Part shown: positions 1 through 64,000 of the stretch, piece after piece
Position numbering within the stretch: the stretch's first letter is position 1
How the letters are laid out: the number at the start of each line of letters is the position of its first letter
NCBI RefSeq assembly: GCF_004010955.1
Contig: NZ_CP025227.1
Coordinates: 2,294,001 to 2,358,000, forward strand
Length of the DNA: 64,000 nucleotides
Source: Actinomyces wuliandei
GTDB taxonomy: Bacteria > Actinomycetota > Actinomycetes > Actinomycetales > Actinomycetaceae
Direction of reading: 5' to 3'
The notes under the pieces: model-generated
What the model was told of the DNA's origin: nothing
What the model saw: the letters and a program-made list of their open reading frames with translations, nothing else
The model's database searches: none
Program-made: the position numbers and the translations under genes

Positions 1-310
1 CCTTGGCCGCCTGCGCCGAGCGGGTGTCGTTCCACAGCAGGGCGGGGCGGATCACCTCGCCGTGGGCGTCAAGGACCACCATGCCGTGCTGCTGGCCGCC
101 CACACTGAGCGCGGCGACGTCACCCAGGCCGCCCACGCCGTCGGGTCCGTCAATGACCTGCTCCAGAGCGGACCACCAGTAGTCCGGGTGGACCTCGGTG
201 CCATCAGGGTGAGAGGCCTTCGCCTGGCGGACCAGGGCGCCGGTGGCGGCGTCGCGGACGACGATCTTGCAGGACTGGGTGGAGGAGTCGATTCCGGCTA
301 CGAGTGTCAT
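1..310 (-). CDS. xylB: Xylulokinase, N-terminal part (cut by window edge)
   Basis: FGGY-family kinase that phosphorylates D-xylulose to xylulose 5-phosphate, the step after xylose isomerase. About 103 N-terminal residues are visible. They contain the phosphate-binding opening [10 protein letters not shown] and the xylulokinase motif [11 protein letters not shown], then LLWNDTRS close to the window edge. The ATG at 310 is preceded by an AAGGGG-type ribosome site. It lies 130 bp downstream of xylA on the same strand, so the two probably form a xylAB operon controlled by the divergent ROK regulator. The C-terminal kinase lobe is outside the window. Confidence 0.93.
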
Positions 311-440
311 AAGTACCCCTTCCCGGGTGCCCCCGAGCGCGCCCAGCGCGCCCAGGTGAGGGTTGTCTGTCCGGTCTGTTCGCAGTCTGTCTGGCGTATC
401 GGGCCTGCCCCGGTCCGGTGCGGGGACGCGGCGGGCCGCG

Positions 441-1622
441 TCACCCGACAAGGTGACGCATGGCGTGGTGGTAGAGCTCGACGAAGTGGTACTCGCGCGC
501 ACCAGCAGCCGTGGCGTCAAAGTCCTCGTAGGCGCTGGTGTCAGCCAGGAGGTCCGCGACGGACTCCCCGGGGGCGAGCGTGGGCTGGGCCAACTCAGGC
601 ACGGAGGCCTTGTCCATGAGCTCGGCGGTAGCGGGGTCGGCACGGAAGGCGCGCGCCTTGTCCGCAAGCATGAGGTACATCTCCATGTTGGCCGCCGCCG
701 AGGCCCACACCCCCTCCAGGCCCTCGGTGCGTGAGGGCTTGTAGTCGAAGTGGCGCGGCCCCTCGTAGCGGGGTCCTCCGCCGGGGAAGCCGTTCTCCAG
801 GAGGTCCACGGTGAAGAAGGCGCTGGCCAGGTCGCCGTGGCCGAAGACCTTGTCCTGGTCGTACTTGATGCCGGACTGGCCGTTGAGGTCGATGTGGAAG
901 AGCTTGCCCGCCACCAGGGCCTGGGCGATGCCGTGGGTGTAGTTGAGGCCTGCCATCTGCTCGTGGCCCACCTCCGGGTTGAGGCCGACGACCTCGCCGT
1001 TGTCCAGCTCGGCGATGAGTGCCAGGGCGTGGCCCACGGTGGGCAGGAGGATGTCCCCGCGCGGCTCGTTGGGCTTGGGCTCCAGGCCGATGCGCAGGTC
1101 GTAGCCCTGGGACCTGATGTAGCCGGCCACCGTGTCCAGCCCCTCCTTGTAGCGGTCGAAGGCGGCGCCCAGGTCCTTGGAGGAGTCGTACTCCGCGCCC
1201 TCGCGCCCGCCCCACATGACGAAGGTGGTCGCACCCAGCTGCGCGGCCAGGTCCACGTTGCGCAGCAGCTTGCGCAGGCCGAAGCGGCGCACGCCCCGGT
1301 CGTTGCTGGTCAGCGCCCCGTCCTTGAACACGGGGTGGGTGAAGGTGTTGGTGGTGACCATCTCGATGACCAGGCCGGCCTGGTCGGCGACCTTCCTCAC
1401 GCGCTCGACCCGCTGCTCGCGCTCGGTGTCAGAGGCGTCGAAGTCGAAGACGTCGTTGTCGTGGAAGGTGATGCCCCAGGCCCCCAGCTCGGCGAGCCGG
1501 GCGGTGTACTCCCAGGGGTCCAGCACCGGGCGGGTCCCGGTGCCGAAGGGGTCGACGGCGTTCCAGCCGACCGTCCACAGGCCGAACGAGAACCTGTCCT
1601 CCTTGGTGGGTGTACGGACCAT
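441..1622 (-). CDS. xylA: Xylose isomerase
   Basis: Converts D-xylose to D-xylulose in the cytoplasm. The 393-residue product has the usual length of the actinobacterial (class I) enzyme. Visible active-site elements are H54 and D57 in TFHDND, the metal-binding stretch [23 protein letters not shown] and HIDLNGQ. The open frame extends upstream, but the ATG at 1622 is chosen because AAGGAGGAG lies just before it and homologues begin here. It is first in the xylA-xylB operon and divergent from the ROK repressor, with a candidate operator between them. Confidence 0.96.
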
Positions 1623-1834
1623 GGTCTCCTCCTTGAGACGACGTGTAACTGGGTGAGACGGCAAAGATGAGACGGTGCTGACGGTGGAGCCTGACTGTGC
1701 GTCCGACGACCGGACCGGGACAGCGGGAACGGGCAGTCGGACCGGGTGTGGCACCGGTCCCAGCGGCCCGGCAGGCGTCGCAGGCTCCGGAACGGGCCGC
1801 CTGGAGCCTCCCGGCGGCAGGCGCCGCCATTTGT

Positions 1835-1846
1835 TTGTTGGAACAA
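1835..1846. promoter_or_regulatory. Candidate ROK/XylR operator between xylA and the repressor gene
   Basis: The divergent xylA-repressor spacer contains TTGTT-GG-AACAA, an inverted repeat with 5-bp arms inside an AT-rich patch (about 1829-1850) that stands out from the GC-rich surroundings. ROK-family xylose repressors commonly bind TTGTT/AACAA-type half sites, so this is the best operator candidate. A similar box occurs upstream of the araB-like operon at 26803-26816. Binding is inferred, not shown. Confidence 0.55.
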
Positions 1847-1877
1847 CTATGGCATGGCGGTGAGGTAGGGTCAAGGG

Positions 1878-3149
1878 GTGAGCCACAAACCTCGCCGCCC
1901 GGGAGGGCGCACGGCGGCCCGCCCCGTCTCGTCAGCCTCCTCCTCGCTGCCCTCCAGACGACGGCCCGCCTCCTCCGTGAGCCAGTCCTCGCTGCGTGAC
2001 GCCAACCTGGCCCTCGTGGCGGAGCAGGTGTTCACCTCCCCCACGCCCCTGTCACGGGCCGACGTGGCGGCAGCCACCGGCATGACCCGCTCCACCGCCT
2101 CCCGACTGGTTGACGAGCTGGTGGCCGGGCGTGTGCTCGCCGAGCTCCCGCCTGCGGCGTCCACAGGGCCGGGGCGCCCGGCTGTGCCGCTGGCTCCGGC
2201 CGGGGGGACGATGGCGGCCCTGGGGCTGGAGGTCAACGTCTCCCGCATGGCAGTACGGGCTATTGACTTGTCCGGGACGGTGCTGGCCGAGCAGGTGGTG
2301 ACCACCGACCTGGCGGGCTCGGACCCGGCGGACACGCTGGAACGCCTGGGCAGGCTCATGGAGCAGGTCCTGGCATCCCCCGCCCTGGGCCAGGTGCGCC
2401 TGGTCGGTGCGGCCCTGGCGCTGCCCGGCCTGGTCAGCGAGGGCACCCTGCTGCGCGCCCCCAACCTCGGCTGGTCGGGCGTGGCCCCGGCCACCCGCCT
2501 GGCCTCACGCCTGGGCCAGGTCGGCGGCAGGCTGCTGGTGGGTAACGAGGCCGACTTCGGCGCGCTGGTGGCCGCCCGCACCCGCCCGGGCGCCCGGGCA
2601 GAGACTACCGACTTCATCTACCTGTCCGGGGAGAACGGGATCGGTGCCGGGCTGGTGCGCGACGGCGCCGTCATCCACGGCTCGGCCGGGTTCGCCGGGG
2701 AGGTGGGCCACGTCCAGGTGGACCCGGACGGGCCTGAGTGCGGGTGCGGCAACCGGGGCTGCCTGGAGCGCTACGCCGGGCGCCGGGTCATCCTCACCGG
2801 GGCGGGCCTGGGCGAGGACGCCTCCCCCAGCCAGCTGGTGCGCGCGTGGCAGGAGGGCCAGGAGGCGGCGCGGGCGTCGGTGTCGGCAGCCGCCCACGCC
2901 CTGGCGGTGGCCCTGGGCGCGGCGGTCAACATCCTGGACATCCCCGCAGTCATCCTGGGAGGCCACCTGGCGCCCCTGACCGAGGTACTGCGTCCCGAGC
3001 TGGAGCCCGAGCTGAACCGACGAGTTCTGGCCTCCCCCTGGTCACCCCCGCGCGTGCTGCCCGCCCCCTCCGACGAGACACCGGGTGCCACAGGCGCGGC
3101 CTGGGCGGTCCTGGAGGGGGTCGTCGCCAACCCTGCCGAGTGGGTGTGA
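1878..3149 (+). CDS. ROK-family transcriptional repressor, XylR-like
   Basis: 423-residue regulator with an N-terminal winged helix-turn-helix (about residues 40-90, with [19 protein letters not shown]) and a C-terminal ROK sugar-kinase-like domain. The ROK zinc motif is visible as [14 protein letters not shown], with GEVGHVQVD just before it. The start is GTG at 1878, about 7 bp after an AGGTAGGG-like site. Divergent placement next to xylA supports a role as xylose-responsive repressor; the inducer is inferred. The first 35 residues are Ser/Arg/Pro-rich and probably disordered. Confidence 0.88.
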
Positions 3150-3221
3150 GCAAGCGAACGCGATGCACCCTGCCTGGCGCAGGCATCCCAGCGGCACCAC
3201 TACGATGACATGTTGCTCACA
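3145..3221 (+). promoter_or_regulatory. Long inverted repeat at the end of the ROK gene / leader of tkt
   Basis: TGTGAGCAA at 3145-3153 and TTGCTCACA at 3213-3221 are perfect 9-bp inverted arms. Between them lies a nested GC-rich hairpin (CCTGC/GCAGG inside GATG/CATC). The left arm overlaps the repressor stop codon, and the right arm is 124 bp before the tkt start. It could be a terminator-like structure, a tkt leader fold or a paired operator; the sequence does not decide. Confidence 0.35.
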
Positions 3222-3344
3222 TCCTGCGTCCGGGGGGACAATGCTTCGGGCAGCCAGCAAGCCACAACAGTCAGCAACGACGACATCAAGCGACATCACA
3301 ACTTCACGCACCAACGAGCGACATCCACGCAGCTAGGAGCACCC

Positions 3345-5462
3345 ATGACTACGGAGCCTCTGCTCAGCGACCTCGACCACCAGGCCATCGCCGTCTCCAA
3401 GGCACTGGCCGCAGACGCTGTGGAGAAGGCTGGGTCCGGGCACCCGGGCACACCCATCTCCCTGGCCGGGGTCGCCTACCTGCTCTACCAGCACGAGATG
3501 CGCTGCGACCCGGCCGAGCCGAGGTGGCTGGGGCGCGACCGGTTCGTCCTGTCCGCAGGCCACGCCTCCCTCCTGCAGTACGTCCAGCTGGTGCTGGCCG
3601 GCTACGGCCTGGAGGTGGAGGACCTGCGCCAGCTGCGCCAGAAGGGCTCCCTGACCCCGGGCCACCCCGAGTACCGCCACACCCCCGGCGTGGAGACCAC
3701 CACCGGCCCGCTGGGCGCGGGCTTCTCCAACGCGGTGGGCATGGCCATGGCCGCCCGCTACGAGCACGGCCTGCTCGACCCCGACACCCCCCTGGGGGAG
3801 TCCGTCTTCGACCACCACGTCTACACCATCATGGGCGACGGGTGCATGCAGGAGGGGATCACCGCCGAGGCCGCCTCCCTGGCGGGCACCCAGGAGCTGG
3901 GCAACCTCATCGCCATCTACGACGACAACGACATCTCCATCGAGGGCGGCACCGACATCGCCTTCACCGAGGACCCCTCCGCCCGCTTCGAGGCCTACGG
4001 CTGGCAGGTCCTCGACGTCGACTGGACAGCGGGGGGCACCTACCACGAGGACTACGACGCGCTCCACGCCGCCCTGGAGCAGGCCCGGGCAGAGACCCGC
4101 CGCCCCAGCCTCATCCGCCTGCACACGGTGATCGCCTGGCCCTCCCCCACCAAGCAGGGCGACGAGTCCTCCCACGGGGCCAGGCTGGGCAGCGAGGAGG
4201 TCGCAGGCCTCAAGACGGCCCTGGGCCTGGACCCCGACCAGACCTTCCAGGTGCCCGAGGAGCTGCTGGAGCACACACGCGCCCAGGCGGACTTGCGCGC
4301 CGAGGCGGCCCGGGCCGACTGGGACGCCCGGTTCGAGGAGTGGCGGCACACCCATGGCGACCAGGCCTGGCTGCTCGGGATGATGGAGGCCGGAGACCTC
4401 CCCGTGGAGCTGGAGGAGTCCCGGCCCACCTGGGAGCTGGGCGAGTCCGTGTCCACCCGCGTGGCCTCCGGCGCGACGCTGTCCGCCCTGGCCCCGGTGG
4501 TGCCCCAGCTGTGGGGCGGGTCGGCGGACCTGGCGGGCTCCAACAACACCACCATGGCTGGCCAGCCCTCCTTCCTGCCCGCCTCGGTGGCGCGCAAGGA
4601 GGGTGACGGACCCTACGGGCGCACCATCCACTTCGGTGTGCGCGAGCACGCCATGGGCGGCATCCTCAACGGTATCGCCCTGGACGGGCTGACCCGCCCC
4701 TACGGGGGGACCTTCCTGGTCTTCTCCGACTACATGCGCCCGGCGGTGCGCCTGGCCGCCCTCATGGGGATCGGGACGGTCTTCGTGTGGTCCCACGACT
4801 CGATCGGGGTGGGCGAGGACGGCCCCACCCACCAGCCCGTTGAGCACCTGGCCGCCCTGCGCGCCATTCCCGGGCTGGCCGTGGTCCGCCCCGCCGACGC
4901 CAACGAGACCGCTGCCGCCTGGGTGGAGATCCTGTGCCGCCCCGACAAGCCCGCAGCCCTTGTCCTGTCCCGCCAGAACCTCACCGTCTACGCCACGCCC
5001 GGGACCGCCGCCGCCGGGGTGCACGAGGGGGCCTACGTCCTGGCCGAGGCGAGGGAGGCCGCCGCCCAGTCTGCGGAGGGCGAGGCAGCCGCTACGGCAC
5101 CGGCCGTGGTCCTGGTGGCCACCGGCTCCGAGGTGGGGGTCGCCATGGAGGCGCGGGAGATCCTCCAGGCCCAGGGGGTACCGACCCGGGTGGTCTCCGC
5201 ACCCTGCCTGGAGTGGTTCGCCCAGCAGCCGGAGGACTACCGCGCCTCGGTGCTGCCAGCCCAGGCCGTCAAGGTCTCCGTGGAGGCGGGGGTCGCCATG
5301 GGCTGGCGCGAGCTGGTGGGTGACAGCGGCGAGGTCGTCTCTCTTGACCACTTTGGGGCCTCCGCGCCCGGCACCCAGCTGTTCGAGGACTACGGGTTCA
5401 CCGGGGAGGCCGTGGCACAGCGCGCTCGCCAGGCGCTGGAGCGTCGGCAGCGCCGCCAGTAG
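3345..5462 (+). CDS. tkt: Transketolase
   Basis: Thiamine-diphosphate enzyme of the non-oxidative pentose phosphate pathway, moving two-carbon units between sugar phosphates. The 705-residue product is full length. Visible are GHPGTPIS near the N-terminus, the PLGAGFSNAVGMA region, the TPP motif GDGCMQEG with the downstream DDND, and the pyrimidine-domain segments REHAMGGI and HDSIGVGEDGPTHQP. The ATG at 3345 follows TAGGAG; the open frame begins 45 codons earlier without a good ribosome site. Position beside the xylose genes suits entry of xylulose 5-phosphate into central metabolism. Confidence 0.96.
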   Translation: MTTEPLLSDLDHQAIAVSKALAADAVEKAGSGHPGTPISLAGVAYLLYQHEMRCDPAEPRWLGRDRFVLSAGHASLLQYVQLVLAGYGLEVEDLRQLRQKGSLTPGHPEYRHTPGVETTTGPLGAGFSNAVGMAMAARYEHGLLDPDTPLGESVFDHHVYTIMGDGCMQEGITAEAASLAGTQELGNLIAIYDDNDISIEGGTDIAFTEDPSARFEAYGWQVLDVDWTAGGTYHEDYDALHAALEQARAETRRPSLIRLHTVIAWPSPTKQGDESSHGARLGSEEVAGLKTALGLDPDQTFQVPEELLEHTRAQADLRAEAARADWDARFEEWRHTHGDQAWLLGMMEAGDLPVELEESRPTWELGESVSTRVASGATLSALAPVVPQLWGGSADLAGSNNTTMAGQPSFLPASVARKEGDGPYGRTIHFGVREHAMGGILNGIALDGLTRPYGGTFLVFSDYMRPAVRLAALMGIGTVFVWSHDSIGVGEDGPTHQPVEHLAALRAIPGLAVVRPADANETAAAWVEILCRPDKPAALVLSRQNLTVYATPGTAAAGVHEGAYVLAEAREAAAQSAEGEAAATAPAVVLVATGSEVGVAMEAREILQAQGVPTRVVSAPCLEWFAQQPEDYRASVLPAQAVKVSVEAGVAMGWRELVGDSGEVVSLDHFGASAPGTQLFEDYGFTGEAVAQRARQALERRQRRQ

Positions 5463-5574
5463 CGGCAGCACACGCCGCCGTCTACTAGCGGGGTGGTCGG
5501 GCAAGCCTGCGAGCCACCTACTGGGGTACCAGGCTGGCCACCAGACGGCCCCTCCAGGTTCCCCATCGGTCCTC

Positions 5575-6018
5575 TCAGAGGCCGCTGCCCGGGTGGTCGG
5601 TGGCCTCTGAGGAGACCGCCCTGGCTCGTCGGCGCGCTGACACCTTCCGCAGCACCCAGCACTCCAGCAGCAGCACGGCTATCGCCGCCGCCAGGAGCAG
5701 GCCCACACCGACCCGGCTGCGGACCACGCAGTCATGGGACAGCCCCTCCACGTACTCCGGGGCGGTGTGGAGCATGAACAGTATGCTGCCACCACACAGC
5801 GCCATTCCGTCGCCGAACTGGTACGCCACCTGCACGTCAGCCCAGGTCCAAGTCCACGCCGTGAAGATGCCGAGCACTGCGGCCAGGCTGACCACCGTCC
5901 TGACGACGCGGTGCCCAGCACCTCTCATGAAGGGAGCCCATGGCAGCCATCCTGCCGCGACGGCGAGGGCACCAAACAGCGCCGTGACAGCGAGCCCAAC
6001 CTGTATCTCAGGGCGCAT
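5575..6018 (-). CDS. Small integral membrane protein, unknown function
   Basis: 147-residue hydrophobic protein with about four predicted membrane spans: near residues 5-25 (VGLAVTALFGALAVAAG), 38-60, 68-88 and 105-125. It ends in a basic cytoplasmic tail. The ATG at 6018 is preferred over a start 23 codons earlier because AGAAAGG precedes it and the upstream residues are not membrane-like. I do not recognise the family. It is probably transcribed alone or after the amidase-domain gene on the same strand. Confidence 0.6.
   Translation of the reverse strand: MRPEIQVGLAVTALFGALAVAAGWLPWAPFMRGAGHRVVRTVVSLAAVLGIFTAWTWTWADVQVAYQFGDGMALCGGSILFMLHTAPEYVEGLSHDCVVRSRVGVGLLLAAAIAVLLLECWVLRKVSARRRARAVSSEATDHPGSGL
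5576..5609. terminator. Hairpin between convergent tkt and membrane-protein gene
   Basis: CAGAGGCC at 5576-5583 pairs perfectly with GGCCTCTG at 5602-5609 around an 18-nt loop. It sits about 115 bp after the tkt stop and overlaps the stop of the convergent minus-strand gene, so it may end transcription in both directions. There is no strong T-run. Confidence 0.45.
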
Positions 6019-6105
6019 GAGCGGCCTTTCTTGACGGGTAACGGAGAACTTCCTCAGGTTCCTAAGCAAGTGCCGATGTGACCACAAAGGAGGCCAATCA
6101 TAACA

Positions 6106-6825
6106 TCACTGCCGTTTCAAGCCATACCAGACAATATCCTCCTTCCCCTGCTCCTCGGCTATGGCAATCGACTGCGTGAGCGGAATATTAGATCGGTTGA
6201 GCGTCTTCTGAGATATTCTTGGAGAGCCGGACACTAGCGATCTACCCGTGACAACCATAACATGGTCTATGGTGCCATCAGCCCGCCCGTCGGGATCCCA
6301 ATCTACGTATAGGAGGTCCCCCGGTACCGCGTTCCAAATATTGTCGAGCCAACCGTAGGACCCATTCCTGACATATGTGTACTGGTAGGCCGAATTGATC
6401 CACGTGCGCGAAGGACCCGCCGGTCCCGTCAGATTGGTTGTCCAGTTGCTGGTGTCATAAGGATTGACCCCTCCCTCATACTCCCACCCACCTGCACGCA
6501 AGACCTGCGACACAAAGTTTGCACAGTTATTCTTTTCACGAGGAAATTCGGGATTGAAGTCATCAGCCTCATCGCCGTCATAAGGAGAAGATGTCCACTT
6601 TATCGCGTACTCGACCATCAACCGCCGATCGGGAGAGGTCTCATTATAGCCCGGAAAAGCGACCGCGGAAGCGGTAGATCCTCCTGCACCATACACGCTC
6701 CCCGCAGAGCCCTGACTTTTGTCTGCTGACGACTCCTCCGGAGCATAATCGGCAGGAACGTCCGCAGGATCACCCACCGCCTCACCTGTCCGCGACGACA
6801 TCCTCGGAGACGGAGTATCCAGCAC
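6106..6825 (-). pseudogene. Amidase-domain (Amidase_6-like) protein, C-terminal part, frameshifted from its signal peptide
   Basis: Up to 239 codons encoding a putative amidase/peptidase domain. YNETSPDRRLMVEYAIKW is followed by the catalytic-Cys region NNCANFVSQVLRAGGW and the His region DHVMVVTG, the pattern of secreted Amidase_6 proteins. This frame has no signal peptide or clear ribosome site of its own. It overlaps the preceding open frame (6782-7291) by 44 bp, and that frame supplies a signal peptide and stops at 6782. A +1 shift in the overlap would join them into one secreted protein of about 390 residues. GC is visibly lower than in neighbouring genes, suggesting acquired DNA. Type is uncertain: a real pseudogene, programmed shift or sequencing error. 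Confidence 0.6.
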
Positions 6826-7291
6826 TGTCAGTACCCGACAGGGTGATCTCGTGACGATCCGTCACAACTCCTGGGTCCTCGGAAGAATCGGAACCACCGT
6901 ACAGCATGGTGGTCGAGACGCTGACAACTGCCAGAACCGTTCCATCCTCCTGGAAACCAGATTCCAGCACAGTCACCTCGCTCGTCGCAGAGACGACCGG
7001 AATACCCTCAGCAATCATGCGGTCGCGAACACCCCGGTTCTGCCTCTCAACAGTCGTAAGAGGGGCACTGCCGCTTGACGCGTCACCATCCGCGCTATCT
7101 GCGGCCGTCCACTGTGCGTCAACCTCTTCCTGGTACTCGACAACAGCGTCCCGGACCGCCTCGACATCCGGCTCGCCCTGCGACCCTGTGGCAGGCGGAG
7201 CAGCCTGCACGCCCCACAGGGCGAGTGCAAGAGCCGGGAGCAGGGCAAGCCCTCCACCCAGAAGGGGGGCTCTTCTTATTTTCTTCCGCAT
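6782..7291 (-). pseudogene. Signal-peptide N-terminal part of the amidase-domain protein
   Basis: Begins with a clear signal peptide: basic MRKKIRR, hydrophobic LLGGGLALLPALALALWG, and a cleavage region near AAPPATG. A region of about 140 residues follows, resembling the N-terminal domain that precedes Amidase_6 domains (AVVEYQEEVDAQW through the VSVSTTMLYGG strand). GGAAGGAG lies 5 bp before the ATG at 7291; GTG and ATG codons immediately upstream are alternatives. The frame stops at 6782 while the amidase domain continues one frame over. Confidence 0.55.
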
Positions 7292-7297
7292 CATCAC

Positions 7298-7496
7298 TCC
7301 TTCCGTCAGGTACCCGAGGGATGCGGCCCTCGGTTAAACGCACGTTACCACCCTCACCCCACAGCATCAAGACCCGTTGACCAAGCTCTAGAAAATCTCA
7401 CCACAACTTCCTCAAGTCACAACACAGTACCCAGATAGCATCCGATCTGCACACCAGATTCTCTCTACATATATCGATCCCATCTCCCACATACTA
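7298..7496. other. AT-richer intergenic stretch
   Basis: About 200 bp before the amidase-type gene. It is clearly lower in GC than the rest of the window, with TATATA-like runs around 7465-7475, and marks the accessory character of 6.1-7.5 kb. I see no convincing gene; short frames here are shadows. Confidence 0.4.
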
Positions 7497-7727
7497 CTAG
7501 TTACCCTCCAAGTTATACGGCGCGAAAGAGTGAATCCCCGCAGACGCCCCGATGTTTCCGTTATCCAGCAATTCAGAGCGAAAGAAGACAGAGCCAAAGA
7601 GGGCAGTTCGGTACGCCTCCTCCTCCGTGGTCTGGAACATAATGGAGAGAATGGAGAAGACCGCCAGAGCCAGCGTCCCCACAAGGCTCGTCATGGCGGA
7701 GAGCAGGACCCTCATCATGATCCTCAT
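7497..7727 (-). CDS. Small membrane protein coupled to the ABC exporter
   Basis: 76-residue protein with one strong membrane span (SLVGTLALAVFSILSIMF, about residues 14-31) and a short polar C-terminus. Its ATG at 7727 overlaps the stop of the ABC permease in an ATGA arrangement, which implies translational coupling and supports it as a real gene. I do not recognise the family. It may be an accessory subunit, an immunity-type peptide or a regulator of the exporter. Confidence 0.55.
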   Translation of the reverse strand: MRIMMRVLLSAMTSLVGTLALAVFSILSIMFQTTEEEAYRTALFGSVFFRSELLDNGNIGASAGIHSFAPYNLEGN

Positions 7728-9184
7728 GAGTGAGACACCTTTCTATTGTAACTGATTCCTGCGACACCTATAGCCGCTACAGCAATCCAGCCAACGACGG
7801 CCGCAGAGATATTGACAACCACCGGGAGCTGGACAATTCCCAGCATCAGGGCGGCCAGCAGCAGGATGACACCGATAATCGCCGTGCCCAGGAGGACCGA
7901 GACCGGGTTGTCATCGTGGGCCGGCATGATCGAGCCGACCGAGACCGTCACCACCGCGGAGGAGATCACGCTGGCGCAGGCAATGGCTGAGGCCTGCGGC
8001 GTTATTACTCCCGCCATCGCGTCCAGGAGCAGGGCACACACCATGAGGGGCAGCACGACGACGACCTGCGCCCCGACCATCTGCGCGTACAGCCAGCCGG
8101 CCTTCTGGCGGGGAAGGAAGACCAAGAGCCCCGGGTTCACGCTGGCGTAGTGGAAGAAGCCTCCCATGACCACGGGCTCAGCCGCCCACACGGAGCTGAT
8201 CGGCGCCCGCAGGGCAAGAATGAGAACCGCCGCCGCCCCGGAGATCATCAGGTTGTCCACGACAAATCTGCTGCGGGCCGCCTGGGCCAGGTGATAGCAG
8301 AATGACGGCGCCAGGGCCACCAGCCTGCCGGGAAGGCGCAGGGCGTAGTAGCGCGGCCTCACAGGCACCGGCGGCGCGGGGACCAGGAGGATCAGCACCG
8401 CCCCAGTCATGGTGGCCGCCACGGCAGCGAGCAGGAGGGCGGGCACACCGTGCACCGCCAGCAGGTCGTGAAAGACCAGCGGCCACAGCGTGAAGGGCTC
8501 CTCCCCGCCGTCCAGCGCAGAGGCGCTGACGCGCCTGGTGTAGTCCGACACCCACCCCCAGGAGCGCACCACTGCCAGCATGAGGGCAAGGATGATGACG
8601 TTCGCCCTCGTCCCTCCTATACCAGCTGCCGCCATGGCCAGGTCCACCAGGCGGCACACGACCAGCAGGACGGTGAGGCCACTCAGGCAGGGCAGGACGA
8701 CGCAGGCAAGGACCTCCTCCAGAACCGGTGCCCCGTAGGCAAGAAGCGCCCCGGCGGTGAAGGAGAACAGGGCGGCCGCACTGACACAGGCGGCCAGCAC
8801 AGCCTCCAGGACGTTGACCGCGTGCTGGCGCTCCCGGGCGGTGACCGGCAGCAGGGCCGTCGTCGCCATCATCTCCGGGGACCCCTGGACGAGCACGCGG
8901 ACGACCAGGACCGACAGGAGCGCCCAGAGCAGGGCCGAGCCAGCCATCAGCCGAAAGACAAAGACCGCAACCTCCGCGTCACCGCTGGACTGGCGCAGGA
9001 AGAGGTAGGACAGGGAGCTCATGAGCACGCCTGTCACCGTGACGCACAGGAGCAGGACACGACGCACCGTCCTGGAGGCCAGGATCCCGCGGGAGACCAC
9101 CACCCGCACGATGTAGAGGCCAAGGAGACGGAGCACCTGCACCAGGCGTGCCGGCCTCTCCAGGACCGCGCCCCTACCCACCAC
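7724..9184 (-). CDS. ABC exporter permease (ABC-2-like, about 12 spans)
   Basis: 486-residue polytopic protein with roughly twelve hydrophobic segments. A basic N-terminus is followed by spans near residues 40-60, 73-95, 120-150 and onward to the C-terminus. Its GTG start at 9184 overlaps the ATPase gene by 11 bp, and its stop overlaps the next small gene by 4 bp, so all three are co-translated. The size and lack of a periplasmic binding protein suggest an exporter of unknown substrate. No substrate can be named. Confidence 0.75.
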   Translation of the reverse strand: MVGRGAVLERPARLVQVLRLLGLYIVRVVVSRGILASRTVRRVLLLCVTVTGVLMSSLSYLFLRQSSGDAEVAVFVFRLMAGSALLWALLSVLVVRVLVQGSPEMMATTALLPVTARERQHAVNVLEAVLAACVSAAALFSFTAGALLAYGAPVLEEVLACVVLPCLSGLTVLLVVCRLVDLAMAAAGIGGTRANVIILALMLAVVRSWGWVSDYTRRVSASALDGGEEPFTLWPLVFHDLLAVHGVPALLLAAVAATMTGAVLILLVPAPPVPVRPRYYALRLPGRLVALAPSFCYHLAQAARSRFVVDNLMISGAAAVLILALRAPISSVWAAEPVVMGGFFHYASVNPGLLVFLPRQKAGWLYAQMVGAQVVVVLPLMVCALLLDAMAGVITPQASAIACASVISSAVVTVSVGSIMPAHDDNPVSVLLGTAIIGVILLLAALMLGIVQLPVVVNISAAVVGWIAVAAIGVAGISYNRKVSHS

Positions 9185-9989
9185 CGACCCCTAGGTAGCC
9201 GGTGACAAGGTCCTCAATGCTCGTGGACTGCCGGCTCAGCGACTGCGTGTAGGCGTCCTCGACGACATAGCCCTCGTCGAGCATGATGACCCGGTTGGCG
9301 CAGCGCTGCAGCATGGAGAAGTCGTGGCTGCACATGATGACCGCGCCCCCGGCGGCGCAGTACTCACGCAGCACCCCCTCGATACGGTACTGCGCCTCGA
9401 TGTCGATACCGTTCATGGTCTCGTCCACGACGGTGACGGGGCGGCTGACCAGCAGGGCCGCAGCCAGCTGGGTCTTCTTCACCATGCCGTGGGAGTAGCC
9501 GGTCATGAGGTCGCGGGTCCGGCCTCCCATGCCCAGCGTGGCGAACAGATTGTCGACGGCGTCGGGGTCGAACCTGATCCGGCGTCCAGGCGCCGAGTGG
9601 AGCCGAGCCAGGAAGCGGACGTACTCCTGGGCGCTGAGGAACCGGGGCACGTGGTCGTTGTCGGCGGTGTAGCAGGTCATGCGCAGGGCCGGTGCAGACC
9701 CGGCGGGCGCGCCCCCGACCTCGACGCGCGCCCCCGACGGGGTGGGGACGATACCTCGCAGGACCCGGCACAGCGTCGACTTTCCCGAGCCGTTGGGACC
9801 GATCATGGCGACAAAGTCACCCGGGTAGACACTGAACGACACCCTGAGAAGTACCGGGGTCCTTTTATAGGAGAAGGTCAGGTTCTGAACATCGACAACC
9901 GCCCTCACATCACGCGCACGCCCGTCGTCACCCCCAGGCACAGGGGTGGCGACGGGCCGGGGCTCACGCGAGTCACGCACGGTCAGCAC
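9174..9989 (-). CDS. ABC transporter ATP-binding protein
   Basis: Nucleotide-binding subunit energising the adjacent permease. It has Walker A GPNGSGKST, a degenerate signature YSHGMVKK in place of LSGGQ, Walker B ending VVDETMNG, and the switch histidine in CSHDFS. Length 271 residues. The GTG at 9989 is the longest start, but the ATPase fold begins about residue 30 (AVVDVQNLTFSYK) and no start has a strong ribosome site, so a shorter N-terminus is possible. First gene of the three-gene exporter operon. Confidence 0.88.
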   Translation of the reverse strand: MLTVRDSREPRPVATPVPGGDDGRARDVRAVVDVQNLTFSYKRTPVLLRVSFSVYPGDFVAMIGPNGSGKSTLCRVLRGIVPTPSGARVEVGGAPAGSAPALRMTCYTADNDHVPRFLSAQEYVRFLARLHSAPGRRIRFDPDAVDNLFATLGMGGRTRDLMTGYSHGMVKKTQLAAALLVSRPVTVVDETMNGIDIEAQYRIEGVLREYCAAGGAVIMCSHDFSMLQRCANRVIMLDEGYVVEDAYTQSLSRQSTSIEDLVTGYLGVGGG

Positions 9990-10443
9990 CTGTACGCGCT
10001 ACTGGCCTCGTTCCCGTCACACGTGGCAAGGACGAGGGCATCGGTGGGCTCCTTCCGTGGCCGAGGCCAACCGGCACCTGTCAGTCATGTTATTACCGTA
10101 ACCCTCTTGTCGGTCACGCAGTAGCAACCACACTCCTGGGACCGACTTTCGTCTACCAACGCACCACCTGTCGTTGATGACAGATCCGACCGACCTCCGA
10201 CCGACCTCGGCCGGGCTCCCCACCGTGTGACGGAGCCATCTGCTGCTTCCGGCCCGCAGCGAGGTGGAGGGCAGGGGCTGGGCGAGACAGCGGGCAGCAG
10301 CGTCGTCAGGCCACCGCTCCGATTGTTGGCACATCCCCGGCTGCCTCGCCCCGCGATGCTGTCACATCCTCCGGCTACCCTGCCTGCATGCCAGCCTCCA
10401 CAGCCGCGCCCTCCGCAACCACACAGCAACCGGGACCACCAGC
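9990..10443. other. Divergent spacer between exporter operon and radA
   Basis: 454 bp without a gene I can support. It must hold the promoters for the minus-strand exporter operon and for radA. The only repeat I see is a perfect 11-bp tandem pair (CGACCGACCTC) at 10187-10208. Frames running through it are extensions of radA or antisense shadows. Confidence 0.4.
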
Positions 10444-11877
10444 ATGACCAGCACCATGACCAGCACGACGACCAGAAGAGCACCACGCCCCTCCTTCCGC
10501 TGCACCGAGTGCGGCTGGACCGCGCCCAAGTGGCAGGGACAGTGCCGCGAGTGCCGTGCGTGGGGCACCCTGGAGGAGACCTCCCCCTCCCCGGCAGGCG
10601 GCCCGGCCGGGACACCCGGCCTGCCCGCCACCCCGGCGGTGCCGCCTGCTGAGCCCGCGCGTCCCATCGGGGAGGTCAGCGCGGAGGAGGCCCGGGCCCG
10701 CTCCACCGGCGTCGAGGAGCTGGACCGTGTCCTGGGTGGCGGGATCGTCCCCGGCGCGGTGGTCCTCCTGGCTGGTGAGCCCGGGGTGGGCAAGTCCACG
10801 CTGCTGCTCGACGTCGCGGCACGCTCAGCCGCAGCCGCCCGCGCGCGCGGCGAGGGCCCAGTCCTCTACGCCACCGGGGAGGAGTCCGCCTCCCAGGTCC
10901 GGCTGCGGGCCGAGCGCATCGGCGCCCTGGACCCAGGCCTGCTCCTGGCCTCGGTCACCGAGCTGGGCGCGCTCCTGGGCCACGTGGAGGAGGCCTCCCC
11001 CTCCATGCTGGTGGTGGACTCCGTCCAGACGGTCGCCTCCGCCCAGGTGGAGGGCAGCGCCGGGGGCGTCAACCAGGTGCGCTCGGTGGCGGGGGCGCTC
11101 ATCGCCGTGGCCAAGGAGCGCAGCGTCCCCGTCCTCCTCGTGGGGCACGTGACCAAGGACGGCGAGATCGCGGGTCCCCGGGTCCTGGAGCACCTGGTAG
11201 ACGTGGTCACCCACTTCGAGGGGGACCGGCACGCCCGCCTGCGCCTGCTGAGGGCGGTCAAGAACCGCTACGGCCCCACCGACGAGGTCGGCTGCTTCGA
11301 CCTGGGCGAGCGCGGCATCACCGGCCTGGCCGACCCCTCCGGCCTGTTCCTGTCCGCCTCACGGTCACAGGTCCCCGGCACCTGCGCCACCGTCACCCTG
11401 GAGGGCCGCCGCCCCGTACCAGTGGAGATCCAGGCGCTCGTCGCGGCCACCAGCGCGGGCTCGCCACGGCGGACCACCTCCGGGGTGGAGCACTCCCGCG
11501 TGGCCATGGCACTGGCCGTGCTCGGCGCCCGCGTGCGCGTGGACACCTCCTCCCGCGACGTCTACGTCTCCACCGTAGGCGGGGCGCGCGCCGTGGAACC
11601 CGCCACCGACCTGGCGGTCGCGCTCGCCGTGGTCTCGGCCGCGCGCGGCCTGCCGACCTCCACGGGGCTGGTGGCCCTGGGCGAGGTCGGGCTGACCGGG
11701 GAGGTGCGGGCCACCGTTGGCATCCAGCGGCGCCTGGCGGAGGCCGCCCGCCTGGGGTTCGACCGGGCACTCGTCCCCCTGGCAGGCTCCCAGGAGCTGC
11801 GCCCCGTGCCGGGCGTGCAGGTCCTGCCCGTGTCCCACGTGGGCGAGGCCCTCGGGGCAGCACTCCCCCAGGGGTAG
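10444..11877 (+). CDS. radA: DNA repair protein RadA
   Basis: RecA-like ATPase/helicase acting in branch migration and recombinational repair. 477 residues: an N-terminal C4 zinc finger (CTECG and CRECRAWG, Cys 20/23/34/37), Walker A GEPGVGKST near residue 105, Walker B-type LVVDSVQTV, the RadA motif KNRYGPTDEVG, and a C-terminal Lon-protease-like domain (LGEVGLTGEVR). The start at 10444 was chosen because the protein fold begins just after it; a second ATG lies four codons further on. It precedes disA, a common actinobacterial arrangement. Confidence 0.95.
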   Translation: MTSTMTSTTTRRAPRPSFRCTECGWTAPKWQGQCRECRAWGTLEETSPSPAGGPAGTPGLPATPAVPPAEPARPIGEVSAEEARARSTGVEELDRVLGGGIVPGAVVLLAGEPGVGKSTLLLDVAARSAAAARARGEGPVLYATGEESASQVRLRAERIGALDPGLLLASVTELGALLGHVEEASPSMLVVDSVQTVASAQVEGSAGGVNQVRSVAGALIAVAKERSVPVLLVGHVTKDGEIAGPRVLEHLVDVVTHFEGDRHARLRLLRAVKNRYGPTDEVGCFDLGERGITGLADPSGLFLSASRSQVPGTCATVTLEGRRPVPVEIQALVAATSAGSPRRTTSGVEHSRVAMALAVLGARVRVDTSSRDVYVSTVGGARAVEPATDLAVALAVVSAARGLPTSTGLVALGEVGLTGEVRATVGIQRRLAEAARLGFDRALVPLAGSQELRPVPGVQVLPVSHVGEALGAALPQG

Positions 11878-12087
11878 CCCCTGCCGCCACGCCCACCCGT
11901 AAGCCAGCACGACCCCCGTAGGCACGGGCCAGCACGTGAAGAGACCAGGACCGGGGTGCTGGCCGCTACCATGGCCCCGGCGGGCACGGCCAGCACCCGG
12001 ACCCCACCAGGACCGTCCAGGCCTCCCGGGCAGCAACCGCCCGCTGAGCCCCTCACACCGAGGACGCCACACGACCAGGAGACACTG

Positions 12088-13158
12088 ATGACTGAGGCCG
12101 CCAGCCAGCTGCGCGAGACCCTTGCGCTCGTCGCGCCCGGGACCGTCCTGCGTGACGGCCTGGAGCGGATCCTGCGCGGACGCACGGGCGCGATCATCGT
12201 GCTGGGCTTCGACCCCGTGGTCGAGGCGATCTGCTCGGGGGGGTTCCACCTGGACGTCGAGCTGTCAGCCGCCCGGATGCGCGAGCTGGCCAAGATGGAC
12301 GGCGCCGTCGTGGTGGACATGGACACCAACCGCATCCGTCGCGCCAGCGTCCAGCTCCTGCCCAACGCCTCCATCCAGACCTCCGAGACCGGGATGCGTC
12401 ACCGCACCGCCGAGCGCGTCGCCCGCCAGACCGGCTACCCCGTCATCTCAGTCAGCCAGTCCATGCGGATCATCTCCCTCTACGTCGACGGCAGGCGCCA
12501 CGTCCTGGACCCCAGCGAGGTGATCCTCTCGCGCGCCAACCAGGCCCTGGCCGCGCTGGAGCGCTACAAGTCCCGCCTGGACCAGACCTCCGCCGCCCTC
12601 AACTCCCTGGAGATCGAGGACCTCGTCACTGTGCGTGACGTCACCTCAGTGCTCCAGCTCATGGAGATGGTGCGACGTATCTCCGCCGACATCGACGGCT
12701 ACGTCCTCCAGCTGGGGACAGACGGGCGGCTCCTGGCCCTCCAGGTAGAAGAGCTGACCCGCGGGCTCGCAGCCGAGCACAGCTTCCTCCTGGAGGACTA
12801 CCTGGCGACCGGGCTGGAGCCCCCAGCGGTGGAGGCCCGCCTGAAGTGGGTGGGCTCCCCCGCCCTCCTGGACCTGGCCATGGTGGCCCGCTCCATGGGT
12901 CTAGGAGGCAGCGACGGGCAGGACCTGGACACCCCGGTCTCACCCCGGGGGCTGCGTATCCTGTCCAAGATCCCACGCCTGCCCGTCACCACCTCACGGG
13001 CGGTCGTCGAGCACTGGGGCTCCCTCCAGGCAGTGCTGGGTGCCACGACCGAGGAGCTGGCCGCCGTGGAGGGAGTGGGAAGCCAAGGGGCGCGGATCCT
13101 GCGCGACGGCCTGTCCCGGCTGGCTGAGATCTCCATCGTGGAGCGCTACACCACCTGA
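12088..13158 (+). CDS. disA: DNA integrity scanning protein / diadenylate cyclase DisA
   Basis: Makes cyclic di-AMP from two ATP and monitors DNA branch structures. 356 residues, the usual size. The N-terminal DAC domain shows the catalytic DGA in MDGAVVVDMD and RHRTAERVA. A central helical linker follows, then a C-terminal helix-hairpin-helix DNA-binding part (GATTEELAAVEGVGSQGA). The ATG at 12088 follows CCAGGAGA; the open frame extends 44 codons upstream without support. Located 210 bp after radA on the same strand. Confidence 0.96.
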   Translation: MTEAASQLRETLALVAPGTVLRDGLERILRGRTGAIIVLGFDPVVEAICSGGFHLDVELSAARMRELAKMDGAVVVDMDTNRIRRASVQLLPNASIQTSETGMRHRTAERVARQTGYPVISVSQSMRIISLYVDGRRHVLDPSEVILSRANQALAALERYKSRLDQTSAALNSLEIEDLVTVRDVTSVLQLMEMVRRISADIDGYVLQLGTDGRLLALQVEELTRGLAAEHSFLLEDYLATGLEPPAVEARLKWVGSPALLDLAMVARSMGLGGSDGQDLDTPVSPRGLRILSKIPRLPVTTSRAVVEHWGSLQAVLGATTEELAAVEGVGSQGARILRDGLSRLAEISIVERYTT

Positions 13159-13280
13159 ACCTCCTCCCAGGAGCCCCGCCAGCCAGGTCAGCCACCCCAG
13201 GTCACCCAGCCAGGTCGCCAGCAGCCCGCCCGCTCCGCTCGCTGCACGGCTGCTGCGCAACTACTGGCGGCTGCTGGCAG

Positions 13281-14750
13281 CTACTGCACGATAAAGACCG
13301 TGTCCTCGCTCAGGTCCTGGTCCCCCAGGACGACACGGAAGCGGTAGGTCCCGGCCGCCGCGACCCGACCTGCCACCGCGCTCTGCTCGGGCGAGGGCTC
13401 CTGCCCAGGGTCAGACGCGGAGGACGGCTCCGGTGCCGCCCCGGGATCCGAGGGCGTCAGGCTGGCTGACGGGCTGGCTGAGGCCTGGTCCGGCCCGGGG
13501 GTCCCGCCCGGTGACGCCGAGGCGGAGGCCTCCGCCTGCGCCCCGGGCGCGGGTGCTGCTGCCAGCGCGCAGTCCGACGTGGCGACGTAGCCGTTCCACC
13601 CCAGGGTCACCTCCGTGGAGTCACCACCCCCCAGGAGCAGGGGACGCTGCGAGCCCTCCTCCTGGCAGGCCGTGGAGCTCCAGACCTGGTGGCTGCCCGA
13701 GGTGACCACGACCCCCAGCGAGGCGCTGCCCGCGTCCAGCAGGCAGGAGACGTCGCCGTCGTTCGTGACCCGCAGGACGAAGGTGGCACCTGCGCCAGCG
13801 CTGACGGCCTCAGGGCCGCTGACCTGCGTCGCCAGGGAGGCCGGGTCGCAGGCCTGCGGGTCGGGGTAGACGGTGTGGGTCTGGGCGGCCGCCCGCTCCT
13901 GCTCCTGGGAGCGGATGGTCTGACGCATCCACGCAGCCCCGCTGACGGCTCCTGCCCCCGCACCCACGACAAGCAGGACGGCCGTCACACCGAAGACAAG
14001 ACGCCTCAGCCCGTAGCGAGGGCGCCGGGGAGCCTGTCGGGCGGATCGCAGCCGTGAGGACCTTGGGGCGGTGCGGTCCCTGGCTCCTGCGGCCGTGCCT
14101 GTGGACGCAGGGGGGCGCGGGCCGTGAGTCTCACCGCGCGCGCCCCGAGGACCAGCAGAATGAGACGCCTGGGCCTGTGAGCGCGACGTCGGCTGCTGCG
14201 AGCGCTGTCCGGTGCCGCGCCGGGCCTGAACCCCCTGGGCGCCGGCTGCGGTAGCACGCCCGGAGGAGCGGCGTCTGGCCGCGGCCCGCTTGCTGGGACG
14301 CCCCGCCTGCGTGGAGGTGGCGCGAGCAGAACGGGCCGTGCCCGGCACGGCCTGACGCGTCCGGGTACCGGAGGCACCAGAGGAGCCAGAGGCGCCCGAG
14401 GGCACAGAGGAGCCTGCCGGGCCGTGTCGCTCACCCGAGCGGGCCGGGACGCCCTGGGAAGGACGACCACCCGCAGAACGACTGTCCCGGGAGGCTGCCG
14501 AGCCTCCCAGGCTGCCAGAGCGGCCAGAGGTACCAGGGCGGCCGGGTGCACGCCCTGCACCAGTCGGGGCTGCCTCCCCTCCGGCGGCACCGGTATGCCT
14601 CTGGCGAGACATGCTGCGGGAGCCTCCGGAGGCCTGACGGCGCGGCCTGCCCTGGCCGCTGGAGGAGGCGCCACTACTGGCACGGCGGCGAGCCGCCCCT
14701 CGCCTGCCCCCTGGCTGCCCGCCAGCGTCGTTCCCCCGTCCCTGAGCCAT
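13281..14750 (-). CDS. Single-span membrane protein with long disordered basic cytoplasmic region
   Basis: 489 residues. Residues 1 to about 240 are extremely rich in Arg, Ser, Gly, Ala and Pro with no fold visible. One membrane span follows (LVFGVTAVLLVVGAGAGAVSG), then an extracellular domain of about 200 residues with paired cysteines (DPQACDPAS, DVSCLLDAG, STACQEEG, TSDCALAAA) and an Ala/Pro/Ser linker before a terminal beta segment. The outer domain resembles secreted beta-sandwich modules, but I do not recognise a family. The ATG at 14750 lacks a strong ribosome site. Convergent with disA. Confidence 0.6.
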   Translation of the reverse strand: MAQGRGNDAGGQPGGRRGAARRRASSGASSSGQGRPRRQASGGSRSMSRQRHTGAAGGEAAPTGAGRAPGRPGTSGRSGSLGGSAASRDSRSAGGRPSQGVPARSGERHGPAGSSVPSGASGSSGASGTRTRQAVPGTARSARATSTQAGRPSKRAAARRRSSGRATAAGAQGVQARRGTGQRSQQPTSRSQAQASHSAGPRGARGETHGPRPPASTGTAAGARDRTAPRSSRLRSARQAPRRPRYGLRRLVFGVTAVLLVVGAGAGAVSGAAWMRQTIRSQEQERAAAQTHTVYPDPQACDPASLATQVSGPEAVSAGAGATFVLRVTNDGDVSCLLDAGSASLGVVVTSGSHQVWSSTACQEEGSQRPLLLGGGDSTEVTLGWNGYVATSDCALAAAPAPGAQAEASASASPGGTPGPDQASASPSASLTPSDPGAAPEPSSASDPGQEPSPEQSAVAGRVAAAGTYRFRVVLGDQDLSEDTVFIVQ

Positions 14751-14955
14751 AGAGACGACTGTACCGGTGAGCGCTCCCCCTGCCGACCAGCGCCTCACCC
14801 ACCGCCCGCGCCCAGCCCGCAGCCCGTGGCCCGCGAGACAGCCGCCCCGCCCACGTCGCCACAGGTGCAGACCTGTAGCACGTTCCGGGACAGGCTGCCG
14901 GGCTGACCGGTCAGGACAAGCCGGACAGGTCAGGGCGGGTAGTGTCGGGGGAGGT

Positions 14956-15963
14956 TCAGGGCAGCGAGAAGGTGGCGCCACCGTCCTGCGTGACCACCAG
15001 GCCGTCAGCCATCAGGCTGGCCAGCACCCGGTTGCAGGAGGCGTCGAGCTCGCCTCGCCCCCGCGAGCGCCGCTCGGCTGCGGCGCGACCGTCCTGCCAC
15101 GCCCGCGACGCAGCGTCGCGCAGCACACCGGAGTCAACAGGTCCGTCAGTCTCGCGCAGCACCGCCATGACCAGGCCTCTGGCCTGGCGGTCCGTCCCGC
15201 GCCACGCCTGGGTCCTACGCCTGGAGGCGTGACGGTCGGCGGGGCGACCCGCTGCCACCCACGCGCAGCTGTCCGCCCAGGGGCAGGCGGCGCAGCCGGG
15301 GTCACGGGCCGTGCAGACCAGGGCGCCCAGCTCCATGACCGCCACCGACCACGTGGCCGCCTCACTGTCACCGGGAGGCAGGAGCGTCTCAGCACGCTGC
15401 CGCTCAGCCCGGGTCAGGGTGGGCGGGGGCAGGGCCTGACCACCGACGGCCCGGGCCAGCACCCGGCGCACGTTCGTGTCCAGCACCAGCGCCCGGCGCC
15501 CGTAGGCGAAGGCCACAACCGCCCCGGCCGTGTACTCCCCCACACCCGGCAGGCGCAGCAGCTCCTGCCTGTCGCGGGGCAGGACTCCCCCGTGCTGCTC
15601 CATCACCGCCCGAGCACACTCCTGGAGGCGCAGTGCCCGGCGCGGGTAGCCCAGACGGTCCCACACGCGCAGGACCTCCGAGGCAGGGGCACCAGCCAGC
15701 TCCTCCGGGCCCGGCCAGCGCCGTAGCCACTCCTCCCAGACCGGCACGACACGTGAGACGGGTGTCTGCTGGCTCATGACCTCACTGACAAGCACCGCCC
15801 ACGGCGTGGTCCCAGGCCTCCTCCACGGCAGGTCACGGGCACTGCGCCGGTACCAGGAGACAACGGGCTGCGGGGCCAGGGCGTCCACGGGGGTGGCCTG
15901 TAGCCCTCCGGGGTGCCCGAGAGACCCGGAGGACCCGGTGTCCACCTGCCGCCTCCTCACCAC
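14956..15963 (-). CDS. mutY: A/G-specific adenine glycosylase MutY
   Basis: Removes adenine mispaired with 8-oxoguanine. 335 residues. Visible are the helix-hairpin-helix LLRLPGVGEYTAGAV with the catalytic Asp in LVLDTNVRR, the catalytic Glu in SEVMSQQTPV, and the iron-sulfur motif CTARDPGCAACPWADSC (C-x6-C-x2-C-x5-C). It lacks the C-terminal NUDIX-like 8-oxoG domain, as is usual for short actinobacterial MutY. GTG start at 15963 preceded by GAGGAGG. Neighbourhood with disA and radA fits DNA repair. Confidence 0.93.
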   Translation of the reverse strand: MVRRRQVDTGSSGSLGHPGGLQATPVDALAPQPVVSWYRRSARDLPWRRPGTTPWAVLVSEVMSQQTPVSRVVPVWEEWLRRWPGPEELAGAPASEVLRVWDRLGYPRRALRLQECARAVMEQHGGVLPRDRQELLRLPGVGEYTAGAVVAFAYGRRALVLDTNVRRVLARAVGGQALPPPTLTRAERQRAETLLPPGDSEAATWSVAVMELGALVCTARDPGCAACPWADSCAWVAAGRPADRHASRRRTQAWRGTDRQARGLVMAVLRETDGPVDSGVLRDAASRAWQDGRAAAERRSRGRGELDASCNRVLASLMADGLVVTQDGGATFSLP

Positions 15964-15984
15964 TGCCTCCTCATTGCTGTCCCC

Positions 15985-16653
15985 TCACAGCTGCAGCAGC
16001 ATGCGGGTGTTGCCCAGGGTGTTGGGCTTGACCCGGGCGAGGTTGAGGAACTCGGCCACGCCGTCGTCGTGGGAGCGGACCATCTCGGTGAACACATCCG
16101 TGCCTACCGGCGTGCCCGAGATCATGCAGAACCCGTGGGAGGCGAAGAAATCCACCTCAAAGGTCAGGCAGAACAGGCGCTGGAGCCCCAGCGTGCGGGC
16201 GCGCTCGACCAGCTCGTGCAGCAGGGCCGAGCCCACTCCCTTGCCCCGGTGGTCGGCGTGGACCGCCAAGGTCCGCACCTCAGCGATGTCGTCCCACATG
16301 ACGTGCAGCGCCCCGCAGCCCACGATCGCCGACCCCGGGGAGGCCGACCCGTTGGCGGCCTGCGCGCTGGCGGTGGCCACGTCCTCGGCCACGGTGAACT
16401 CCTGGACGTCCTCGAAGTAGGAGATAAGGTCCTTGGCGATGAGGATCCTGCGGTCGGAGTAGGGGCGCACCAGCTCGGCAATGGCCCGCACGTCGGCCGG
16501 GCGGGCCGGGCGCAGGAGGGTGCGGGTTCCCGCGCCCGGCCCTGCCTGGCCCGTCGCGGCGCGCCCGGGCATGGCACCCGCCCCGGGGCGGACGTCCCGC
16601 AGGGCGGCCGCATCCGGCTGACCGCCTGACACGTGCGCCACCGTAGCGCTCAT
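15985..16653 (-). CDS. Amino-acid N-acetyltransferase (short ArgA-type N-acetylglutamate synthase)
   Basis: GNAT-fold enzyme of about 222 residues that probably acetylates glutamate, the first step of arginine synthesis. The acetyl-CoA site is visible in VRTLAVHADHRGKGVGSAL, followed by LQRLFCLTFEVDFF, a pattern shared with the short mycobacterial NAGS. The first 40 residues are variable. ATG at 16653 was chosen; an ATG 36 bp upstream is possible and neither ribosome site is strong. No other arginine gene is nearby, so substrate assignment rests on family resemblance. Confidence 0.78.
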   Translation of the reverse strand: MSATVAHVSGGQPDAAALRDVRPGAGAMPGRAATGQAGPGAGTRTLLRPARPADVRAIAELVRPYSDRRILIAKDLISYFEDVQEFTVAEDVATASAQAANGSASPGSAIVGCGALHVMWDDIAEVRTLAVHADHRGKGVGSALLHELVERARTLGLQRLFCLTFEVDFFASHGFCMISGTPVGTDVFTEMVRSHDDGVAEFLNLARVKPNTLGNTRMLLQL

Positions 16654-16752
16654 ACCTGCCACCCGCCTCTCCCTCTGGTGGCGGGACATTCTGCCACACC
16701 CGGTCACGGTCAGCCTCGCCCGCGCCAGCCTGGCCGCTGCGCTCCGGCCCGC

Positions 16753-17742
16753 CTAGCGGCGTCGCTCCAGGATCTCTACCACACGGTAGGCCGTGGCCTC
16801 GTCGACGACCAGGTCCGTGGCCACCCTGGCCCGCAGGGCCGCCAGGAGCGCGGGGGCCTTGGCCTCCCCGGCGACGGCGCACAGCCGGACCGGGATGTGG
16901 GCGAGCTGGGCGGGTGTGGGGCCGGTAGCCCGGGCGTTGAGGGCGATGCCACGGTAGGTGCCGTCCGCGCGCAGCAGCACGGTGCACACGTCGCCGACCA
17001 CCCCCTCCTCACGCAGGGTACGGCGGTCCTCCATGGTCAGGTGCTCCCCCTGGTACACCTGGGAGGGAACCGCCCCGCGCACGGAACCGACGCCGAACAC
17101 GGCGACGTCGGTGTGGTCAGCCAGCGCCAGCACCCTGCGGATGGAGCGCTCCTTCCACATGGCCTCACGCACCTCGACCCGGTCAAAGAAAGCAGGCACC
17201 GGGAAGGCGACAGTCCGTGCACCGAAGGCCTCGCCGATACGTGCCAGGACCTCCCCCGCGAAGGGCGCCTCCCCCACCGCGTCAGAGGCGCCGTTGAGCT
17301 GGACGACCGTGACGTCGGGGACCGTGGACCGGTGCAGGGAGAGCGCGATCTCAGAGACGGTCGTCCCCCACGCCACCCCGACGGTCGACCCCGGGGTGAC
17401 GTAGCCCGTCAGCTGCTCGGCGGCCACCGTGGCCACCTGCCTGAGCCGGTGGATCTCCGTGGCGCCCCTGCGCACAGGTACCAGCCGGGCGCGCACCCCG
17501 AACTCCTCACGAAGCCGCCTGACGACTGCGGAGTCGCCCGTGGGCCTCTCCAGCTCGATACGCACCAGACCCGTGCTGCGGGCGTGCGCCAGGAGCCGGG
17601 AGACGGTCGAGCGTGACACGCCCAGGTGCCGGGCGACGACCTCCATGGTCTCACCCTGGAGGTAGTACATGGAGGCGGCGGTGTAGGCACGCTCGTCAGT
17701 GCTGGCGTACACGGGAGGCGTCCCACCAGCCACGTCGCTCAT
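16753..17742 (-). CDS. SorC-family (sugar-binding domain) transcriptional regulator
   Basis: 329-residue regulator. The N-terminal HTH includes EVVARHLGVSRSTVSRLLAHAR; the C-terminal sugar-phosphate-binding SorC domain starts near ATEIHRLRQVA and contains GVAWGTTVSEIA and VFGVGSVRG. The ATG at 17742 is preferred because GGAGGAACGT precedes it by 5 bp. It is divergent from the DeoR-type gene at 18103 and close to the six-gene araB-araM-like operon, so either regulator may control that operon. The ligand is not predictable. Confidence 0.85.
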   Translation of the reverse strand: MSDVAGGTPPVYASTDERAYTAASMYYLQGETMEVVARHLGVSRSTVSRLLAHARSTGLVRIELERPTGDSAVVRRLREEFGVRARLVPVRRGATEIHRLRQVATVAAEQLTGYVTPGSTVGVAWGTTVSEIALSLHRSTVPDVTVVQLNGASDAVGEAPFAGEVLARIGEAFGARTVAFPVPAFFDRVEVREAMWKERSIRRVLALADHTDVAVFGVGSVRGAVPSQVYQGEHLTMEDRRTLREEGVVGDVCTVLLRADGTYRGIALNARATGPTPAQLAHIPVRLCAVAGEAKAPALLAALRARVATDLVVDEATAYRVVEILERRR

Positions 17743-18102
17743 ACGTTCCTCCTGCTCCTGTGCCGTGGTCTGCACTCTGTTGTCACGTCTTGTCAGGCTG
17801 TCTGCGTCCTGTCGCGGTCAGCCCACGGGTGCTGCCACCCAGGGGGGCACCACGTGCCCGGAACCAGGGTGCCAGAGAACCTGGGCGCGAAGGCCTGGGA
17901 ACATGGTCCCACCCTCGCCCCGCGCACACGTGCAGCGGACCGACGCGGCCAGCTACAACACGGGTACACCCGTACCGGTGCCCGCAGGAACCACGCAGCC
18001 CCAGGGCACTTGTCCCAGGTCACTGCGTCCAAGGCGCCACCCCGGCGACGGCTGGCAGTAGCGTGAGAAGGCCCCACAGCCACGACCCGCAGGAGAGTCC
18101 CG
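17743..18102. promoter_or_regulatory. Divergent regulator spacer with a 14-bp palindrome
   Basis: 360 bp between the SorC-type and DeoR-type genes. It contains the perfect palindrome ACGGGT-AC-ACCCGT at 17960-17973, a candidate operator for one of the two regulators (autoregulation is common in both families). I see no gene here. Confidence 0.35.
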
Positions 18103-18891
18103 TTGCAGCCCGACCCACCAGGCAGTCCCTGGGACCGCCGCCTAGCCGTCGCCGAGACGGTCTTCGCGCGCGGTAACGTCAGTGTCGAGGAGCTGGCCGC
18201 ACTGACGGGCGTGTCCACAATGACGATCTACCGGGACCTGGCCGCCCTGGAGGACAGTGGCATGGTCCAACGGCACCGGGGCAGGGTGGTCGCCCTGGCC
18301 TCAAGCCTGCACGAGGCCGACGCTGACTTCCGTCTGCAGCAGAACACGCGGGCCAAGCAGAGCATCGCCTCGGCCGCCGCAGCCCTGGTCCCCCATGGCA
18401 GCTCACTCATGATGGACGACTCGACCTCCGGTATCTGGCTGCTTCGCGCCGTCGCGGACCTCAGCTCGATGACGGTGGTGACCAACTCGCTGCTGGTAGC
18501 CAACGAGATCGCCTCCGCCCGCTCCGCCACGCTCGTCGTGGCGGGCGGGGAGTACCAGCCCTGGGCGCACGCCACGATGGGCCAGTACGTGACCGAGCAG
18601 ATCGCCTCGATGCACGCCGACTTCTGCTTCCTGTCCGCCTCCGGCATCGCCGGGCTGTCCTGCTACCACCCCTACCAGGCCTTTGCGGAGGTCAAACGAG
18701 CCATGATGCGCTCCGCGCACACCTCGGTGCTCCTGCTGGACCACACCAAGATGAGCCGTCGTGCCCTGTTCAAGTTCGCCGACCTCACCGACTTCGACCA
18801 CGTCGTCGTCGACTCCGACTTTGACCCCGGCCTGGTGGCACGGCTGCGGGAGGCGGAGGTCAGCCTGGTGGTGGCCGATCCGCCCGGCTGA
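18103..18891 (+). CDS. DeoR/GlpR-family transcriptional regulator
   Basis: 262 residues. The N-terminal DeoR HTH (about residues 10-60) contains VSVEELAALTGVSTMTIYRD. The C-terminal DeoR sensor domain starts near TRAKQSIASAAAALV and has MMDDSTSG, a conserved effector-region segment. The start is TTG at 18103, six bases after AGGAGAG; no better ATG exists. It is convergent with the araM-like gene and is a plausible repressor of the adjacent operon, responding to a phosphorylated sugar or polyol (family-based inference). Confidence 0.85.
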   Translation: MQPDPPGSPWDRRLAVAETVFARGNVSVEELAALTGVSTMTIYRDLAALEDSGMVQRHRGRVVALASSLHEADADFRLQQNTRAKQSIASAAAALVPHGSSLMMDDSTSGIWLLRAVADLSSMTVVTNSLLVANEIASARSATLVVAGGEYQPWAHATMGQYVTEQIASMHADFCFLSASGIAGLSCYHPYQAFAEVKRAMMRSAHTSVLLLDHTKMSRRALFKFADLTDFDHVVVDSDFDPGLVARLREAEVSLVVADPPG

Positions 18892-19039
18892 CACGACCGT
18901 CCCTGGAGGCCCCGCAGTCCCCGGGACAGTGAGGGCCGGGGGCGCCTGCCTGGTGGCGGACGTGGGACGGGAGCCCGGCGGCGCTGGGGTGGCGACCTCG
19001 CGGACCGTCCGGGGACCGCCGCCGCGACCAGCGGAACAG

Positions 19040-20464
19040 CTATCGTGCCCATGGGCGAGCAGCCCAGAAGCCGCCGTCGGAGAAGAGCGCGTCCACCTCC
19101 GCCTCCAGGACTCCGGCCTGGTAGAGGAGGTCCAGGAGCGTGTAGCGCGAGCGGATCATCCGCGAGCGCAGGTAGGTGTCACGGAACCGCTGGCGGCTCA
19201 GGCCGACCTGCTGGGGGTGGTAGACGCCGCCCACCCGGCGCAGGAGGCTCTCCACCTCGGCGGCGGCGACCAGCTGCGCCCGGCAGCGGCGTCGTACCTG
19301 CGGCCAGGAGCGCCGCACGAGCTCCAAGCGCTGGCGCAGCTCCTCGGCACTGACGTACTTGGCCATCGTCTGGCGCACCGCAGGCTCGACCATCGCCCCG
19401 GTGAAGGAGGCACGTACCCGCGCCTCCTCCTGCTCGGCGCTGGGCCAGGCAGCCACGGCGGCGTCCACGTCGAGGGCGCCCAGGTCCATACCACCAGCGC
19501 TATCAGCATCACCAGCACTGCCAGGGCCGACGACCCGCTCCCACAGCGCCAGCACTGCGACGGTCCCCAGACCCACCTTGAAGCCGTGGGTCAGGGGCGG
19601 CTCCTGGTCCGCGCCCAGGTACTCCATCTCCCAGGTGTGAGAGAACTGGTGCCCCGCCCCGGAGGCGGGTCGCGAGCTGGCACGGTACCTCTGCATGGAC
19701 AGCCCGGACATGACCAGGCCCTCCAGGAGCCCCTCAAAGGCCTCGGCCCGTCCCGCGACCAGCCCCTCGGGATCACCGACTGCTCTTCCCAGGGACCCTT
19801 GGGCCAGGTCCCAGGCCTCCTGGTCGATGGGCTCGATCCCCAGCTCGTCCGCCAGGATCCAGTCCGCCCCGGCGGGTACCTTCTCAATCAGGTCCCCCAC
19901 CCCGGAGGCGGTGCAGCGCCGGGGGGCCTTGGCAATGACGTCGAGGTCGGCGACGAGCCCCTGGGGCGCCCGGCAGGTCATCGTCTGCTTGAACCCCTCC
20001 CGGGTGATCGCCGCCCCGAAGGCTGCGTAGCCGTCCATCGAGGCCGCCGTGCACACGTGCATGTACCTGCGTCCCAGCTCCTCGCTGGCGAGCTTGGCCA
20101 GGTCGTTGAGGGTCCCCGACCCCACGGAGCAGGCCACCGCGTCCAGGTCGCGCAGGCGCTCCCGGAGAAGCTCCACGTTGCGGTAGTCGGCGTAGAGCGT
20201 CGGCACGGCGGGCAGCACGCAGGGCTCAGCCAGCTCGACCCCCGCCTGCTGCAACGAGTCCTGTACGGCCCGCCCAGCCGCCTCCCAGGTGTTGCCGTCA
20301 GCGACGACGACCCCCCGGGCCTGCCCGAAGAGCCCGGTGAACACCTGACCAGTGCGGGCGAGCACCCCCCGGCCCCGCAGCACGACGTCGGTGTCGTCGG
20401 CGTCCCTGAGGGCCTGCTGCACCAGGTCTCCCCCGTCCTGCTCGTGCTCCTGATCATGCTCCAT
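19040..20464 (-). CDS. Glycerol-1-phosphate dehydrogenase family protein (AraM-like)
   Basis: Iron-type alcohol dehydrogenase superfamily, AraM/EgsA branch, which interconverts sn-glycerol 1-phosphate and dihydroxyacetone phosphate. 474 residues. NAD-binding is suggested by SVGSGTLNDLAK; metal-site elements appear in TAASMDGYA and in SRPASGAGHQFSHTWEM with its two histidines. The ATG at 20464 follows GGAGG. Last gene of a six-gene minus-strand operon. AraM next to an AraL-like phosphatase and an AraB-like kinase parallels the Bacillus subtilis ara operon, where araL and araM are also of unclear role. Physiological substrate here is not certain. Confidence 0.82.
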   Translation of the reverse strand: MEHDQEHEQDGGDLVQQALRDADDTDVVLRGRGVLARTGQVFTGLFGQARGVVVADGNTWEAAGRAVQDSLQQAGVELAEPCVLPAVPTLYADYRNVELLRERLRDLDAVACSVGSGTLNDLAKLASEELGRRYMHVCTAASMDGYAAFGAAITREGFKQTMTCRAPQGLVADLDVIAKAPRRCTASGVGDLIEKVPAGADWILADELGIEPIDQEAWDLAQGSLGRAVGDPEGLVAGRAEAFEGLLEGLVMSGLSMQRYRASSRPASGAGHQFSHTWEMEYLGADQEPPLTHGFKVGLGTVAVLALWERVVGPGSAGDADSAGGMDLGALDVDAAVAAWPSAEQEEARVRASFTGAMVEPAVRQTMAKYVSAEELRQRLELVRRSWPQVRRRCRAQLVAAAEVESLLRRVGGVYHPQQVGLSRQRFRDTYLRSRMIRSRYTLLDLLYQAGVLEAEVDALFSDGGFWAARPWAR

Positions 20465-20517
20465 GGCACTACCTCCTGTTTCTTTCCGGTTCTTTCTTTC
20501 CCTGACTGCTGCCCCCT

Positions 20518-22134
20518 CTAGCGCATGGCCTCACGGTCGACCACCTTGTGGATGGTGTCCTGGACCCGGGGGAAGAGCTCGCAGTAGCGGTCCAGGTAGA
20601 AGCGGTACTCCTCGTGCAGCTCTGCGCGCGGCTCGAAGACGTCGATCTCACGGACCATGGACGCGGCTGCCTCACCCAGGTCCTGGTACAGGCCCGCTCC
20701 CACAGCGGCCACCACGCACGCCCCCAGGGCCACGGCGTCCCCGACCTCCGTGACCGCTATGGGCACACCGGTGACGTCGGCGTGCATCTGCATCCAGTCC
20801 CTGCTCTTGGTGGCCCCGCCGCAGGCGACGATCCGGTGTACCTGGAACCCGGCCTCGGCCATGACCTGCAGGTTGTGGGCCGTCCCGTAGCACACCGACT
20901 CCTCGATAGCCCGGTAGAAGTGGGCCGGGGTGTGCATGAGGGACAGTCCGGCGACCATGCCGCGGGCCTTGGAGTCGGAGTAGGGGGTGCGGTTGCCCTG
21001 GAAGTAGTCGTTGATGATGAGTCCGTCGCTGCCGGGGCGGATCTTGGCGGCCTGGGCGTCAAGGACCTTGTAGGGGTTGAGGCCGACCTTCTCCGCCGCA
21101 CTGGTCAGGTCCGAGGCGAACCCGTCCTTGAACCACTTCAGGACCGACCCGGTGGAGACCTGCCCTCCCTCGACGGTGTACTGCCCGGGCACGACGGCGT
21201 CGGTGTAGGCGCCGAAGAACCCCGGCCCGTGGATCTCGGTGGCCGACTGGCCGGTGAGCACGTGGGAGGAGCCAGTGATAAGCGCCATGGACCCCGGGGA
21301 CAGCACCCCCAGGCCGATCTGCCCGGCCCAGGCGTCAGCGGGCCCCTGGGCCACCGGGATACCGGGCCGCAGGCCCAGCAGCTGGGCAGGAATGGTGGCC
21401 AGCGGCCCCACCGGCACACCCAGGTCCAGGACCCTCTCAGGAACCTTGGCCAGCACGTCGGCGCAGCCGATGGTCTCGTAGAAGTCCTCCGGCCACCCCC
21501 CGTAGCTGCGGTTGTAGTACATGCGCAGGGCCGCCGAGCTGATGCTGGTGGTCCACTCCCCGGTGAGCTTGTAGGTGGCCCAGTCCACCGCGTCCACCAC
21601 GTGGGCGGCCTGGATGTAGGTCTGCGGCTCGTTCTCCTTGAGCCAGGCGGCCTTGAAGGGGTACCACTCGGCGACGGCCGGGGAGCTCCCGCCACCGTTG
21701 TACAGACGGGCCACGGAGTCTGAGGCCTGCGCCCGGGCGGCCTGCTCAGTGGCACGCACATCCATCCACATGATGGCCGGGCGCAGCACCTGGCCGCGCC
21801 TGTCCATGGCCACCAGTGTCAGGGTGGTGGCGTCGTAGGAGATCCCCGCGATCTGGGAGGCAGAGATCCCCGCACTGTCCAACGCCCTGTGGGTGGAGGC
21901 CTGGAGGGCGTTCCACCAGTCCTCGGGGTCCTGCTCCGCCCAGCCCGGCCGGGGGTGGGAGGTGGGGTAGCCGGTAGCCGCCAGGGCCAGGGGGCGGCCC
22001 TCGACGTCGCAGACGGAGACCCGGCAGGACTCGGTGCCGAAGTCGATCCCCATCAGGTAGGTGCCCTGGTTTCCAGCGCTGGAAGCGCTGGAAGTGCTGA
22101 AAGTGCTGTTAGTGCTGGTGGTGCCGTCAGTCAT
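20518..22134 (-). CDS. FGGY-family carbohydrate kinase
   Basis: ATP-dependent sugar or polyol kinase of 538 residues. The phosphate-1 motif is GIDFGTESCRV, the substrate Asp region is GPADAWAGQIGLGV, and the adenosine motif is VACGGATKSRDWMQMHADV. Close to ribulokinase-like or erythritol kinase-like FGGY branches; the exact substrate cannot be read from sequence. ATG at 22134 follows AAGGAGAG; the first 20 residues are Ser/Thr-rich and encoded by a 9-bp tandem repeat. Fifth gene of the operon, 53 bp before the araM-like gene. Confidence 0.85.
   Translation of the reverse strand: MTDGTTSTNSTFSTSSASSAGNQGTYLMGIDFGTESCRVSVCDVEGRPLALAATGYPTSHPRPGWAEQDPEDWWNALQASTHRALDSAGISASQIAGISYDATTLTLVAMDRRGQVLRPAIMWMDVRATEQAARAQASDSVARLYNGGGSSPAVAEWYPFKAAWLKENEPQTYIQAAHVVDAVDWATYKLTGEWTTSISSAALRMYYNRSYGGWPEDFYETIGCADVLAKVPERVLDLGVPVGPLATIPAQLLGLRPGIPVAQGPADAWAGQIGLGVLSPGSMALITGSSHVLTGQSATEIHGPGFFGAYTDAVVPGQYTVEGGQVSTGSVLKWFKDGFASDLTSAAEKVGLNPYKVLDAQAAKIRPGSDGLIINDYFQGNRTPYSDSKARGMVAGLSLMHTPAHFYRAIEESVCYGTAHNLQVMAEAGFQVHRIVACGGATKSRDWMQMHADVTGVPIAVTEVGDAVALGACVVAAVGAGLYQDLGEAAASMVREIDVFEPRAELHEEYRFYLDRYCELFPRVQDTIHKVVDREAMR
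22075..22119. repeat. 9-bp tandem repeat inside the kinase N-terminus
   Basis: Five consecutive units of AGYGCTGNN, period 9, lying within codons 6-20 of the FGGY kinase. Because 9 is a multiple of 3, copy-number change would lengthen or shorten a Ser/Thr-rich tail without shifting frame. Confidence 0.7.
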
Positions 22135-22208
22135 GATTCTCTCCTTTGAGTCTCGTGCTGGTGGTCGTGGTGGGTTGACGGGCAGGCTGGTCGTGGCTGG
22201 TGGGCGGC

Positions 22209-23093
22209 TCACTCGTCCTCGGACCACCCCAGCCGCTGCCACGTCCCTGCGGGTAGGAGCCGGTCGACGCGGTCGAGGACCCAGCGGGGGCGGCGCGACG
22301 GCTCCAGGGAGGCGATGTCGGAGGCGGTGGCCTCCCCGGTCAGCACGCAGGCCGATTCCATACCGGCGTCCAGCGCCATCTGGATGTCGGTGGACAGGCG
22401 GTCACCCACCATGACGCACTGGGACGCCTCCACGTCCAGGCCCCGCAGCGCCTCAGCCACCATGAGTGGGGAGGGTTTGCCCAGGCTGACCCGGCACCTG
22501 TGGCCGGTGCACGCCTCAATGGCTGCGGTGACTGCGGCACAGTCGGGCTCCCCGCGCCCGCCCGGGAAGGGGCAGTACCGGTCCGGGTTGGTCTGGATGA
22601 GGAAGGCTCGTTGGTGGAACCAGATGGCGTCGAAGGCGATCTGGAGCTTGCGGTAGTCGAAGGTACGGTCGTAGGAGGCGAGGACGATGTCGATCTCCTC
22701 CGGCTCCTCGGTCAGGACGGTGCCCGCCTGTACCAGGGCCCGCTTGAGGGGCTCCTCAGCGATGGCGAAGACCTTGGCACCGGGGTGGTGCTCGCGCAGC
22801 CACCGGGTCGTGGTCACCACGGTGCTGCAGACCTCCTCGGGGTGGACGCAGACTCCCAGGCCGCGGAGCTTGTCCAGGTACTGCTGCGGGTCCCTGGTCG
22901 GGTTGTTCGACAGGAAGCGCACCGGGACACCCTGCCTCCTCAGCTCCGCGATCAGCCTCCTGGCACCGGGGAGGAGCTGGTCCCCCAGGTAGATGGTGCC
23001 GTCGAGGTCGAACACGTAGGCCTGGGCGAGCCCCGTGGGAAAGGAGAGCAGGGCTGGGTCCTGGTGTCGGGTCAGGTCGTGGGGGCGGCTCAC
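22209..23093 (-). CDS. HAD-IIA family phosphatase (NagD/AraL-like)
   Basis: 294-residue sugar-phosphate phosphatase of the NagD branch. Nucleophile motif VFDLDGTIYLG with the two Asp, motif II Thr/Ser in RFLSNNPTRD, Lys in LGKPSP and motif IV VMVGDRLSTDIQMA. GTG at 23093 is chosen because GGGAGGA lies five bases upstream and the gene then begins 14 bp after the previous stop. AraL of Bacillus subtilis is the closest functional analogue by family and neighbourhood. A role in removing dead-end sugar phosphates is inference. Confidence 0.85.
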   Translation of the reverse strand: MSRPHDLTRHQDPALLSFPTGLAQAYVFDLDGTIYLGDQLLPGARRLIAELRRQGVPVRFLSNNPTRDPQQYLDKLRGLGVCVHPEEVCSTVVTTTRWLREHHPGAKVFAIAEEPLKRALVQAGTVLTEEPEEIDIVLASYDRTFDYRKLQIAFDAIWFHQRAFLIQTNPDRYCPFPGGRGEPDCAAVTAAIEACTGHRCRVSLGKPSPLMVAEALRGLDVEASQCVMVGDRLSTDIQMALDAGMESACVLTGEATASDIASLEPSRRPRWVLDRVDRLLPAGTWQRLGWSEDE

Positions 23094-23107
23094 GGCGGTC
23101 CTCCCGG

Positions 23108-24184
23108 TCAGGACAGGAGGGCCGCGACGCTGACCACGACCGTGTTGCCCAGCCAGATAGAGGCAGCCGGGGGGTCGATGTGGCTGACGCCCCGGTTGTG
23201 CCACAGGCGTGCGGCAGCCTCAGCGAGGAACGCCGTCATCGTGCCGAAGAGCGCCGCCAGGCCGACGGCGCCCACAGCGGACAGCCAGGTGCCGGGCCCC
23301 CAGGAGGAGGTGGCCGTCCAGGTGTAGTCGGCAAAGGAGGAGCCCTCAAGGAGCGGGAAGAGCTGTACCGCGGCGAGGCCGCCGATGTTGGTGACGTGGT
23401 GCTGGACCGGCATGCTCCTGTTGGTGATAAGGAAGAGGATGATGACGGCCGAGATACCGAAAGCGAAGGTGTTGGCGTTGGCCGCGGCCAGGTTGGAGGG
23501 CAGTCCCCGTCCCGCCAGGTGCGCCCCCACGTTGGCGGCCAGGAAGAGGGCAGCCCCGCCAGCGAAGGCCCCGAACACCACCCCGATGGTCACCACCTGG
23601 GCCGGCCTCTCCTGCCACTGGAGCCAGCGGCCGCTCTCACCGGGCCTGAGCCGGGCCAGCCCCCGGACGTCTCTGGGCAGCGCGTCCCGGTTGAGCAGGG
23701 AGCCGCGCATGAGCCCCCGGCCCGGCGCCCCTCCGAGGAGGCAGCGCGCCAGGAGCGCGGACACCAGGACGGTCAGGGCCACGGAGTCCGTGTGGGTCCC
23801 GAACCAGGGGATCTGGGAGATCCCGAGCTGGCAGAGGTAGCCCAGGGCGCCGAAGGCCGCCCCTACCAGGAGCACATCGGGCCGCCCCAGGCCCGCCAGC
23901 GGGGAGTTGATGTCCTTGCCGTCGTCCACGTAGCCCCTGTAGGTGGCGTAGGCCGCTGCGGCCACGCCGCCGGCGAAGGCGACGTGCGGCCCCATGAACG
24001 GCCCAAAAGCCAGGTAGTCGAAGCCGACAGTCGATCCCGTGGCGGCGAACACCCCCCAGGAGGCGAGCACGCAGACACCGGTGAGGACAAAAGCGTAGTT
24101 GGCGCCGATCGCGGCACCGACGGCCCCGCCCGCGCAGGCGAGCACGAGACCGAAGAGGAGTATCCCGACGGAAGCGGTAAACAT
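23108..24184 (-). CDS. Polytopic membrane protein of unknown family, candidate sugar/polyol permease
   Basis: 358 residues with about ten hydrophobic segments, including LLFGLVLACAGGAVGAAIG at the N-terminus, a central pair around VVFGAFAGGAALFLAANVG, and a C-terminal span near NTVVVSVAALL. Polar loops hold conserved-looking motifs such as FGPFMGPHVAF and QHHVTNIGG. It is not an ABC permease, MFS or PTS protein that I recognise. It lies inside the kinase-isomerase-dehydrogenase operon, which otherwise has no transporter, so uptake of the pathway substrate is a fair hypothesis. ATG at 24184 follows AAGGAA. Confidence 0.7.
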   Translation of the reverse strand: MFTASVGILLFGLVLACAGGAVGAAIGANYAFVLTGVCVLASWGVFAATGSTVGFDYLAFGPFMGPHVAFAGGVAAAAYATYRGYVDDGKDINSPLAGLGRPDVLLVGAAFGALGYLCQLGISQIPWFGTHTDSVALTVLVSALLARCLLGGAPGRGLMRGSLLNRDALPRDVRGLARLRPGESGRWLQWQERPAQVVTIGVVFGAFAGGAALFLAANVGAHLAGRGLPSNLAAANANTFAFGISAVIILFLITNRSMPVQHHVTNIGGLAAVQLFPLLEGSSFADYTWTATSSWGPGTWLSAVGAVGLAALFGTMTAFLAEAAARLWHNRGVSHIDPPAASIWLGNTVVVSVAALLS

Positions 24185-24221
24185 CGTTGTTCCTTCGCCG
24201 TAGGTGGTCTAGGTGGATGGT

Positions 24222-24695
24222 CTAGGTGCTTGCGCTGCCAGCCTCGGCCTCCAGGCGGTCCAGGAGGTCGATGTTGGCCTTGGAGTGGGAGGCCGGGTCG
24301 AAGGTGTAGCCGAGGAACTCCCCGGCCAGCCTGCGGGCGAGCTCGCGGCCGATCACCCGCTGGCCCAGGCACAGCACGTGGGCGTCGTTGGACATGATGA
24401 GTCGCTCCACGGAGAAGGAGTCGTGGGCGGTGCAGGCGCGCACCCCCGGTACCTTGTTGGCACAGATGGCCATGCCCATGCCCGTGCCGCACACGAACAC
24501 CCCCCGGTCAGCCAGCCCCTGGGCGATGAGCCGGGCACCTGCGAAGCCGAGCCCCGGGTAGGTGGCCTCCTCACCGGGTGCGGTTCCGAGGTCGATGACC
24601 TCCTCGACCCGGGGGTCCTCCTCCAGGTCGGCCTTGATGGCCTCCTTGTAGTCGGCTCCCACCGAGTCCCCGGCGACGACGATCCTCAGTGCCAT
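24222..24695 (-). CDS. RpiB/LacA/LacB-family sugar-phosphate isomerase
   Basis: 157 residues, the size of RpiB. The family core is visible: GDSVGADYKEAIKADL, the catalytic Cys in FVCGTGMGMAICANKVPG, the AHDSFSVERLIMSNDAHVLCLG stretch (split here by function, not by frame) and GR near the C-terminus. The MALRIVVAGDSVG opening resembles the tetrulose 4-phosphate isomerase branch (EryI/DerI) of erythritol and threitol pathways as well as ribose 5-phosphate isomerase B. ATG overlaps the araB-like stop by 10 bp, so the pair is translationally coupled. Confidence 0.85.
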   Translation of the reverse strand: MALRIVVAGDSVGADYKEAIKADLEEDPRVEEVIDLGTAPGEEATYPGLGFAGARLIAQGLADRGVFVCGTGMGMAICANKVPGVRACTAHDSFSVERLIMSNDAHVLCLGQRVIGRELARRLAGEFLGYTFDPASHSKANIDLLDRLEAEAGSAST

Positions 24696-26629
24696 GTCTG
24701 CTGCTCCTTCCCCTGCGCCGTCTCCTGCACCGTCCCTGTCCCGCCCGTGCGCGCGGTGGGGCGCCGCTCGGCACCGTCATCGCGCACCGCCTGGCGTCGC
24801 AGGTCCCCCAGGCGGTGCATGACCTCGTTGGCGCCACGGCCGAAGTAGTCGTGCAGGAGCGTGTACTCCGCGAACAGGGCGTCATAGGCGGCGTGAGCCT
24901 CGGCATCAGGGGTGTAGGCCGCACGGGTGCGCCGTCCCATCGCCGCCGAGGCGGCCCGCACGTCCGGGTAGCACCCTGCTGCGACCGCAGCGTGGACAGC
25001 CGCCCCCAGGGCGGGACCCTGCCCAGACTCCAGGACCGAGACGGGGACCCCCAGCACGTCGCAGTAGACCTGCATGAGGAAGGAGTCCTTGACCAGGCCG
25101 CCTGCGGCCACGAGCTCGGTGACCTCGATCCCCGCTGCCGCGTAGGCCTCAATGATGGTGCGTGCCCCAAAGGCCGTGGCCTCGACCAGTGCCCGGTAGA
25201 CCTCCTCGGGCCTGGTGCGCAGCGTCAGGCCCAGCACCAGGCCGCTGAGCCGCGAGTCAGCCAGGACGCTGCGGTTGCCGGAGTGCCAGTCCAGGGCGAC
25301 CAGCCCGTGCTCACCCACCGCCTGCCGGGCCGCCAGGGCGCCCAGGTAGTCGTAGGTCCCCACCCCCCGGCGGCGCGCCTCCTCCTGGTAGGAGGCGGGC
25401 AGGCAGGTCTCCACGAACCAGGCGAAGATGTCCCCGACTCCGGACTGCCCAGCCTCGTAGCCCCACAGCCCCTCGACGACGCCTCCGTCCACGACCCCGC
25501 TCATGCCGGGAACCTCAGCCAGCACCTCGCTGACCGTCACCAGGCAGGTCGAGGTGCCCATAATGGCCAGGAGCTGGCCGGGCTCGACCGCCTGGGCGGC
25601 CGGGGCGGTGACGTGGGCGTCCACGTTGGCCACGGCGACAGCAGTCCCCTGCGGCAGCCCCGTCCACTCGGCCGCCTGCTCGCTCAGTCGCCCGGCCACG
25701 GACCCCAGGGGGAAGGTCTCGTGGGGCAGCCTGGTCCTGGTCAGCTCGCTGAACCCCGGCGACAGCTGCTCCAAGAGCTCCTCGTCAGGATAGCGGCCGT
25801 CCTGGAAAAGGAGCTTGTAGCCCACCGTGCAGGCGCTGGGGGCGTAACGACCGCACAGCTGCCACACGATCCAGTCCGCAGCCTCCACCCACAGGTCCAT
25901 GGCCTCGAAGACCTCACGATCCTCCTCGTAGACCTGCAGCGCCTTGGGCATCGACCACTCGCTGGAGACCACGCCCCCGTAGCGGGCCAGCCAGGGCTCG
26001 TCGCGCTGTCTGGCAAGCCGGGTGAGACGGTCCGCCTGCCCCTGGGCCGCGTGGTGCTTCCACAGCTTGACGTAGGCGTGGGGTCGGTTGGCGAAGCCGG
26101 GCACCTGGGCCAGGGGCGTCCCGTCAGCCTTGGTTGGCATGACGGTGCTGGAGGTGGCGTCAACGGCGAGACCGACGACGTCGTGGGCACTGGCCCCGTG
26201 GTCACGGCGGGCTGCTTCCAGGGCCTGGGGAACCGCCTGCCGGAGCACGTCGAGGTAGTCGGAGGCGTCCTGCAGCGCCCAGTCGGCAGGCAGGTCCCTG
26301 CCGTCACCTGCCGTGAGGCAGGTGTCCATGACCGCGTGGGCGTAGGCACAGGTGGCGCTGGCCAGCTCGGCTCCGTCCGTGACCCGGACGACGACCGCAC
26401 GGCCGGACAGCGTGCCGAAATCGACTCCCACGACAAGGGCCTGGTCGGCCCGGGCGGGCGGGGTGGCACCCGGATCCGAGCGGGTCAGCCCCGGCACCAC
26501 CCCGGGCGGGGCCTCGGGCTGGCCTGGCCGGTCCGTGCGTGAGCCCGCCCGGCAGGAGGAGGCAGGCAGGGAGCAGATGGCAGAGGAGGGACGGGGTGTC
26601 TGTGCTGACTGTGCTGACTGTGAGGACAT
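24686..26629 (-). CDS. araB: Ribulokinase-like FGGY kinase (AraB family)
   Basis: ATP-dependent kinase of L-ribulose or a related ketose. 647 residues including a low-complexity N-terminal extension of about 65. The kinase begins at LVVGVDFGTLSGRAVVV, the AraB signature; VDATSSTVMPTKADGTPL and GGVVSSEWSMPKALQ also match AraB, and VAAGGLVKDSFLMQVYCDV is the nucleotide motif. ATG at 26629 follows GGAGAG. First gene of the operon. No araA or araD is present, so L-arabinose use is not established and the symbol denotes family only. Confidence 0.78.
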   Translation of the reverse strand: MSSQSAQSAQTPRPSSAICSLPASSCRAGSRTDRPGQPEAPPGVVPGLTRSDPGATPPARADQALVVGVDFGTLSGRAVVVRVTDGAELASATCAYAHAVMDTCLTAGDGRDLPADWALQDASDYLDVLRQAVPQALEAARRDHGASAHDVVGLAVDATSSTVMPTKADGTPLAQVPGFANRPHAYVKLWKHHAAQGQADRLTRLARQRDEPWLARYGGVVSSEWSMPKALQVYEEDREVFEAMDLWVEAADWIVWQLCGRYAPSACTVGYKLLFQDGRYPDEELLEQLSPGFSELTRTRLPHETFPLGSVAGRLSEQAAEWTGLPQGTAVAVANVDAHVTAPAAQAVEPGQLLAIMGTSTCLVTVSEVLAEVPGMSGVVDGGVVEGLWGYEAGQSGVGDIFAWFVETCLPASYQEEARRRGVGTYDYLGALAARQAVGEHGLVALDWHSGNRSVLADSRLSGLVLGLTLRTRPEEVYRALVEATAFGARTIIEAYAAAGIEVTELVAAGGLVKDSFLMQVYCDVLGVPVSVLESGQGPALGAAVHAAVAAGCYPDVRAASAAMGRRTRAAYTPDAEAHAAYDALFAEYTLLHDYFGRGANEVMHRLGDLRRQAVRDDGAERRPTARTGGTGTVQETAQGKEQQTWH

Positions 26630-27032
26630 GGTGCTCTCCAGGTGTGAGGGCAGCGACGGTGCTGCGAGTCCGACGCGCACGACCCGGCGGCCTAGCCCGG
26701 CGGCCTGCTGGGAGCGACGCGATCCCGCCCCAGCAGCCTGGCGAGCAGACGAGCCGGACTCAGGCCTGCGCTGCCTGACCCCTCCACTATAAACACATTT
26801 GCTGTTGAAAACAACAAGAACGCTGTTACTTCTCTCAGGCGACTGTTCCCGGCAGGCACAGACATCCCCGCCATCTCGCCAGAAGACACCTCTGGGAGGG
26901 ACCGCGACCCCGCAAGGACGTTCAGACCACCTCCCCGCACCTGCACGCCCGTCCGCAGAGATGGCACAGGCTCGGGGCCAGCACGAGGCTGGCACCAGTG
27001 CAGGCACAGTCAACGCTGACAGGAGACAGCTC
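26630..27032. other. Divergent spacer between araB-like operon and glpD
   Basis: 403 bp without a gene. It holds the araB-side promoter and operator at 26786-26817 and must also contain the glpD promoter on the plus strand. Open frames crossing it are N-terminal over-extensions of the two flanking genes. Confidence 0.5.
26786..26817 (-). promoter_or_regulatory. Promoter and operator of the araB-like operon
   Basis: Reading the minus strand, TTGTTT (26814-26809), a 17-bp spacer and TATAGT (26791-26786) form a good housekeeping promoter about 160 bp before the kinase start. The inverted repeat TGTTG-AAAA-CAACA at 26803-26816 covers the -35 element, so a bound repressor would block initiation. 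The box resembles the TTGTT/AACAA repeat at the xylA locus. Confidence 0.6.
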
Positions 27033-28787
27033 ATGAGCCCCGCCACCGACCACCCGTCCACAGCCCTCAACCACAGCCAGCGCCAGGCGGCACTGGCCGA
27101 GCTGAGCTCCTCCGAGGGGCTCGACCTCCTGGTCGTCGGAGGAGGAGTCACCGGCGCCGGCATCGCCCTGGACGCCGCCTCCCGCGGCCTGCGCACCGGC
27201 ATTGTCGAGATGGGCGACTGGGCCGCCGGGACCTCGTCCTACTCCTCCAAGCTCGTCCACGGCGGGCTGCGCTACCTCTACCAGCTGGACTTCGCCCTGG
27301 TCCACGAGGCCCTCACCGAGCGCGGCCGCCTGCTGACCACCACCGCGCCGCACCTGGTCAAGGCCCAGCCCTTCCTCTGGCCCCTCAAGCACCACTACGA
27401 GAGGTCCTACTCTGCGGTCGGAGTCGGCCTCTACGACGCCCTGGCCCTGGCAGGTGCGCGCGGGCACAAGACCGTGCCCATCCAGCAGCACCTGGGCCGC
27501 AAGGGCACCGCCGCCCTGGCACCCGCCCTGGACACCTCCCACCTGGCGGGCGCCATCCGCTTCTACGACGCCCGCGTGGACGACGCCCGCCTGGTCATCG
27601 ACCTGGTGCGCACCGCCGTCGGCCTGGGCGCCCACGCCGCCTCCCGCACCAAGGTCACCGGCTTCCTCAAGGACGCCCACGACCACGTCACCGGGGCCCG
27701 CGTCACCGACCTGGCCACCGGCCAGGAGCTGGAGGTCCGCGCCAGGCGGACCATCAACGCCACCGGGGTGTGGACCGAGGACGTCCAGGACCTGGCCACC
27801 CAGGAGGGAGGCCTCAAGGTCCTGGCCTCCAAGGGCATCCACATCGTGGTGCCCAAGGAGGTCATCGACGCCGAGACCGGCATCTTCCTGCGCACCGAGA
27901 AGTCCGTCCTGTTCATCATCCCCTGGCCGGACTACTGGGTCATCGGCACCACCGACACCCCCTGGGACCAGGACGTCGCCAAGCCTGTGGCCACCTCGGC
28001 AGACGTCGACTACGTCCTGGAGCACGCCAACTCGGTCCTGACACGCCCCGTGCGACGTGAGGACATCATCGGCGTCTACGCGGGCCTGCGCCCCCTGCTC
28101 CAGCCCCGCCTCAGGCCGGGGGCGCAGGCGGCCTCCACCAAGGTCTCCCGCGAGCACACCGTGACCCGGGTGGCCCCGGGCCTGACCGCTATCGCCGGGG
28201 GCAAGCTGACCACCTACCGGGTCATGGCCGCCGACGCCGTCGACCACGCCCTGGGAGAGGGCCTGGCCACGACCCACCCCTCCGCCACCACCGACCTCCC
28301 CCTGGTCGGGGCCGCAGGGTACGCCGACCTGGTCTCCCAGGCCGGGAGGATCGCCCAGGAGCGGGGGTGGACCCTGGAACGCGTCACCCACCTGCTGGAC
28401 CGCTACGGCTCGGAGACCACCGAGGTGCTGGCCGCCATCGACGCGGACGCCGCTGCGCCAGAGCCCGAGCGCCTGGGGCTGGCAGCACCACTGGAGGCGG
28501 CCCCGCAGTACCTGCGCGCCGAGGTCGCCTGGGCCGTGACCCACGAGGGGGCGGAGCACCTGGAGGACGTCCTGACCCGCCGAGTGCGCCTGGACATCTC
28601 CCGGCGGGACCGGGGCCTGGGTGCCGCCGACGAGGTCCTGGCCATCATGGCCCCCCTGCTGGACTGGGACCAGAAGAAGGTGTCCGCCGAGCGCGAGTCC
28701 TACGCCGAGCGGGTGGCACAGCTCGCCGCTGCCGAGACGGAGACGAGCGACGCCGCTGCCGTCACCCACGTCTCCCGGCCGATCTGA
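27033..28787 (+). CDS. glpD: Glycerol-3-phosphate dehydrogenase (FAD-dependent)
   Basis: Membrane-associated flavoenzyme oxidising sn-glycerol 3-phosphate to dihydroxyacetone phosphate. 584 residues. FAD-binding GGGVTGAGIALDAASRG at residues 34-50, then SKLVHGGLRYLYQLDF, the GlpD signature. Substrate-side motifs IPWPDYWVIGTTDT and TAIAGGKLTTYRVMAADA are also visible. ATG at 27033 follows ACAGGAGAC. It is followed by glpF and glpK on the same strand, forming a complete glycerol uptake and oxidation set. Confidence 0.95.
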   Translation: MSPATDHPSTALNHSQRQAALAELSSSEGLDLLVVGGGVTGAGIALDAASRGLRTGIVEMGDWAAGTSSYSSKLVHGGLRYLYQLDFALVHEALTERGRLLTTTAPHLVKAQPFLWPLKHHYERSYSAVGVGLYDALALAGARGHKTVPIQQHLGRKGTAALAPALDTSHLAGAIRFYDARVDDARLVIDLVRTAVGLGAHAASRTKVTGFLKDAHDHVTGARVTDLATGQELEVRARRTINATGVWTEDVQDLATQEGGLKVLASKGIHIVVPKEVIDAETGIFLRTEKSVLFIIPWPDYWVIGTTDTPWDQDVAKPVATSADVDYVLEHANSVLTRPVRREDIIGVYAGLRPLLQPRLRPGAQAASTKVSREHTVTRVAPGLTAIAGGKLTTYRVMAADAVDHALGEGLATTHPSATTDLPLVGAAGYADLVSQAGRIAQERGWTLERVTHLLDRYGSETTEVLAAIDADAAAPEPERLGLAAPLEAAPQYLRAEVAWAVTHEGAEHLEDVLTRRVRLDISRRDRGLGAADEVLAIMAPLLDWDQKKVSAERESYAERVAQLAAAETETSDAAAVTHVSRPI

Positions 28788-28812
28788 GACAGGAAAGGAG
28801 CGGTAGCCCACC

Positions 28813-28844
28813 TGTCCGGGCACGCCCCAGCACGTGCCCGGACA
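28813..28844. terminator. Terminator-like hairpin after glpD
   Basis: TGTCCGGGCAC at 28813-28823 pairs perfectly with GTGCCCGGACA at 28834-28844 across a 10-nt loop, 26 bp after the glpD stop. The stem is strong but has no clear T-run, as is frequent in high-GC actinobacteria. Confidence 0.6.
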
Positions 28845-29132
28845 CGCACCCAGAAAGGTCACAAAGGGGGGACTCGCCGAGCTTCTCACGCGACTGCGCC
28901 ACACTGGTCCCTACAGTTCTCCCGACGTCGTGCGAGAACCTTCCACAGCCCGTGTGACGTCCTGGCGCCCACGTCCAGACGGCTGCGCTCCTGCTACAGG
29001 CCCACCGGCTGCCTGGTGGGAGCACGTCCACCGGCTTGGCCACGGCACCTTTTCCTTGTCCAGAGCACGGCAGCCCGCCGCGCCCGACACCGCGTGCGGC
29101 CACCCGGGCCGGCACGCAGAAAGCGAACCACG
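28845..29132. other. glpD-glpF spacer
   Basis: Roughly 290 bp between the hairpin and glpF with no supported gene. Because of the hairpin upstream, glpFK probably has its own promoter here. Confidence 0.35.
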
Positions 29133-29876
29133 ATGACAGAACTGTCCATGGTAGAGATCTTCCTCTCAGAGGCCTTTGGGACCTTCCTCCTCATCCTTCT
29201 GGGTGTCGGAGTGGTGGCGGCCGTGTCACTGCCTACCTCCAAGGCCAAGGACGCCGGGTGGATCGTCGTCACCTGGGGGTGGGGCCTGGCGGTCTTCGCC
29301 GGCGTCTACGGCGCCTACGCCACCGGAGCCCACCTCAACCCGGCAGTCACCGTCGGCCTGACCGTCGCCGGCAGCGACCTGGCCGAGGGTGTCCCCGCCA
29401 CTGCTGGCAACATCGCCGTGTACGTCGTCGCCCAGTTCGTGGGCGCGATCCTGGGTGCCGTGGCCGTGTGGCTGACCTACAAGAAGCAGTTCGACCAGGA
29501 CGCCGACCCCGCCGCCAAGCTCGGGGTCTTCGCTACCGGGCCGGCCGTGCGCTCCTACGGGTGGAACGTCGTCACCGAGGCTATCGCCACCTTCGTCCTG
29601 GTCGGCTGGATCCTTGCCTCCGGCCAGACCCCCTCCCAGCTCGGCCCGCTGGCCGTGGCGCTGGTCATCGTCGCTATCGGCCTGAGCCTGGGTGGCCCCA
29701 CCGGATACGCCATCAACCCCGCCCGTGACCTCGGTCCGCGCATCGCCCACGCCTTCCTGCCGATCCCCGGCAAGGGCGGCTCCGACTGGGCCTACTCCTG
29801 GGTCCCCGTCGTCGGACCGATCATCGGTGGCGTGGCTGCGGGACTGATCGTCCCCAACCTTGCCGGCCTGTTCTGA
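29133..29876 (+). CDS. glpF: Glycerol uptake facilitator (aquaglyceroporin)
   Basis: MIP-family channel admitting glycerol by facilitated diffusion. 247 residues with six spans and two half-helices carrying HLNPAVTVG (about residue 70) and [12 protein letters not shown] (about residue 195). The Asp after the second NPAR is typical of the glycerol-conducting branch. ATG at 29133 was chosen from the family N-terminus; the upstream ribosome site is weak. It lies 61 bp before glpK. Confidence 0.94.
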
Positions 29877-29937
29877 GCAGGACCGTCACACCTACCGTGT
29901 CCGCATACGGACTCACAACGGAGTGAAAGGAACCCCC

Positions 29938-31488
29938 ATGTCCGAGAACCCAGGTACCGTCGAGAAGCAGTACGTGCTGTCGATCGACCAGGGCACCACG
30001 TCCTCGCGTGCGATCCTCTTTGACCACGCTGGAGCCATCGTCGCGGTGGACCAGAAGGAGCACGAGCAGATCTTCCCCCGCGCCGGCTGGGTGGAGCACG
30101 ACGCCGTCGAGATCTGGGACAACGTGCGCTCCGTCGTGGCCGGGGTGCTGTCCAAGGCGGAGGTCAACCGCCACCAGATCGCCTCGGTGGGCATCACCAA
30201 CCAGCGTGAGAGCGCCGTGGTGTGGGACAAGAGCACCGGGGAGCCGGTGTACAACGTCATCGTCTGGCAGGACACCCGCACCCAGGCCATCTGTGACCGC
30301 CTGGCCGGGGACGTCGGCCCCGACAGGTACAAGGACCAGGTGGGCCTGGGGCTGGCCACCTACTTCTCCGGCCCCAAGGTCGCCTGGATCCTGGAGAACG
30401 TCGAGGGCGCCCGGCAGCGGGCCGAGGCCGGCGACCTGCTCATGGGCACCATGGACACCTGGGTGCTGTGGAACATGACCGGTGGCGTCAACGGCGGCGT
30501 CCACGCCACCGACGTCACCAACGCCTCGCGCACGATGCTCATGAACATCGACACCCTCGACTGGAACGAGGACATCTGCGCGGACATGGGGATTCCCACC
30601 TCCATGCTGCCTGAGATCAAGCCTTCCTCGGGCGTCTTCGGCTACGGCCGCAAGAACGGCCTGCTGATTGACACACCCGTCTCCGGCATCCTGGGGGACC
30701 AGCAGGCAGCCACCTTCGGCCAGGCCTGCTTCGAGGTGGGCCAGGCCAAGAACACCTACGGCACGGGTTGTTTCATGCTCATCAACACCGGGACCACCCC
30801 GGTGCGCAGCGAGAACGGCCTGCTGACCACCGTGTGCTACCAGATCGGGGACCAGCCCGCCGTCTACGCCCTGGAGGGCTCCATCGCGGTCGCAGGCTCC
30901 CTGGTCCAGTGGCTGCGCGACAACCTGGGGATCATCCAGGACTCCAAGGACGTCGAGGAGCTGGCCAAGACGGTGGAGGACAACGGCGGCGCCTACTTCG
31001 TGCCCGCCTTCTCCGGGCTGTTCGCCCCCTACTGGCGCCCCGACGCGCGCGGCGCGCTGGTGGGCCTGACCCGCTACGTCAACAAGGGCCACATCGCCAG
31101 GGCCGTGGAGGAGTCCACCGCCTTCCAGACCCGTGAGGTCCTGGAGGCGATGAACCGCGACGCGGCCGCCTCCGGCACCACGCTGACCGAGCTCAAGGTG
31201 GACGGGGGCATGACTCGCGACGAGTTGCTCATGCAGTTCCAGGCCGACCAGGTGGGCGTGCCTGTGGTGCGCCCCCAGGTCACCGAGACCACGGCGCTGG
31301 GCGCGGCCTACGCCGCCGGTATCGCCGTGGGCTTCTGGTCCGGCACCCAGGACGTCATCGACAACTGGGCCGAGGGCAAGCGCTGGGAGCCCGCCATGGA
31401 GGAGGCCGAGCGCGAGCGCCTCTTCCGTAACTGGAAGAAGGCGGTGACCCGCACCCTCGACTGGGTGGACGAGGACGTGGTCGAGTAG
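29938..31488 (+). CDS. glpK: Glycerol kinase
   Basis: Phosphorylates glycerol to glycerol 3-phosphate, the substrate of GlpD. 516 residues. Motifs: [15 protein letters not shown] at residues 15-29, [45 protein letters not shown] and [22 protein letters not shown] at 29938 follows AAAGGA. Co-transcribed with glpF. Confidence 0.97.
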
Positions 31489-31532
31489 CAGTCCTGCCCG
31501 GGTGAGCCGACTGGCCCACCCGGCAGCTCTCA

Positions 31533-31610
31533 GTGGTCGCCCCCGCAGGCCCGGGCACCTGGCCGGTCCTGGCCTGCTGGTGGTCGCCCCCGCAGGCCCG
31601 GGCACCTGGC
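31533..31610. repeat. 31-bp direct repeat, two copies
   Basis: Identical 31-bp segments at 31533-31563 and 31580-31610 (start GTGGTCGCCCCCGC), period 47 bp, just after glpK. Confidence 0.8.
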
Positions 31611-31623
31611 AGCCCAGGCAGCA

Positions 31624-31669
31624 AGAACGTCGTGGGACAGCGCGGAGCCGCGCTGTCCCACGACGTTCT
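31624..31669. terminator. 46-nt near-perfect palindrome, probable glpFK terminator
   Basis: A 22-nt arm at 31624-31645 is exactly complementary to 31648-31669 with only two unpaired central bases. The arm opens AGAACGTCGTGGGACAGC. As RNA it would be an exceptionally stable hairpin. Bidirectional termination is likely, though a protein-binding or cruciform site is possible because the stem is far longer than a normal terminator. Confidence 0.6.
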
Positions 31670-31715
31670 CGGTACCTGCCGATCCCCCCGCCGGGCTTCA
31701 GCCCCACCATCATCC

Positions 31716-31934
31716 TGCACATCTTCAACCTGGTGGCGCGACAGCCGTGTCCTGCAATCATGCGGAAAGATGCTGAAAGATCCCGAAAGACCATCCTCGA
31801 GACAGGACTCTGGATGCTGAAGATGTGCGCCAGAGAGTGCGTTGCACATCTTCAGCACCTAAGCGAAAGCCGCTCCCTTGGCAGGGCAAGGATCTGGCCT
31901 CCACCAGAAGACCCAGGTGGCTTGAAGATGTGCA
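31716..31934. promoter_or_regulatory. Four-site phased motif array upstream of lldP
   Basis: TGCACATCTTCA at 31716 (+), TGAAGATGTGCG at 31818 (-), TGCACATCTTCA at 31843 (+) and TGAAGATGTGCA at 31923 (-). Start-to-start steps are 102, 25 and 80 bp. The same alternating +,-,+,- layout with a 25-bp middle step recurs at 47477-47728 and 51827-52034. The last site ends 293 bp before the lldP start. A looping operator is the favoured explanation. Confidence 0.7.
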
Positions 31935-32226
31935 GCAGGGTGAGTGGCAGCGACAGGGCACCTGCACCAGACGCGCCCACGTTGCGGGGCAGCCGACGCA
32001 ATCCCGTGACAACGTGACGACAACATGGCACCATCGGTGCACACCGTACGACCACCGGCCCGGTCGGCCCCGGCTCTGCAGCCCTGGCCCAGAAGCCCGT
32101 CCCGCCCCGGCTCCGGTTCAGTCCGGTGTCTCCTCGGACGGCACCGTCCGCCGGGAGGCGCACCACCAGCGCCGTCCACGGACACACCGTCTGGCACGAC
32201 CACGCACCAGACCTGGAGAGCACGCA

Positions 32227-33915
32227 ATGACGCCCCTCACCATGCCGGTCCTGCAGCTCGCAACCTCCTTCACCCCCTCCACCACCGCTGTCGGTAGCAA
32301 TGTCTTCCTCACGGCCCTGGTCGGGCTGGCCCCACTGATCCTCTTCTTCGTCCTCATGGGGGCCTTCAAGGTGCCCACCCACTGGTGCTCCCTCATCTGC
32401 CTGGGGGTCTCCGCCCTCCTGGCAGTCGTGTGCTTCCGCATGCCAGTGGGGATGACGGCCCTGTCCGCCACGCAGGGGCTGGCCATGGGGTTCGTCCCCA
32501 TCATCTACATCATCATCGCGGCTGTGTGGCTCTACAACCTCACCGAGGTCTCGGGCCGCTCCCGGGACCTGAGGGCTGTGTTCAACACGATCGGCAAGGG
32601 CGACCAGCGCGCCCAGGCGCTGATCGTGGCCTTCTCCTTCTGCGGGCTGCTGGAGGGCCTGGCCGGGTTCGGGGCACCAGTGGCGATCACCGCCGCGATG
32701 CTCCTGGTCCTGGGGCTGCCCAGGATCAAGGCGGCGCTGCTGACCATCGTGGGCAACTCGATCTACGTGGGCTTCGGGGCGATGGCGATCCCGGTGACGA
32801 CGGCCGCCAACCTGGGCGGGGGCGAGGACCCGGCCGTGGTCGCCACGTTCATGGGCCGCTTCACCTGGCTCATGTGCGTGCTCATGCCCTTCATCCTGCT
32901 GTCCGTGCTCGACGGGGCACGCGCCCTGCGCCAACTGTGGCCCCTCGCCCTGGTCGCCGGGCTGGCAACCGGTGTGGGGCACTTCCTGTCCCCCTCGGTG
33001 TCCTACGAGCTCACCAGCGTCATCGCCGCCCTCCTGGGCTTCGCCGCCTCCTACCTGTTCCTTCTGGTGTGGACGCCGAGCACGCCGCAGGAGTACCGCT
33101 CCGAGGTGGCGGAGCAGGACCGGCCGGACCGTGAGCGCGTCGTCCTGGCCCTGCTGCCCTACGTGCTGGTGGTGGTGATCATCGCCGTCACCAAGCTGTG
33201 GCGGGTCGGCGTGGACCTGCGCGAGGTCCTGGCCTCCACCGACGTCGCCGTCCAGTGGCCGGGGGTGTACGGGTCCCTGCTGACCCCCTCCGGCGAGGCC
33301 TCCCAGTCGGCGGTCTACACGCTGCAGACCCTGTCCAACCCCGGGACGTGGATCTTCCTCACGGCGGTCATCGTGACCCTGGTGTACGCCGCACGCTCCT
33401 CGGGGGGCCTGTTCCCGATGACCGCCGCACGAGGGTTCCGTGCCCTGCCGGAGACCTGCTACAACCTGCGCCTGTCGATCCTGACGATCGCGACGGTCAT
33501 GGCCCTGGCCTACGTCATGAACTTCTCCGGACAGACCTCTGCGGTGGGCGTGGCCCTGGCCACGGCTGGCGGGGCCTTCGCCTTCCTGTCCCCGGTCCTG
33601 GGCTGGATCGGCACGGCGGTGGCGGGGTCGGCCACCAGCGCTGGCGCGCTCTTCGCCAACCTCCAGGCCACGGCAGCCCAGGGGGCGGACCTGGACCCCC
33701 GGCTCCTGCTGGCGGCCAACACCATCGGCGGCGGGCTGGGCAAGATCGTCTCCCCGCAGAACCTGGCCGTGGTGACCACCGCCGTGGACTCCCCCGGCTC
33801 GGAGCCGGAGATCCTGCGCAAGGCGGCCCCGTACTCGGTGGGCCTGCTCCTGCTCCTGTGCGTACTGGTGCTGGCCGCCTCCCAGGGGTGGCTGGGCGGT
33901 TACACGCCCGCCTGA
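32227..33915 (+). CDS. lldP: L-lactate permease
   Basis: Proton-coupled lactate importer of the LctP family. 562 residues with about 12-14 spans. Recognisable segments include AFSFCGLLEGLAGFGAPVA (the family signature), GNSIYVGFGAMAIPV, MNFSGQTSAVGVALA and the C-terminal NTIGGGLGKIVSPQNLAV. ATG at 32227 is set by the family N-terminus. It works with lutABC about 14 kb downstream to use lactate, and both are preceded by the phased motif array. Its last third (from 33413) is repeated at 38054-38556 by the tandem duplication. Confidence 0.94.
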   Translation: MTPLTMPVLQLATSFTPSTTAVGSNVFLTALVGLAPLILFFVLMGAFKVPTHWCSLICLGVSALLAVVCFRMPVGMTALSATQGLAMGFVPIIYIIIAAVWLYNLTEVSGRSRDLRAVFNTIGKGDQRAQALIVAFSFCGLLEGLAGFGAPVAITAAMLLVLGLPRIKAALLTIVGNSIYVGFGAMAIPVTTAANLGGGEDPAVVATFMGRFTWLMCVLMPFILLSVLDGARALRQLWPLALVAGLATGVGHFLSPSVSYELTSVIAALLGFAASYLFLLVWTPSTPQEYRSEVAEQDRPDRERVVLALLPYVLVVVIIAVTKLWRVGVDLREVLASTDVAVQWPGVYGSLLTPSGEASQSAVYTLQTLSNPGTWIFLTAVIVTLVYAARSSGGLFPMTAARGFRALPETCYNLRLSILTIATVMALAYVMNFSGQTSAVGVALATAGGAFAFLSPVLGWIGTAVAGSATSAGALFANLQATAAQGADLDPRLLLAANTIGGGLGKIVSPQNLAVVTTAVDSPGSEPEILRKAAPYSVGLLLLLCVLVLAASQGWLGGYTPA

Positions 33916-34120
33916 GGCGCGGGCGGGCGCGTACCGACTGCGACCCTCCGGCACCCGCTGGCCACCCCCGGCACCTGGCGCCCTGGTGGTCGTGTGGTTG
34001 CGCACACCCAGGGGCGCGTCTTCCCTGGCGATCTCACGGTGCCCGGCTGCCAGCACTCCAGAAGAATGTTGACTAGATCTCAAGACCAACATAGTGGGAC
34101 GCAGCGACCAGCACGTCACC

Positions 34121-34126
34121 TACAGT
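34121..34126 (+). promoter_or_regulatory. -10 element for a probably leaderless small operon
   Basis: TACAGT ends 7 bp before the GTG start of the WXG100-like gene, which has no ribosome site. This spacing puts the transcript start at or beside the start codon, typical of leaderless actinobacterial mRNAs. The same element is present in copy 2 at 38762-38767. Confidence 0.45.
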
Positions 34127-34133
34127 AAGTTCC

Positions 34134-34442
34134 GTGAGCTACGATCTTGAGATTCGTTTCGACGTGCTGGCGCATACTGCTTCCAGGCTGGACCAGGAGC
34201 ACGACACCCTCTCCGACTCGCCAACCAGCTGCCTGGTGAGCGCCCAGGAGGCGACCTCCGGGTTCCCGGCAGCCTTCAACGGCTCCTTGTTCAACCTGGC
34301 GGACGAGCACCGCAGCGTGCTCGAAGACCTTGACACGGTAGCAGCGGGCATCCGGACAGCCTCAGACTACTTCGAGCTCACCGAGGAGGACATCGCCGCC
34401 TCCGCCAGGCACCTCCTGCGAGAAAGCTGGTTGCGGCCATGA
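34134..34442 (+). CDS. WXG100-like small helical protein (copy 1)
   Basis: 102 residues, predicted two-helix hairpin with the turn near GFPAAFNGSLF; F48-N-G50 stands where WXG100 proteins have W-x-G. The size, predicted fold and position directly before a larger WXG protein match small partners of type VII (ESX-like) secreted proteins. GTG start, no ribosome site, -10 box just upstream. Its stop overlaps the next ATG (ATGA). No ESX secretion machinery gene is in this window, so secretion is inference. Confidence 0.6.
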   Translation: MSYDLEIRFDVLAHTASRLDQEHDTLSDSPTSCLVSAQEATSGFPAAFNGSLFNLADEHRSVLEDLDTVAAGIRTASDYFELTEEDIAASARHLLRESWLRP

Positions 34443-35776
34443 CTACGACCGTCACGCTGTCGGCTGCGGCGTCCTTCACCCCGGAGCCTTACTACCAGGC
34501 CGCTTTTCGCTTGAACTCACAGGGGCGCACCGCCCAAGACGCCGCGCACGGGATCGTCAGCGCCAAGACGACGGCTGCCGAGGGGTGGAAGGGCAGGGCC
34601 GCAGCAGCCTTTGCAGCACGCGCCACCTCAGTAGCAGGCACGGTAGAGGGGCTGGCCACCAGCCTCATACAGCATGCCAACCTGCTGGAGTGGTATGCAA
34701 AGGCCAAGAACACCGCCTGCCGAAGAGCGGTAGATGCCGCGCAGCAGATGGAGGCTGCGGGTTTCGAGGTCGCGGACGACTGGACGCTGTCCCTGTCGGC
34801 GGCTCAGCAGCAGGCTACCGGGCAAGGTTTCCTCCTGACCCAGATGGCCGCCATGCAGACGACGCTCAACGCCTTCGCCCAAGCGATCACCCTGGTGGAC
34901 ACCCAGGCCACGGCCCAGCTGGCCTCTACAGCACCTACTGCGCCCATGTCGCCACAGGAGGCCCCATACACCACCGCCAATGGCTACACGACCGGGGAGC
35001 CCCCGGACCGGACCATCAAATTTGACGACGATTTCCCATTCGGCTCCAAGAGGGGGACCGCCACCGTCGAGGACGAGCTCTCCTGGCTCCGGTGGGAGGC
35101 GATGCTGCGAGGAGCCCAGGCGCTGCGCCCCGACCTCGACGACGCTCTGCCCATGTACGAGCACTACCGGGACGCCAGCGGCACACCTATGACCTTCGAC
35201 TACGAGGAGGGGTACCGGGAGGACACCTCGATCCGCAAAGAGGTTGACGGAGAGCTGAACGAGACCATCACGGCAGCCAACGAGCTCGTCGAGAATGGCT
35301 ATACCGACACCAAGTTGCACTCCCCTATACGTCAGGGCGATACCACCACGGACAACTGGTCAAAAACCATCGGTCAGCACCACTACTACAGCGACTCCAC
35401 ACTCAGAGTTGAGGGTGACACGGTGACACTGACAACGACAGTCACAGCAAGAGACCGATGGAACTTCAACAACAACATGGCCGACAAGGCCACAGGTATC
35501 CCTGACGCCGAAAACGGCCGCTTTGAGGAGCTAGGCTGGGCGCGGAGTTTTGACACGAGCGGGACCCTCACCCGAACGGTGTCGTGGAAGGTCGGGGAGG
35601 AGCCGCCCCAGCTCGGGGACGGCTCCGGCCAGGAGCCAGGCGACTCGCACGACGATGAGTCCCGGGACCGCAACGACTGGCGCGGCGGGTGGGACAACGG
35701 TGGAGGCCGCTACCCCCGCCACGAGCCCGGTGGCGGCGACCAGGCCAACCGCTACCCTGACGGCAGGCAGTACTGA
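34439..35776 (+). CDS. 445-aa WXG-domain protein with unknown C-terminal domain (copy 1)
   Basis: N-terminal helical region (about 1-165) with W50-K-G52 in AAEGWKGRAAAAF, typical of WXG/LXG-type secreted proteins. A linker is followed by a mixed domain (about 205-388) with many aromatic and acidic residues: EHYRDASGTPMTFDYEEGYR, GQHHYYSDSTLRVEG, and DRWNFNNNMADKATG followed by LGWARSFDTSGTL. The tail 389-445 is Gly/Asp/Arg-rich and disordered. The layout is that of a polymorphic secreted effector, but I do not recognise the C-terminal family and no activity is assigned. Coupled by ATGA to the gene before it. Copy 2 encodes the same protein. Confidence 0.65.
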   Translation: MTTTVTLSAAASFTPEPYYQAAFRLNSQGRTAQDAAHGIVSAKTTAAEGWKGRAAAAFAARATSVAGTVEGLATSLIQHANLLEWYAKAKNTACRRAVDAAQQMEAAGFEVADDWTLSLSAAQQQATGQGFLLTQMAAMQTTLNAFAQAITLVDTQATAQLASTAPTAPMSPQEAPYTTANGYTTGEPPDRTIKFDDDFPFGSKRGTATVEDELSWLRWEAMLRGAQALRPDLDDALPMYEHYRDASGTPMTFDYEEGYREDTSIRKEVDGELNETITAANELVENGYTDTKLHSPIRQGDTTTDNWSKTIGQHHYYSDSTLRVEGDTVTLTTTVTARDRWNFNNNMADKATGIPDAENGRFEELGWARSFDTSGTLTRTVSWKVGEEPPQLGDGSGQEPGDSHDDESRDRNDWRGGWDNGGGRYPRHEPGGGDQANRYPDGRQY

Positions 35777-35789
35777 GGAGGTTGCGTCG

Positions 35790-36047
35790 ATGGTGACCGG
35801 CCGACTTCGAACCGACACCGCTGCGCTTCTGCCACTCATTCCGGGCCTACGAGGTGACGAGCCACGCCGGTGGATTGTCTGCGATGACTCCGGCAACGGC
35901 CTACCAGGCCCGGTCACCACACGGACCCACGCCCTGGTGACAGCCAAGGGCGTCCTTGCCAGAAAGCCTGCAGGCTACGCCGACACCCCGGCCTGCCTAC
36001 CAGCAGGCATCCCGTCCGTCCTTGGAGCAGACACCTCCCCGCCATGA
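35790..36047 (+). CDS. Small hypothetical protein, 85 aa (copy 1)
   Basis: ATG at 35790 follows GAGGAGG by nine bases and is 13 bp after the 445-aa gene. The product opens MVTGRLRTDTAALLPLIPG and has WIVCDDSGNGLPG in the middle. It has no signal peptide or membrane span. Family unknown. Position within the WXG operon suggests an accessory or immunity role, which is inference only. Confidence 0.5.
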   Translation: MVTGRLRTDTAALLPLIPGLRGDEPRRWIVCDDSGNGLPGPVTTRTHALVTAKGVLARKPAGYADTPACLPAGIPSVLGADTSPP

Positions 36048-36087
36048 AGGACCGGCAGCCATCTAGCATTGGGGACCAGGAATCACC

Positions 36088-36183
36088 ATGTCTCCAACCT
36101 TTGCGGCGCTCGCTGACAGGCTCATCCCTGTACACCGCTTTGCACCCGCTGAGACTAAGAAAAAGAGGAAGACCTGGACATGA
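36088..36183 (+). CDS. 31-residue micro-ORF coupled to the lipoprotein (copy 1)
   Basis: ATG at 36088 after an ACCAGGAA site; the product starts MSPTFAALADRLIP and ends in the basic run ETKKKRKTWT. Its TGA overlaps the lipoprotein ATG (ATGA), so it may act as a translational coupler or leader peptide rather than a functional protein. A competing frame from 36044 overlaps it and is less convincing. Confidence 0.35.
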   Translation: MSPTFAALADRLIPVHRFAPAETKKKRKTWT

Positions 36184-36743
36184 GAAAACACACGAGACAC
36201 GGACCCCTCAGCACAGCAACCGCCTGCGCCGTCCTCCTGACGGGGTGCTCCGTCCTGCCCCTCCCCGGCCAGGAGGAGCCGCAGGACGACCGCTTCGCCG
36301 ACTTCACCCAATACGTACCAGATGAGCTGGAGGTCCTTGATGACACCACGTTCGTCCAGGATCTTATTCCAGGAGCCCAGGCGTCACAGGCGCACTACGT
36401 CATCCAGCATCGCTACCGAAACGCCCAAGACACACGGCTGCCGGAGCCTGATCGTCCCTACTGGTTCCACGCCGTCGTCTCCGTCAGGCCAGCCACCACC
36501 CAGGCCCTCGACGACGCCTCCACAGGGACAGCGGCCCTCCTGCCACCCGTCCACCCCGACCTCCACCACCACGTCCCCCACCACTGCGCCTTCACCACCG
36601 TCCCCGCCCAGGACGCCAACCAGATCCTCGACACCACCAACGCCACCCTCGAAGGAGACTCAGAACAATTCACCCTCGACGAGCTCGCCGTCTCCACCAG
36701 CTGCAACCTCATCATCCTCACCGGCACAGGAACCTCCTCCTAA
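36180..36743 (+). CDS. Secreted lipoprotein, variable allele A (copy 1)
   Basis: 187 residues. Lipoprotein signal peptide with lipobox L-T-G-C (Cys23) after the hydrophobic stretch ATACAVLL. The mature part has RFADFTQYVP, then a variable block (residues 47 to about 85), then an invariant C-terminal domain starting RLPEPDRPYWFHAVVSV with Cys in HHCAF and STSCNL that may pair. ATG overlaps the micro-ORF stop. Nothing identifies its function. As the only surface-anchored member of the WXG operon, and the only one that differs between the copies, it may be an immunity or recognition protein. Confidence 0.65.
   Translation: MRKHTRHGPLSTATACAVLLTGCSVLPLPGQEEPQDDRFADFTQYVPDELEVLDDTTFVQDLIPGAQASQAHYVIQHRYRNAQDTRLPEPDRPYWFHAVVSVRPATTQALDDASTGTAALLPPVHPDLHHHVPHHCAFTTVPAQDANQILDTTNATLEGDSEQFTLDELAVSTSCNLIILTGTGTSS
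36320..36432. other. Divergent block in the lipoprotein gene, allele A
   Basis: 113 bp that match the corresponding 110 bp of copy 2 (40961-41070) only weakly, while the sequences on both sides look the same. At protein level the two alleles share only scattered residues (a PG, an A-H, a V-Q and an R pattern), so they are homologous but old variants. Confidence 0.9.
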
Positions 36744-36797
36744 CTCCACGCACGGCAACCCCATCCTGACCCCCTGGAGCCGGGGAGAATCGGCTGC

Positions 36798-36899
36798 TGC
36801 ACATCTTCAACCGACATCAACACGCCCACTGCCAGCGGACTGGCACCCTCACGCCGGAGCCCCACCACTCCGGCCGCAAGACAGACCCGAAGATGTGCG
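36798..36899. promoter_or_regulatory. Two-site phased motif upstream of DeoR (copy 1)
   Basis: TGCACATCTTCA at 36798 (+) and CGAAGATGTGCG at 36888 (-), 90 bp start to start. The second site ends 46 bp before the DeoR start codon. Suggests autoregulation if DeoR is the protein that binds the motif. Confidence 0.6.
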
Positions 36900-36945
36900 C
36901 CCGTAGCCAGCTGCGCGCAACCGCCTGCGGGCGCACCATGGAGAT

Positions 36946-37869
36946 ATGGGTAACGACGATGTCACCACCCCTCAGCCCTCCTCGTCCCCGACTACCTCGT
37001 CTCCAGCCACTTCGCCCTCGACCACGCCGACGTCCACCTCAGAGCCGTCAGCGAACCCCCCGCCAGCCAGCTCAACAGCCTCTGCCACTGCCACCACAGG
37101 TCCGGTGGGCAGCGCCCGTGACCGCCGTGAGGTCCTGCTGGCCCTCATCCGCGAGCATGGCACGCTGGCTGTCTCCGACCTGTCCACCCAGTTCGGCGTC
37201 TCCCAAGAGACCGCCCGGCGTGACGTGCGCGCCCTGGAGGACCGGGGCCTGGTCACCCGTTCCTACGGTGAGGTCACCGCTGTGGACGTCTCCACCTTCG
37301 AGACCGACCGCGCCTTCCGGGAGACTCACCAGACCGAGGAGAAGCTGAGAATTGCCGCCACCGCCAACAGGTACGTCGACACTGCGGAGACCATCTTCCT
37401 CGACGAGGGCTACCTACCCCTGCTGGTCGGGCGGGCACTGAGCGTGGAGCGCGACCTCACCATCATCACCACGTCCCTTCCTACAGCCATGGAGATGAGC
37501 GAGCGTCCCCGCACCCGGGTCATCAGCGTCGGTGGGCGGGTACGACGCACCACCATGGGGGTCGTCGACTTCTGGGCTCTGGGCACCCTGCGGCAGATGA
37601 CCCCGGACCTGGCTTTTGTCGGCGCAAACGGTGTCAGCGAGGACGGCTGGCTGTCCACCCCTGACCCTGCTGTCGCCTCCGTCAAGGAGACCGTCATTGC
37701 CTCGGCCCGGCGCAGCGTCTTCGTGGGAGGCCATGAGAAGTTCGGGCGCCAGACATTCACCCGCTTCGCCCACGTGCGGGAGATGGAGGTGATCCTGACC
37801 GGCCACGAGCTACGCTCCACGACGGCGCAGCGCCTGTCGCTCCTGGGCACCAAGGTGGAGCGGGTCTAG
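36946..37869 (+). CDS. DeoR-family regulator with Ser/Thr/Pro-rich N-terminus (copy 1)
   Basis: 307 residues. Residues 1-58 are low-complexity Pro/Ser/Thr. HTH at about 60-110 includes LAVSDLSTQFGVSQETARRDVRALEDRGLV. The DeoR sensor domain follows, with IFLDEGYLPLLVG, ISVGGRVRRTTMG and LAFVGANGVSEDGWL. ATG at 36946 has only a GGAG close by. Candidate binder of the phased motif, since two sites lie just upstream and its genomic partners are lldP and lutABC; this is inference. Confidence 0.82.
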   Translation: MGNDDVTTPQPSSSPTTSSPATSPSTTPTSTSEPSANPPPASSTASATATTGPVGSARDRREVLLALIREHGTLAVSDLSTQFGVSQETARRDVRALEDRGLVTRSYGEVTAVDVSTFETDRAFRETHQTEEKLRIAATANRYVDTAETIFLDEGYLPLLVGRALSVERDLTIITTSLPTAMEMSERPRTRVISVGGRVRRTTMGVVDFWALGTLRQMTPDLAFVGANGVSEDGWLSTPDPAVASVKETVIASARRSVFVGGHEKFGRQTFTRFAHVREMEVILTGHELRSTTAQRLSLLGTKVERV

Positions 37870-37897
37870 GTCCGGTGCCACGGCCACAGGTCATAGA

Positions 37898-37934
37898 GGC
37901 CGGGGAGCACCCCCTCGCGTGAGGAGGCGGGGCC
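37898..37934. terminator. GC-rich 37-bp hairpin repeat after DeoR (copy 1)
   Basis: One unit of an imperfect inverted repeat (CACCCCCTC GCGT GAGGAGGCGGGG core) between convergent DeoR and the DUF6545-like gene end. Copy 2 has two units 61 bp apart (42536-42572, 42597-42633). Likely terminator; the copy-number difference looks like recombination between the units. Confidence 0.5.
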
Positions 37935-37974
37935 ACGTACCGGGGTCTACGAGATCGAAGTCCGTCTCGTGCCC

Positions 37975-38053
37975 CTAGCGTGTGGGTGCGGGGTAGTAAG
38001 GGGCCAGGGCCAGGCGCAGCTCGTAGAGCTCGCGCAGGGAGGCGCTGACCTCG
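37975..38053 (-). pseudogene. 3' fragment of the DUF6545-like membrane protein gene
   Basis: Matches the last 25 or so codons of the gene at 42674-43765 (ending LALAPYYPAPTR) and is cut at 38053 where it joins lldP sequence. It is a by-product of the tandem duplication and has no promoter or start. Confidence 0.85.
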
Positions 38054-38556
38054 TCCCGATGACCGCCGCACGAGGGTTCCGTGCCCTGCCGGAGACCTGC
38101 TACAACCTGCGCCTGTCGATCCTGACGATCGCGACGGTCATGGCCCTGGCCTACGTCATGAACTTCTCCGGACAGACCTCTGCGGTGGGCGTGGCCCTGG
38201 CCACGGCTGGCGGGGCCTTCGCCTTCCTGTCCCCGGTCCTGGGCTGGATCGGCACGGCGGTGGCGGGGTCGGCCACCAGCGCTGGCGCGCTCTTCGCCAA
38301 CCTCCAGGCCACGGCAGCCCAGGGGGCGGACCTGGACCCCCGGCTCCTGCTGGCGGCCAACACCATCGGCGGCGGGCTGGGCAAGATCGTCTCCCCGCAG
38401 AACCTGGCCGTGGTGACCACCGCCGTGGACTCCCCCGGCTCGGAGCCGGAGATCCTGCGCAAGGCGGCCCCGTACTCGGTGGGCCTGCTCCTGCTCCTGT
38501 GCGTACTGGTGCTGGCCGCCTCCCAGGGGTGGCTGGGCGGTTACACGCCCGCCTGA
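38054..38556 (+). pseudogene. 3' fragment of lldP (copy 2)
   Basis: Repeats the last 165 or so codons of lactate permease (from MTAARGFRALPETCYN to the stop) but lacks the first two thirds. An in-frame ATG at 38059 has no ribosome site. Created by the tandem duplication; not expected to make a working permease. Confidence 0.9.
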
Positions 38557-38774
38557 GGCGCGGGCGGGCGCGTACCGACTGCGACCCTCCGGCACCCGCT
38601 GGCCACCCCCGGCACCTGGCGCCCTGGTGGTCGTGTGGTTGCGCACACCCAGGGGCGCGTCTTCCCTGGCGATCTCACGGTGCCCGGCTGCCAGCACTCC
38701 AGAAGAATGTTGACTAGATCTCAAGACCAACATAGTGGGACGCAGCGACCAGCACGTCACCTACAGTAAGTTCC

Positions 38775-39083
38775 GTGAGCTACGATCTTGAGATTCGTTT
38801 CGACGTGCTGGCGCATACTGCTTCCAGGCTGGACCAGGAGCACGACACCCTCTCCGACTCGCCAACCAGCTGCCTGGTGAGCGCCCAGGAGGCGACCTCC
38901 GGGTTCCCGGCAGCCTTCAACGGCTCCTTGTTCAACCTGGCGGACGAGCACCGCAGCGTGCTCGAAGACCTTGACACGGTAGCAGCGGGCATCCGGACAG
39001 CCTCAGACTACTTCGAGCTCACCGAGGAGGACATCGCCGCCTCCGCCAGGCACCTCCTGCGAGAAAGCTGGTTGCGGCCATGA
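38775..39083 (+). CDS. WXG100-like small helical protein (copy 2)
   Basis: Same 102-residue protein as at 34134, including F48-N-G50 in place of W-x-G and the leaderless-type -10 at 38762. Only a truncated lldP lies upstream here, so expression must come from the local promoter. ATGA overlap with the next gene is kept. Confidence 0.6.
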   Translation: MSYDLEIRFDVLAHTASRLDQEHDTLSDSPTSCLVSAQEATSGFPAAFNGSLFNLADEHRSVLEDLDTVAAGIRTASDYFELTEEDIAASARHLLRESWLRP

Positions 39084-40417
39084 CTACGACCGTCACGCTG
39101 TCGGCTGCGGCGTCCTTCACCCCGGAGCCTTACTACCAGGCCGCTTTTCGCTTGAACTCACAGGGGCGCACCGCCCAAGACGCCGCGCACGGGATCGTCA
39201 GCGCCAAGACGACGGCTGCCGAGGGGTGGAAGGGCAGGGCCGCAGCAGCCTTTGCAGCACGCGCCACCTCAGTAGCAGGCACGGTAGAGGGGCTGGCCAC
39301 CAGCCTCATACAGCATGCCAACCTGCTGGAGTGGTATGCAAAGGCCAAGAACACCGCCTGCCGAAGAGCGGTAGATGCCGCGCAGCAGATGGAGGCTGCG
39401 GGTTTCGAGGTCGCGGACGACTGGACGCTGTCCCTGTCGGCGGCTCAGCAGCAGGCTACCGGGCAAGGTTTCCTCCTGACCCAGATGGCCGCCATGCAGA
39501 CGACGCTCAACGCCTTCGCCCAAGCGATCACCCTGGTGGACACCCAGGCCACGGCCCAGCTGGCCTCTACAGCACCTACTGCGCCCATGTCGCCACAGGA
39601 GGCCCCATACACCACCGCCAATGGCTACACGACCGGGGAGCCCCCGGACCGGACCATCAAATTTGACGACGATTTCCCATTCGGCTCCAAGAGGGGGACC
39701 GCCACCGTCGAGGACGAGCTCTCCTGGCTCCGGTGGGAGGCGATGCTGCGAGGAGCCCAGGCGCTGCGCCCCGACCTCGACGACGCTCTGCCCATGTACG
39801 AGCACTACCGGGACGCCAGCGGCACACCTATGACCTTCGACTACGAGGAGGGGTACCGGGAGGACACCTCGATCCGCAAAGAGGTTGACGGAGAGCTGAA
39901 CGAGACCATCACGGCAGCCAACGAGCTCGTCGAGAATGGCTATACCGACACCAAGTTGCACTCCCCTATACGTCAGGGCGATACCACCACGGACAACTGG
40001 TCAAAAACCATCGGTCAGCACCACTACTACAGCGACTCCACACTCAGAGTTGAGGGTGACACGGTGACACTGACAACGACAGTCACAGCAAGAGACCGAT
40101 GGAACTTCAACAACAACATGGCCGACAAGGCCACAGGTATCCCTGACGCCGAAAACGGCCGCTTTGAGGAGCTAGGCTGGGCGCGGAGTTTTGACACGAG
40201 CGGGACCCTCACCCGAACGGTGTCGTGGAAGGTCGGGGAGGAGCCGCCCCAGCTCGGGGACGGCTCCGGCCAGGAGCCAGGCGACTCGCACGACGATGAG
40301 TCCCGGGACCGCAACGACTGGCGCGGCGGGTGGGACAACGGTGGAGGCCGCTACCCCCGCCACGAGCCCGGTGGCGGCGACCAGGCCAACCGCTACCCTG
40401 ACGGCAGGCAGTACTGA
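39080..40417 (+). CDS. 445-aa WXG-domain protein (copy 2)
   Basis: Translation identical to the copy 1 protein: WXG helical N-terminus with W50-K-G52, unknown aromatic/acidic C-terminal domain with DRWNFNNNMADKATG, and disordered Gly-rich tail. Full identity of this large gene, beside a diverged lipoprotein, shows that divergence is restricted to the lipoprotein block. Function unknown; effector role is a hypothesis. Confidence 0.65.
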   Translation: MTTTVTLSAAASFTPEPYYQAAFRLNSQGRTAQDAAHGIVSAKTTAAEGWKGRAAAAFAARATSVAGTVEGLATSLIQHANLLEWYAKAKNTACRRAVDAAQQMEAAGFEVADDWTLSLSAAQQQATGQGFLLTQMAAMQTTLNAFAQAITLVDTQATAQLASTAPTAPMSPQEAPYTTANGYTTGEPPDRTIKFDDDFPFGSKRGTATVEDELSWLRWEAMLRGAQALRPDLDDALPMYEHYRDASGTPMTFDYEEGYREDTSIRKEVDGELNETITAANELVENGYTDTKLHSPIRQGDTTTDNWSKTIGQHHYYSDSTLRVEGDTVTLTTTVTARDRWNFNNNMADKATGIPDAENGRFEELGWARSFDTSGTLTRTVSWKVGEEPPQLGDGSGQEPGDSHDDESRDRNDWRGGWDNGGGRYPRHEPGGGDQANRYPDGRQY

Positions 40418-40430
40418 GGAGGTTGCGTCG

Positions 40431-40688
40431 ATGGTGACCGGCCGACTTCGAACCGACACCGCTGCGCTTCTGCCACTCATTCCGGGCCTACGAGGTGACG
40501 AGCCACGCCGGTGGATTGTCTGCGATGACTCCGGCAACGGCCTACCAGGCCCGGTCACCACACGGACCCACGCCCTGGTGACAGCCAAGGGCGTCCTTGC
40601 CAGAAAGCCTGCAGGCTACGCCGACACCCCGGCCTGCCTACCAGCAGGCATCCCGTCCGTCCTTGGAGCAGACACCTCCCCGCCATGA
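40431..40688 (+). CDS. Small hypothetical protein, 85 aa (copy 2)
   Basis: Same sequence and ribosome site (GAGGAGG) as the gene at 35790. Sits 13 bp after the 445-aa gene. No recognised family. Confidence 0.5.
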   Translation: MVTGRLRTDTAALLPLIPGLRGDEPRRWIVCDDSGNGLPGPVTTRTHALVTAKGVLARKPAGYADTPACLPAGIPSVLGADTSPP

Positions 40689-40728
40689 AGGACCGGCAGC
40701 CATCTAGCATTGGGGACCAGGAATCACC

Positions 40729-40824
40729 ATGTCTCCAACCTTTGCGGCGCTCGCTGACAGGCTCATCCCTGTACACCGCTTTGCACCCGCTGAGACTAAG
40801 AAAAAGAGGAAGACCTGGACATGA
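40729..40824 (+). CDS. 31-residue micro-ORF coupled to the lipoprotein (copy 2)
   Basis: Same as the frame at 36088, ending in ETKKKRKTWT and overlapping the lipoprotein ATG by ATGA. It does not by itself show selection, because the duplication is recent. Confidence 0.35.
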   Translation: MSPTFAALADRLIPVHRFAPAETKKKRKTWT

Positions 40825-41381
40825 GAAAACACACGAGACACGGACCCCTCAGCACAGCAACCGCCTGCGCCGTCCTCCTGACGGGGTGCTCCGTCCTGCC
40901 CCTCCCCGGCCAGGAGGAGCCGCAGGACGACCGCTTCGCCGACTTCACCCAATACGTACCCGAGCCGCTGAAAGCCCAGACGTCTCTAAGCTCAGTGACC
41001 CAACGCATGCCAGGCATCACCGCCACAGAGGCACACTTTGTCGCACAGTACAGGGTCAGCAAGAGCGAGTCACGGCTGCCGGAGCCTGATCGTCCCTACT
41101 GGTTCCACGCCGTCGTCTCCGTCAGGCCAGCCACCACCCAGGCCCTCGACGACGCCTCCACAGGGACAGCGGCCCTCCTGCCACCCGTCCACCCCGACCT
41201 CCACCACCACGTCCCCCACCACTGCGCCTTCACCACCGTCCCCGCCCAGGACGCCAACCAGATCCTCGACACCACCAACGCCACCCTCGAAGGAGACTCA
41301 GAACAATTCACCCTCGACGAGCTCGCCGTCTCCACCAGCTGCAACCTCATCATCCTCACCGGCACAGGAACCTCCTCCTAA
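40821..41381 (+). CDS. Secreted lipoprotein, variable allele B (copy 2)
   Basis: 186 residues. Same signal peptide and lipobox Cys23 as copy 1 and the same C-terminal domain from RLPEPDRPYWFHAVV onward, but residues 47 to about 84 are a different allele (PEPLKAQTSLSSVTQRMPG and TEAHFVAQYRVSKSES). It is one residue shorter than copy 1. The mosaic points to gene conversion or recombination with a diverged donor. Function unknown; specificity or immunity variation is a hypothesis. Confidence 0.65.
   Translation: MRKHTRHGPLSTATACAVLLTGCSVLPLPGQEEPQDDRFADFTQYVPEPLKAQTSLSSVTQRMPGITATEAHFVAQYRVSKSESRLPEPDRPYWFHAVVSVRPATTQALDDASTGTAALLPPVHPDLHHHVPHHCAFTTVPAQDANQILDTTNATLEGDSEQFTLDELAVSTSCNLIILTGTGTSS
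40961..41070. other. Divergent block in the lipoprotein gene, allele B
   Basis: 110 bp aligned with 36320-36432 of copy 1. Sharp borders: identity ends after ...ATACGTACC and resumes at CACGGCTGCCGG. Confidence 0.9.
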
Positions 41382-41435
41382 CTCCACGCACGGCAACCCC
41401 ATCCTGACCCCCTGGAGCCGGGGAGAATCGGCTGC

Positions 41436-41537
41436 TGCACATCTTCAACCGACATCAACACGCCCACTGCCAGCGGACTGGCACCCTCACGCCGGAGCCC
41501 CACCACTCCGGCCGCAAGACAGACCCGAAGATGTGCG
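41436..41537. promoter_or_regulatory. Two-site phased motif upstream of DeoR (copy 2)
   Basis: Same two sites as 36798-36899, shifted by 4638 bp: TGCACATCTTCA at 41436 (+) and CGAAGATGTGCG at 41526 (-). Confidence 0.6.
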
Positions 41538-41583
41538 CCCGTAGCCAGCTGCGCGCAACCGCCTGCGGGCGCACCATGGAGAT

Positions 41584-42507
41584 ATGGGTAACGACGATGT
41601 CACCACCCCTCAGCCCTCCTCGTCCCCGACTACCTCGTCTCCAGCCACTTCGCCCTCGACCACGCCGACGTCCACCTCAGAGCCGTCAGCGAACCCCCCG
41701 CCAGCCAGCTCAACAGCCTCTGCCACTGCCACCACAGGTCCGGTGGGCAGCGCCCGTGACCGCCGTGAGGTCCTGCTGGCCCTCATCCGCGAGCATGGCA
41801 CGCTGGCTGTCTCCGACCTGTCCACCCAGTTCGGCGTCTCCCAAGAGACCGCCCGGCGTGACGTGCGCGCCCTGGAGGACCGGGGCCTGGTCACCCGTTC
41901 CTACGGTGAGGTCACCGCTGTGGACGTCTCCACCTTCGAGACCGACCGCGCCTTCCGGGAGACTCACCAGACCGAGGAGAAGCTGAGAATTGCCGCCACC
42001 GCCAACAGGTACGTCGACACTGCGGAGACCATCTTCCTCGACGAGGGCTACCTACCCCTGCTGGTCGGGCGGGCACTGAGCGTGGAGCGCGACCTCACCA
42101 TCATCACCACGTCCCTTCCTACAGCCATGGAGATGAGCGAGCGTCCCCGCACCCGGGTCATCAGCGTCGGTGGGCGGGTACGACGCACCACCATGGGGGT
42201 CGTCGACTTCTGGGCTCTGGGCACCCTGCGGCAGATGACCCCGGACCTGGCTTTTGTCGGCGCAAACGGTGTCAGCGAGGACGGCTGGCTGTCCACCCCT
42301 GACCCTGCTGTCGCCTCCGTCAAGGAGACCGTCATTGCCTCGGCCCGGCGCAGCGTCTTCGTGGGAGGCCATGAGAAGTTCGGGCGCCAGACATTCACCC
42401 GCTTCGCCCACGTGCGGGAGATGGAGGTGATCCTGACCGGCCACGAGCTACGCTCCACGACGGCGCAGCGCCTGTCGCTCCTGGGCACCAAGGTGGAGCG
42501 GGTCTAG
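41584..42507 (+). CDS. DeoR-family regulator (copy 2)
   Basis: Identical 307-residue regulator to the one at 36946, with the low-complexity N-terminus, HTH (VSDLSTQFGVSQETARRDV) and sensor domain (ISVGGRVRRTTMG). Two intact copies would double the dose of a regulator that may control lldP and lutABC. Confidence 0.82.
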   Translation: MGNDDVTTPQPSSSPTTSSPATSPSTTPTSTSEPSANPPPASSTASATATTGPVGSARDRREVLLALIREHGTLAVSDLSTQFGVSQETARRDVRALEDRGLVTRSYGEVTAVDVSTFETDRAFRETHQTEEKLRIAATANRYVDTAETIFLDEGYLPLLVGRALSVERDLTIITTSLPTAMEMSERPRTRVISVGGRVRRTTMGVVDFWALGTLRQMTPDLAFVGANGVSEDGWLSTPDPAVASVKETVIASARRSVFVGGHEKFGRQTFTRFAHVREMEVILTGHELRSTTAQRLSLLGTKVERV

Positions 42508-42535
42508 GTCCGGTGCCACGGCCACAGGTCATAGA

Positions 42536-42633
42536 GGCCGGGGAGCACCCCCTCGCGTGAGGAGGCGGGGCCGTCCACCAGATGTGGGTTAGGTGCGGCC
42601 GGGGGGCACCCCCTCGCGTGAGGAGGCGGGGTC
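42536..42633. repeat. Two 37-bp GC-rich hairpin repeats after DeoR copy 2
   Basis: Units at 42536-42572 and 42597-42633, 61 bp apart, differing at two positions, each with CACCCCCTC...GAGGAGGCGGGG. Probably bidirectional terminators between convergent genes. Copy 1 has a single unit. Confidence 0.65.
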
Positions 42634-42673
42634 GCGTACCGGGGTCTACGAGATCGAAGTCCGTCTCGTGCCC

Positions 42674-43765
42674 CTAGCGTGTGGGTGCGGGGTAGTAGGG
42701 GGCCAGGGCCAGGCGCAGCTCGTAGAGCTCGCGCAGGGAGGCGCTGACCTCGTCACGCGGCAGCACCACCCGCCCCAGGCCCACCAGCACCCGGTCCCAC
42801 CACCCCAGCGGACGCGGCACCGCCTCACGCCCCACCAGGCCCACCACCAGCTCGGCCGTGCCCGCCGGGCCAGCAGGCTCGGCCACACCCGCCGCGCCCT
42901 CCCCGTAGCGCACCAGGTGCAGCACGTCGTTGGTCTCCACCACCTGACGCACCACCCGCTCACCAGCCGACAGCCCCTCCACCGACAACCGCACCCCCGG
43001 ACGCACCCGGGTGACCTCCCGCCACAGCGGCTCCACCACCTGCTCACCCACGCGCTCCACCAGCACCGAGCGGCCCTCCTCCACGATCCGGCGCACACCG
43101 CCCACAGCCAGCGCCACCACGATCAGCACCAGCACCACCAGGAACAGCACGTGACGCACCTCCCGGCCCCCAGGCCCAGCCAGCCCCGCCAGCGAGGCCA
43201 CACCCACGCCCGCGTAGACCACCGTCAGCCCCGCCGCCACCAGCAGCGACACCAGGGACACCCGTGCCGCCCCTGGCTGCCCCCTGCGCACCAGCGCCGA
43301 CACCGCGCCCGCACCCAGGGCCACCGCCATCGCGGCCAGGGCCACCTCGTAGGTCCCGTAGTAGACCCCCACCCAGGCCGAGACCCCCGCCTGGTCGTAG
43401 GGGTAGAGCAGGCCGCCCTCACGCAGCGGCATCGCCGCCGCAGCCACACAGTCCACCACACCCAGCACGGCGCCCGCCCCGGCCACCCGCCAGGCCGCAC
43501 GCCGCGACAGCCCGCCACGCCGGAACGTCATCACCAGCACCGCCACCGACACCATCGTCACCAGGAACACCAGGCGCTTGACCAGGTCCACCACCACCTG
43601 GTCCCCGTAAACCGCCTCGTACTCGCGCAGCAGCACCGACACGAGCATGGACGCGGCAGCCAGCTGGAGCAGCCGCGTGCGCGGCCCGCTGCCCCGGTGC
43701 ACCACAGCCACCACCACAACCAGCGCCACCAGGGCGACAAGGACTGAAACAACAACCGACAACAT
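42674..43765 (-). CDS. Membrane protein with DUF6545-like cytoplasmic domain (MAB_1171c-like)
   Basis: 363 residues. About seven spans from the N-terminus (SVVVSVLVALVALVVVVAVV) to near residue 220, then a cytoplasmic domain with EPLWREVTRVRPGVRLSVE and RVVRQVVETNDVLHLVRYG. This resembles the PLW...L...P and RVIEIRDG...RPY pattern of MAB_1171c/DUF6545 proteins. Family function is unknown. ATG at 43765 follows AGAAGGTG. Its 3' end is duplicated as a remnant at 37975-38053, showing that this gene was the right-hand boundary of the duplication. Confidence 0.65.
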   Translation of the reverse strand: MLSVVVSVLVALVALVVVVAVVHRGSGPRTRLLQLAAASMLVSVLLREYEAVYGDQVVVDLVKRLVFLVTMVSVAVLVMTFRRGGLSRRAAWRVAGAGAVLGVVDCVAAAAMPLREGGLLYPYDQAGVSAWVGVYYGTYEVALAAMAVALGAGAVSALVRRGQPGAARVSLVSLLVAAGLTVVYAGVGVASLAGLAGPGGREVRHVLFLVVLVLIVVALAVGGVRRIVEEGRSVLVERVGEQVVEPLWREVTRVRPGVRLSVEGLSAGERVVRQVVETNDVLHLVRYGEGAAGVAEPAGPAGTAELVVGLVGREAVPRPLGWWDRVLVGLGRVVLPRDEVSASLRELYELRLALAPYYPAPTR

Positions 43766-44328
43766 GGCACACCTTCTGTCTCTGGGTGGGGAACAGGGGT
43801 CTGTCCTGCCTCATCACGGAACAGGAAAACTGTACACGCACGAATGGGCGCAAGGAAGCTGCGCACCTGCACAAAGTCTCGCGAACTCGGTCACCCCACC
43901 CCCGGCCCCCACACCCACCCCCGGGAGCTGGGGGTCGGGGAGCCTGGCCGGTCACCCTGCCCCCGCCCCACCTCCACCCTCACAAAGCGGTCACCGTCAC
44001 AGTCCATAGCGGTCAGCTCAGGGTGGCGCTGCTCCCTCTTCTCACCAGCCCTACCCGCCGCCCCCGTCACCACACGGTCACATCACCACAGGCCGCGCCA
44101 GCAGCGCGAACACACCACGGAGGCACCGCAACAGTGCGACCGCGACAACCGGGCGCACCGGTCGACAAGCAGTCAGAAAGCGGTCACCTCCTCTCAACGG
44201 ACCGGGCAACCACGAGACCCGCACCACAGCCCACGATAGAAACACGGGCGGTCACGGCTACGGAAACCACAGTGCCGTCGCCACCGGGCCAGCCCGCAGA
44301 CACCGTCGTCTCACACCGAGGTCTATCA
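43766..44328. promoter_or_regulatory. 563-bp spacer with seven CGGTCA repeats upstream of the polyol permease
   Basis: No gene supported. The hexamer CGGTCA occurs at 43888, 43949, 43988, 44010, 44075, 44181 and 44249, all on the plus strand and mostly as GCGGTCAC or similar. Such density within 370 bp suggests a direct-repeat operator or activator region for the MFS gene. Confidence 0.4.
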
Positions 44329-45651
44329 ATGCCTAGCTCAAACCCAGTGGTGGCCGCGATCCAGCGCACCGGATTCCCCACCGACCTGGCCGTCGGGTTC
44401 CTGGCCGTCATCATCTTCGTCATCGGGGACGGGATCGAGGCCGTGTGGATCGTCAGCTACTTGTCCAGCGACGCCGTTGGCTTCGACACCTCGCAAGGTA
44501 CTGACATCTACACCGCCTACGGCGTCGTTGTCGCCGTGGGAGCCTTCCTCTCCGGCGCCCTGTGCGACGGCATCGGGCCGCGCAGGGTCATGCTCATCGG
44601 CTTCCTGTCCTTCATGGTCTTCGACTTCCTGTTCATCGTCGTCGGACTGCCGTCCGGGAACCTCCCCCTGGTCATGTTCCTCTACGGGGGGCGGGGACTG
44701 GGGTACCCCATGCTTGCCTACGGCTTCCTCACCTGGGTCATGATGGTGACCCCCACCGAGCGCCAGGGCGCCGCCTCAGGCTGGTTCTGGTTCGCCTTCT
44801 CCCTGGGCATGCAGCTCCTCGGCTCCTGGCTGTCCTCCCTGCTGCTCGACCCCATCGGCCACATCGCCACCCTCTGGCTGGGTCTGGCGCTGGCCGGCAT
44901 CGGCGGCACCATCCTGTGGCTGTTCCTGCTGCGCCACCCCTCCTCGACCCGGACCACGGGCGTGTCCGTGGCAACGTCCCTCTTCGAGGGGGTCAGCGTC
45001 CTGTGGCGCCACCCCAAGGTCTCCCTCATGGGTATCGTCAAGGTCATCAACCTGTCGGGGCAGTACGGCATGCAGGCCTACTACCTGGTCTACCTCCACC
45101 GCGTCTACGGGATGCCGGAGGCTGACGCCGCCCGTGCCTTCGCGGTCTTTGGGCTCGTCGCGATCATCGGGGACGTCGTGTGGGGCGTGGTCGGGGACCG
45201 GCTCGGCTGGCGCAACACCCTCCAGTGGATCGCCGCCCCCCTGACTGGGGCCTCCCTGGTCTACCTCTACTTCATCCCCATGGTCGCCGGGCCGAACTTC
45301 TGGCTCGTCTCACTGGGCATGGCCGCCATCGGCATCGGCCTGTCCGCGCACGTGCCCACCACACCGCTCGTCATGGCCCACGCCAAGGGGGAGACCGGCA
45401 ACTCCCTGGCCATCCTCAACCTGGGCGCAGGGCTGGGGGCCTTCGTCGGGCCGGGAATCGTCTCGCTGCTGCTGATCGGCGACGGGAACAGTGCCAATGA
45501 CTACGCCGCTCCCGGGCTGGCCCTGGCCGGCATCTACGGCATCTCCTTCATCCTCCTGTTCTTCCTCAAGCTCCCGGGCAACGCCCGGATCCTGCACGAG
45601 GAGCCCGAGATCAGGGACAAGGAGATCAGGGACAAGGAGGCCGCACGCTAG
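44329..45651 (+). CDS. MFS polyol permease (RbtT/DalT/CsbX-like)
   Basis: 440 residues, 12 spans. The N-terminal segment FLAVIIFVIGDGIEAVWI and the loop DGIGPRRVMLIGFLSFM match the ribitol/D-arabinitol permease branch of the major facilitator superfamily. A charged tail (EIRDKEIRDKEAAR) ends the protein. ATG at 44329 is six bases after GAGGT. It is followed by a long-chain polyol dehydrogenase, so import of arabinitol, mannitol or a similar polyol is likely; the exact substrate is not determined. Confidence 0.82.
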   Translation: MPSSNPVVAAIQRTGFPTDLAVGFLAVIIFVIGDGIEAVWIVSYLSSDAVGFDTSQGTDIYTAYGVVVAVGAFLSGALCDGIGPRRVMLIGFLSFMVFDFLFIVVGLPSGNLPLVMFLYGGRGLGYPMLAYGFLTWVMMVTPTERQGAASGWFWFAFSLGMQLLGSWLSSLLLDPIGHIATLWLGLALAGIGGTILWLFLLRHPSSTRTTGVSVATSLFEGVSVLWRHPKVSLMGIVKVINLSGQYGMQAYYLVYLHRVYGMPEADAARAFAVFGLVAIIGDVVWGVVGDRLGWRNTLQWIAAPLTGASLVYLYFIPMVAGPNFWLVSLGMAAIGIGLSAHVPTTPLVMAHAKGETGNSLAILNLGAGLGAFVGPGIVSLLLIGDGNSANDYAAPGLALAGIYGISFILLFFLKLPGNARILHEEPEIRDKEIRDKEAAR

Positions 45652-45853
45652 GGGTGCGTGGCGGGCACCCTCCAGGACCCGGGGAGACGGTCCCTCCACT
45701 TCCCCACAGGCACCACGACAGGCTCTCTGCAGGGACCATGGCACCATGGCAGAGCCCCCGGCAGGACAGGTGCCCGCCATCCCCTTCTCACACCCAGACA
45801 ACGCACGCCTCCAACCACGCACTCTACTCACCGCTGACGAAAGCGAGACCATC

Positions 45854-47353
45854 ATGACCACCCACTCTCCCACCACCCCCGGCCAGCCACTGGCCGAGTC
45901 ACCGCTGGCACCGGGCTACGACCGCTCCGCCGTCACCACCGGCATCGTCCACATCGGCGTGGGCGGCTTCCACCGCTCCCACCAGGCCATGTACGTTGAC
46001 CGCCTCATGCGCCAGGGAAAGGCAGCGGACTGGGGCATCTGCGGCGTCGGGCTGCTGCCCGGTGACGCCCGCATGCGAGACGCCCTGGAGGGCCAGGACC
46101 ATCTGTACACCCTCGTGCTCAAGCACCCTGGCGGTCGGCGCGAGCCCGCGGTCATCGGATCGGTCCACCGCTACCTCTTCGCCCCTGACGACCCCGAGGC
46201 CGTCCTAGGACTCATGGCCGCGCCCACGACCCGCATCGTGTCGCTGACTGTGACCGAGGGCGGCTACAACATCGACGACGCCACCGGGGCCTTCCGCACC
46301 GACTCCCCCGGGGCACTCCACGACGCGGCCCACCCGGGGCAGCCCACGACAACCTTCGGCTACGTCGTGGAGGCGCTGCGCCGTCGCCGTGAGGCCGGGA
46401 CCCAGCCCTTCACCGTCATGAGCTGCGACAACCTGCCCGGAAACGGCAAGGTCGCCAGGACCGCCGTCGTGTCCCAGGCGCGGATGAGCGACCCCGAGCT
46501 GGCCGGGTGGATCCAGGACAACGTCTCCTTCCCCAACTGCATGGTGGACCGCATCACTCCCGCGACCACGCAGACAGACATTGAGGAGGTCCGCACCCTG
46601 GAAGGCCTGGACGACGCCTGGCCCGTCGTCGCCGAGCCCTTCACCCAGTGGGTCCTGGAGGACGCGTTCCCCGCCGGGCGTCCCGCCTTCGAGGAGGTCG
46701 GCGCCCAGCTGGTGGAGGACGTGGTCCCCTACGAGCTCATGAAGCTGCGCCTGCTCAACGCCGCCCACCAGGGGCTGGCCCACTGGGGCAGGCTGCTGGG
46801 GATGGAGTACGCCCACACGGCTGCCGCCGACGCCGACATCGCCGCGTGGGTGCGCGCCTACCTGCAGCGCGAGGCGCGGCCGCGGCTGCTTCCCGTACCT
46901 GGCATCGACCTGGACACCTACATCGACACGCTCTTCGAGCGCTTCACCAACGAGGCCATCGCGGACACCCTGCTGCGGCTGGCACAGTTCGGCCCCTCCG
47001 GGATGCCGAAGTTCGTGCTGCCGACCGTGCGAGACAACCTGGCAGCCGACGGGTCACTACGGCTGGGTGCGGCCATGTGCGCCGCGTGGTCGCTGGGAGT
47101 GCTCGGCACCGACGAGAACGGGCAGGAGATCCCGGTGGCCGACGACCTGCGGCCACTCGCTGAGAGGCAGGAGGCGGGCGAGGACCTCAGCTTCATCGGC
47201 AACCGGGAGGTCTTCGGGGACCTGGCCGACGACGAGCGGTTCCGCACCACATTCCTTGAGGAGCTGGCTGCCCTGCGCCGCGAGGGCGCTCGTGCCCGCA
47301 TGCGGGCGCTGGTGGACGAGGGGAGCGAGGGGAGCAAGGGGGACAACGCCTAG
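45854..47353 (+). CDS. Mannitol/arabinitol-type long-chain polyol dehydrogenase
   Basis: NAD-dependent oxidation of a sugar alcohol to a ketose. 499 residues. Rossmann start IVHIGVGGFHRSHQAMYVD, substrate region SCDNLPGNGKVAR, and the catalytic signature MKLRLLNAAHQGLAHWG with K-x4-N-x2-H. ATG at 45854 is chosen from the family N-terminus; the ribosome site is weak. Located 202 bp after the permease and probably part of the same unit. D-mannitol or D-arabinitol are the family candidates. Confidence 0.85.
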   Translation: MTTHSPTTPGQPLAESPLAPGYDRSAVTTGIVHIGVGGFHRSHQAMYVDRLMRQGKAADWGICGVGLLPGDARMRDALEGQDHLYTLVLKHPGGRREPAVIGSVHRYLFAPDDPEAVLGLMAAPTTRIVSLTVTEGGYNIDDATGAFRTDSPGALHDAAHPGQPTTTFGYVVEALRRRREAGTQPFTVMSCDNLPGNGKVARTAVVSQARMSDPELAGWIQDNVSFPNCMVDRITPATTQTDIEEVRTLEGLDDAWPVVAEPFTQWVLEDAFPAGRPAFEEVGAQLVEDVVPYELMKLRLLNAAHQGLAHWGRLLGMEYAHTAAADADIAAWVRAYLQREARPRLLPVPGIDLDTYIDTLFERFTNEAIADTLLRLAQFGPSGMPKFVLPTVRDNLAADGSLRLGAAMCAAWSLGVLGTDENGQEIPVADDLRPLAERQEAGEDLSFIGNREVFGDLADDERFRTTFLEELAALRREGARARMRALVDEGSEGSKGDNA

Positions 47354-48025
47354 TCGGCATCTCTGCGACAGGTCAGGGCGGCTCCGGGGCGTGTCATCTC
47401 CCTGGGGCCGCCCCGGCCGAGCCGGAGCCGCGCCACGTCATCCATCTACCTCAGTAGATCGGGGTACCTGGGTAGTTGCACATCTTCAAGCCGCTGGCTG
47501 GTACCGCCATGGTCAGCCCGACCCGTCATACCGGGAAACCATGAACTGCTCTGCCTCGGCACCAGACCCAAGATGTGCAACAGTCTCGGTTCTGCACATC
47601 TTGGGTTCTCAGCACCCGCTGCGAGCTCACCTCAGATTCCTGAGGATCGTTGGAATAACGTCCCTTTGCTGTCGATCTCCTCGTGCGGCACCCCCATGCC
47701 CGCCTCGGCACCAGACCCAAGATGTGCAGCAACCGGGAGGGGGTGCGCGCCACGAGGACATGTCACGTCAGAAAAAGCGCAGTCCTCGCTTTCTTAATCA
47801 CGCACGGATCACGGCCCGTGCCCTACCCCGCCAGCATCCTCCCCGCAGCGCGGGCAACAGGAACTTCCCGGCGCCATGACACCAGTCCGACGCCCTTTGC
47901 TCCCCGGACCGCCAGCCTCCAGCCACCACACCGCGCGCCACTCCCTTTCAGCGAATACGGTAGGGACGTTCTCGTCACCCTCCCGCCAGCCATCTTCCCG
48001 CCAACGACGTCGTGGAGGTTATTCC
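47354..48025. other. 672-bp spacer holding the lutABC motif array
   Basis: No gene supported. Contains the four-site phased motif array at 47477-47728 and the presumed lutABC promoter between there and 48025. A 20-bp stretch (GCCTCGGCACCAGACCCAAG) is repeated exactly at 47553 and 47702, each leading into a motif copy. Confidence 0.5.
47477..47728. promoter_or_regulatory. Four-site phased motif array upstream of lutABC
   Basis: TGCACATCTTCA at 47477 (+), CCAAGATGTGCA at 47568 (-), TGCACATCTTGG at 47593 (+) and CCAAGATGTGCA at 47717 (-). Steps are 91, 25 and 124 bp. The last site ends 297 bp before the lutA start, nearly the same distance as for lldP (292). Confidence 0.7.
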
Positions 48026-48829
48026 GTGCGCATCGCTCTCTTCGCCACCTGTATCGGGGACTCGATGTTCCCCCAGGCCCCGCAGGCCACCGTCGCCATC
48101 CTCGAGCGCCTCGGGCACGAGGTGGTCTTCCCCGAAGGGCAGGTGTGCTGCGGCCAGATGCACGCCAACACCGGCTACTTCAAGCAGGCCTCCGCCCTGG
48201 TCGCCAACCACGTGCGGACCTTTGAGCCGGTCCTGGACGGGGAGTGGGACGCCGTCGTCGTCCCCTCGGGCTCCTGCACAGGCGCCACCCGCCACGAGCA
48301 GGCCCTGGTCGCCGAGCACGTGGGCGACCCGTCCCTGGCCCGACGCGCCACCGAGGTCGCCGCCAGGACCTACGACCTGGCCGAGCTGCTCGTCGACGTC
48401 CTGGGAGTCACCGACGTCGGCGCCTACTTCCCCCACCGGGTCACCTACCACCCCACCTGCCACTCGCTGCGCATCACCAAGGTCGGCGACCGACCCTACC
48501 GACTGCTGCGCGCCGTCGAGGCACTCACCCTGCTCCCCCTGCCCGAGGCGGAGGTCTGCTGCGGGTTCGGCGGCACCTTCTCCATGAAGAACCACGAGAC
48601 CTCCACCGCGATGCTGGCGGACAAGGTCTCCAACGTCATGTCCACCCAAGCGGAGGTGCTGTGCATGGGCGACTACTCCTGCCTCATGCACGTGGGCGGG
48701 GGACTGTCCCGCATCAACTCCGGGGTGCGGGTCATGCACCTGGCGGAGATCCTCGCCTCGACCAAGGACCAGCCCTTCCACGGCAACGTCTCCTTCGCCG
48801 CAGACACCCAGGAGGTCACGTCACGATGA
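48026..48829 (+). CDS. lutA: Lactate utilisation protein LutA
   Basis: Cys-rich (Fe-S) oxidoreductase subunit of the LutABC L-lactate oxidation complex. 267 residues with the two CCG-type motifs: EGQVCCGQMHANTGY and EAEVCCGFGGTFSMKNH. GTG start at 48026 seven bases after GGAGG. Its stop overlaps the lutB ATG (ATGA), so lutA and lutB are translationally coupled. Confidence 0.94.
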   Translation: MRIALFATCIGDSMFPQAPQATVAILERLGHEVVFPEGQVCCGQMHANTGYFKQASALVANHVRTFEPVLDGEWDAVVVPSGSCTGATRHEQALVAEHVGDPSLARRATEVAARTYDLAELLVDVLGVTDVGAYFPHRVTYHPTCHSLRITKVGDRPYRLLRAVEALTLLPLPEAEVCCGFGGTFSMKNHETSTAMLADKVSNVMSTQAEVLCMGDYSCLMHVGGGLSRINSGVRVMHLAEILASTKDQPFHGNVSFAADTQEVTSR

Positions 48830-50445
48830 GCCGCGTCTTTCTTGGCATGCCTGCCCGTCCCAGGCCCACCACCCAGGAGCCCCGTACCGGCGGCTGGCGC
48901 ACCACGGTCACTGTTCCTGCCGACACCCTACGCTGGGGAGAGACCTTCCCTCAGGCCGCGCACAAGACCCTCCAGAACACCCAGCTGCGCTCCAACCTGG
49001 GCCGGGCCACCCGCACCATCCGAGGCAAGCGGGACATGCGGGCGGCGGAGATGCCCGACTGGGAGCAGCTGCGCGAGGCGGCCAGCGCGGTCAAGAACGA
49101 GGTCATGAGCCACCTGCCCGACTACCTGGAGCAGTTCGAGGCCAACGTCACCGCGCGCGGCGGCGTGGTCCACTGGGCTCGCGACGCCGCCGAGGCTAAC
49201 CGGATCGTCACCAGCATCATCAAGGCCAAGGGGGTGGACGACGTCGTCAAGGTCAAGTCGATGGCCACCCAGGAGACCAACCTCAACGAGCACCTCAAGG
49301 CCCAGGGCGTCACCGCCCACGAGACCGACCTGGCCGAGATGATCGTCCAGCTCGCCGACGACATGCCCTCACACATCGTGGTGCCCGCGATCCACCGCAA
49401 CCGCTCCGAGGTGCGCGGGATCTTCCTGGACCGCATGGAGGACGCCCCCGCCGACCTGTCCGACAACCCGGTCGAGCTGGCCGGGGCAGCGCGCGCCCAC
49501 CTGCGCAGGAAGTTCCTCCACGCCTCCGTGGCCGTCTCAGGCACCAACATGGGCATCGCCGAGACCGGGACCGTCTCGATCTTCGAGTCCGAGGGCAACG
49601 GGCGCATGTGCCTGACCCTGCCGGACACCCTCATCACCCTCATGGGCATCGAGAAGATCGTCCCCCGCTTCCAGGACGTGGAGATCTTCTCCCAGATCCT
49701 GCCGCGCTCGGCCACAGGAGAGCGCATGAACCCCTACACCTCGATGTGGACGGGAGTCACCCCGGGCGACGGCCCCCAGGAGTTCCACCTCGTCCTCATG
49801 GACAACGGGCGCACCAAGGTCCTGTCCGACCCGGTGGGGCGCGAGGCCCTCCACTGCATCCGCTGTGGCGCGTGCATGAACATCTGCCCGGTCTACCAGC
49901 ACACCGGCGGCCATGCCTACGGGTCGGTCTACCCCGGCCCCATCGGCGCGATCCTCACCCCGCAGCTGACCCAGGGGCTGGCCGACGACGACCCGGTCCA
50001 CACCCTGCCCTTCGCCTCCTCCCTGTGCGGGGCCTGCGGGGAGGCCTGCCCGGTCAAGATCGACATCCCCACGATCCTCATCCACCTGCGTGCCCGCACC
50101 GTGGAGGCCAAGCGCAAGGTCGTGCCGGACATGTGGGACGTGGCCATGAAGGCCACCGCGCCGGCGATGAGTGACGGCCGCCTGTGGTCGCTGGCCCAGC
50201 AGGCGGTCAAGGCCTCACGGCTGGTCAGCAGGGACGGCCGGATCGGTGCCCTGCCTTTCCCGGCCTCGCAGTGGACCGGCGCGCGCGACATCCCCGAGGC
50301 GCCACCGGAGAGCTTCCGCCAGTGGTGGGCACGCACCCACCCGACATCGGGGAGGAGACCCGGTGAGGCTGCCGCCTCCGTGACCGGGTCGGCCGCAGGA
50401 GGGTCGGCCACCGCACCCCAGCCAGCTTCCCGGGAGGACCAGTGA
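48826..50445 (+). CDS. lutB: Lactate utilisation protein LutB
   Basis: Iron-sulfur subunit, 539 residues. An LUD domain (about 80-330, with AETGTVSIFESEGNGR) is followed by a ferredoxin domain with two 4Fe-4S motifs: CIRCGACMNICPVY and CGACGEACPVKI. The C-terminal helical part ends in a Ser/Ala-rich tail. ATG at 48826 is preceded by GGAGG. Accepts electrons within the LutABC complex during lactate-to-pyruvate oxidation. Confidence 0.95.
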   Translation: MSRVFLGMPARPRPTTQEPRTGGWRTTVTVPADTLRWGETFPQAAHKTLQNTQLRSNLGRATRTIRGKRDMRAAEMPDWEQLREAASAVKNEVMSHLPDYLEQFEANVTARGGVVHWARDAAEANRIVTSIIKAKGVDDVVKVKSMATQETNLNEHLKAQGVTAHETDLAEMIVQLADDMPSHIVVPAIHRNRSEVRGIFLDRMEDAPADLSDNPVELAGAARAHLRRKFLHASVAVSGTNMGIAETGTVSIFESEGNGRMCLTLPDTLITLMGIEKIVPRFQDVEIFSQILPRSATGERMNPYTSMWTGVTPGDGPQEFHLVLMDNGRTKVLSDPVGREALHCIRCGACMNICPVYQHTGGHAYGSVYPGPIGAILTPQLTQGLADDDPVHTLPFASSLCGACGEACPVKIDIPTILIHLRARTVEAKRKVVPDMWDVAMKATAPAMSDGRLWSLAQQAVKASRLVSRDGRIGALPFPASQWTGARDIPEAPPESFRQWWARTHPTSGRRPGEAAASVTGSAAGGSATAPQPASREDQ

Positions 50446-51095
50446 TGGACGCACGCACCGCCGTTCTTGCCCGCGCCCGCGATGCCGTCTCACGCTCCCA
50501 GCGAGGCCCCGCGCGCCCGGTCCCGCGCGACTACATCCGCGTGGGTGAGCACGAGCCCGGGTCGCCGCCAGTCGTGGCCGACATGGTGAGCAAGCTCGAG
50601 GACTACGACGCCCTGGTGCGTACCGAGGACACGGACTCCGGTATCGCCCAGGCTATTGACGAGCTCCTGGGCGAGGCCAGGGACGTCGTCGTGCCCACGG
50701 GCCTGCCGCAGGCCTACAAGGAGGCCGCCGCGCGCCGGGGCCGTACCCTGCACGAGGACTCGCGCGAACGTCCCATTGCCACTCTCGGTCTGGACGCGAT
50801 CGACGCGGTGGTGACCTGCTCGCGCCTGGGCATCTCCATCTCGGGGACTATCGTGCTCGACGGCGAGCCCGACCAGGGCAGGCGCGCCATCTCCCTGGTG
50901 CCCGACCGCCATGTGTGCGTGCTGGAGCGCGAGACGATCGTGCCCACGGTGCCACAGGCTGTCGATGTCCTCAGCCACTACCCCACGCGCCCGATGACCT
51001 GGATCGCCGGCCCCAGCGCCACGGCCGACATCGAGCTCGTACGCGTCCAGGGCGTGCACGGCCCGCGCAACCTCGGGGTGGTCATCGCCCACTGA
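50445..51095 (+). CDS. lutC: Lactate utilisation protein LutC
   Basis: LUD-domain subunit of 216 residues. Family core: GLDAIDAVVTCSRLGISISGTIVLD, then ALERETIVPTVPQAV-like text (here VLERETIVPTV) and TWIAGPSATADIELVRVQGVHGPR at the C-terminus. GGAGG at 50433-50437 serves either ATG 50445 (spacing 7, preferred) or GTG 50442. Overlaps the lutB stop. Last gene of lutABC; convergent with vapC. Confidence 0.94.
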   Translation: MDARTAVLARARDAVSRSQRGPARPVPRDYIRVGEHEPGSPPVVADMVSKLEDYDALVRTEDTDSGIAQAIDELLGEARDVVVPTGLPQAYKEAAARRGRTLHEDSRERPIATLGLDAIDAVVTCSRLGISISGTIVLDGEPDQGRRAISLVPDRHVCVLERETIVPTVPQAVDVLSHYPTRPMTWIAGPSATADIELVRVQGVHGPRNLGVVIAH

Positions 51096-51126
51096 GCCAG
51101 CCCTGAGTGCGTGCCGCTGAGACGGC

Positions 51127-51540
51127 CTAGGCGGCCAGGAGCGGGTTGACAGTTCTAACCCCGCGCAGGACGCTGCCGTGCGCCAAGTCCTCGGTCCACA
51201 GCTCACCGCAGCCGGACTCGACAGCCGCCTCAAGCACCATGGCGTCCCAGACAGAGAGCTGGTGCCTGCGAGCAGTCACCACCGCCCGCTCAACGAGTGC
51301 GCGGTCGGCGGGGACGACCCCCAGGTCAGCGACCCGACGGACGACACGCCCGGCCTCCTCAGGCGGCCACACGGGCCTCAGCTTGCGGGTGAGGACGACA
51401 AACAGCTCAAGCATCACCTGGGTGCTCACGGTGAAGTCGCGGTGGCTGGCCAGAGCGGCTCGGGCCGCTGCCTGCTTGGACGGGGAGGCGCTGTCAAAGG
51501 TGTAGGCAAGGATATTGGTGTCCAGGAAGACCCTAGACAT
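51127..51540 (-). CDS. vapC: PIN-domain toxin, VapC-like
   Basis: 137-residue ribonuclease-type toxin. The first acidic residue is in VFLDTNILAYTFD; further acidic positions are in QVMLELFVVL, SVWDAMVLEAAVESG and LWTEDLAHG. ATG at 51540 overlaps the antitoxin stop by 8 bp, the usual VapBC arrangement. The open frame extends upstream in the antitoxin region but has no support. Confidence 0.85.
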   Translation of the reverse strand: MSRVFLDTNILAYTFDSASPSKQAAARAALASHRDFTVSTQVMLELFVVLTRKLRPVWPPEEAGRVVRRVADLGVVPADRALVERAVVTARRHQLSVWDAMVLEAAVESGCGELWTEDLAHGSVLRGVRTVNPLLAA

Positions 51541-51763
51541 CGTAAAGGTCCTCGCGACTCCACCCGCGCCCGTGCTCACCGCTGCGTGCTGGCCTGGCAT
51601 CCGCCAGGGCAAGCAGCGACTCCACGACGTCCTGCTGGTCAGGACCTGCGTAGCGCTCCAGCATGTCGCTGAGGTACTTGTTGACGGACTCATTGCGCTC
51701 AAGCGCGCGGATCCGGGCGCGGCGAAGGACGTCAGCATCGACGGAGAGAGTCAGCGTAGCCAC
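51533..51763 (-). CDS. vapB: Ribbon-helix-helix-type antitoxin, VapB-like
   Basis: 76 residues. MATLTLSVDADVLRRARIRA is the DNA-binding beta strand and first helix of an RHH fold. The acidic C-terminus (SREDLYDV) would cover the toxin. GTG start at 51763 with no ribosome site but a -10 box (TACACT) six bases upstream, implying a leaderless transcript. Coupled to vapC. Confidence 0.8.
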   Translation of the reverse strand: MATLTLSVDADVLRRARIRALERNESVNKYLSDMLERYAGPDQQDVVESLLALADARPARSGEHGRGWSREDLYDV

Positions 51764-51765
51764 GA

Positions 51766-51790
51766 GTTCAGTGTAGCACTGGTTCAGTGC
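51766..51790 (-). promoter_or_regulatory. vapBC promoter and operator
   Basis: On the minus strand the -10 TACACT occupies 51775-51770. Beside it the palindrome GCACTG-GTT-CAGTGC (51776-51790) and a direct repeat GTTCAGTG at 51766 and 51782 (16 bp apart) cover the promoter. This is where a VapBC complex would be expected to autorepress. Confidence 0.55.
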
Positions 51791-51826
51791 GACACAGAAG
51801 CCTGACGGCCCTGTCGGCAGCCCCGC

Positions 51827-52034
51827 TGCACATCTTCAGGGTGTCAGCCACGCCGCCAAGCCCGCTGCTGCGCACAGTCACGTCGGTCGCGTGGCTGGCA
51901 GCGTCCTGAAGATGTGCAGCACGCACTGCATTGCACATCTTGGACCTCACCAGCCCCTCTTCGGTACGCGCCCAGGCCCACCATTCTGCCGTTCTCCACT
52001 GGTCACACCTGCCCGGACCCGGTGAAGATGTGCA
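51827..52034. promoter_or_regulatory. Four-site phased motif array upstream of vapBC
   Basis: TGCACATCTTCA at 51827 (+), TGAAGATGTGCA at 51907 (-), TGCACATCTTGG at 51932 (+), TGAAGATGTGCA at 52023 (-). Steps are 80, 25 and 91 bp. Lies in the 335-bp spacer between vapB and the end of lysS; nothing else was found in that spacer. Confidence 0.7.
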
Positions 52035-52098
52035 GCATCGAGCGATCGAGCGGCTGAGCGGCCGTTGTCCAGCGGGCTGTGCCTCCTAGCGCCTGGCC

Positions 52099-53868
52099 CT
52101 ACCCGTCGAGTCCTACCGACGAGGACCGCCTGACGATGGGGAAGGTGATGGTCTCACGGATCCCCTGGCCGGTCAGGGCCATGAGCACCCGGTCGATCCC
52201 CATACCCATGCCGCCGCAGGGCGGGAACCCCTGCTCCATGGCCACCAGGAAGTCCTCGTCCAGGACCATGGCCTCCGGGTCGCCCTTGGCGGCGGCCAGG
52301 GCCTGGGCCTCGAAGCGCTCACGCTGGACCACAGGGTCGGCCAGCTCGGAGTAGGCGGTGGCCGTCTCCGTACCACGGACGTAGAGGTCCCACTTCTCGG
52401 TCAGCCCCGGACGGCTACGGTGGTAGCGGGTCAGTGGCGAGGTGTCCTCCGGGAAGTCGAGGACGAAGGTAGGCTCCCACAGGGTGGAGCCCACGAGCTC
52501 CTCAAAGAGGTCCTCCACGATCCTGCCCGCCACCGCGTAGTCGCTGACCTCAATGCCGTGGGCCTCGGCAAGGCCCACCAGCCGCTCGCGCGGGGTCTCC
52601 ACGGTGACCTCCTCCCCCAGGGCCTGGGACACCGAGGTGTAGAGGTCGATCATGGCCCACTGCCCGGACAGGTCGTACTCGGTGCCGTCGGCCAGGGTGA
52701 CGACCTCCTGGCCCTCATCCAGCCCGAAGGCGTCGCGGGCCGCGGCCTGGATGAGGTCGCGGGTCAGCTCGGCCATGCCGTGGTAGTCCGAGTAGGCCTC
52801 ATAGGCCTCCAGGGCGGTGAACTCCGGGGAGTGGGAGGAGTCCACGCCCTCGTTGCGGAAGTTCCGGTTGATCTCGAAGACGCGGTCCACGCCCCCTACC
52901 ACGGCGCGCTTGAGGTAGATCTCCGTGGCGATGCGCAGGTAGAGGTCGGTGTCGAAGGCGTTCATGTGGGTGGTGAACGGCCGGGCGGCCGCCCCACCGT
53001 GGATGACCTGGAGCATGGGGGTCTCCAGCTCCAGGTAGTCGCGGCGGTGGAGGCTGTCGCGGATGGAGCGGACCACCGCCGCCCGGGTACGCACCATGTC
53101 GCGCGCCGCCGGGCGTGTCAGCAGGTCCAGCTCACGACGCCGCACCCGCTGCTCCTCCGACAAGGTGACGGCCTCCCCCGCCTCATTGGTCCAGGTCTTG
53201 GGCAGCGGGCGCAGGGCCTTGGAGGCGATGCGCCAGGCTGGGACCGCCACATCACCGTCAGTCGCCGTGGCCAGGTCGACGCCCTCAGCCAGAGTCGGCT
53301 CCGCGAAGACGGACAACTCGCCCCGGCGGGAGGTACCGACATGACCGTGGACAAAGAGGTGGTCCCCCAGGTCAACGTCCGTCTTGAAGGCAGCCAGGCT
53401 GGAGTGGCCGCTGGCAGGCAGGGACCTGGCTGAGAGCATGACCTGGAGAGTGGCTCCCGCCCCGTCCTGGAGGGTGGCGAAGCAGAGCCTGCCGGTGTTG
53501 CGCAGGAGGACCACCCGCCCGGCCACACCGACCACGGTGTCCGTCTCCACACCCGCCTCCAGGTGGCCAAGCTGCTGCCTGACAGCGGCAATCGTGGTGG
53601 TCACCGGCACGGTGACCGGGTAGGGGTCCCAGCCGTCCTGACGCAGCCGCTCACGCTTGCCTGCGCGGACCTCGAACTGCTCGCCGGGTCCGGGATGCGA
53701 GGACGGCTGGGCAGGAGCGTGCCCGGCGTGGCTGGCAGCGGGCTCCGTGGGGACGCCCCGCGCGGGCTCTCCACCCCGGCTCCCCCCGCTCCTGGTGTCA
53801 GGGTACTGGGCACTACGGGCGCTGTTCTCAGTGGTCGCAGGGCTCAGGGAGCCAGGGGTGTCAGTCAC
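52099..53868 (-). CDS. lysS: Lysine-tRNA ligase (class II)
   Basis: Charges tRNA-Lys. 589 residues: a low-complexity N-terminal extension of about 65, an OB-fold anticodon-binding domain (about 100-215), and the class II catalytic core with motif 2 [20 protein letters not shown] and motif 3 [17 protein letters not shown] start at 53868 (MTDTPGSL). The gene lies near panC and panD, as often in actinobacteria. The N-terminal extension is unusual in length and has no recognised fold. Confidence 0.95.
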
Positions 53869-54010
53869 CCGGCAGAGTGTACTGGGTCCGCTGGCTGTCT
53901 ACCGGCTGCCCACGGGAACCACCAGATCCAGCCGCCCACCAGACCCACCCGGCCCACCGGCTGCCTGCAGGCAGCCGCCCAGGAACACGGTGCCCACGCA
54001 TACCACCTGG

Positions 54011-55228
54011 TCAGTCCCACTGCGGCAACCAGTCGGCAGGCCTGCGCCTAGGCTTGCGGAACCGTCGGCGCCGCATCCAGAAGCGGAGCTCCTGCGGGAA
54101 CCAGGTCGCGGGTAGTGCGTCAGCCCTTGTCGGCACCAGGTCGAGGCCAGCAGGCACCAGGGTCAGGCCATGACGCGAGCGGTACTGGTCCCATGCCCCG
54201 CGAAGCCCGGGAAGCGCCGAGCACATGAGGCGCTCGTAGGCCGGGCCGGGCCAGGTCCACCACACCGGCCTCTCGGGCAGCCCGGCCACCAGCACGGCAC
54301 CGTCCTCCAGACTCTGCGCCCACTCCGACTCCTCTTCGGGCGACCAGTCCACCGGCATGACGTCACCCCTGTAACTGCGCTCCCAGCCGTCCAGGACTCC
54401 GGCAAGAGCCAGCTCGGCCTGGAGCTTGTCAGCAACGGTGGTGAACAGCTCGTGCAGCAGCGGCACGTCTGCTGAGGAGCCAGCGGGAGTGTCAGCAGGG
54501 AAGAAGGCCTCGGCGGGCACCACGCACTCAACCCTGTGCATGCCATGGGGCTCACGCGGATCCAGATGGTGAAACAAGGCGAGGTCAATCGGGGGAGGGC
54601 GAGTCCATGTTGACCCCGTTCTCGTCGCCGCGCCAGCGCTTCTCAACCTCCTCCAGGCGCCCCACGTCAAAGGGCCACACCCGGGCGACGCCCGTGTACC
54701 TGGTGGGAAGCCACTGTGAGGCGACCGCGCTGAGCACCCGCACCCAGGCGTGCACCGGCTGGCTGCACACCCGGTGGCGCACGTACCAGGTCATGCAGAC
54801 CACCCGCACCCTGGGTCCAGGCTCCTCGTCCTCCGCGTCAAGGTCGTAGTCCGGCACGTGCGGCCCAGGCTCTGGCCACAGCCGACGGGTCAGGGCGTCC
54901 GCGACCACGCCGTCACCGGCCCGGGCCAGGCGGACGGCCAGCTCGAGCCTGCGGTCGCGCGCTGACCGGCGATCACGCGGCTGGCGCCCAGAACTCACCT
55001 CGCACACAAAGTGCATGGCGTCCTTGCCGGAGACCTCGACCAGATAGTCGTAGAAGCGGAAGCCATGTCCAGGGAGCTCTCCTCCAGGACGGCGAGGACC
55101 TCCGTTGTCCCCTCGCGCCGCACGGTGATGAACGCCCCGTCACCGTCAACGCCCTCCACGACGTAGCCAGCCAGGGCCGCCGCGACCACGTCGTCCCGTG
55201 TGAGCTCACGGCGGACGTAAACCTGCAT
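54011..55228 (-). pseudogene. Hypothetical gene broken by two frameshifts
   Basis: Three overlapping minus-strand frames read as one protein of about 400 residues. Part 1 starts at ATG 55228 (MQVYVRRELTRDDVVAAALAG) beside GGGAGG and is sensible to about 55080. Part 2 carries on one frame over (FRFYDYLVEVSGKDAMHFVCEV) down to 54590. Part 3 continues after a C5 run (plus-strand G5 at 54591-54595) with IDLALFHHLDPREPHGMHR to the stop at 54011. Restoring one base in the C run and removing two near 55080 joins them. The family is not recognised. Could be a pseudogene, a contingency locus or sequencing error; single-ORF annotations would be 54011-54541, 54585-55016 and 54995-55228. Confidence 0.5.
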
Positions 55229-55441
55229 ATCCTCCCTGGGACCATCCGCGCCTGCCGGTATCACGTTTATCACATCATTTGTCGCTCTCTTGTCTTCTTT
55301 TTACCCACGAGCTCAGCCTACCCGCGATATCAGCACGACCCGGTCACCACAGGGGGCGCTCTCTCCAGCCAGGCTCAGCCATCGGTGGGCAGCCGCAGCA
55401 CCAGCCGAGCGGAACCGGCCGCCGCGAGGCAGCGTCAGCAC

Positions 55442-56410
55442 ATGAACCACGCTGATGCCGCCGTCTCACTTCTCCTGGAGCACGTCGCCTCCCTGCATGG
55501 GGCCGCGCACTCCGACGAGGTCGCCCGCACCGCTGCTGAGCAGGAGGCTGTCAAGGTCGCCCTGGCGGCAGGCCTGCTCTACCGGGAGGGGCACTGCCTC
55601 CTGGTGGTGCCGGGCACGGACCACCGCACCGTGGTCGCACGCTCCTTCCGAGGCCAGCTGACCTGCGCCAGCGCGGCGGAGATCCTCGGCTACCCCGTGC
55701 TGCACCCACCAAAGGAGGTCCACGTCGCCGTCAGCCGTAACCATGGTGTCCGTGCCTCCGCCAAGCGCCCGCTCGACGGTGTCCGGCTCCACCGCGTCCT
55801 CGAGCTCACCCCGCTGACGGTGGACGGCCTGCCGGTGGTGGTGCCCGCCGAGGTCGTGGCCTGCTGCCTGGTCTGCATGGATGAGGCACCTGCCGTCGCG
55901 GTCGCGGACGCTGCGCTCCACCGCAGGGATGTCACCCACGAGGAGGTGTCCGACCTCCTGACCTCCCGGTACGCCGCCACCGCGCGCAACCGCCTTGCCC
56001 AGACCGAGCCGGGCACCAGGTCCGTGCTGGAGACAGTAGTCCGCCTGGCGCTGCGCCGCGCCGGGCTGCGGGTGGAGTGCGGTGTGTGGATCGAGGACGT
56101 GGGCGAGGTGGACTTCCTTGTCGAGGGGTGGCTCATCCTCGAGATAGACGGCTACGAGTTCCACAGCTCACGGGAGCAGATCCGCAAGGACCGGCACCGC
56201 GAGCACGCGGCCGCCCGGCTCGGGTACGTGACGATTCGGCTGCCCCACCAGGACGTCATGGAGGGCGAGCGTGCCATTGTGAGCACTGTCGTGGGCGCGA
56301 TGCGCGGAGTCGCACGCTCATCTTTTATCGTAGACCCTTATAGCCCTGCAATCGCGCGGAAGCTTGGGCGGCTCTGGAATGACGGTCAAGGCTCCCATGT
56401 GCATCGCTGA
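55442..56410 (+). CDS. DUF559/Vsr-like endonuclease-fold protein with AbiEi-like N-terminus
   Basis: 322 residues. The C-terminal PDDEXK-like core is visible: EVDFLVEGWLILEIDGYEFH, then RKDRHREHAAARLGYVTIRLPHQDV, as in DUF559 proteins related to very-short-patch repair nucleases. The N-terminal half resembles the winged-helix and linker of AbiEi-type actinobacterial proteins. ATG at 55442 lies ten bases after GAGGCAG. Such proteins are common in actinobacteria and often linked to defence or TA-like loci; no partner toxin is seen here. Confidence 0.72.
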   Translation: MNHADAAVSLLLEHVASLHGAAHSDEVARTAAEQEAVKVALAAGLLYREGHCLLVVPGTDHRTVVARSFRGQLTCASAAEILGYPVLHPPKEVHVAVSRNHGVRASAKRPLDGVRLHRVLELTPLTVDGLPVVVPAEVVACCLVCMDEAPAVAVADAALHRRDVTHEEVSDLLTSRYAATARNRLAQTEPGTRSVLETVVRLALRRAGLRVECGVWIEDVGEVDFLVEGWLILEIDGYEFHSSREQIRKDRHREHAAARLGYVTIRLPHQDVMEGERAIVSTVVGAMRGVARSSFIVDPYSPAIARKLGRLWNDGQGSHVHR

Positions 56411-56428
56411 CCTTGATGCACATGGGAG
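56392..56428. terminator. Hairpin at the end of the DUF559-like gene
   Basis: CTCCCATGTGCAT at 56392-56404 pairs with ATGCACATGGGAG at 56416-56428, a perfect 13-bp stem with an 11-nt loop. It overlaps the stop codon at 56408-56410, so the stop lies in the loop. Probable terminator without a T-run. Confidence 0.55.
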
Positions 56429-56594
56429 ACGATCACACGCGTGAACCGCCGGGGCGGCGCCTGGGGTCAGGCGCGCGGACACACCGGTCCGTCTACCGGG
56501 GCCTGGCGGGTGAGTCCGGCCTGAGCCAGGCACGGGCGGGCAACCGCCGCAGGCCCTATGCTCCCGCGACACGCCGACCAGGGTGCCGCAGGCC

Positions 56595-57112
56595 TCAGCC
56601 CCGCGCCTCCTCAAAGGTCAGCCCCGAGGTGCGCAGGCCCTGGACGCGGGCCGCCTGGGCCTCCTGAGGCACCGCCCCCGGGTCCCCTCCTCGGTGGACG
56701 GCCCGGTTGCGCTCATCGACGAAGACCACGTGCGGCACGTAGCTGCGGGCCTCGGCGTCGCTGAGCTGGGAGTAGGCGATGAGGATGACGACGTCCCTGG
56801 GAGACACCAGGTGGGCGGCCGCACCATTGACACCGACCTCCCCCGAGCCGCGTGGGCCGGGGCTGCGGAGTCGAAGTAGGCACTGGCCTGGGCGGCGGTC
56901 CCCCGAGCCGCGTGGGCCGGGGACGGCGTAGGTGGTCAGCCGACTGCCGTTGGTGCAGTCCAGGACGTCCACGCGGTCACCGGGAAGCAAGTCCGCCGCC
57001 TCAAGCAGGGATCGGTGTCCACGGTGATGGAGCCGACGTAGTCCAGGTCAGCCCGGGTCACTGTGGCCCGGTGGATCTTGGAGGTCATCATCGTGCGGGT
57101 GCGGGTCGCCAT
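56595..57112 (-). pseudogene. panD: Aspartate 1-decarboxylase, frameshifted and with a 60-bp insertion
   Basis: PanD makes beta-alanine for pantothenate. The start [21 protein letters not shown], with the Gly-Ser self-cleavage site, is intact. After SITVDTDP the frame is lost near 57005 (one C apparently missing) and resumes one frame over at [19 protein letters not shown] 20-codon insertion flanked by two copies of PGPRGSG then precedes [23 protein letters not shown]. The sequence after that matches PanD up to a C-terminal extension. It follows panC by 10 bp. As read, the protein cannot be made; the organism would need beta-alanine from elsewhere unless the shift is a sequencing error. Confidence 0.8.
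56839..56922. repeat. 60-bp duplication inside panD
   Basis: A 24-bp segment is repeated at 56839-56862 and 56899-56922 (period 60), adding 20 codons within the region of PanD that normally reads [13 protein letters not shown]. Confidence 0.85.
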
Positions 57113-57122
57113 CGCACCCAGC

Positions 57123-58169
57123 CTAGTCCCGCGCCGCCAGGTCGAGGAGGGCGTTGTCAATGAGCCGCGTCGCCCCTACCCAAGCCGCCACGGCCAGCAG
57201 GCCCTGAGACCCGCCCGGCTGGCCCGCCTCGGTCATCTGGCCCGGCTGGCCCCCGGGCGCCTGCGGCTCCAGGCCGAGCCCAGCCCCGGCCAGGTCCACG
57301 AAGGTCTCCGGGTCCACCAGCGCCACGTAGTCCACCCTGGCCCCGGGAGCGCGCTCCAGGACCCTGAGCGCCGCCTCCCGCACCTCCTGCGGCCGCGCCC
57401 CCTCGGCTGCCGCCTCACGGCCTGCGGCCAGCGCCTGGGACAAAGACAGTGCCTGCTGGCGCTCTCCGGGCGAGAGGTAGGCGTTGCGTGAGCTCATGGC
57501 CAGCCCGTCAGCCTCCCGGCGGGTGCGCACCGCGACGACCTCCACGGGCACGGCCAGGTCACGCACCATGGCGCGCACGACCGCGAGCTGCTGGGCGTCC
57601 TTGCGGCCGAACAGCGCCCAGCGGGGTGTCGTCAGGTGAAGCAGGGTGAGGACCACCTGGCAGACGCCGGCAAAGTGCGTGGGCCGGGTACGGCCCTCCA
57701 GGACGCCTCCCACCGGCCCTGGATCAATGCGCACCTGCGGCTGGCCACCGGGGTAGACCTCCTGCGGGGTCGGGGCAAAGACCACCAGGCGGTCGGCACC
57801 GGTGCTGCTCCTCCCGCCCGTCCCGCCGCCTGCCGCCTCGGGGCCCCCCGCCCCACCCAGGGCCTCCTCCAGCCTGGCCAGGTCGCCACCGAGGTCACGG
57901 GGGTAGGTCTCCAGGTCCTCTCCGGCGGCGAACTGAAGCGGGTTGACGAAGATCGTCACCACCACGGTCCCGTGCGTGCCGACCCGCCGCACCGCCTGCC
58001 GCACCAGGTCCAGGTGCCCCTGGTGCAGGGCCCCCATCGTCATGACGACGGCGCGCGGACCGGGCCGGTCTGCCAGGGCCTGCGCCAGCTCGCGGCGGGT
58101 CCTCACCAGCAGCGGGCCGGTGGGGAGGTTCGTGGAGAGGCTCCCGGAGGGTACCGGCTCACTGGGCAC
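57123..58169 (-). CDS. panC: Pantoate-beta-alanine ligase
   Basis: Joins pantoate and beta-alanine to give pantothenate. 348 residues. The nucleotide motif is [15 protein letters not shown], followed by [20 protein letters not shown] and [14 protein letters not shown]. An additional Gly-rich loop ([15 protein letters not shown]) makes it longer than typical PanC. GTG at 58169 overlaps the DivIVA-gene stop by 11 bp; the open frame extends far upstream without support. Intact, in contrast to panD downstream. Confidence 0.92.
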
Positions 58170-58452
58170 GGGCGTCCCCCGCGCGGGCACGAGCCGCCTC
58201 CAGCTCGCCGCGCAGGTAGGCGTTCTCCCGCTCCAGCTCCTCAATACGGTGGTCGCGCGGGGCGACTGCCGCCGCGATCTGCTCGTCGCCGGGGCCTGCC
58301 GCAGCGCCGGCCGCACCGACCTGGGCCTCCAGGAGGCGCATGGCCTCGACAACCTCGTCGAGGTAGGCGTCGACCTCGTCCTGCTCGTAGCCCGCACGAA
58401 GCCGGGTCGGCTGGAACTTCTTGTTGAGGACGTCATTGGCGGTCAGCGGCAT
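58159..58452 (-). CDS. Short DivIVA-domain protein
   Basis: 97 residues. The N-terminal DivIVA motif NKKFQPTRLRAGYEQDEVDAYLDEV (listed here as key features: FxPTR, GYxxxEVDxYLD) is followed by an Ala/Gly linker and a coiled coil (DHRIEELERENAYLRGELE). Likely membrane- or septum-associated scaffold, much shorter than Wag31. ATG at 58452 seven bases after AAGGAG. Precedes panC with overlap. Confidence 0.85.
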   Translation of the reverse strand: MPLTANDVLNKKFQPTRLRAGYEQDEVDAYLDEVVEAMRLLEAQVGAAGAAAGPGDEQIAAAVAPRDHRIEELERENAYLRGELEAARARAGDARAQ

Positions 58453-58569
58453 AGCGTGCTCCTTGGTCTTCAGGAAGGCCCGGGCACGACCCGGCCCAGG
58501 CGGTGTACGACGACACCCAATAGTGCCACTCCTGCGCCTGCGGCACCCGGCTGTCGCGCACCCGCCTGG

Positions 58570-59604
58570 TCACGAATCAGGTGACAGGACCTCCCGCAGC
58601 CGCTGCGCCTGGGCGGCGGTGAGCCGGTGCTCCTCCTGGCAGCGCCGCACCGCGGCCCCAGCGAGGTGACGGTAGGAGGAGACGACGTCGTCAAGGCGGT
58701 GCCCCTGCCCGTCCCGCAGGGCACCCAGGGCCTCCACGTGCTCGGCGACGGTTCCGGCGTCGCCCCGGGTGACCGGCCCGCTCAGCCCTGACAGGCCCTC
58801 GCTCAGTGCCCGCTCCAGGGCTGCGACCAGCAGCGGCCGCATGGTGGCCGCGCCCTCCGCAACCCCTGCGGCCGCCATAGCACGTACGGCCTGGTCCACC
58901 AGGACCACGAGGTGGTTGGCGCCGTGGGCGAGGGCGGCGTGGTAGGCGGGGCGGGCCTCCTCCTCCAGCACGAACGGCTCTCCGCCGAGCTCGACCGCCA
59001 GGGCCTGGGCGATCGGGAGGACGGCGGCAGGGGCTGTCACGGCCATCGGGCACCCGGCGAGCCTGGCGGTGTCGGCGGACCACCCCCCGAAGGTCATGGC
59101 CGGGTGGAGGGCCAGCGGGATGGCCCCGCAGCGCCGGGCAGGCTCCAGGACGCCCACTCCGTAGCGGCCCGAGGTGTGGACGACAATCTGTCCCGGCTGC
59201 CAGCGGCCAAGGTCAGCAAGTCCGGCGACCAGGGGGCTGAGGGCGTCGTCGGGCACAGCCAGCAGCACGAGCTCGGCCCTGTCGACGACCTGCTCGACGT
59301 CCAGGACGGGGACACCGGGCAGCAGCAGCTCCGCCCGGTCGCGGGAGGCCTCGGAGACCGCGTGGACACCGACCACCTGGTGGTCAACCGCCATGAGCGC
59401 CGAGCCGAGGACCGCCCCCACACGCCCTGCGGAGATGATGCCGACCCCCAGGCGCCCGGGCCTGCTCGCCGCACGCCGGGGGGCACCTGCCGGGGATGGA
59501 CCACCAGGAGCAGGGGGGAGGTCATCGGGGAGATCACCGGGAGAGTCAGCGGAGGAGGGGGGCTGCGGCACGTCACCGGTGCCTGTCGTCATGTCCACCG
59601 TCAT
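58570..59604 (-). CDS. Rossmann-like and DUF2520 domain protein
   Basis: 344 residues. N-terminal NAD(P)-binding-like fold begins LGVGIISAGRVGAVLGSALM; the C-terminal DUF2520 helical domain includes FVLEEEARPAYHAALAHGANH and ends with a helical region. Reductase-like proteins of this type are commonly found next to panC in actinobacteria; the substrate is unknown. ATG at 59604 (another at 59592) was selected because upstream text belongs to the previous gene. The first 60 residues are Pro/Ser-rich. Confidence 0.8.
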   Translation of the reverse strand: MTVDMTTGTGDVPQPPSSADSPGDLPDDLPPAPGGPSPAGAPRRAASRPGRLGVGIISAGRVGAVLGSALMAVDHQVVGVHAVSEASRDRAELLLPGVPVLDVEQVVDRAELVLLAVPDDALSPLVAGLADLGRWQPGQIVVHTSGRYGVGVLEPARRCGAIPLALHPAMTFGGWSADTARLAGCPMAVTAPAAVLPIAQALAVELGGEPFVLEEEARPAYHAALAHGANHLVVLVDQAVRAMAAAGVAEGAATMRPLLVAALERALSEGLSGLSGPVTRGDAGTVAEHVEALGALRDGQGHRLDDVVSSYRHLAGAAVRRCQEEHRLTAAQAQRLREVLSPDS

Positions 59605-59617
59605 GCCCACGATCGTC

Positions 59618-60644
59618 TCACGCCTGCCCCCCTCCCGGCACCATCCGGGCGGCCCGCTCCATCCAGTCCCCCGCCTCCTCCGTCCTGCGCCGCCGCAGCG
59701 CACGCAGGGAGATCTCCCGTGCCAGGGCAGTGGCGTCTCTGAGCGCCAGGTTGCTGACAGAGGTGGTGACGCTGGTGGAGACCATCTCCAGGCGAAGGCC
59801 CGCCAGGCCCCACCGCCGCGCCCAGGGCCCCTGCGTGACCCTGATCGACTGGACGCGCTCGTAAGGGACGACGCTGACCCTGCGCGTCTAGCGCGCCCCC
59901 CGGACAAGGACGCAGGTCTCGGTCAGGGCCACCGCGTCACGCCACCAGGCCAGGGGAGAGAACAGCCGTGCACGCCGGGGGACCCGGATGAGACCACGCT
60001 CAGGTGCCCCGACCGGGGCGGAGGTGTCCCCCACGCCGTCGTCGTCGCGTCCGCTCAGCGCGTCATCGACCAGGGTGGAGGGGCAGCCCGCCAGCCCCAG
60101 CACACACCCTGCCGTCGCTACACTGCGCAGGATCGACCCGATGAGGACACGCCTGCCTACCTCGTAGAGGAAGCGCTCCTGCCCGCCCCACTGGCTGTCC
60201 CGCGACGGGCCGCCACGTCGGCCCCTGCCAGGGGCGCCCTGGTGGGAGGCCGTCACCTGGTGCGCCCGCGCCCGGGGAGGCACCTGGGCCTGGGCGGGCG
60301 GATGCTGGTCCAGGCCGGCACCACCACGACAACAGGCCGAGCGCCGCCCAGCCCAGCAGCAGGAGTGCGACCACGGCGAGAAGGTAGGGAAACGGCCCGC
60401 GCAGCACCGTCCCGTGCTCCCTGAGGTAGCGGTAGGCCGCCAGAGTCTCCTCAATGTTGCGCACGAGGATCACGGCGAGCACACCGGTCACGGTCTTCCA
60501 GCCCTCCAGGAAGGCAGTGACCACGGAGACCCGGTGCCAGGCCACGTCGCGGGGCTCAGCAGGTGCCCCTGCCTTGTTCCCAGTTAGGACAGCGTCGCGT
60601 CCCGCACCCCGGGCACCAAGGGACTCGGGTACCGGGGCCGTCAC
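59618..60644 (-). pseudogene. Decayed PH-domain (YdbT-like) membrane protein gene
   Basis: Starts at GTG 60644 overlapping the preceding PH gene. A first section (AWHRVSVVTAFLEGWKTV with a membrane span around FPYLLAVVALLLLGWAALG) is in frame to about 60340. The sense reading then moves one frame (QERFLYEV, VLIGSILRSVATAGCVLG, LFSPLAWWRDAVALTE). An in-frame TAG at 59888-59890 interrupts just before TRRVSVVPYERVQSIRVTQG, which continues open to 59618. The final PH domain is therefore cut off. At least one frameshift and one nonsense change; domain 2 also looks eroded. Confidence 0.7.
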
Positions 60645-61132
60645 AGCCCCGCCATCCTCTCCTCGCCCCGCTCGGACAGGACCTGGCGCAAGCGCTCGGC
60701 CTCAGCCAGCGGCAGCCCGTTGATCGTGGCGTCCGTGGAGGCGGAGGCCGTGTGGAGCCTGACCTCGGCGATGCCCAGCCGACTCGCCAGAGGCCCCTGG
60801 GAGACCTCCACAAGCTGCATCCTCCCGTAGGGGATGACCGACACCCTGCGGAACATCACACCCCGCCGCCACAGGAGGTGGTCCTCCTCCAGGGCGTACC
60901 CCAGGGCACGGACCTGGCGCGGGACCAGCCAGGCCTCCCAGGCAGCCAGCGCCACGGCAGCAACGGCCAGGCCGGCCAGCCAGGGGGTGACCAGGACCGC
61001 GAGCACCGTGGCAGCCACTAGGAGCACACCGTTCACAGCACCGTTGACCAGCCGGGCGGTCACCAGCCGTGGGGAGACCGGTTCGAAGACGGCGTCCCAC
61101 GGCGCCAGGGAGGCACCAGCCGCGCTGCTCAT
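60641..61132 (-). CDS. PH domain (bPH2) membrane protein, YdbS-like
   Basis: 163 residues. Two membrane spans near residues 30-70 are followed by a bacterial PH domain with YALEEDHLLWRRGVMFRRVSVIPYGRMQLVEVSQGP (key: RRGV, VIPYxRxQ, GPLASRLGIAEV). ATG at 61132 after AGGAGAG; a GTG lies directly upstream. Normally paired with a YdbT-like partner, which here is the decayed gene downstream. Confidence 0.82.
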   Translation of the reverse strand: MSSAAGASLAPWDAVFEPVSPRLVTARLVNGAVNGVLLVAATVLAVLVTPWLAGLAVAAVALAAWEAWLVPRQVRALGYALEEDHLLWRRGVMFRRVSVIPYGRMQLVEVSQGPLASRLGIAEVRLHTASASTDATINGLPLAEAERLRQVLSERGEERMAGL

Positions 61133-61222
61133 CACTCTCCTGACATCAAGACCAGTGGTCGGCTGCCGGTGCAGCGGCGGCCCCGCCGTGCACGAGAGGC
61201 CGAGTACCGGGCACCCGGGGTA

Positions 61223-61711
61223 CTACGCCGCAGCACCGCTAGGGGGCGGCGGGCCGTTCCCTTGGACGTCGTTGTCATCGTCGGAGATGACGCACCAGTG
61301 CTCGACCACGAAACCTACCACGGACCACAGGAGGCAGGCCAGGAGGCAGGCAGCGGCGATCCGGGCCAGGTGGCTCATCGCCGGGGACGAGGGGGCCAGC
61401 AGCGCCAGGAGGAGCTGCCCGGCGTAGACACCGCCCACGACCGCGCCCACAAGTGCCGAGGCCTGCGCCGCTGCGGCAGTCGTCACCGCCCCGGTCGGTG
61501 TCATCCAGGTCCGCTCCCGCGAGCGCAGTCGCCGCACGGCCAGGCCGCGTACCAGGACCGCCCCGGAGATGACCAGGGCCGCCACCGCCCCCCAGGGGGT
61601 CAGGACAGGGACCGCCCCCCGGTGCCGCAGCACCAGGTCGCTGAGCGCCCAGCCCACCACCGTTGCGGCAAGGAACACCGCCAGGGCGCTGGTCCGACGG
61701 ACGCGGCGCAT
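61223..61711 (-). CDS. DUF3180 membrane protein
   Basis: 162 residues with four spans in two pairs: SALAVFLAATVVGWALSDL, WGAVAALVISGAVLV, ALVGAVVGGVYAGQLLLAL and ACLLACLLWSVVGFVVE. The C-terminal tail is acidic then Pro-rich. DUF3180 proteins typically follow folK in actinobacteria, as here; function unknown. ATG at 61711 shares its A with the stop codon of the folate gene (TGATG), so translation is coupled. Confidence 0.82.
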   Translation of the reverse strand: MRRVRRTSALAVFLAATVVGWALSDLVLRHRGAVPVLTPWGAVAALVISGAVLVRGLAVRRLRSRERTWMTPTGAVTTAAAAQASALVGAVVGGVYAGQLLLALLAPSSPAMSHLARIAAACLLACLLWSVVGFVVEHWCVISDDDNDVQGNGPPPPSGAAA

Positions 61712-64000
61712 CAGATGCCGGGACGAGGACCTGCGCCCTGATCAGGCCCGCTGCCTCCGATGACCTCGTTCCACTGCAGAGGAGCCTCCCAGGGGTCCTG
61801 CCCCTCCACCTGCGCCGAGGGCAGGCCGCCGACGGCACCTGGGGCGTGGTCCTCCAGGAGCACCTCGGCGGGCTCGTGGGTCTGCGGTGCCGCGACGTCC
61901 CCGCCCGGCTCCAGGGGCTGTGGCTGTCGTGGTACAGGCGGTGCGGACGGCACCGGGGCGCCGTCCCCGGCCAGGTACTCGGCGGCCAGCCCCTCGTCCA
62001 CGACGCGGCCCTCGTCCCGCGTGGCCCCGTAGACGGCCTCTGCGGGCCCAGGCTCCTCCTGGGCGACCGGAGGCGCGACGTAGGGGCCGGTGGGCCTGTC
62101 CGGGATGTTGTCGGTGTCCAGCCAGTCGAAGGCGAGCCAGCGCAGCCCGGAGCGGTCCGGGGCGTAGTCAGCCAGCTCAGACACCGGCTGCCCGCCCAGC
62201 TCGGCGAAGGGGTCGGCCAGGCTCCAGGGCACCAGGACAAAGGCCCGCTCACGGGCGTGGGGGTGCGGGAGCGTCAGCCCGGGGTCGTCGGAGGAGACGC
62301 CCTCCAGGGCCACCAGGTCCACGTCCAGGGTGCGCGGCCCCCAGCGCGTGGTGCGCACCCGGCCCGCGTCACGCTCCAGCCCCTGGCACACCTCCAGCAG
62401 CTGCCTGGCAGACAGCGTGGTCAACGCCGTCACCACCGTGTTGAGGAAGTCAGGCTGGGGCTGGCTGCCCTCCGGCACTGCGGCGACGCTGCGTGCCAGC
62501 GGGGCCACCTGCATGACCTGGATCCCCTCGGTCTGGCGCAGGGTGTGCACCGCCTGGCGCAGGGTGTCCAGCAGGTGGCCCACGTTGGCACCCAGCGCGA
62601 AGACCACCCCCACCGGGCGTCCGGGCGGCTCCTCCAGCGGGTCAGCCGTTCGGCCAGCTGTCCCGGTGGAAACCGCCTCGGTCTCAGTCACGGGGGCAGG
62701 AGCCGGTTCAGCCACAGGGGCGGGAGCCGGTGAGGGCGCGACCACCTGCTCCGCGACGTCGGCCACCGGGATACCGCCCCCCTGTCCGGTGAGCTCCTGA
62801 GCGGTGGGGGCAGCAGCGGCCGACTCGCCCTGGCCCGGCCTCCCGGCAGCCTCCGCGAGGGGCCCGGGCAGCACCTGGTCGCGGTCCCAGGTGGCCCACC
62901 CTGGCCCAGCGGGCTCCTCGGCCCCCTGGACCGGCCCCTGCACCAGTGCGGCGGCGTCCTGAGCCTCCAGGAGCTCCTGCGCAGGGGCATCCTCCCGGAG
63001 GACGGCATCCTCCTGGCCGAGGGCACCACCCGGGGGCACGACGCCCTCCGCCACCGGCATGGCCTGCGTGAAGGCGGCTGGCGGGGACAGGGGCGAGGAC
63101 GGCACAGCCGGGGACACGGCAGAGGGGGACAGAGTGGAGGGGGGCAGACTGGAGGAGGTCGGAAGGTCGAGCCCGGAGGGGCCGGGCAGGTCCGTACCGG
63201 CTGCTGCCTCGCCGTGGGAGGCAGGGCTCGCCGAGGAGGCGTGCCGCCCCTCGGGCGGGGGCTGGACCGCCAGGGCGGCGGTGGACAGGTCCTCCTCCCC
63301 CTCCTTCTCCTGGAATGGCCCCACCGCCTCCTGCGGAGCCTCCGGCGCAGTACCGGCAACAGTGTCGTCGGCGGTGTCGCCGACCGTCTCGTCAGCGGTG
63401 TCGCCGACGGTCTCGTCAGCGGTGTCGTCAGCGGTGTCGCGGATCCAGGGGTCAGGTGCCCAGGGGTCAGCAGGCGCTGCCTGCGCCCCGAGGACCGCAG
63501 CCTCACCCGGCACCTCCGGCGCCTCACCGTCCGTGGCGTCGGACGCAGGCACGACCTGGTCAGCACCCACCCAGGTGGGTGCTGAGGCAGCCTCCTGACT
63601 GGGGGCAGCCTGCGCCGCTGAAGCCACCGGGGCAGCCGCCGGGGCGCCGGAGGCCGCCCACGCCGCCTGGGTCACGCCGCTGGAGACGCCCTGGGCCACC
63701 GCGCCGTCAGCCACACGGTAGATCGTGACGGAGACGTCCTCGAAGGCCACGTCCAGCGGCGCCTGGGGCTTGTGCACGGTCACCTCGACGGCGAGCACCC
63801 GGGGTACCGCGAGGACCTTCTCCGCGACACGGTCCGCCAGGGTCTCCAGCAGGCTGACCGGCTCCCCCTCGATCACGGTGACCACGGTCGTGGCCACAGC
63901 GGCGTAGTCGACGGCGTCGTCCAGGCTGTCGGTCACTGCCGCCACAGCCGTGCCGCGCTCCCCCAGGTCCAGGACGAGGTCAACGGTGAAGAGCTGCCCC
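61711..64000 (-). CDS. FolB-FolK fusion (dihydroneopterin aldolase / HPPK) with long linker, 5' end outside window
   Basis: At least 763 residues. The visible N-terminal part is FolB-like (GQLFTVDLVLDLGERG, DAVDYAAVATTVVTVIEG, LADRVAEKVL, VEVTVHKPQAPL). A low-complexity Ala/Pro/Asp-rich linker of about 350 residues follows, including a repeat with DTADETVG units. The HPPK domain then begins VGVVFALGANVGHLLDTLR and has RTTRWGPRTLDVDLVAL and LPHPHARERAFVLVP. A C-terminal tail of about 120 residues is also low complexity. Catalyses consecutive steps of folate synthesis. The start codon is beyond 64000. Confidence 0.9.
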   Translation of the reverse strand, partial: GQLFTVDLVLDLGERGTAVAAVTDSLDDAVDYAAVATTVVTVIEGEPVSLLETLADRVAEKVLAVPRVLAVEVTVHKPQAPLDVAFEDVSVTIYRVADGAVAQGVSSGVTQAAWAASGAPAAAPVASAAQAAPSQEAASAPTWVGADQVVPASDATDGEAPEVPGEAAVLGAQAAPADPWAPDPWIRDTADDTADETVGDTADETVGDTADDTVAGTAPEAPQEAVGPFQEKEGEEDLSTAALAVQPPPEGRHASSASPASHGEAAAGTDLPGPSGLDLPTSSSLPPSTLSPSAVSPAVPSSPLSPPAAFTQAMPVAEGVVPPGGALGQEDAVLREDAPAQELLEAQDAAALVQGPVQGAEEPAGPGWATWDRDQVLPGPLAEAAGRPGQGESAAAAPTAQELTGQGGGIPVADVAEQVVAPSPAPAPVAEPAPAPVTETEAVSTGTAGRTADPLEEPPGRPVGVVFALGANVGHLLDTLRQAVHTLRQTEGIQVMQVAPLARSVAAVPEGSQPQPDFLNTVVTALTTLSARQLLEVCQGLERDAGRVRTTRWGPRTLDVDLVALEGVSSDDPGLTLPHPHARERAFVLVPWSLADPFAELGGQPVSELADYAPDRSGLRWLAFDWLDTDNIPDRPTGPYVAPPVAQEEPGPAEAVYGATRDEGRVVDEGLAAEYLAGDGAPVPSAPPVPRQPQPLEPGGDVAAPQTHEPAEVLLEDHAPGAVGGLPSAQVEGQDPWEAPLQWNEVIGGSGPDQGAGPRPGI
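63367..63438. repeat. 24-bp/12-bp tandem repeat in the folB-folK linker
   Basis: Two 24-bp units (63367-63390, 63391-63414) and two 12-bp half units (to 63438), built on GTCAGCGGTGTC, encode repeated DTADETVG/DTADD. In frame, so length can vary without disrupting HPPK. Confidence 0.75.

Follow-up and report, generated by a model that had tools for sequence, protein, structure and literature searches.

The 64,000-nucleotide stretch of Actinomyces DNA analysed here (the window) carries a 12-bp motif and its inverted copy at 16 places, 14 of them distinct, when up to two mismatches are allowed. This count reproduces that of a first-pass annotation, as do the strict alternation of plus and minus orientation and, exactly, the start-to-start steps of 102, 25, 80; 90; 91, 25, 124; and 80, 25, 91 bp. 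At up to three mismatches the window holds 56 matches, against 25.7 +/- 5.5 in shuffled sequences. One further match, at 6586 with two mismatches, stands unpaired. The motifs are the end sites (A, or A' for the inverted copy) of an element with a central near-palindrome (B), and the distance from A to the centre of B follows the ladder of steps described below.

The array at 31716..31934 lies 5′ of a lactate-permease gene of the LctP family (TIGR00795 match above cut-off) and consists of two units, with A+ at 31716, A- at 31818, a 13-bp gap, A+ at 31843 and A- at 31923. Its first unit contains a plus-strand B site at 31750..31769 (TCCTGCAATCATGCGGAAAG; score 15.2), whose dyad is 42 and 72 bp from the A starts, and its second a plus-strand B-like site at 31876..31895, which is on the ladder (41 and 51 bp) and has a modest score of 7.7. 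A one-unit element at 36798..36899 is located upstream of a regulator gene, labelled DeoR/GlpR-type from matches below the curated cut-offs; its top B-like match, at 36856-36875 with a score of 7.9, misses the ladder (32 and 70 bp). The same element recurs at 41436..41537 within a segmental duplication, where the 41436/41526 pair repeats the 36798/36888 pair without a difference over 102 bp. A further two-unit array, at 47477..47728, is found 5′ of lutABC-like genes (LutB family above cut-off; LUD domain), with A+ at 47477, A- at 47568, a gap of 13 bp, A+ at 47593 and A- at 47717. Here the B-like match of the first unit (47521-47540) is on the ladder and weak (4.6), and that of the second (47630-47649, score 11.9) is off it, at 45 and 91 bp. 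Finally, the two-unit array at 51827..52034 lies between a PIN-domain gene and lysS (lysine--tRNA ligase above cut-off), with A+ at 51827, A- at 51907, a gap of 13 bp, A+ at 51932 and A- at 52023. Both of its units carry B on the minus strand, at 51866..51885 (score 10.3; dyad 41 and 51 bp from the A starts) and at 51972..51991 (score 9.8; 51 and 52 bp). The best B-like match is off the ladder in two of the seven distinct units of the window.

End sites, central site and helical spacing

The element that ends in the 12-mer is found at about 65 places across the genome. Specifically, a whole-genome scan allowing one mismatch gives 84+86 matches to it, with 1+0 for the backward control, and the exact 10-mer TGCACATCTT occurs 91+92 = 183 times (backward control 0+0); 181 of these copies, examined by position, fall into 65 clusters. 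The usual array is made of two A-B-A' units joined through a 13-bp gap, 92 of 114 arrays having two units, 20 a single one and two a triple. The inner step, previously given as always 25, is so in the window and near-constant overall: among the 96 pairs of units less than 40 bases apart, the gap is 13 bp in 94 and 14 bp in two. Unit lengths, in 10-mer coordinates, gather near 71, 82, 93, 104, 115, 126, 137 and 160. The single class modulo 11 proposed for the outer steps stands in so far as the clusters are about 11 apart (best period 11.04), and fails in that lengths jitter by 1-2 bp and some values fall in between. The step of 90, singled out as a one-base exception, is ordinary length jitter, yet the best B-like match of that unit is off the ladder. 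At five loci of genome G000 with isolated or additional single sites (L088, L091, L094, L099 and L121), a search for an autonomous element found none.

As for the interiors, the first-pass annotation had described them as not shared. The arms of TGCACATCTT-family copies are indeed unrelated outside A and B, tandem copies excepted; what had been overlooked is B itself, a 20-bp central near-palindrome (about CCGCGGAATCATGCGG) common to the units. A position-blind motif search recovers B both in the window's genome and in A. bowdenii, the log-likelihood of the 20-mer in the two species being 971 against 73 for shuffled sequence and 304 against 79. The orientation of B within doublets is mixed, and a circle-insertion model for the doublets was dropped for this reason.

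The distances from A to the centre of B form one ladder, with rungs at 30, 41, 51, 62.5, 73 and 85 bp. Among the 189 of 210 units from the window's genome and A. bowdenii with a B score of at least 6 (the 21 scoring lower were left out), 364 of 378 arms lie no more than 1.5 bp from the ladder, against 41 of 180 in shuffled interiors. When the A. bowdenii matrix is applied to G000, 59 of 103 units score at least 6, and both arms are on the ladder in 51 of those 59. Moreover, the lengths of left and right arms change independently. The slope of the ladder is 10.82 bp (bootstrap 10.75-10.88), a step near the helical repeats of 10.95-11.60 bp obtained by fitting lac looping in live E. coli cells (PMC1762422, Table 1).

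Related genomes and inherited positions

A scan of related genomes, which the annotation had proposed, finds the 12-mer abundant in only three of the 49 genomes of the genus, and the same architecture recurring with other end motifs. In particular, B, the ladder and the gap are unchanged in other Actinomyces, and the tails of A differ, being CTTCA in three species and GGGAG, TCATC, CGGAG and others elsewhere. The pattern TGTGCA-N13-TGCACA occurs in 24 of the 49 genus genomes, with up to 57 copies, versus 7 of 164 other genomes, with at most two. With the ladder fixed in advance from the units of the window's genome and A. bowdenii, 36 of the 44 B matches above score 11 in other species are within 1 bp of it. 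A core-only subset was built from the Actinomyces loci found through A'-13-A alone (L274-L294; 19 of 21 kept after removal of two repeats; 38 sides): a B match above 11 is present on 23 sides and absent from 15, and of the 23 matches 18 are within 1 bp of the ladder and all are within 1.5 bp. Six loci outside Actinomyces gave one B match above 11, off the ladder. Four contig matches outside the genus (L038, L060, L067 and L075) are likely due to chance.

The positions of the arrays are inherited. Of 20 G004 loci sampled, 11 share an array-bearing gene neighbourhood with A. bowdenii, and in 10 of them the arrays can be aligned; about eight G000 arrays share their place with A. bowdenii, their lengths differing by roughly whole steps. 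A stricter neighbour script returned six G000/A. bowdenii and nine G004/A. bowdenii pairs and brought in L089/L063. Between A. bowdenii and G004 (17 units from 10 locus pairs), identity is 96.0% for A, a value inflated by the need for A matches in unit detection, 90.0% for B, 81.4% for the arms and 84.1% for the flanks; of the 11 shared loci, L133/L079 was omitted on account of the poor alignment of its arrays. In one case the G004 unit exceeds the matching A. bowdenii unit by 5 bp.

Some positions seem to be shared by arrays with different ends, namely G000 L112 and G032 F3, G004 L137 and G032 F3, and G009 F3 and G027. In addition, an ABC-ATPase locus seems to bear different families in G000, A. 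bowdenii, G004 and G032, and there are slight indications of the same in G029 and G005. These few cases, in numbers too small for a claim, suggest that one locus can host different end families. Genome G015, placed as sister to G000 by a one-gene tree, has only 5+9 TGCACATCTT sites and, at the ABC-ATPase locus, an apparently decayed unit.

A putative multi-site complex and its rivals

Constant spacing combined with free interiors points to a putative, undescribed assembly that would grip all three motifs from one face of the helix. Among the matches listed for open PubMed Central papers none dealt with these Actinomyces elements, and open papers containing the motif strings were unrelated, as judged by title and start of abstract. 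With B included, the core of the earlier proposal, a multimeric protein gripping several helically phased sites and leaving the interior free, appears strongly supported at the level of sequence. The genome scan moreover gave non-random spacings and only rare occurrence inside genes, the opposite of two outcomes that the annotation had named as fatal to its reading.

On balance, we favour the view of each unit as a binding platform at the DNA level, in helical register, for a putative symmetric complex with an architectural or chromosomal role. In such a platform A and its inverted copy would flank B with approximate twofold symmetry, each at whole helical turns from the centre of B (about 30 bp + n x 10.8 bp). 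B and both A sites would be occupied by a dimeric protein, or by a conserved protein together with a species-specific one, and proteins on one face of the helix would touch each other, with the arms bent or looped. Because A and B can be separated by as little as about 10 bp, cooperative binding on the same face with no loop formed has the same likelihood as looping. The usual complete site would consist of two units connected through A'-13 bp-A, and its role would not be to control single promoters. Miniature mobile elements may be the ancestors of these elements, which would have been retained because the complex is useful. A more specific version, to which we give somewhat less than an even chance, is that a putative conserved B-binder and a fast-evolving A-binder act on dozens of symmetric whole-turn sites, with the A tail switching between species, and that the in-cell helical repeat of Actinomyces DNA, about 10.8 bp, is thereby recorded.

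Proteins encoded beside the arrays were clustered across species, and no family recurred like a cognate factor. The DeoR-family protein at 36946, formerly put forward as the binder, is unsupported, because it lies beside one array (plus the duplicate copy) of about 65, the other arrays are beside unrelated genes and the placement is not operator-like. Since the end motif varies among species around a constant centre, genome comparison should identify the binder. Selection appears to hold the helical-turn spacing while the sequence between the sites drifts, which would place the function in how the sites are arranged in three dimensions on duplex DNA. The diverged arms, well over a hundred in number, represent a natural experiment on the helical repeat and on the spacing tolerance of a multi-site complex.

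The usual explanation for repeats dispersed in bacterial genomes is that they are selfish elements or hairpins. A minority possibility, and the foremost of the alternatives, is that these are REPIN- or MITE-like mobile elements spreading selfishly, with A as terminal inverted repeats for a transposase acting in trans, B as an internal enhancer and the ladder as transpososome geometry. For REPINs and their RAYT transposases, Bertels and Rainey (2011, PMC3116915) give preferred spacings of 71 and 110 bp with doublets predominant; in comparison with that description, the Actinomyces elements are likewise dispersed intergenic inverted doublets with conserved ends, a less conserved spacer and preferred spacings, and doublets predominate among them too. 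They differ from it in their conserved internal B, the ladder of about 10.8 bp, the two-unit arrays with a 13-bp gap, and a window-family interior without folding preference; a spacer hairpin with compensatory changes was not seen (z about -0.1; compensation examined at B). A Y1 transposase (PF01797, the sole transposase class searched) was found in 0 of the 49 genus genomes, the same search being positive in 5 of 14 control genomes. As in bacterial MITEs, the elements are short, multi-copy and intergenic, with inverted ends, and the families F1 and F3 look MITE-like. Several end families can occupy one genome (three in G005), F3 end sites number 97+92 in G033 against 1-11 in four other genomes, and F1 and F3 interiors in G005 and G033 are partly homologous; the homology and the F3 copy number in G033 resemble the outcome of recent spread more closely than host architecture. 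However, no target-site duplication was found among the best-scoring offsets in 114 arrays and 20 F3 units (offsets 0-3, lengths 2-10), and the borders of 11 F1 units show similarity over 2-3 bp only, within a shared A/T-rich border. Window-family arms are unrelated between copies, and the elements are inherited in place under constraint, A and B being better conserved than the arms. A mobile element with shared interior had been the remaining outcome named against the annotation's reading: internal sequence is shared, but it is a 20-bp site without a mobile-element body. In viral contigs, the A'-13-A pattern had 0 matches and the 16-base B core had 16, about the chance level by our own estimate, with no flanking A sites seen; a single F1 query of plasmids and a single F3 query of phages both came back without a match.

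It is improbable that the arrays are the operators of a regulon, at each of which a transcription factor loops the DNA and controls the adjacent gene. The sites are helically phased with a repeat near 11 bp, as reported in the cell for lac-type looped operators in PMC1762422; unlike those, the elements come in dozens, are not promoter-centred and have units of three sites arranged around a central dyad. Placement is strictly intergenic for the arrays, any overlap with a gene being 20 bp or less in 112 of 114 (own ORF caller), which upholds for them the claim that sites lie only between genes; the isolated single sites L094 and L099 break it, lying inside ORFs. Divergent regions are somewhat commoner (30 of 100 arrays versus 32 of 171 background intergenic regions), but the three-way comparison of tandem, divergent and convergent flanks, 55/30/15 versus 117/32/22, is not significant (p=0.06; the other 14 arrays have no called gene on one side), and 15 arrays lie between convergent genes. 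Moreover, in tandem regions arrays are nearer the upstream stop codon in 42 of 55 cases (p=0.003), at a median of 131 bp before the start, and the few identified neighbour genes have no common theme.

Still less probable are site-specific recombination sites, at which crossover would take place within A'-13 bp-A or B as the core and units would be cassettes gained or lost. Inverted half-sites around a short variable centre and the whole-unit gain or loss seen between orthologous arrays (L132/L077 and L125/L070) would fit this idea, but recombination between repeats accounts for unit loss equally well, unit number is usually two and B orientation within doublets is mixed. A structured RNA element or terminator, with the 11-bp step as a turn of A-form helix, is the least credible reading: a stem closed by the inverted A sites is conceivable, B is near-palindromic and folding is somewhat favoured over shuffles in the 20 F3 interiors (mean z -0.8, 10% below -2), but window-family interiors show no folding advantage over dinucleotide shuffles (mean z -0.12 for 60 G000 units and -0.15 for 60 A. 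bowdenii units), the mean z of 10 F1 units is -0.33, Rfam covariance models at gathering thresholds had 0 matches in the window, pairing covariation at B (ten pairs per species) exceeded all shuffles only at -3:18 and -2:17 in A. bowdenii, and the two arms vary in length independently.

With regard to the chromosomal role envisaged for the binding platform, the sites of Noc, SlmA and MatP, which serve nucleoid occlusion or chromosome organisation, are single short palindromes. Like them, the Actinomyces elements are dispersed in tens; unlike them, they are three-site units. The origin gradient is not significant on the one fully listed arm of G004 (19 arrays, p=0.31), whereas arrays in G000 are commoner near the origin, numbering 29, 16, 13 and 7 by quarter from it (KS p=0.001).

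Arrays, units and the helical ladder

A rescan of the window confirmed the 16 sites reported by the first-pass annotation, together with their alternating orientation and all their start-to-start steps. Over the whole Actinomyces wuliandei genome (G000, 3.108 Mb, with the window at C1:2294001-2358000), 91+92 copies of the 10-mer TGCACATCTT were counted and none (0+0) of the backward pattern; 181 of the 10-mer sites form 65 clusters. Among the 49 genomes of the genus, the 10-mer is abundant only in G000, G003 and G004, with 5+9 copies in G015 and 0-5 in the remaining genomes. A strict count, in which the two 10-mer ends of a pair could together carry no more than one mismatch, gave the 114 arrays used. 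G000 contributes 59 of them (44 double, 15 single), and Actinomyces bowdenii DSM 15435 the other 55 (48 double, 5 single, 2 triple). GGGAG tails, too, are found in G000, on at least one array (L295).

The arrays are composed of units, A-B-A', in which arms separate a terminal site A, a central near-palindrome B and an inverted A'. The start-to-start lengths of 210 distinct units (103 from G000, 107 from A. bowdenii) group near 71, 82, 93, 104, 115, 126, 137 and 160, with a best period of 11.04. In 94 of 96 cases the gap between units is 13 bp; because its edges read GCR...YGC, site A can be written approximately as GYTGCACATCTTCRG. A position-blind motif search recovered in both species a single central motif B, far exceeding shuffled controls, which reads approximately CCGCGGAATCATGCGGATC and is looser in G000. 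The distance from A start to B centre follows a ladder common to both arms (30, 41, 51, 62.5, 73 and 85 bp): in the 189 units with a B score of at least 6, 364 of 378 arms lie at most 1.5 bp off it, with a slope of 10.82 bp per step. Of 1050 trials with shuffled interiors, 90 produced a B match; 41 of the 180 arms so obtained fell on the ladder. Left and right arm lengths vary independently. In the window, the best B-like match lies on the ladder in five of seven distinct units (one weak, score 4.6) and off it in two.

Inheritance and constraint between species

Of 20 sampled G004 loci, 11 have their array in a gene neighbourhood that also holds an array in A. bowdenii, and at 10 of these the arrays can be aligned, arms included. 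Over 17 compared units, identity was 96.0% in A, a value partly raised by the unit-finding procedure, 90.0% in B, 81.4% in the arms and 84.1% in the flanks (A versus arm, p=3e-15; B versus arm, p=2e-4). Whole units have been gained or lost between the arrays of these two genomes, and a unit in G004 exceeds its A. bowdenii counterpart by 5 bp and is off the ladder.

Between G000 and A. bowdenii, flank mapping identified about eight arrays in common places (L020, L027, L101, L111, L114, L116 and two in L118), and a stricter neighbour script six. In seven aligned pairs the arms are without clear homology, and length differences approximate whole steps. For the G000 places L018 and L100, A. bowdenii has the two flanks near each other by mapping but no array there. 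G015, the sister of G000 in a one-gene tree, retains at one shared locus an apparent decayed unit, as judged by eye. The conserved array of L027 and L042 lies between genes for an AlkZ-like DNA glycosylase and an amidohydrolase.

The same architecture with other end motifs

At the ABC-ATPase locus, G032 carries another inverted repeat, TGTCCAAATCTGCCACAAAGG, whose core has 97+92 copies in G033 and 1-11 in G005, G009, G014 and G032; those units of this type that were read contain a B-like centre. B itself (CGGAATCATGCGG, at most one mismatch) is present in at least 13 copies in 31 of the 49 Actinomyces genomes; elsewhere in the family, just 2 of 163 genomes, members of a single genus, reach that number. 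G000 has only 7 under this criterion. Inspection by eye of 30 loci, one per genome, showed other inverted ends around B in about 23 of them, and three families occur within G005. The A'-13-A core, TGTGCA-N13-TGCACA, is present in 24 of 49 genus genomes versus 7 of 164 others, where copies number at most two.

The ladder, set in advance, was then compared with B matches scoring above 11 at other loci, some selected for B and one from G000; 36 of the 44 fall within 1 bp of it. Of these loci, 19 distinct ones had been retrieved solely through the A'-13-A core; they gave a B match above 11 on 23 of 38 sides, 18 within 1 bp of the ladder and all 23 within 1.5 bp.

Elsewhere in the family, only genus g29 is rich in B-core matches (G076 and G104, with 27 and 36); TGTGCA-N13-TGCACA is absent there, and this genus may use other end motifs. 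In G032 (L199, ~1498-1640), the end motif of a unit of family F3, one of those with other ends, bears an apparent 11-bp tandem duplication (AAATCTGCCAC) with unit length shifted, a possible route to arm-length change in helical steps. Near the ABC-ATPase locus, a further inverted repeat, GGCGCGGTTTGAGGATT / GGCGAGCTTTGAGGATT, spaced ~110-120 bp, was seen in L162 (~590-760, G016) and L170 (~2840-3000, G006). Long near-perfect hairpins, perhaps terminators or other repeats, lie near the same locus in L150 (~80-190, G022), L158 (~3350-3450, G021), L167 (~100-200, G045) and L171 (~10-150, G007).

Proposed mechanism, role and alternatives

A sequence-indifferent ladder in helical turns is expected if proteins bound at A and B have to point in one direction on duplex DNA. 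The step per arm, 10.8 bp, is close to the helical repeats of 10.95 to 11.60 obtained in PMC1762422 by fitting lac loops in E. coli. Together, these considerations favour a symmetric protein complex on A-B-A', usually with two units in tandem. In such a complex, the proteins at A and B would occupy one face of the duplex, in helical register. The arms may be looped, or the proteins may bind cooperatively along one helix face without a loop; the shortest A-B gaps, ~10 bp, fit cooperative one-face binding. Among proteins encoded beside arrays, clustered across species, no candidate binder was found.

We infer an architectural or chromosomal role. In G000, arrays become fewer with distance from the replication origin (counts by quarter 29/16/13/7; KS p=0.001); the single G004 arm listed in full shows no significant trend (19 arrays, p=0.31), the other arm being partly listed. 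The elements are perhaps domesticated mobile elements; no target duplications were found at array borders. Interiors of the window's family fold no better than chance and those of F3 slightly beyond it, an Rfam search of the window gave no match, and pairing covariation at B is little. A placement as promoter operators was rejected: by gene calls made within this analysis, the genes flanking arrays show no significant departure in orientation from background (p=0.06) and, of 55 arrays in tandem regions, 42 sit closer to the stop codon upstream of them than to the start codon downstream (p=0.003), so that the placement is unlike that of such operators. A REPIN/RAYT system, whose layout as described in PMC3116915 resembles that of these elements, was rejected because the 49 genus genomes contain no Y1 transposase.

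As for the genes of the window, a PIN-domain protein gene lies at 51127-51738 on the minus strand (PIN domain match, no NCBIfam match), and a short antitoxin-like frame just upstream, read by eye, is consistent with the vapBC named by the first-pass annotation. A segmental duplication (36475-37894 and 41113-42532, offset 4638) contains the gene of a DeoR-family regulator together with the one-unit element upstream of it, which is identical in both copies; equal-length ORFs suggest that the duplication reaches ~34134/38775.
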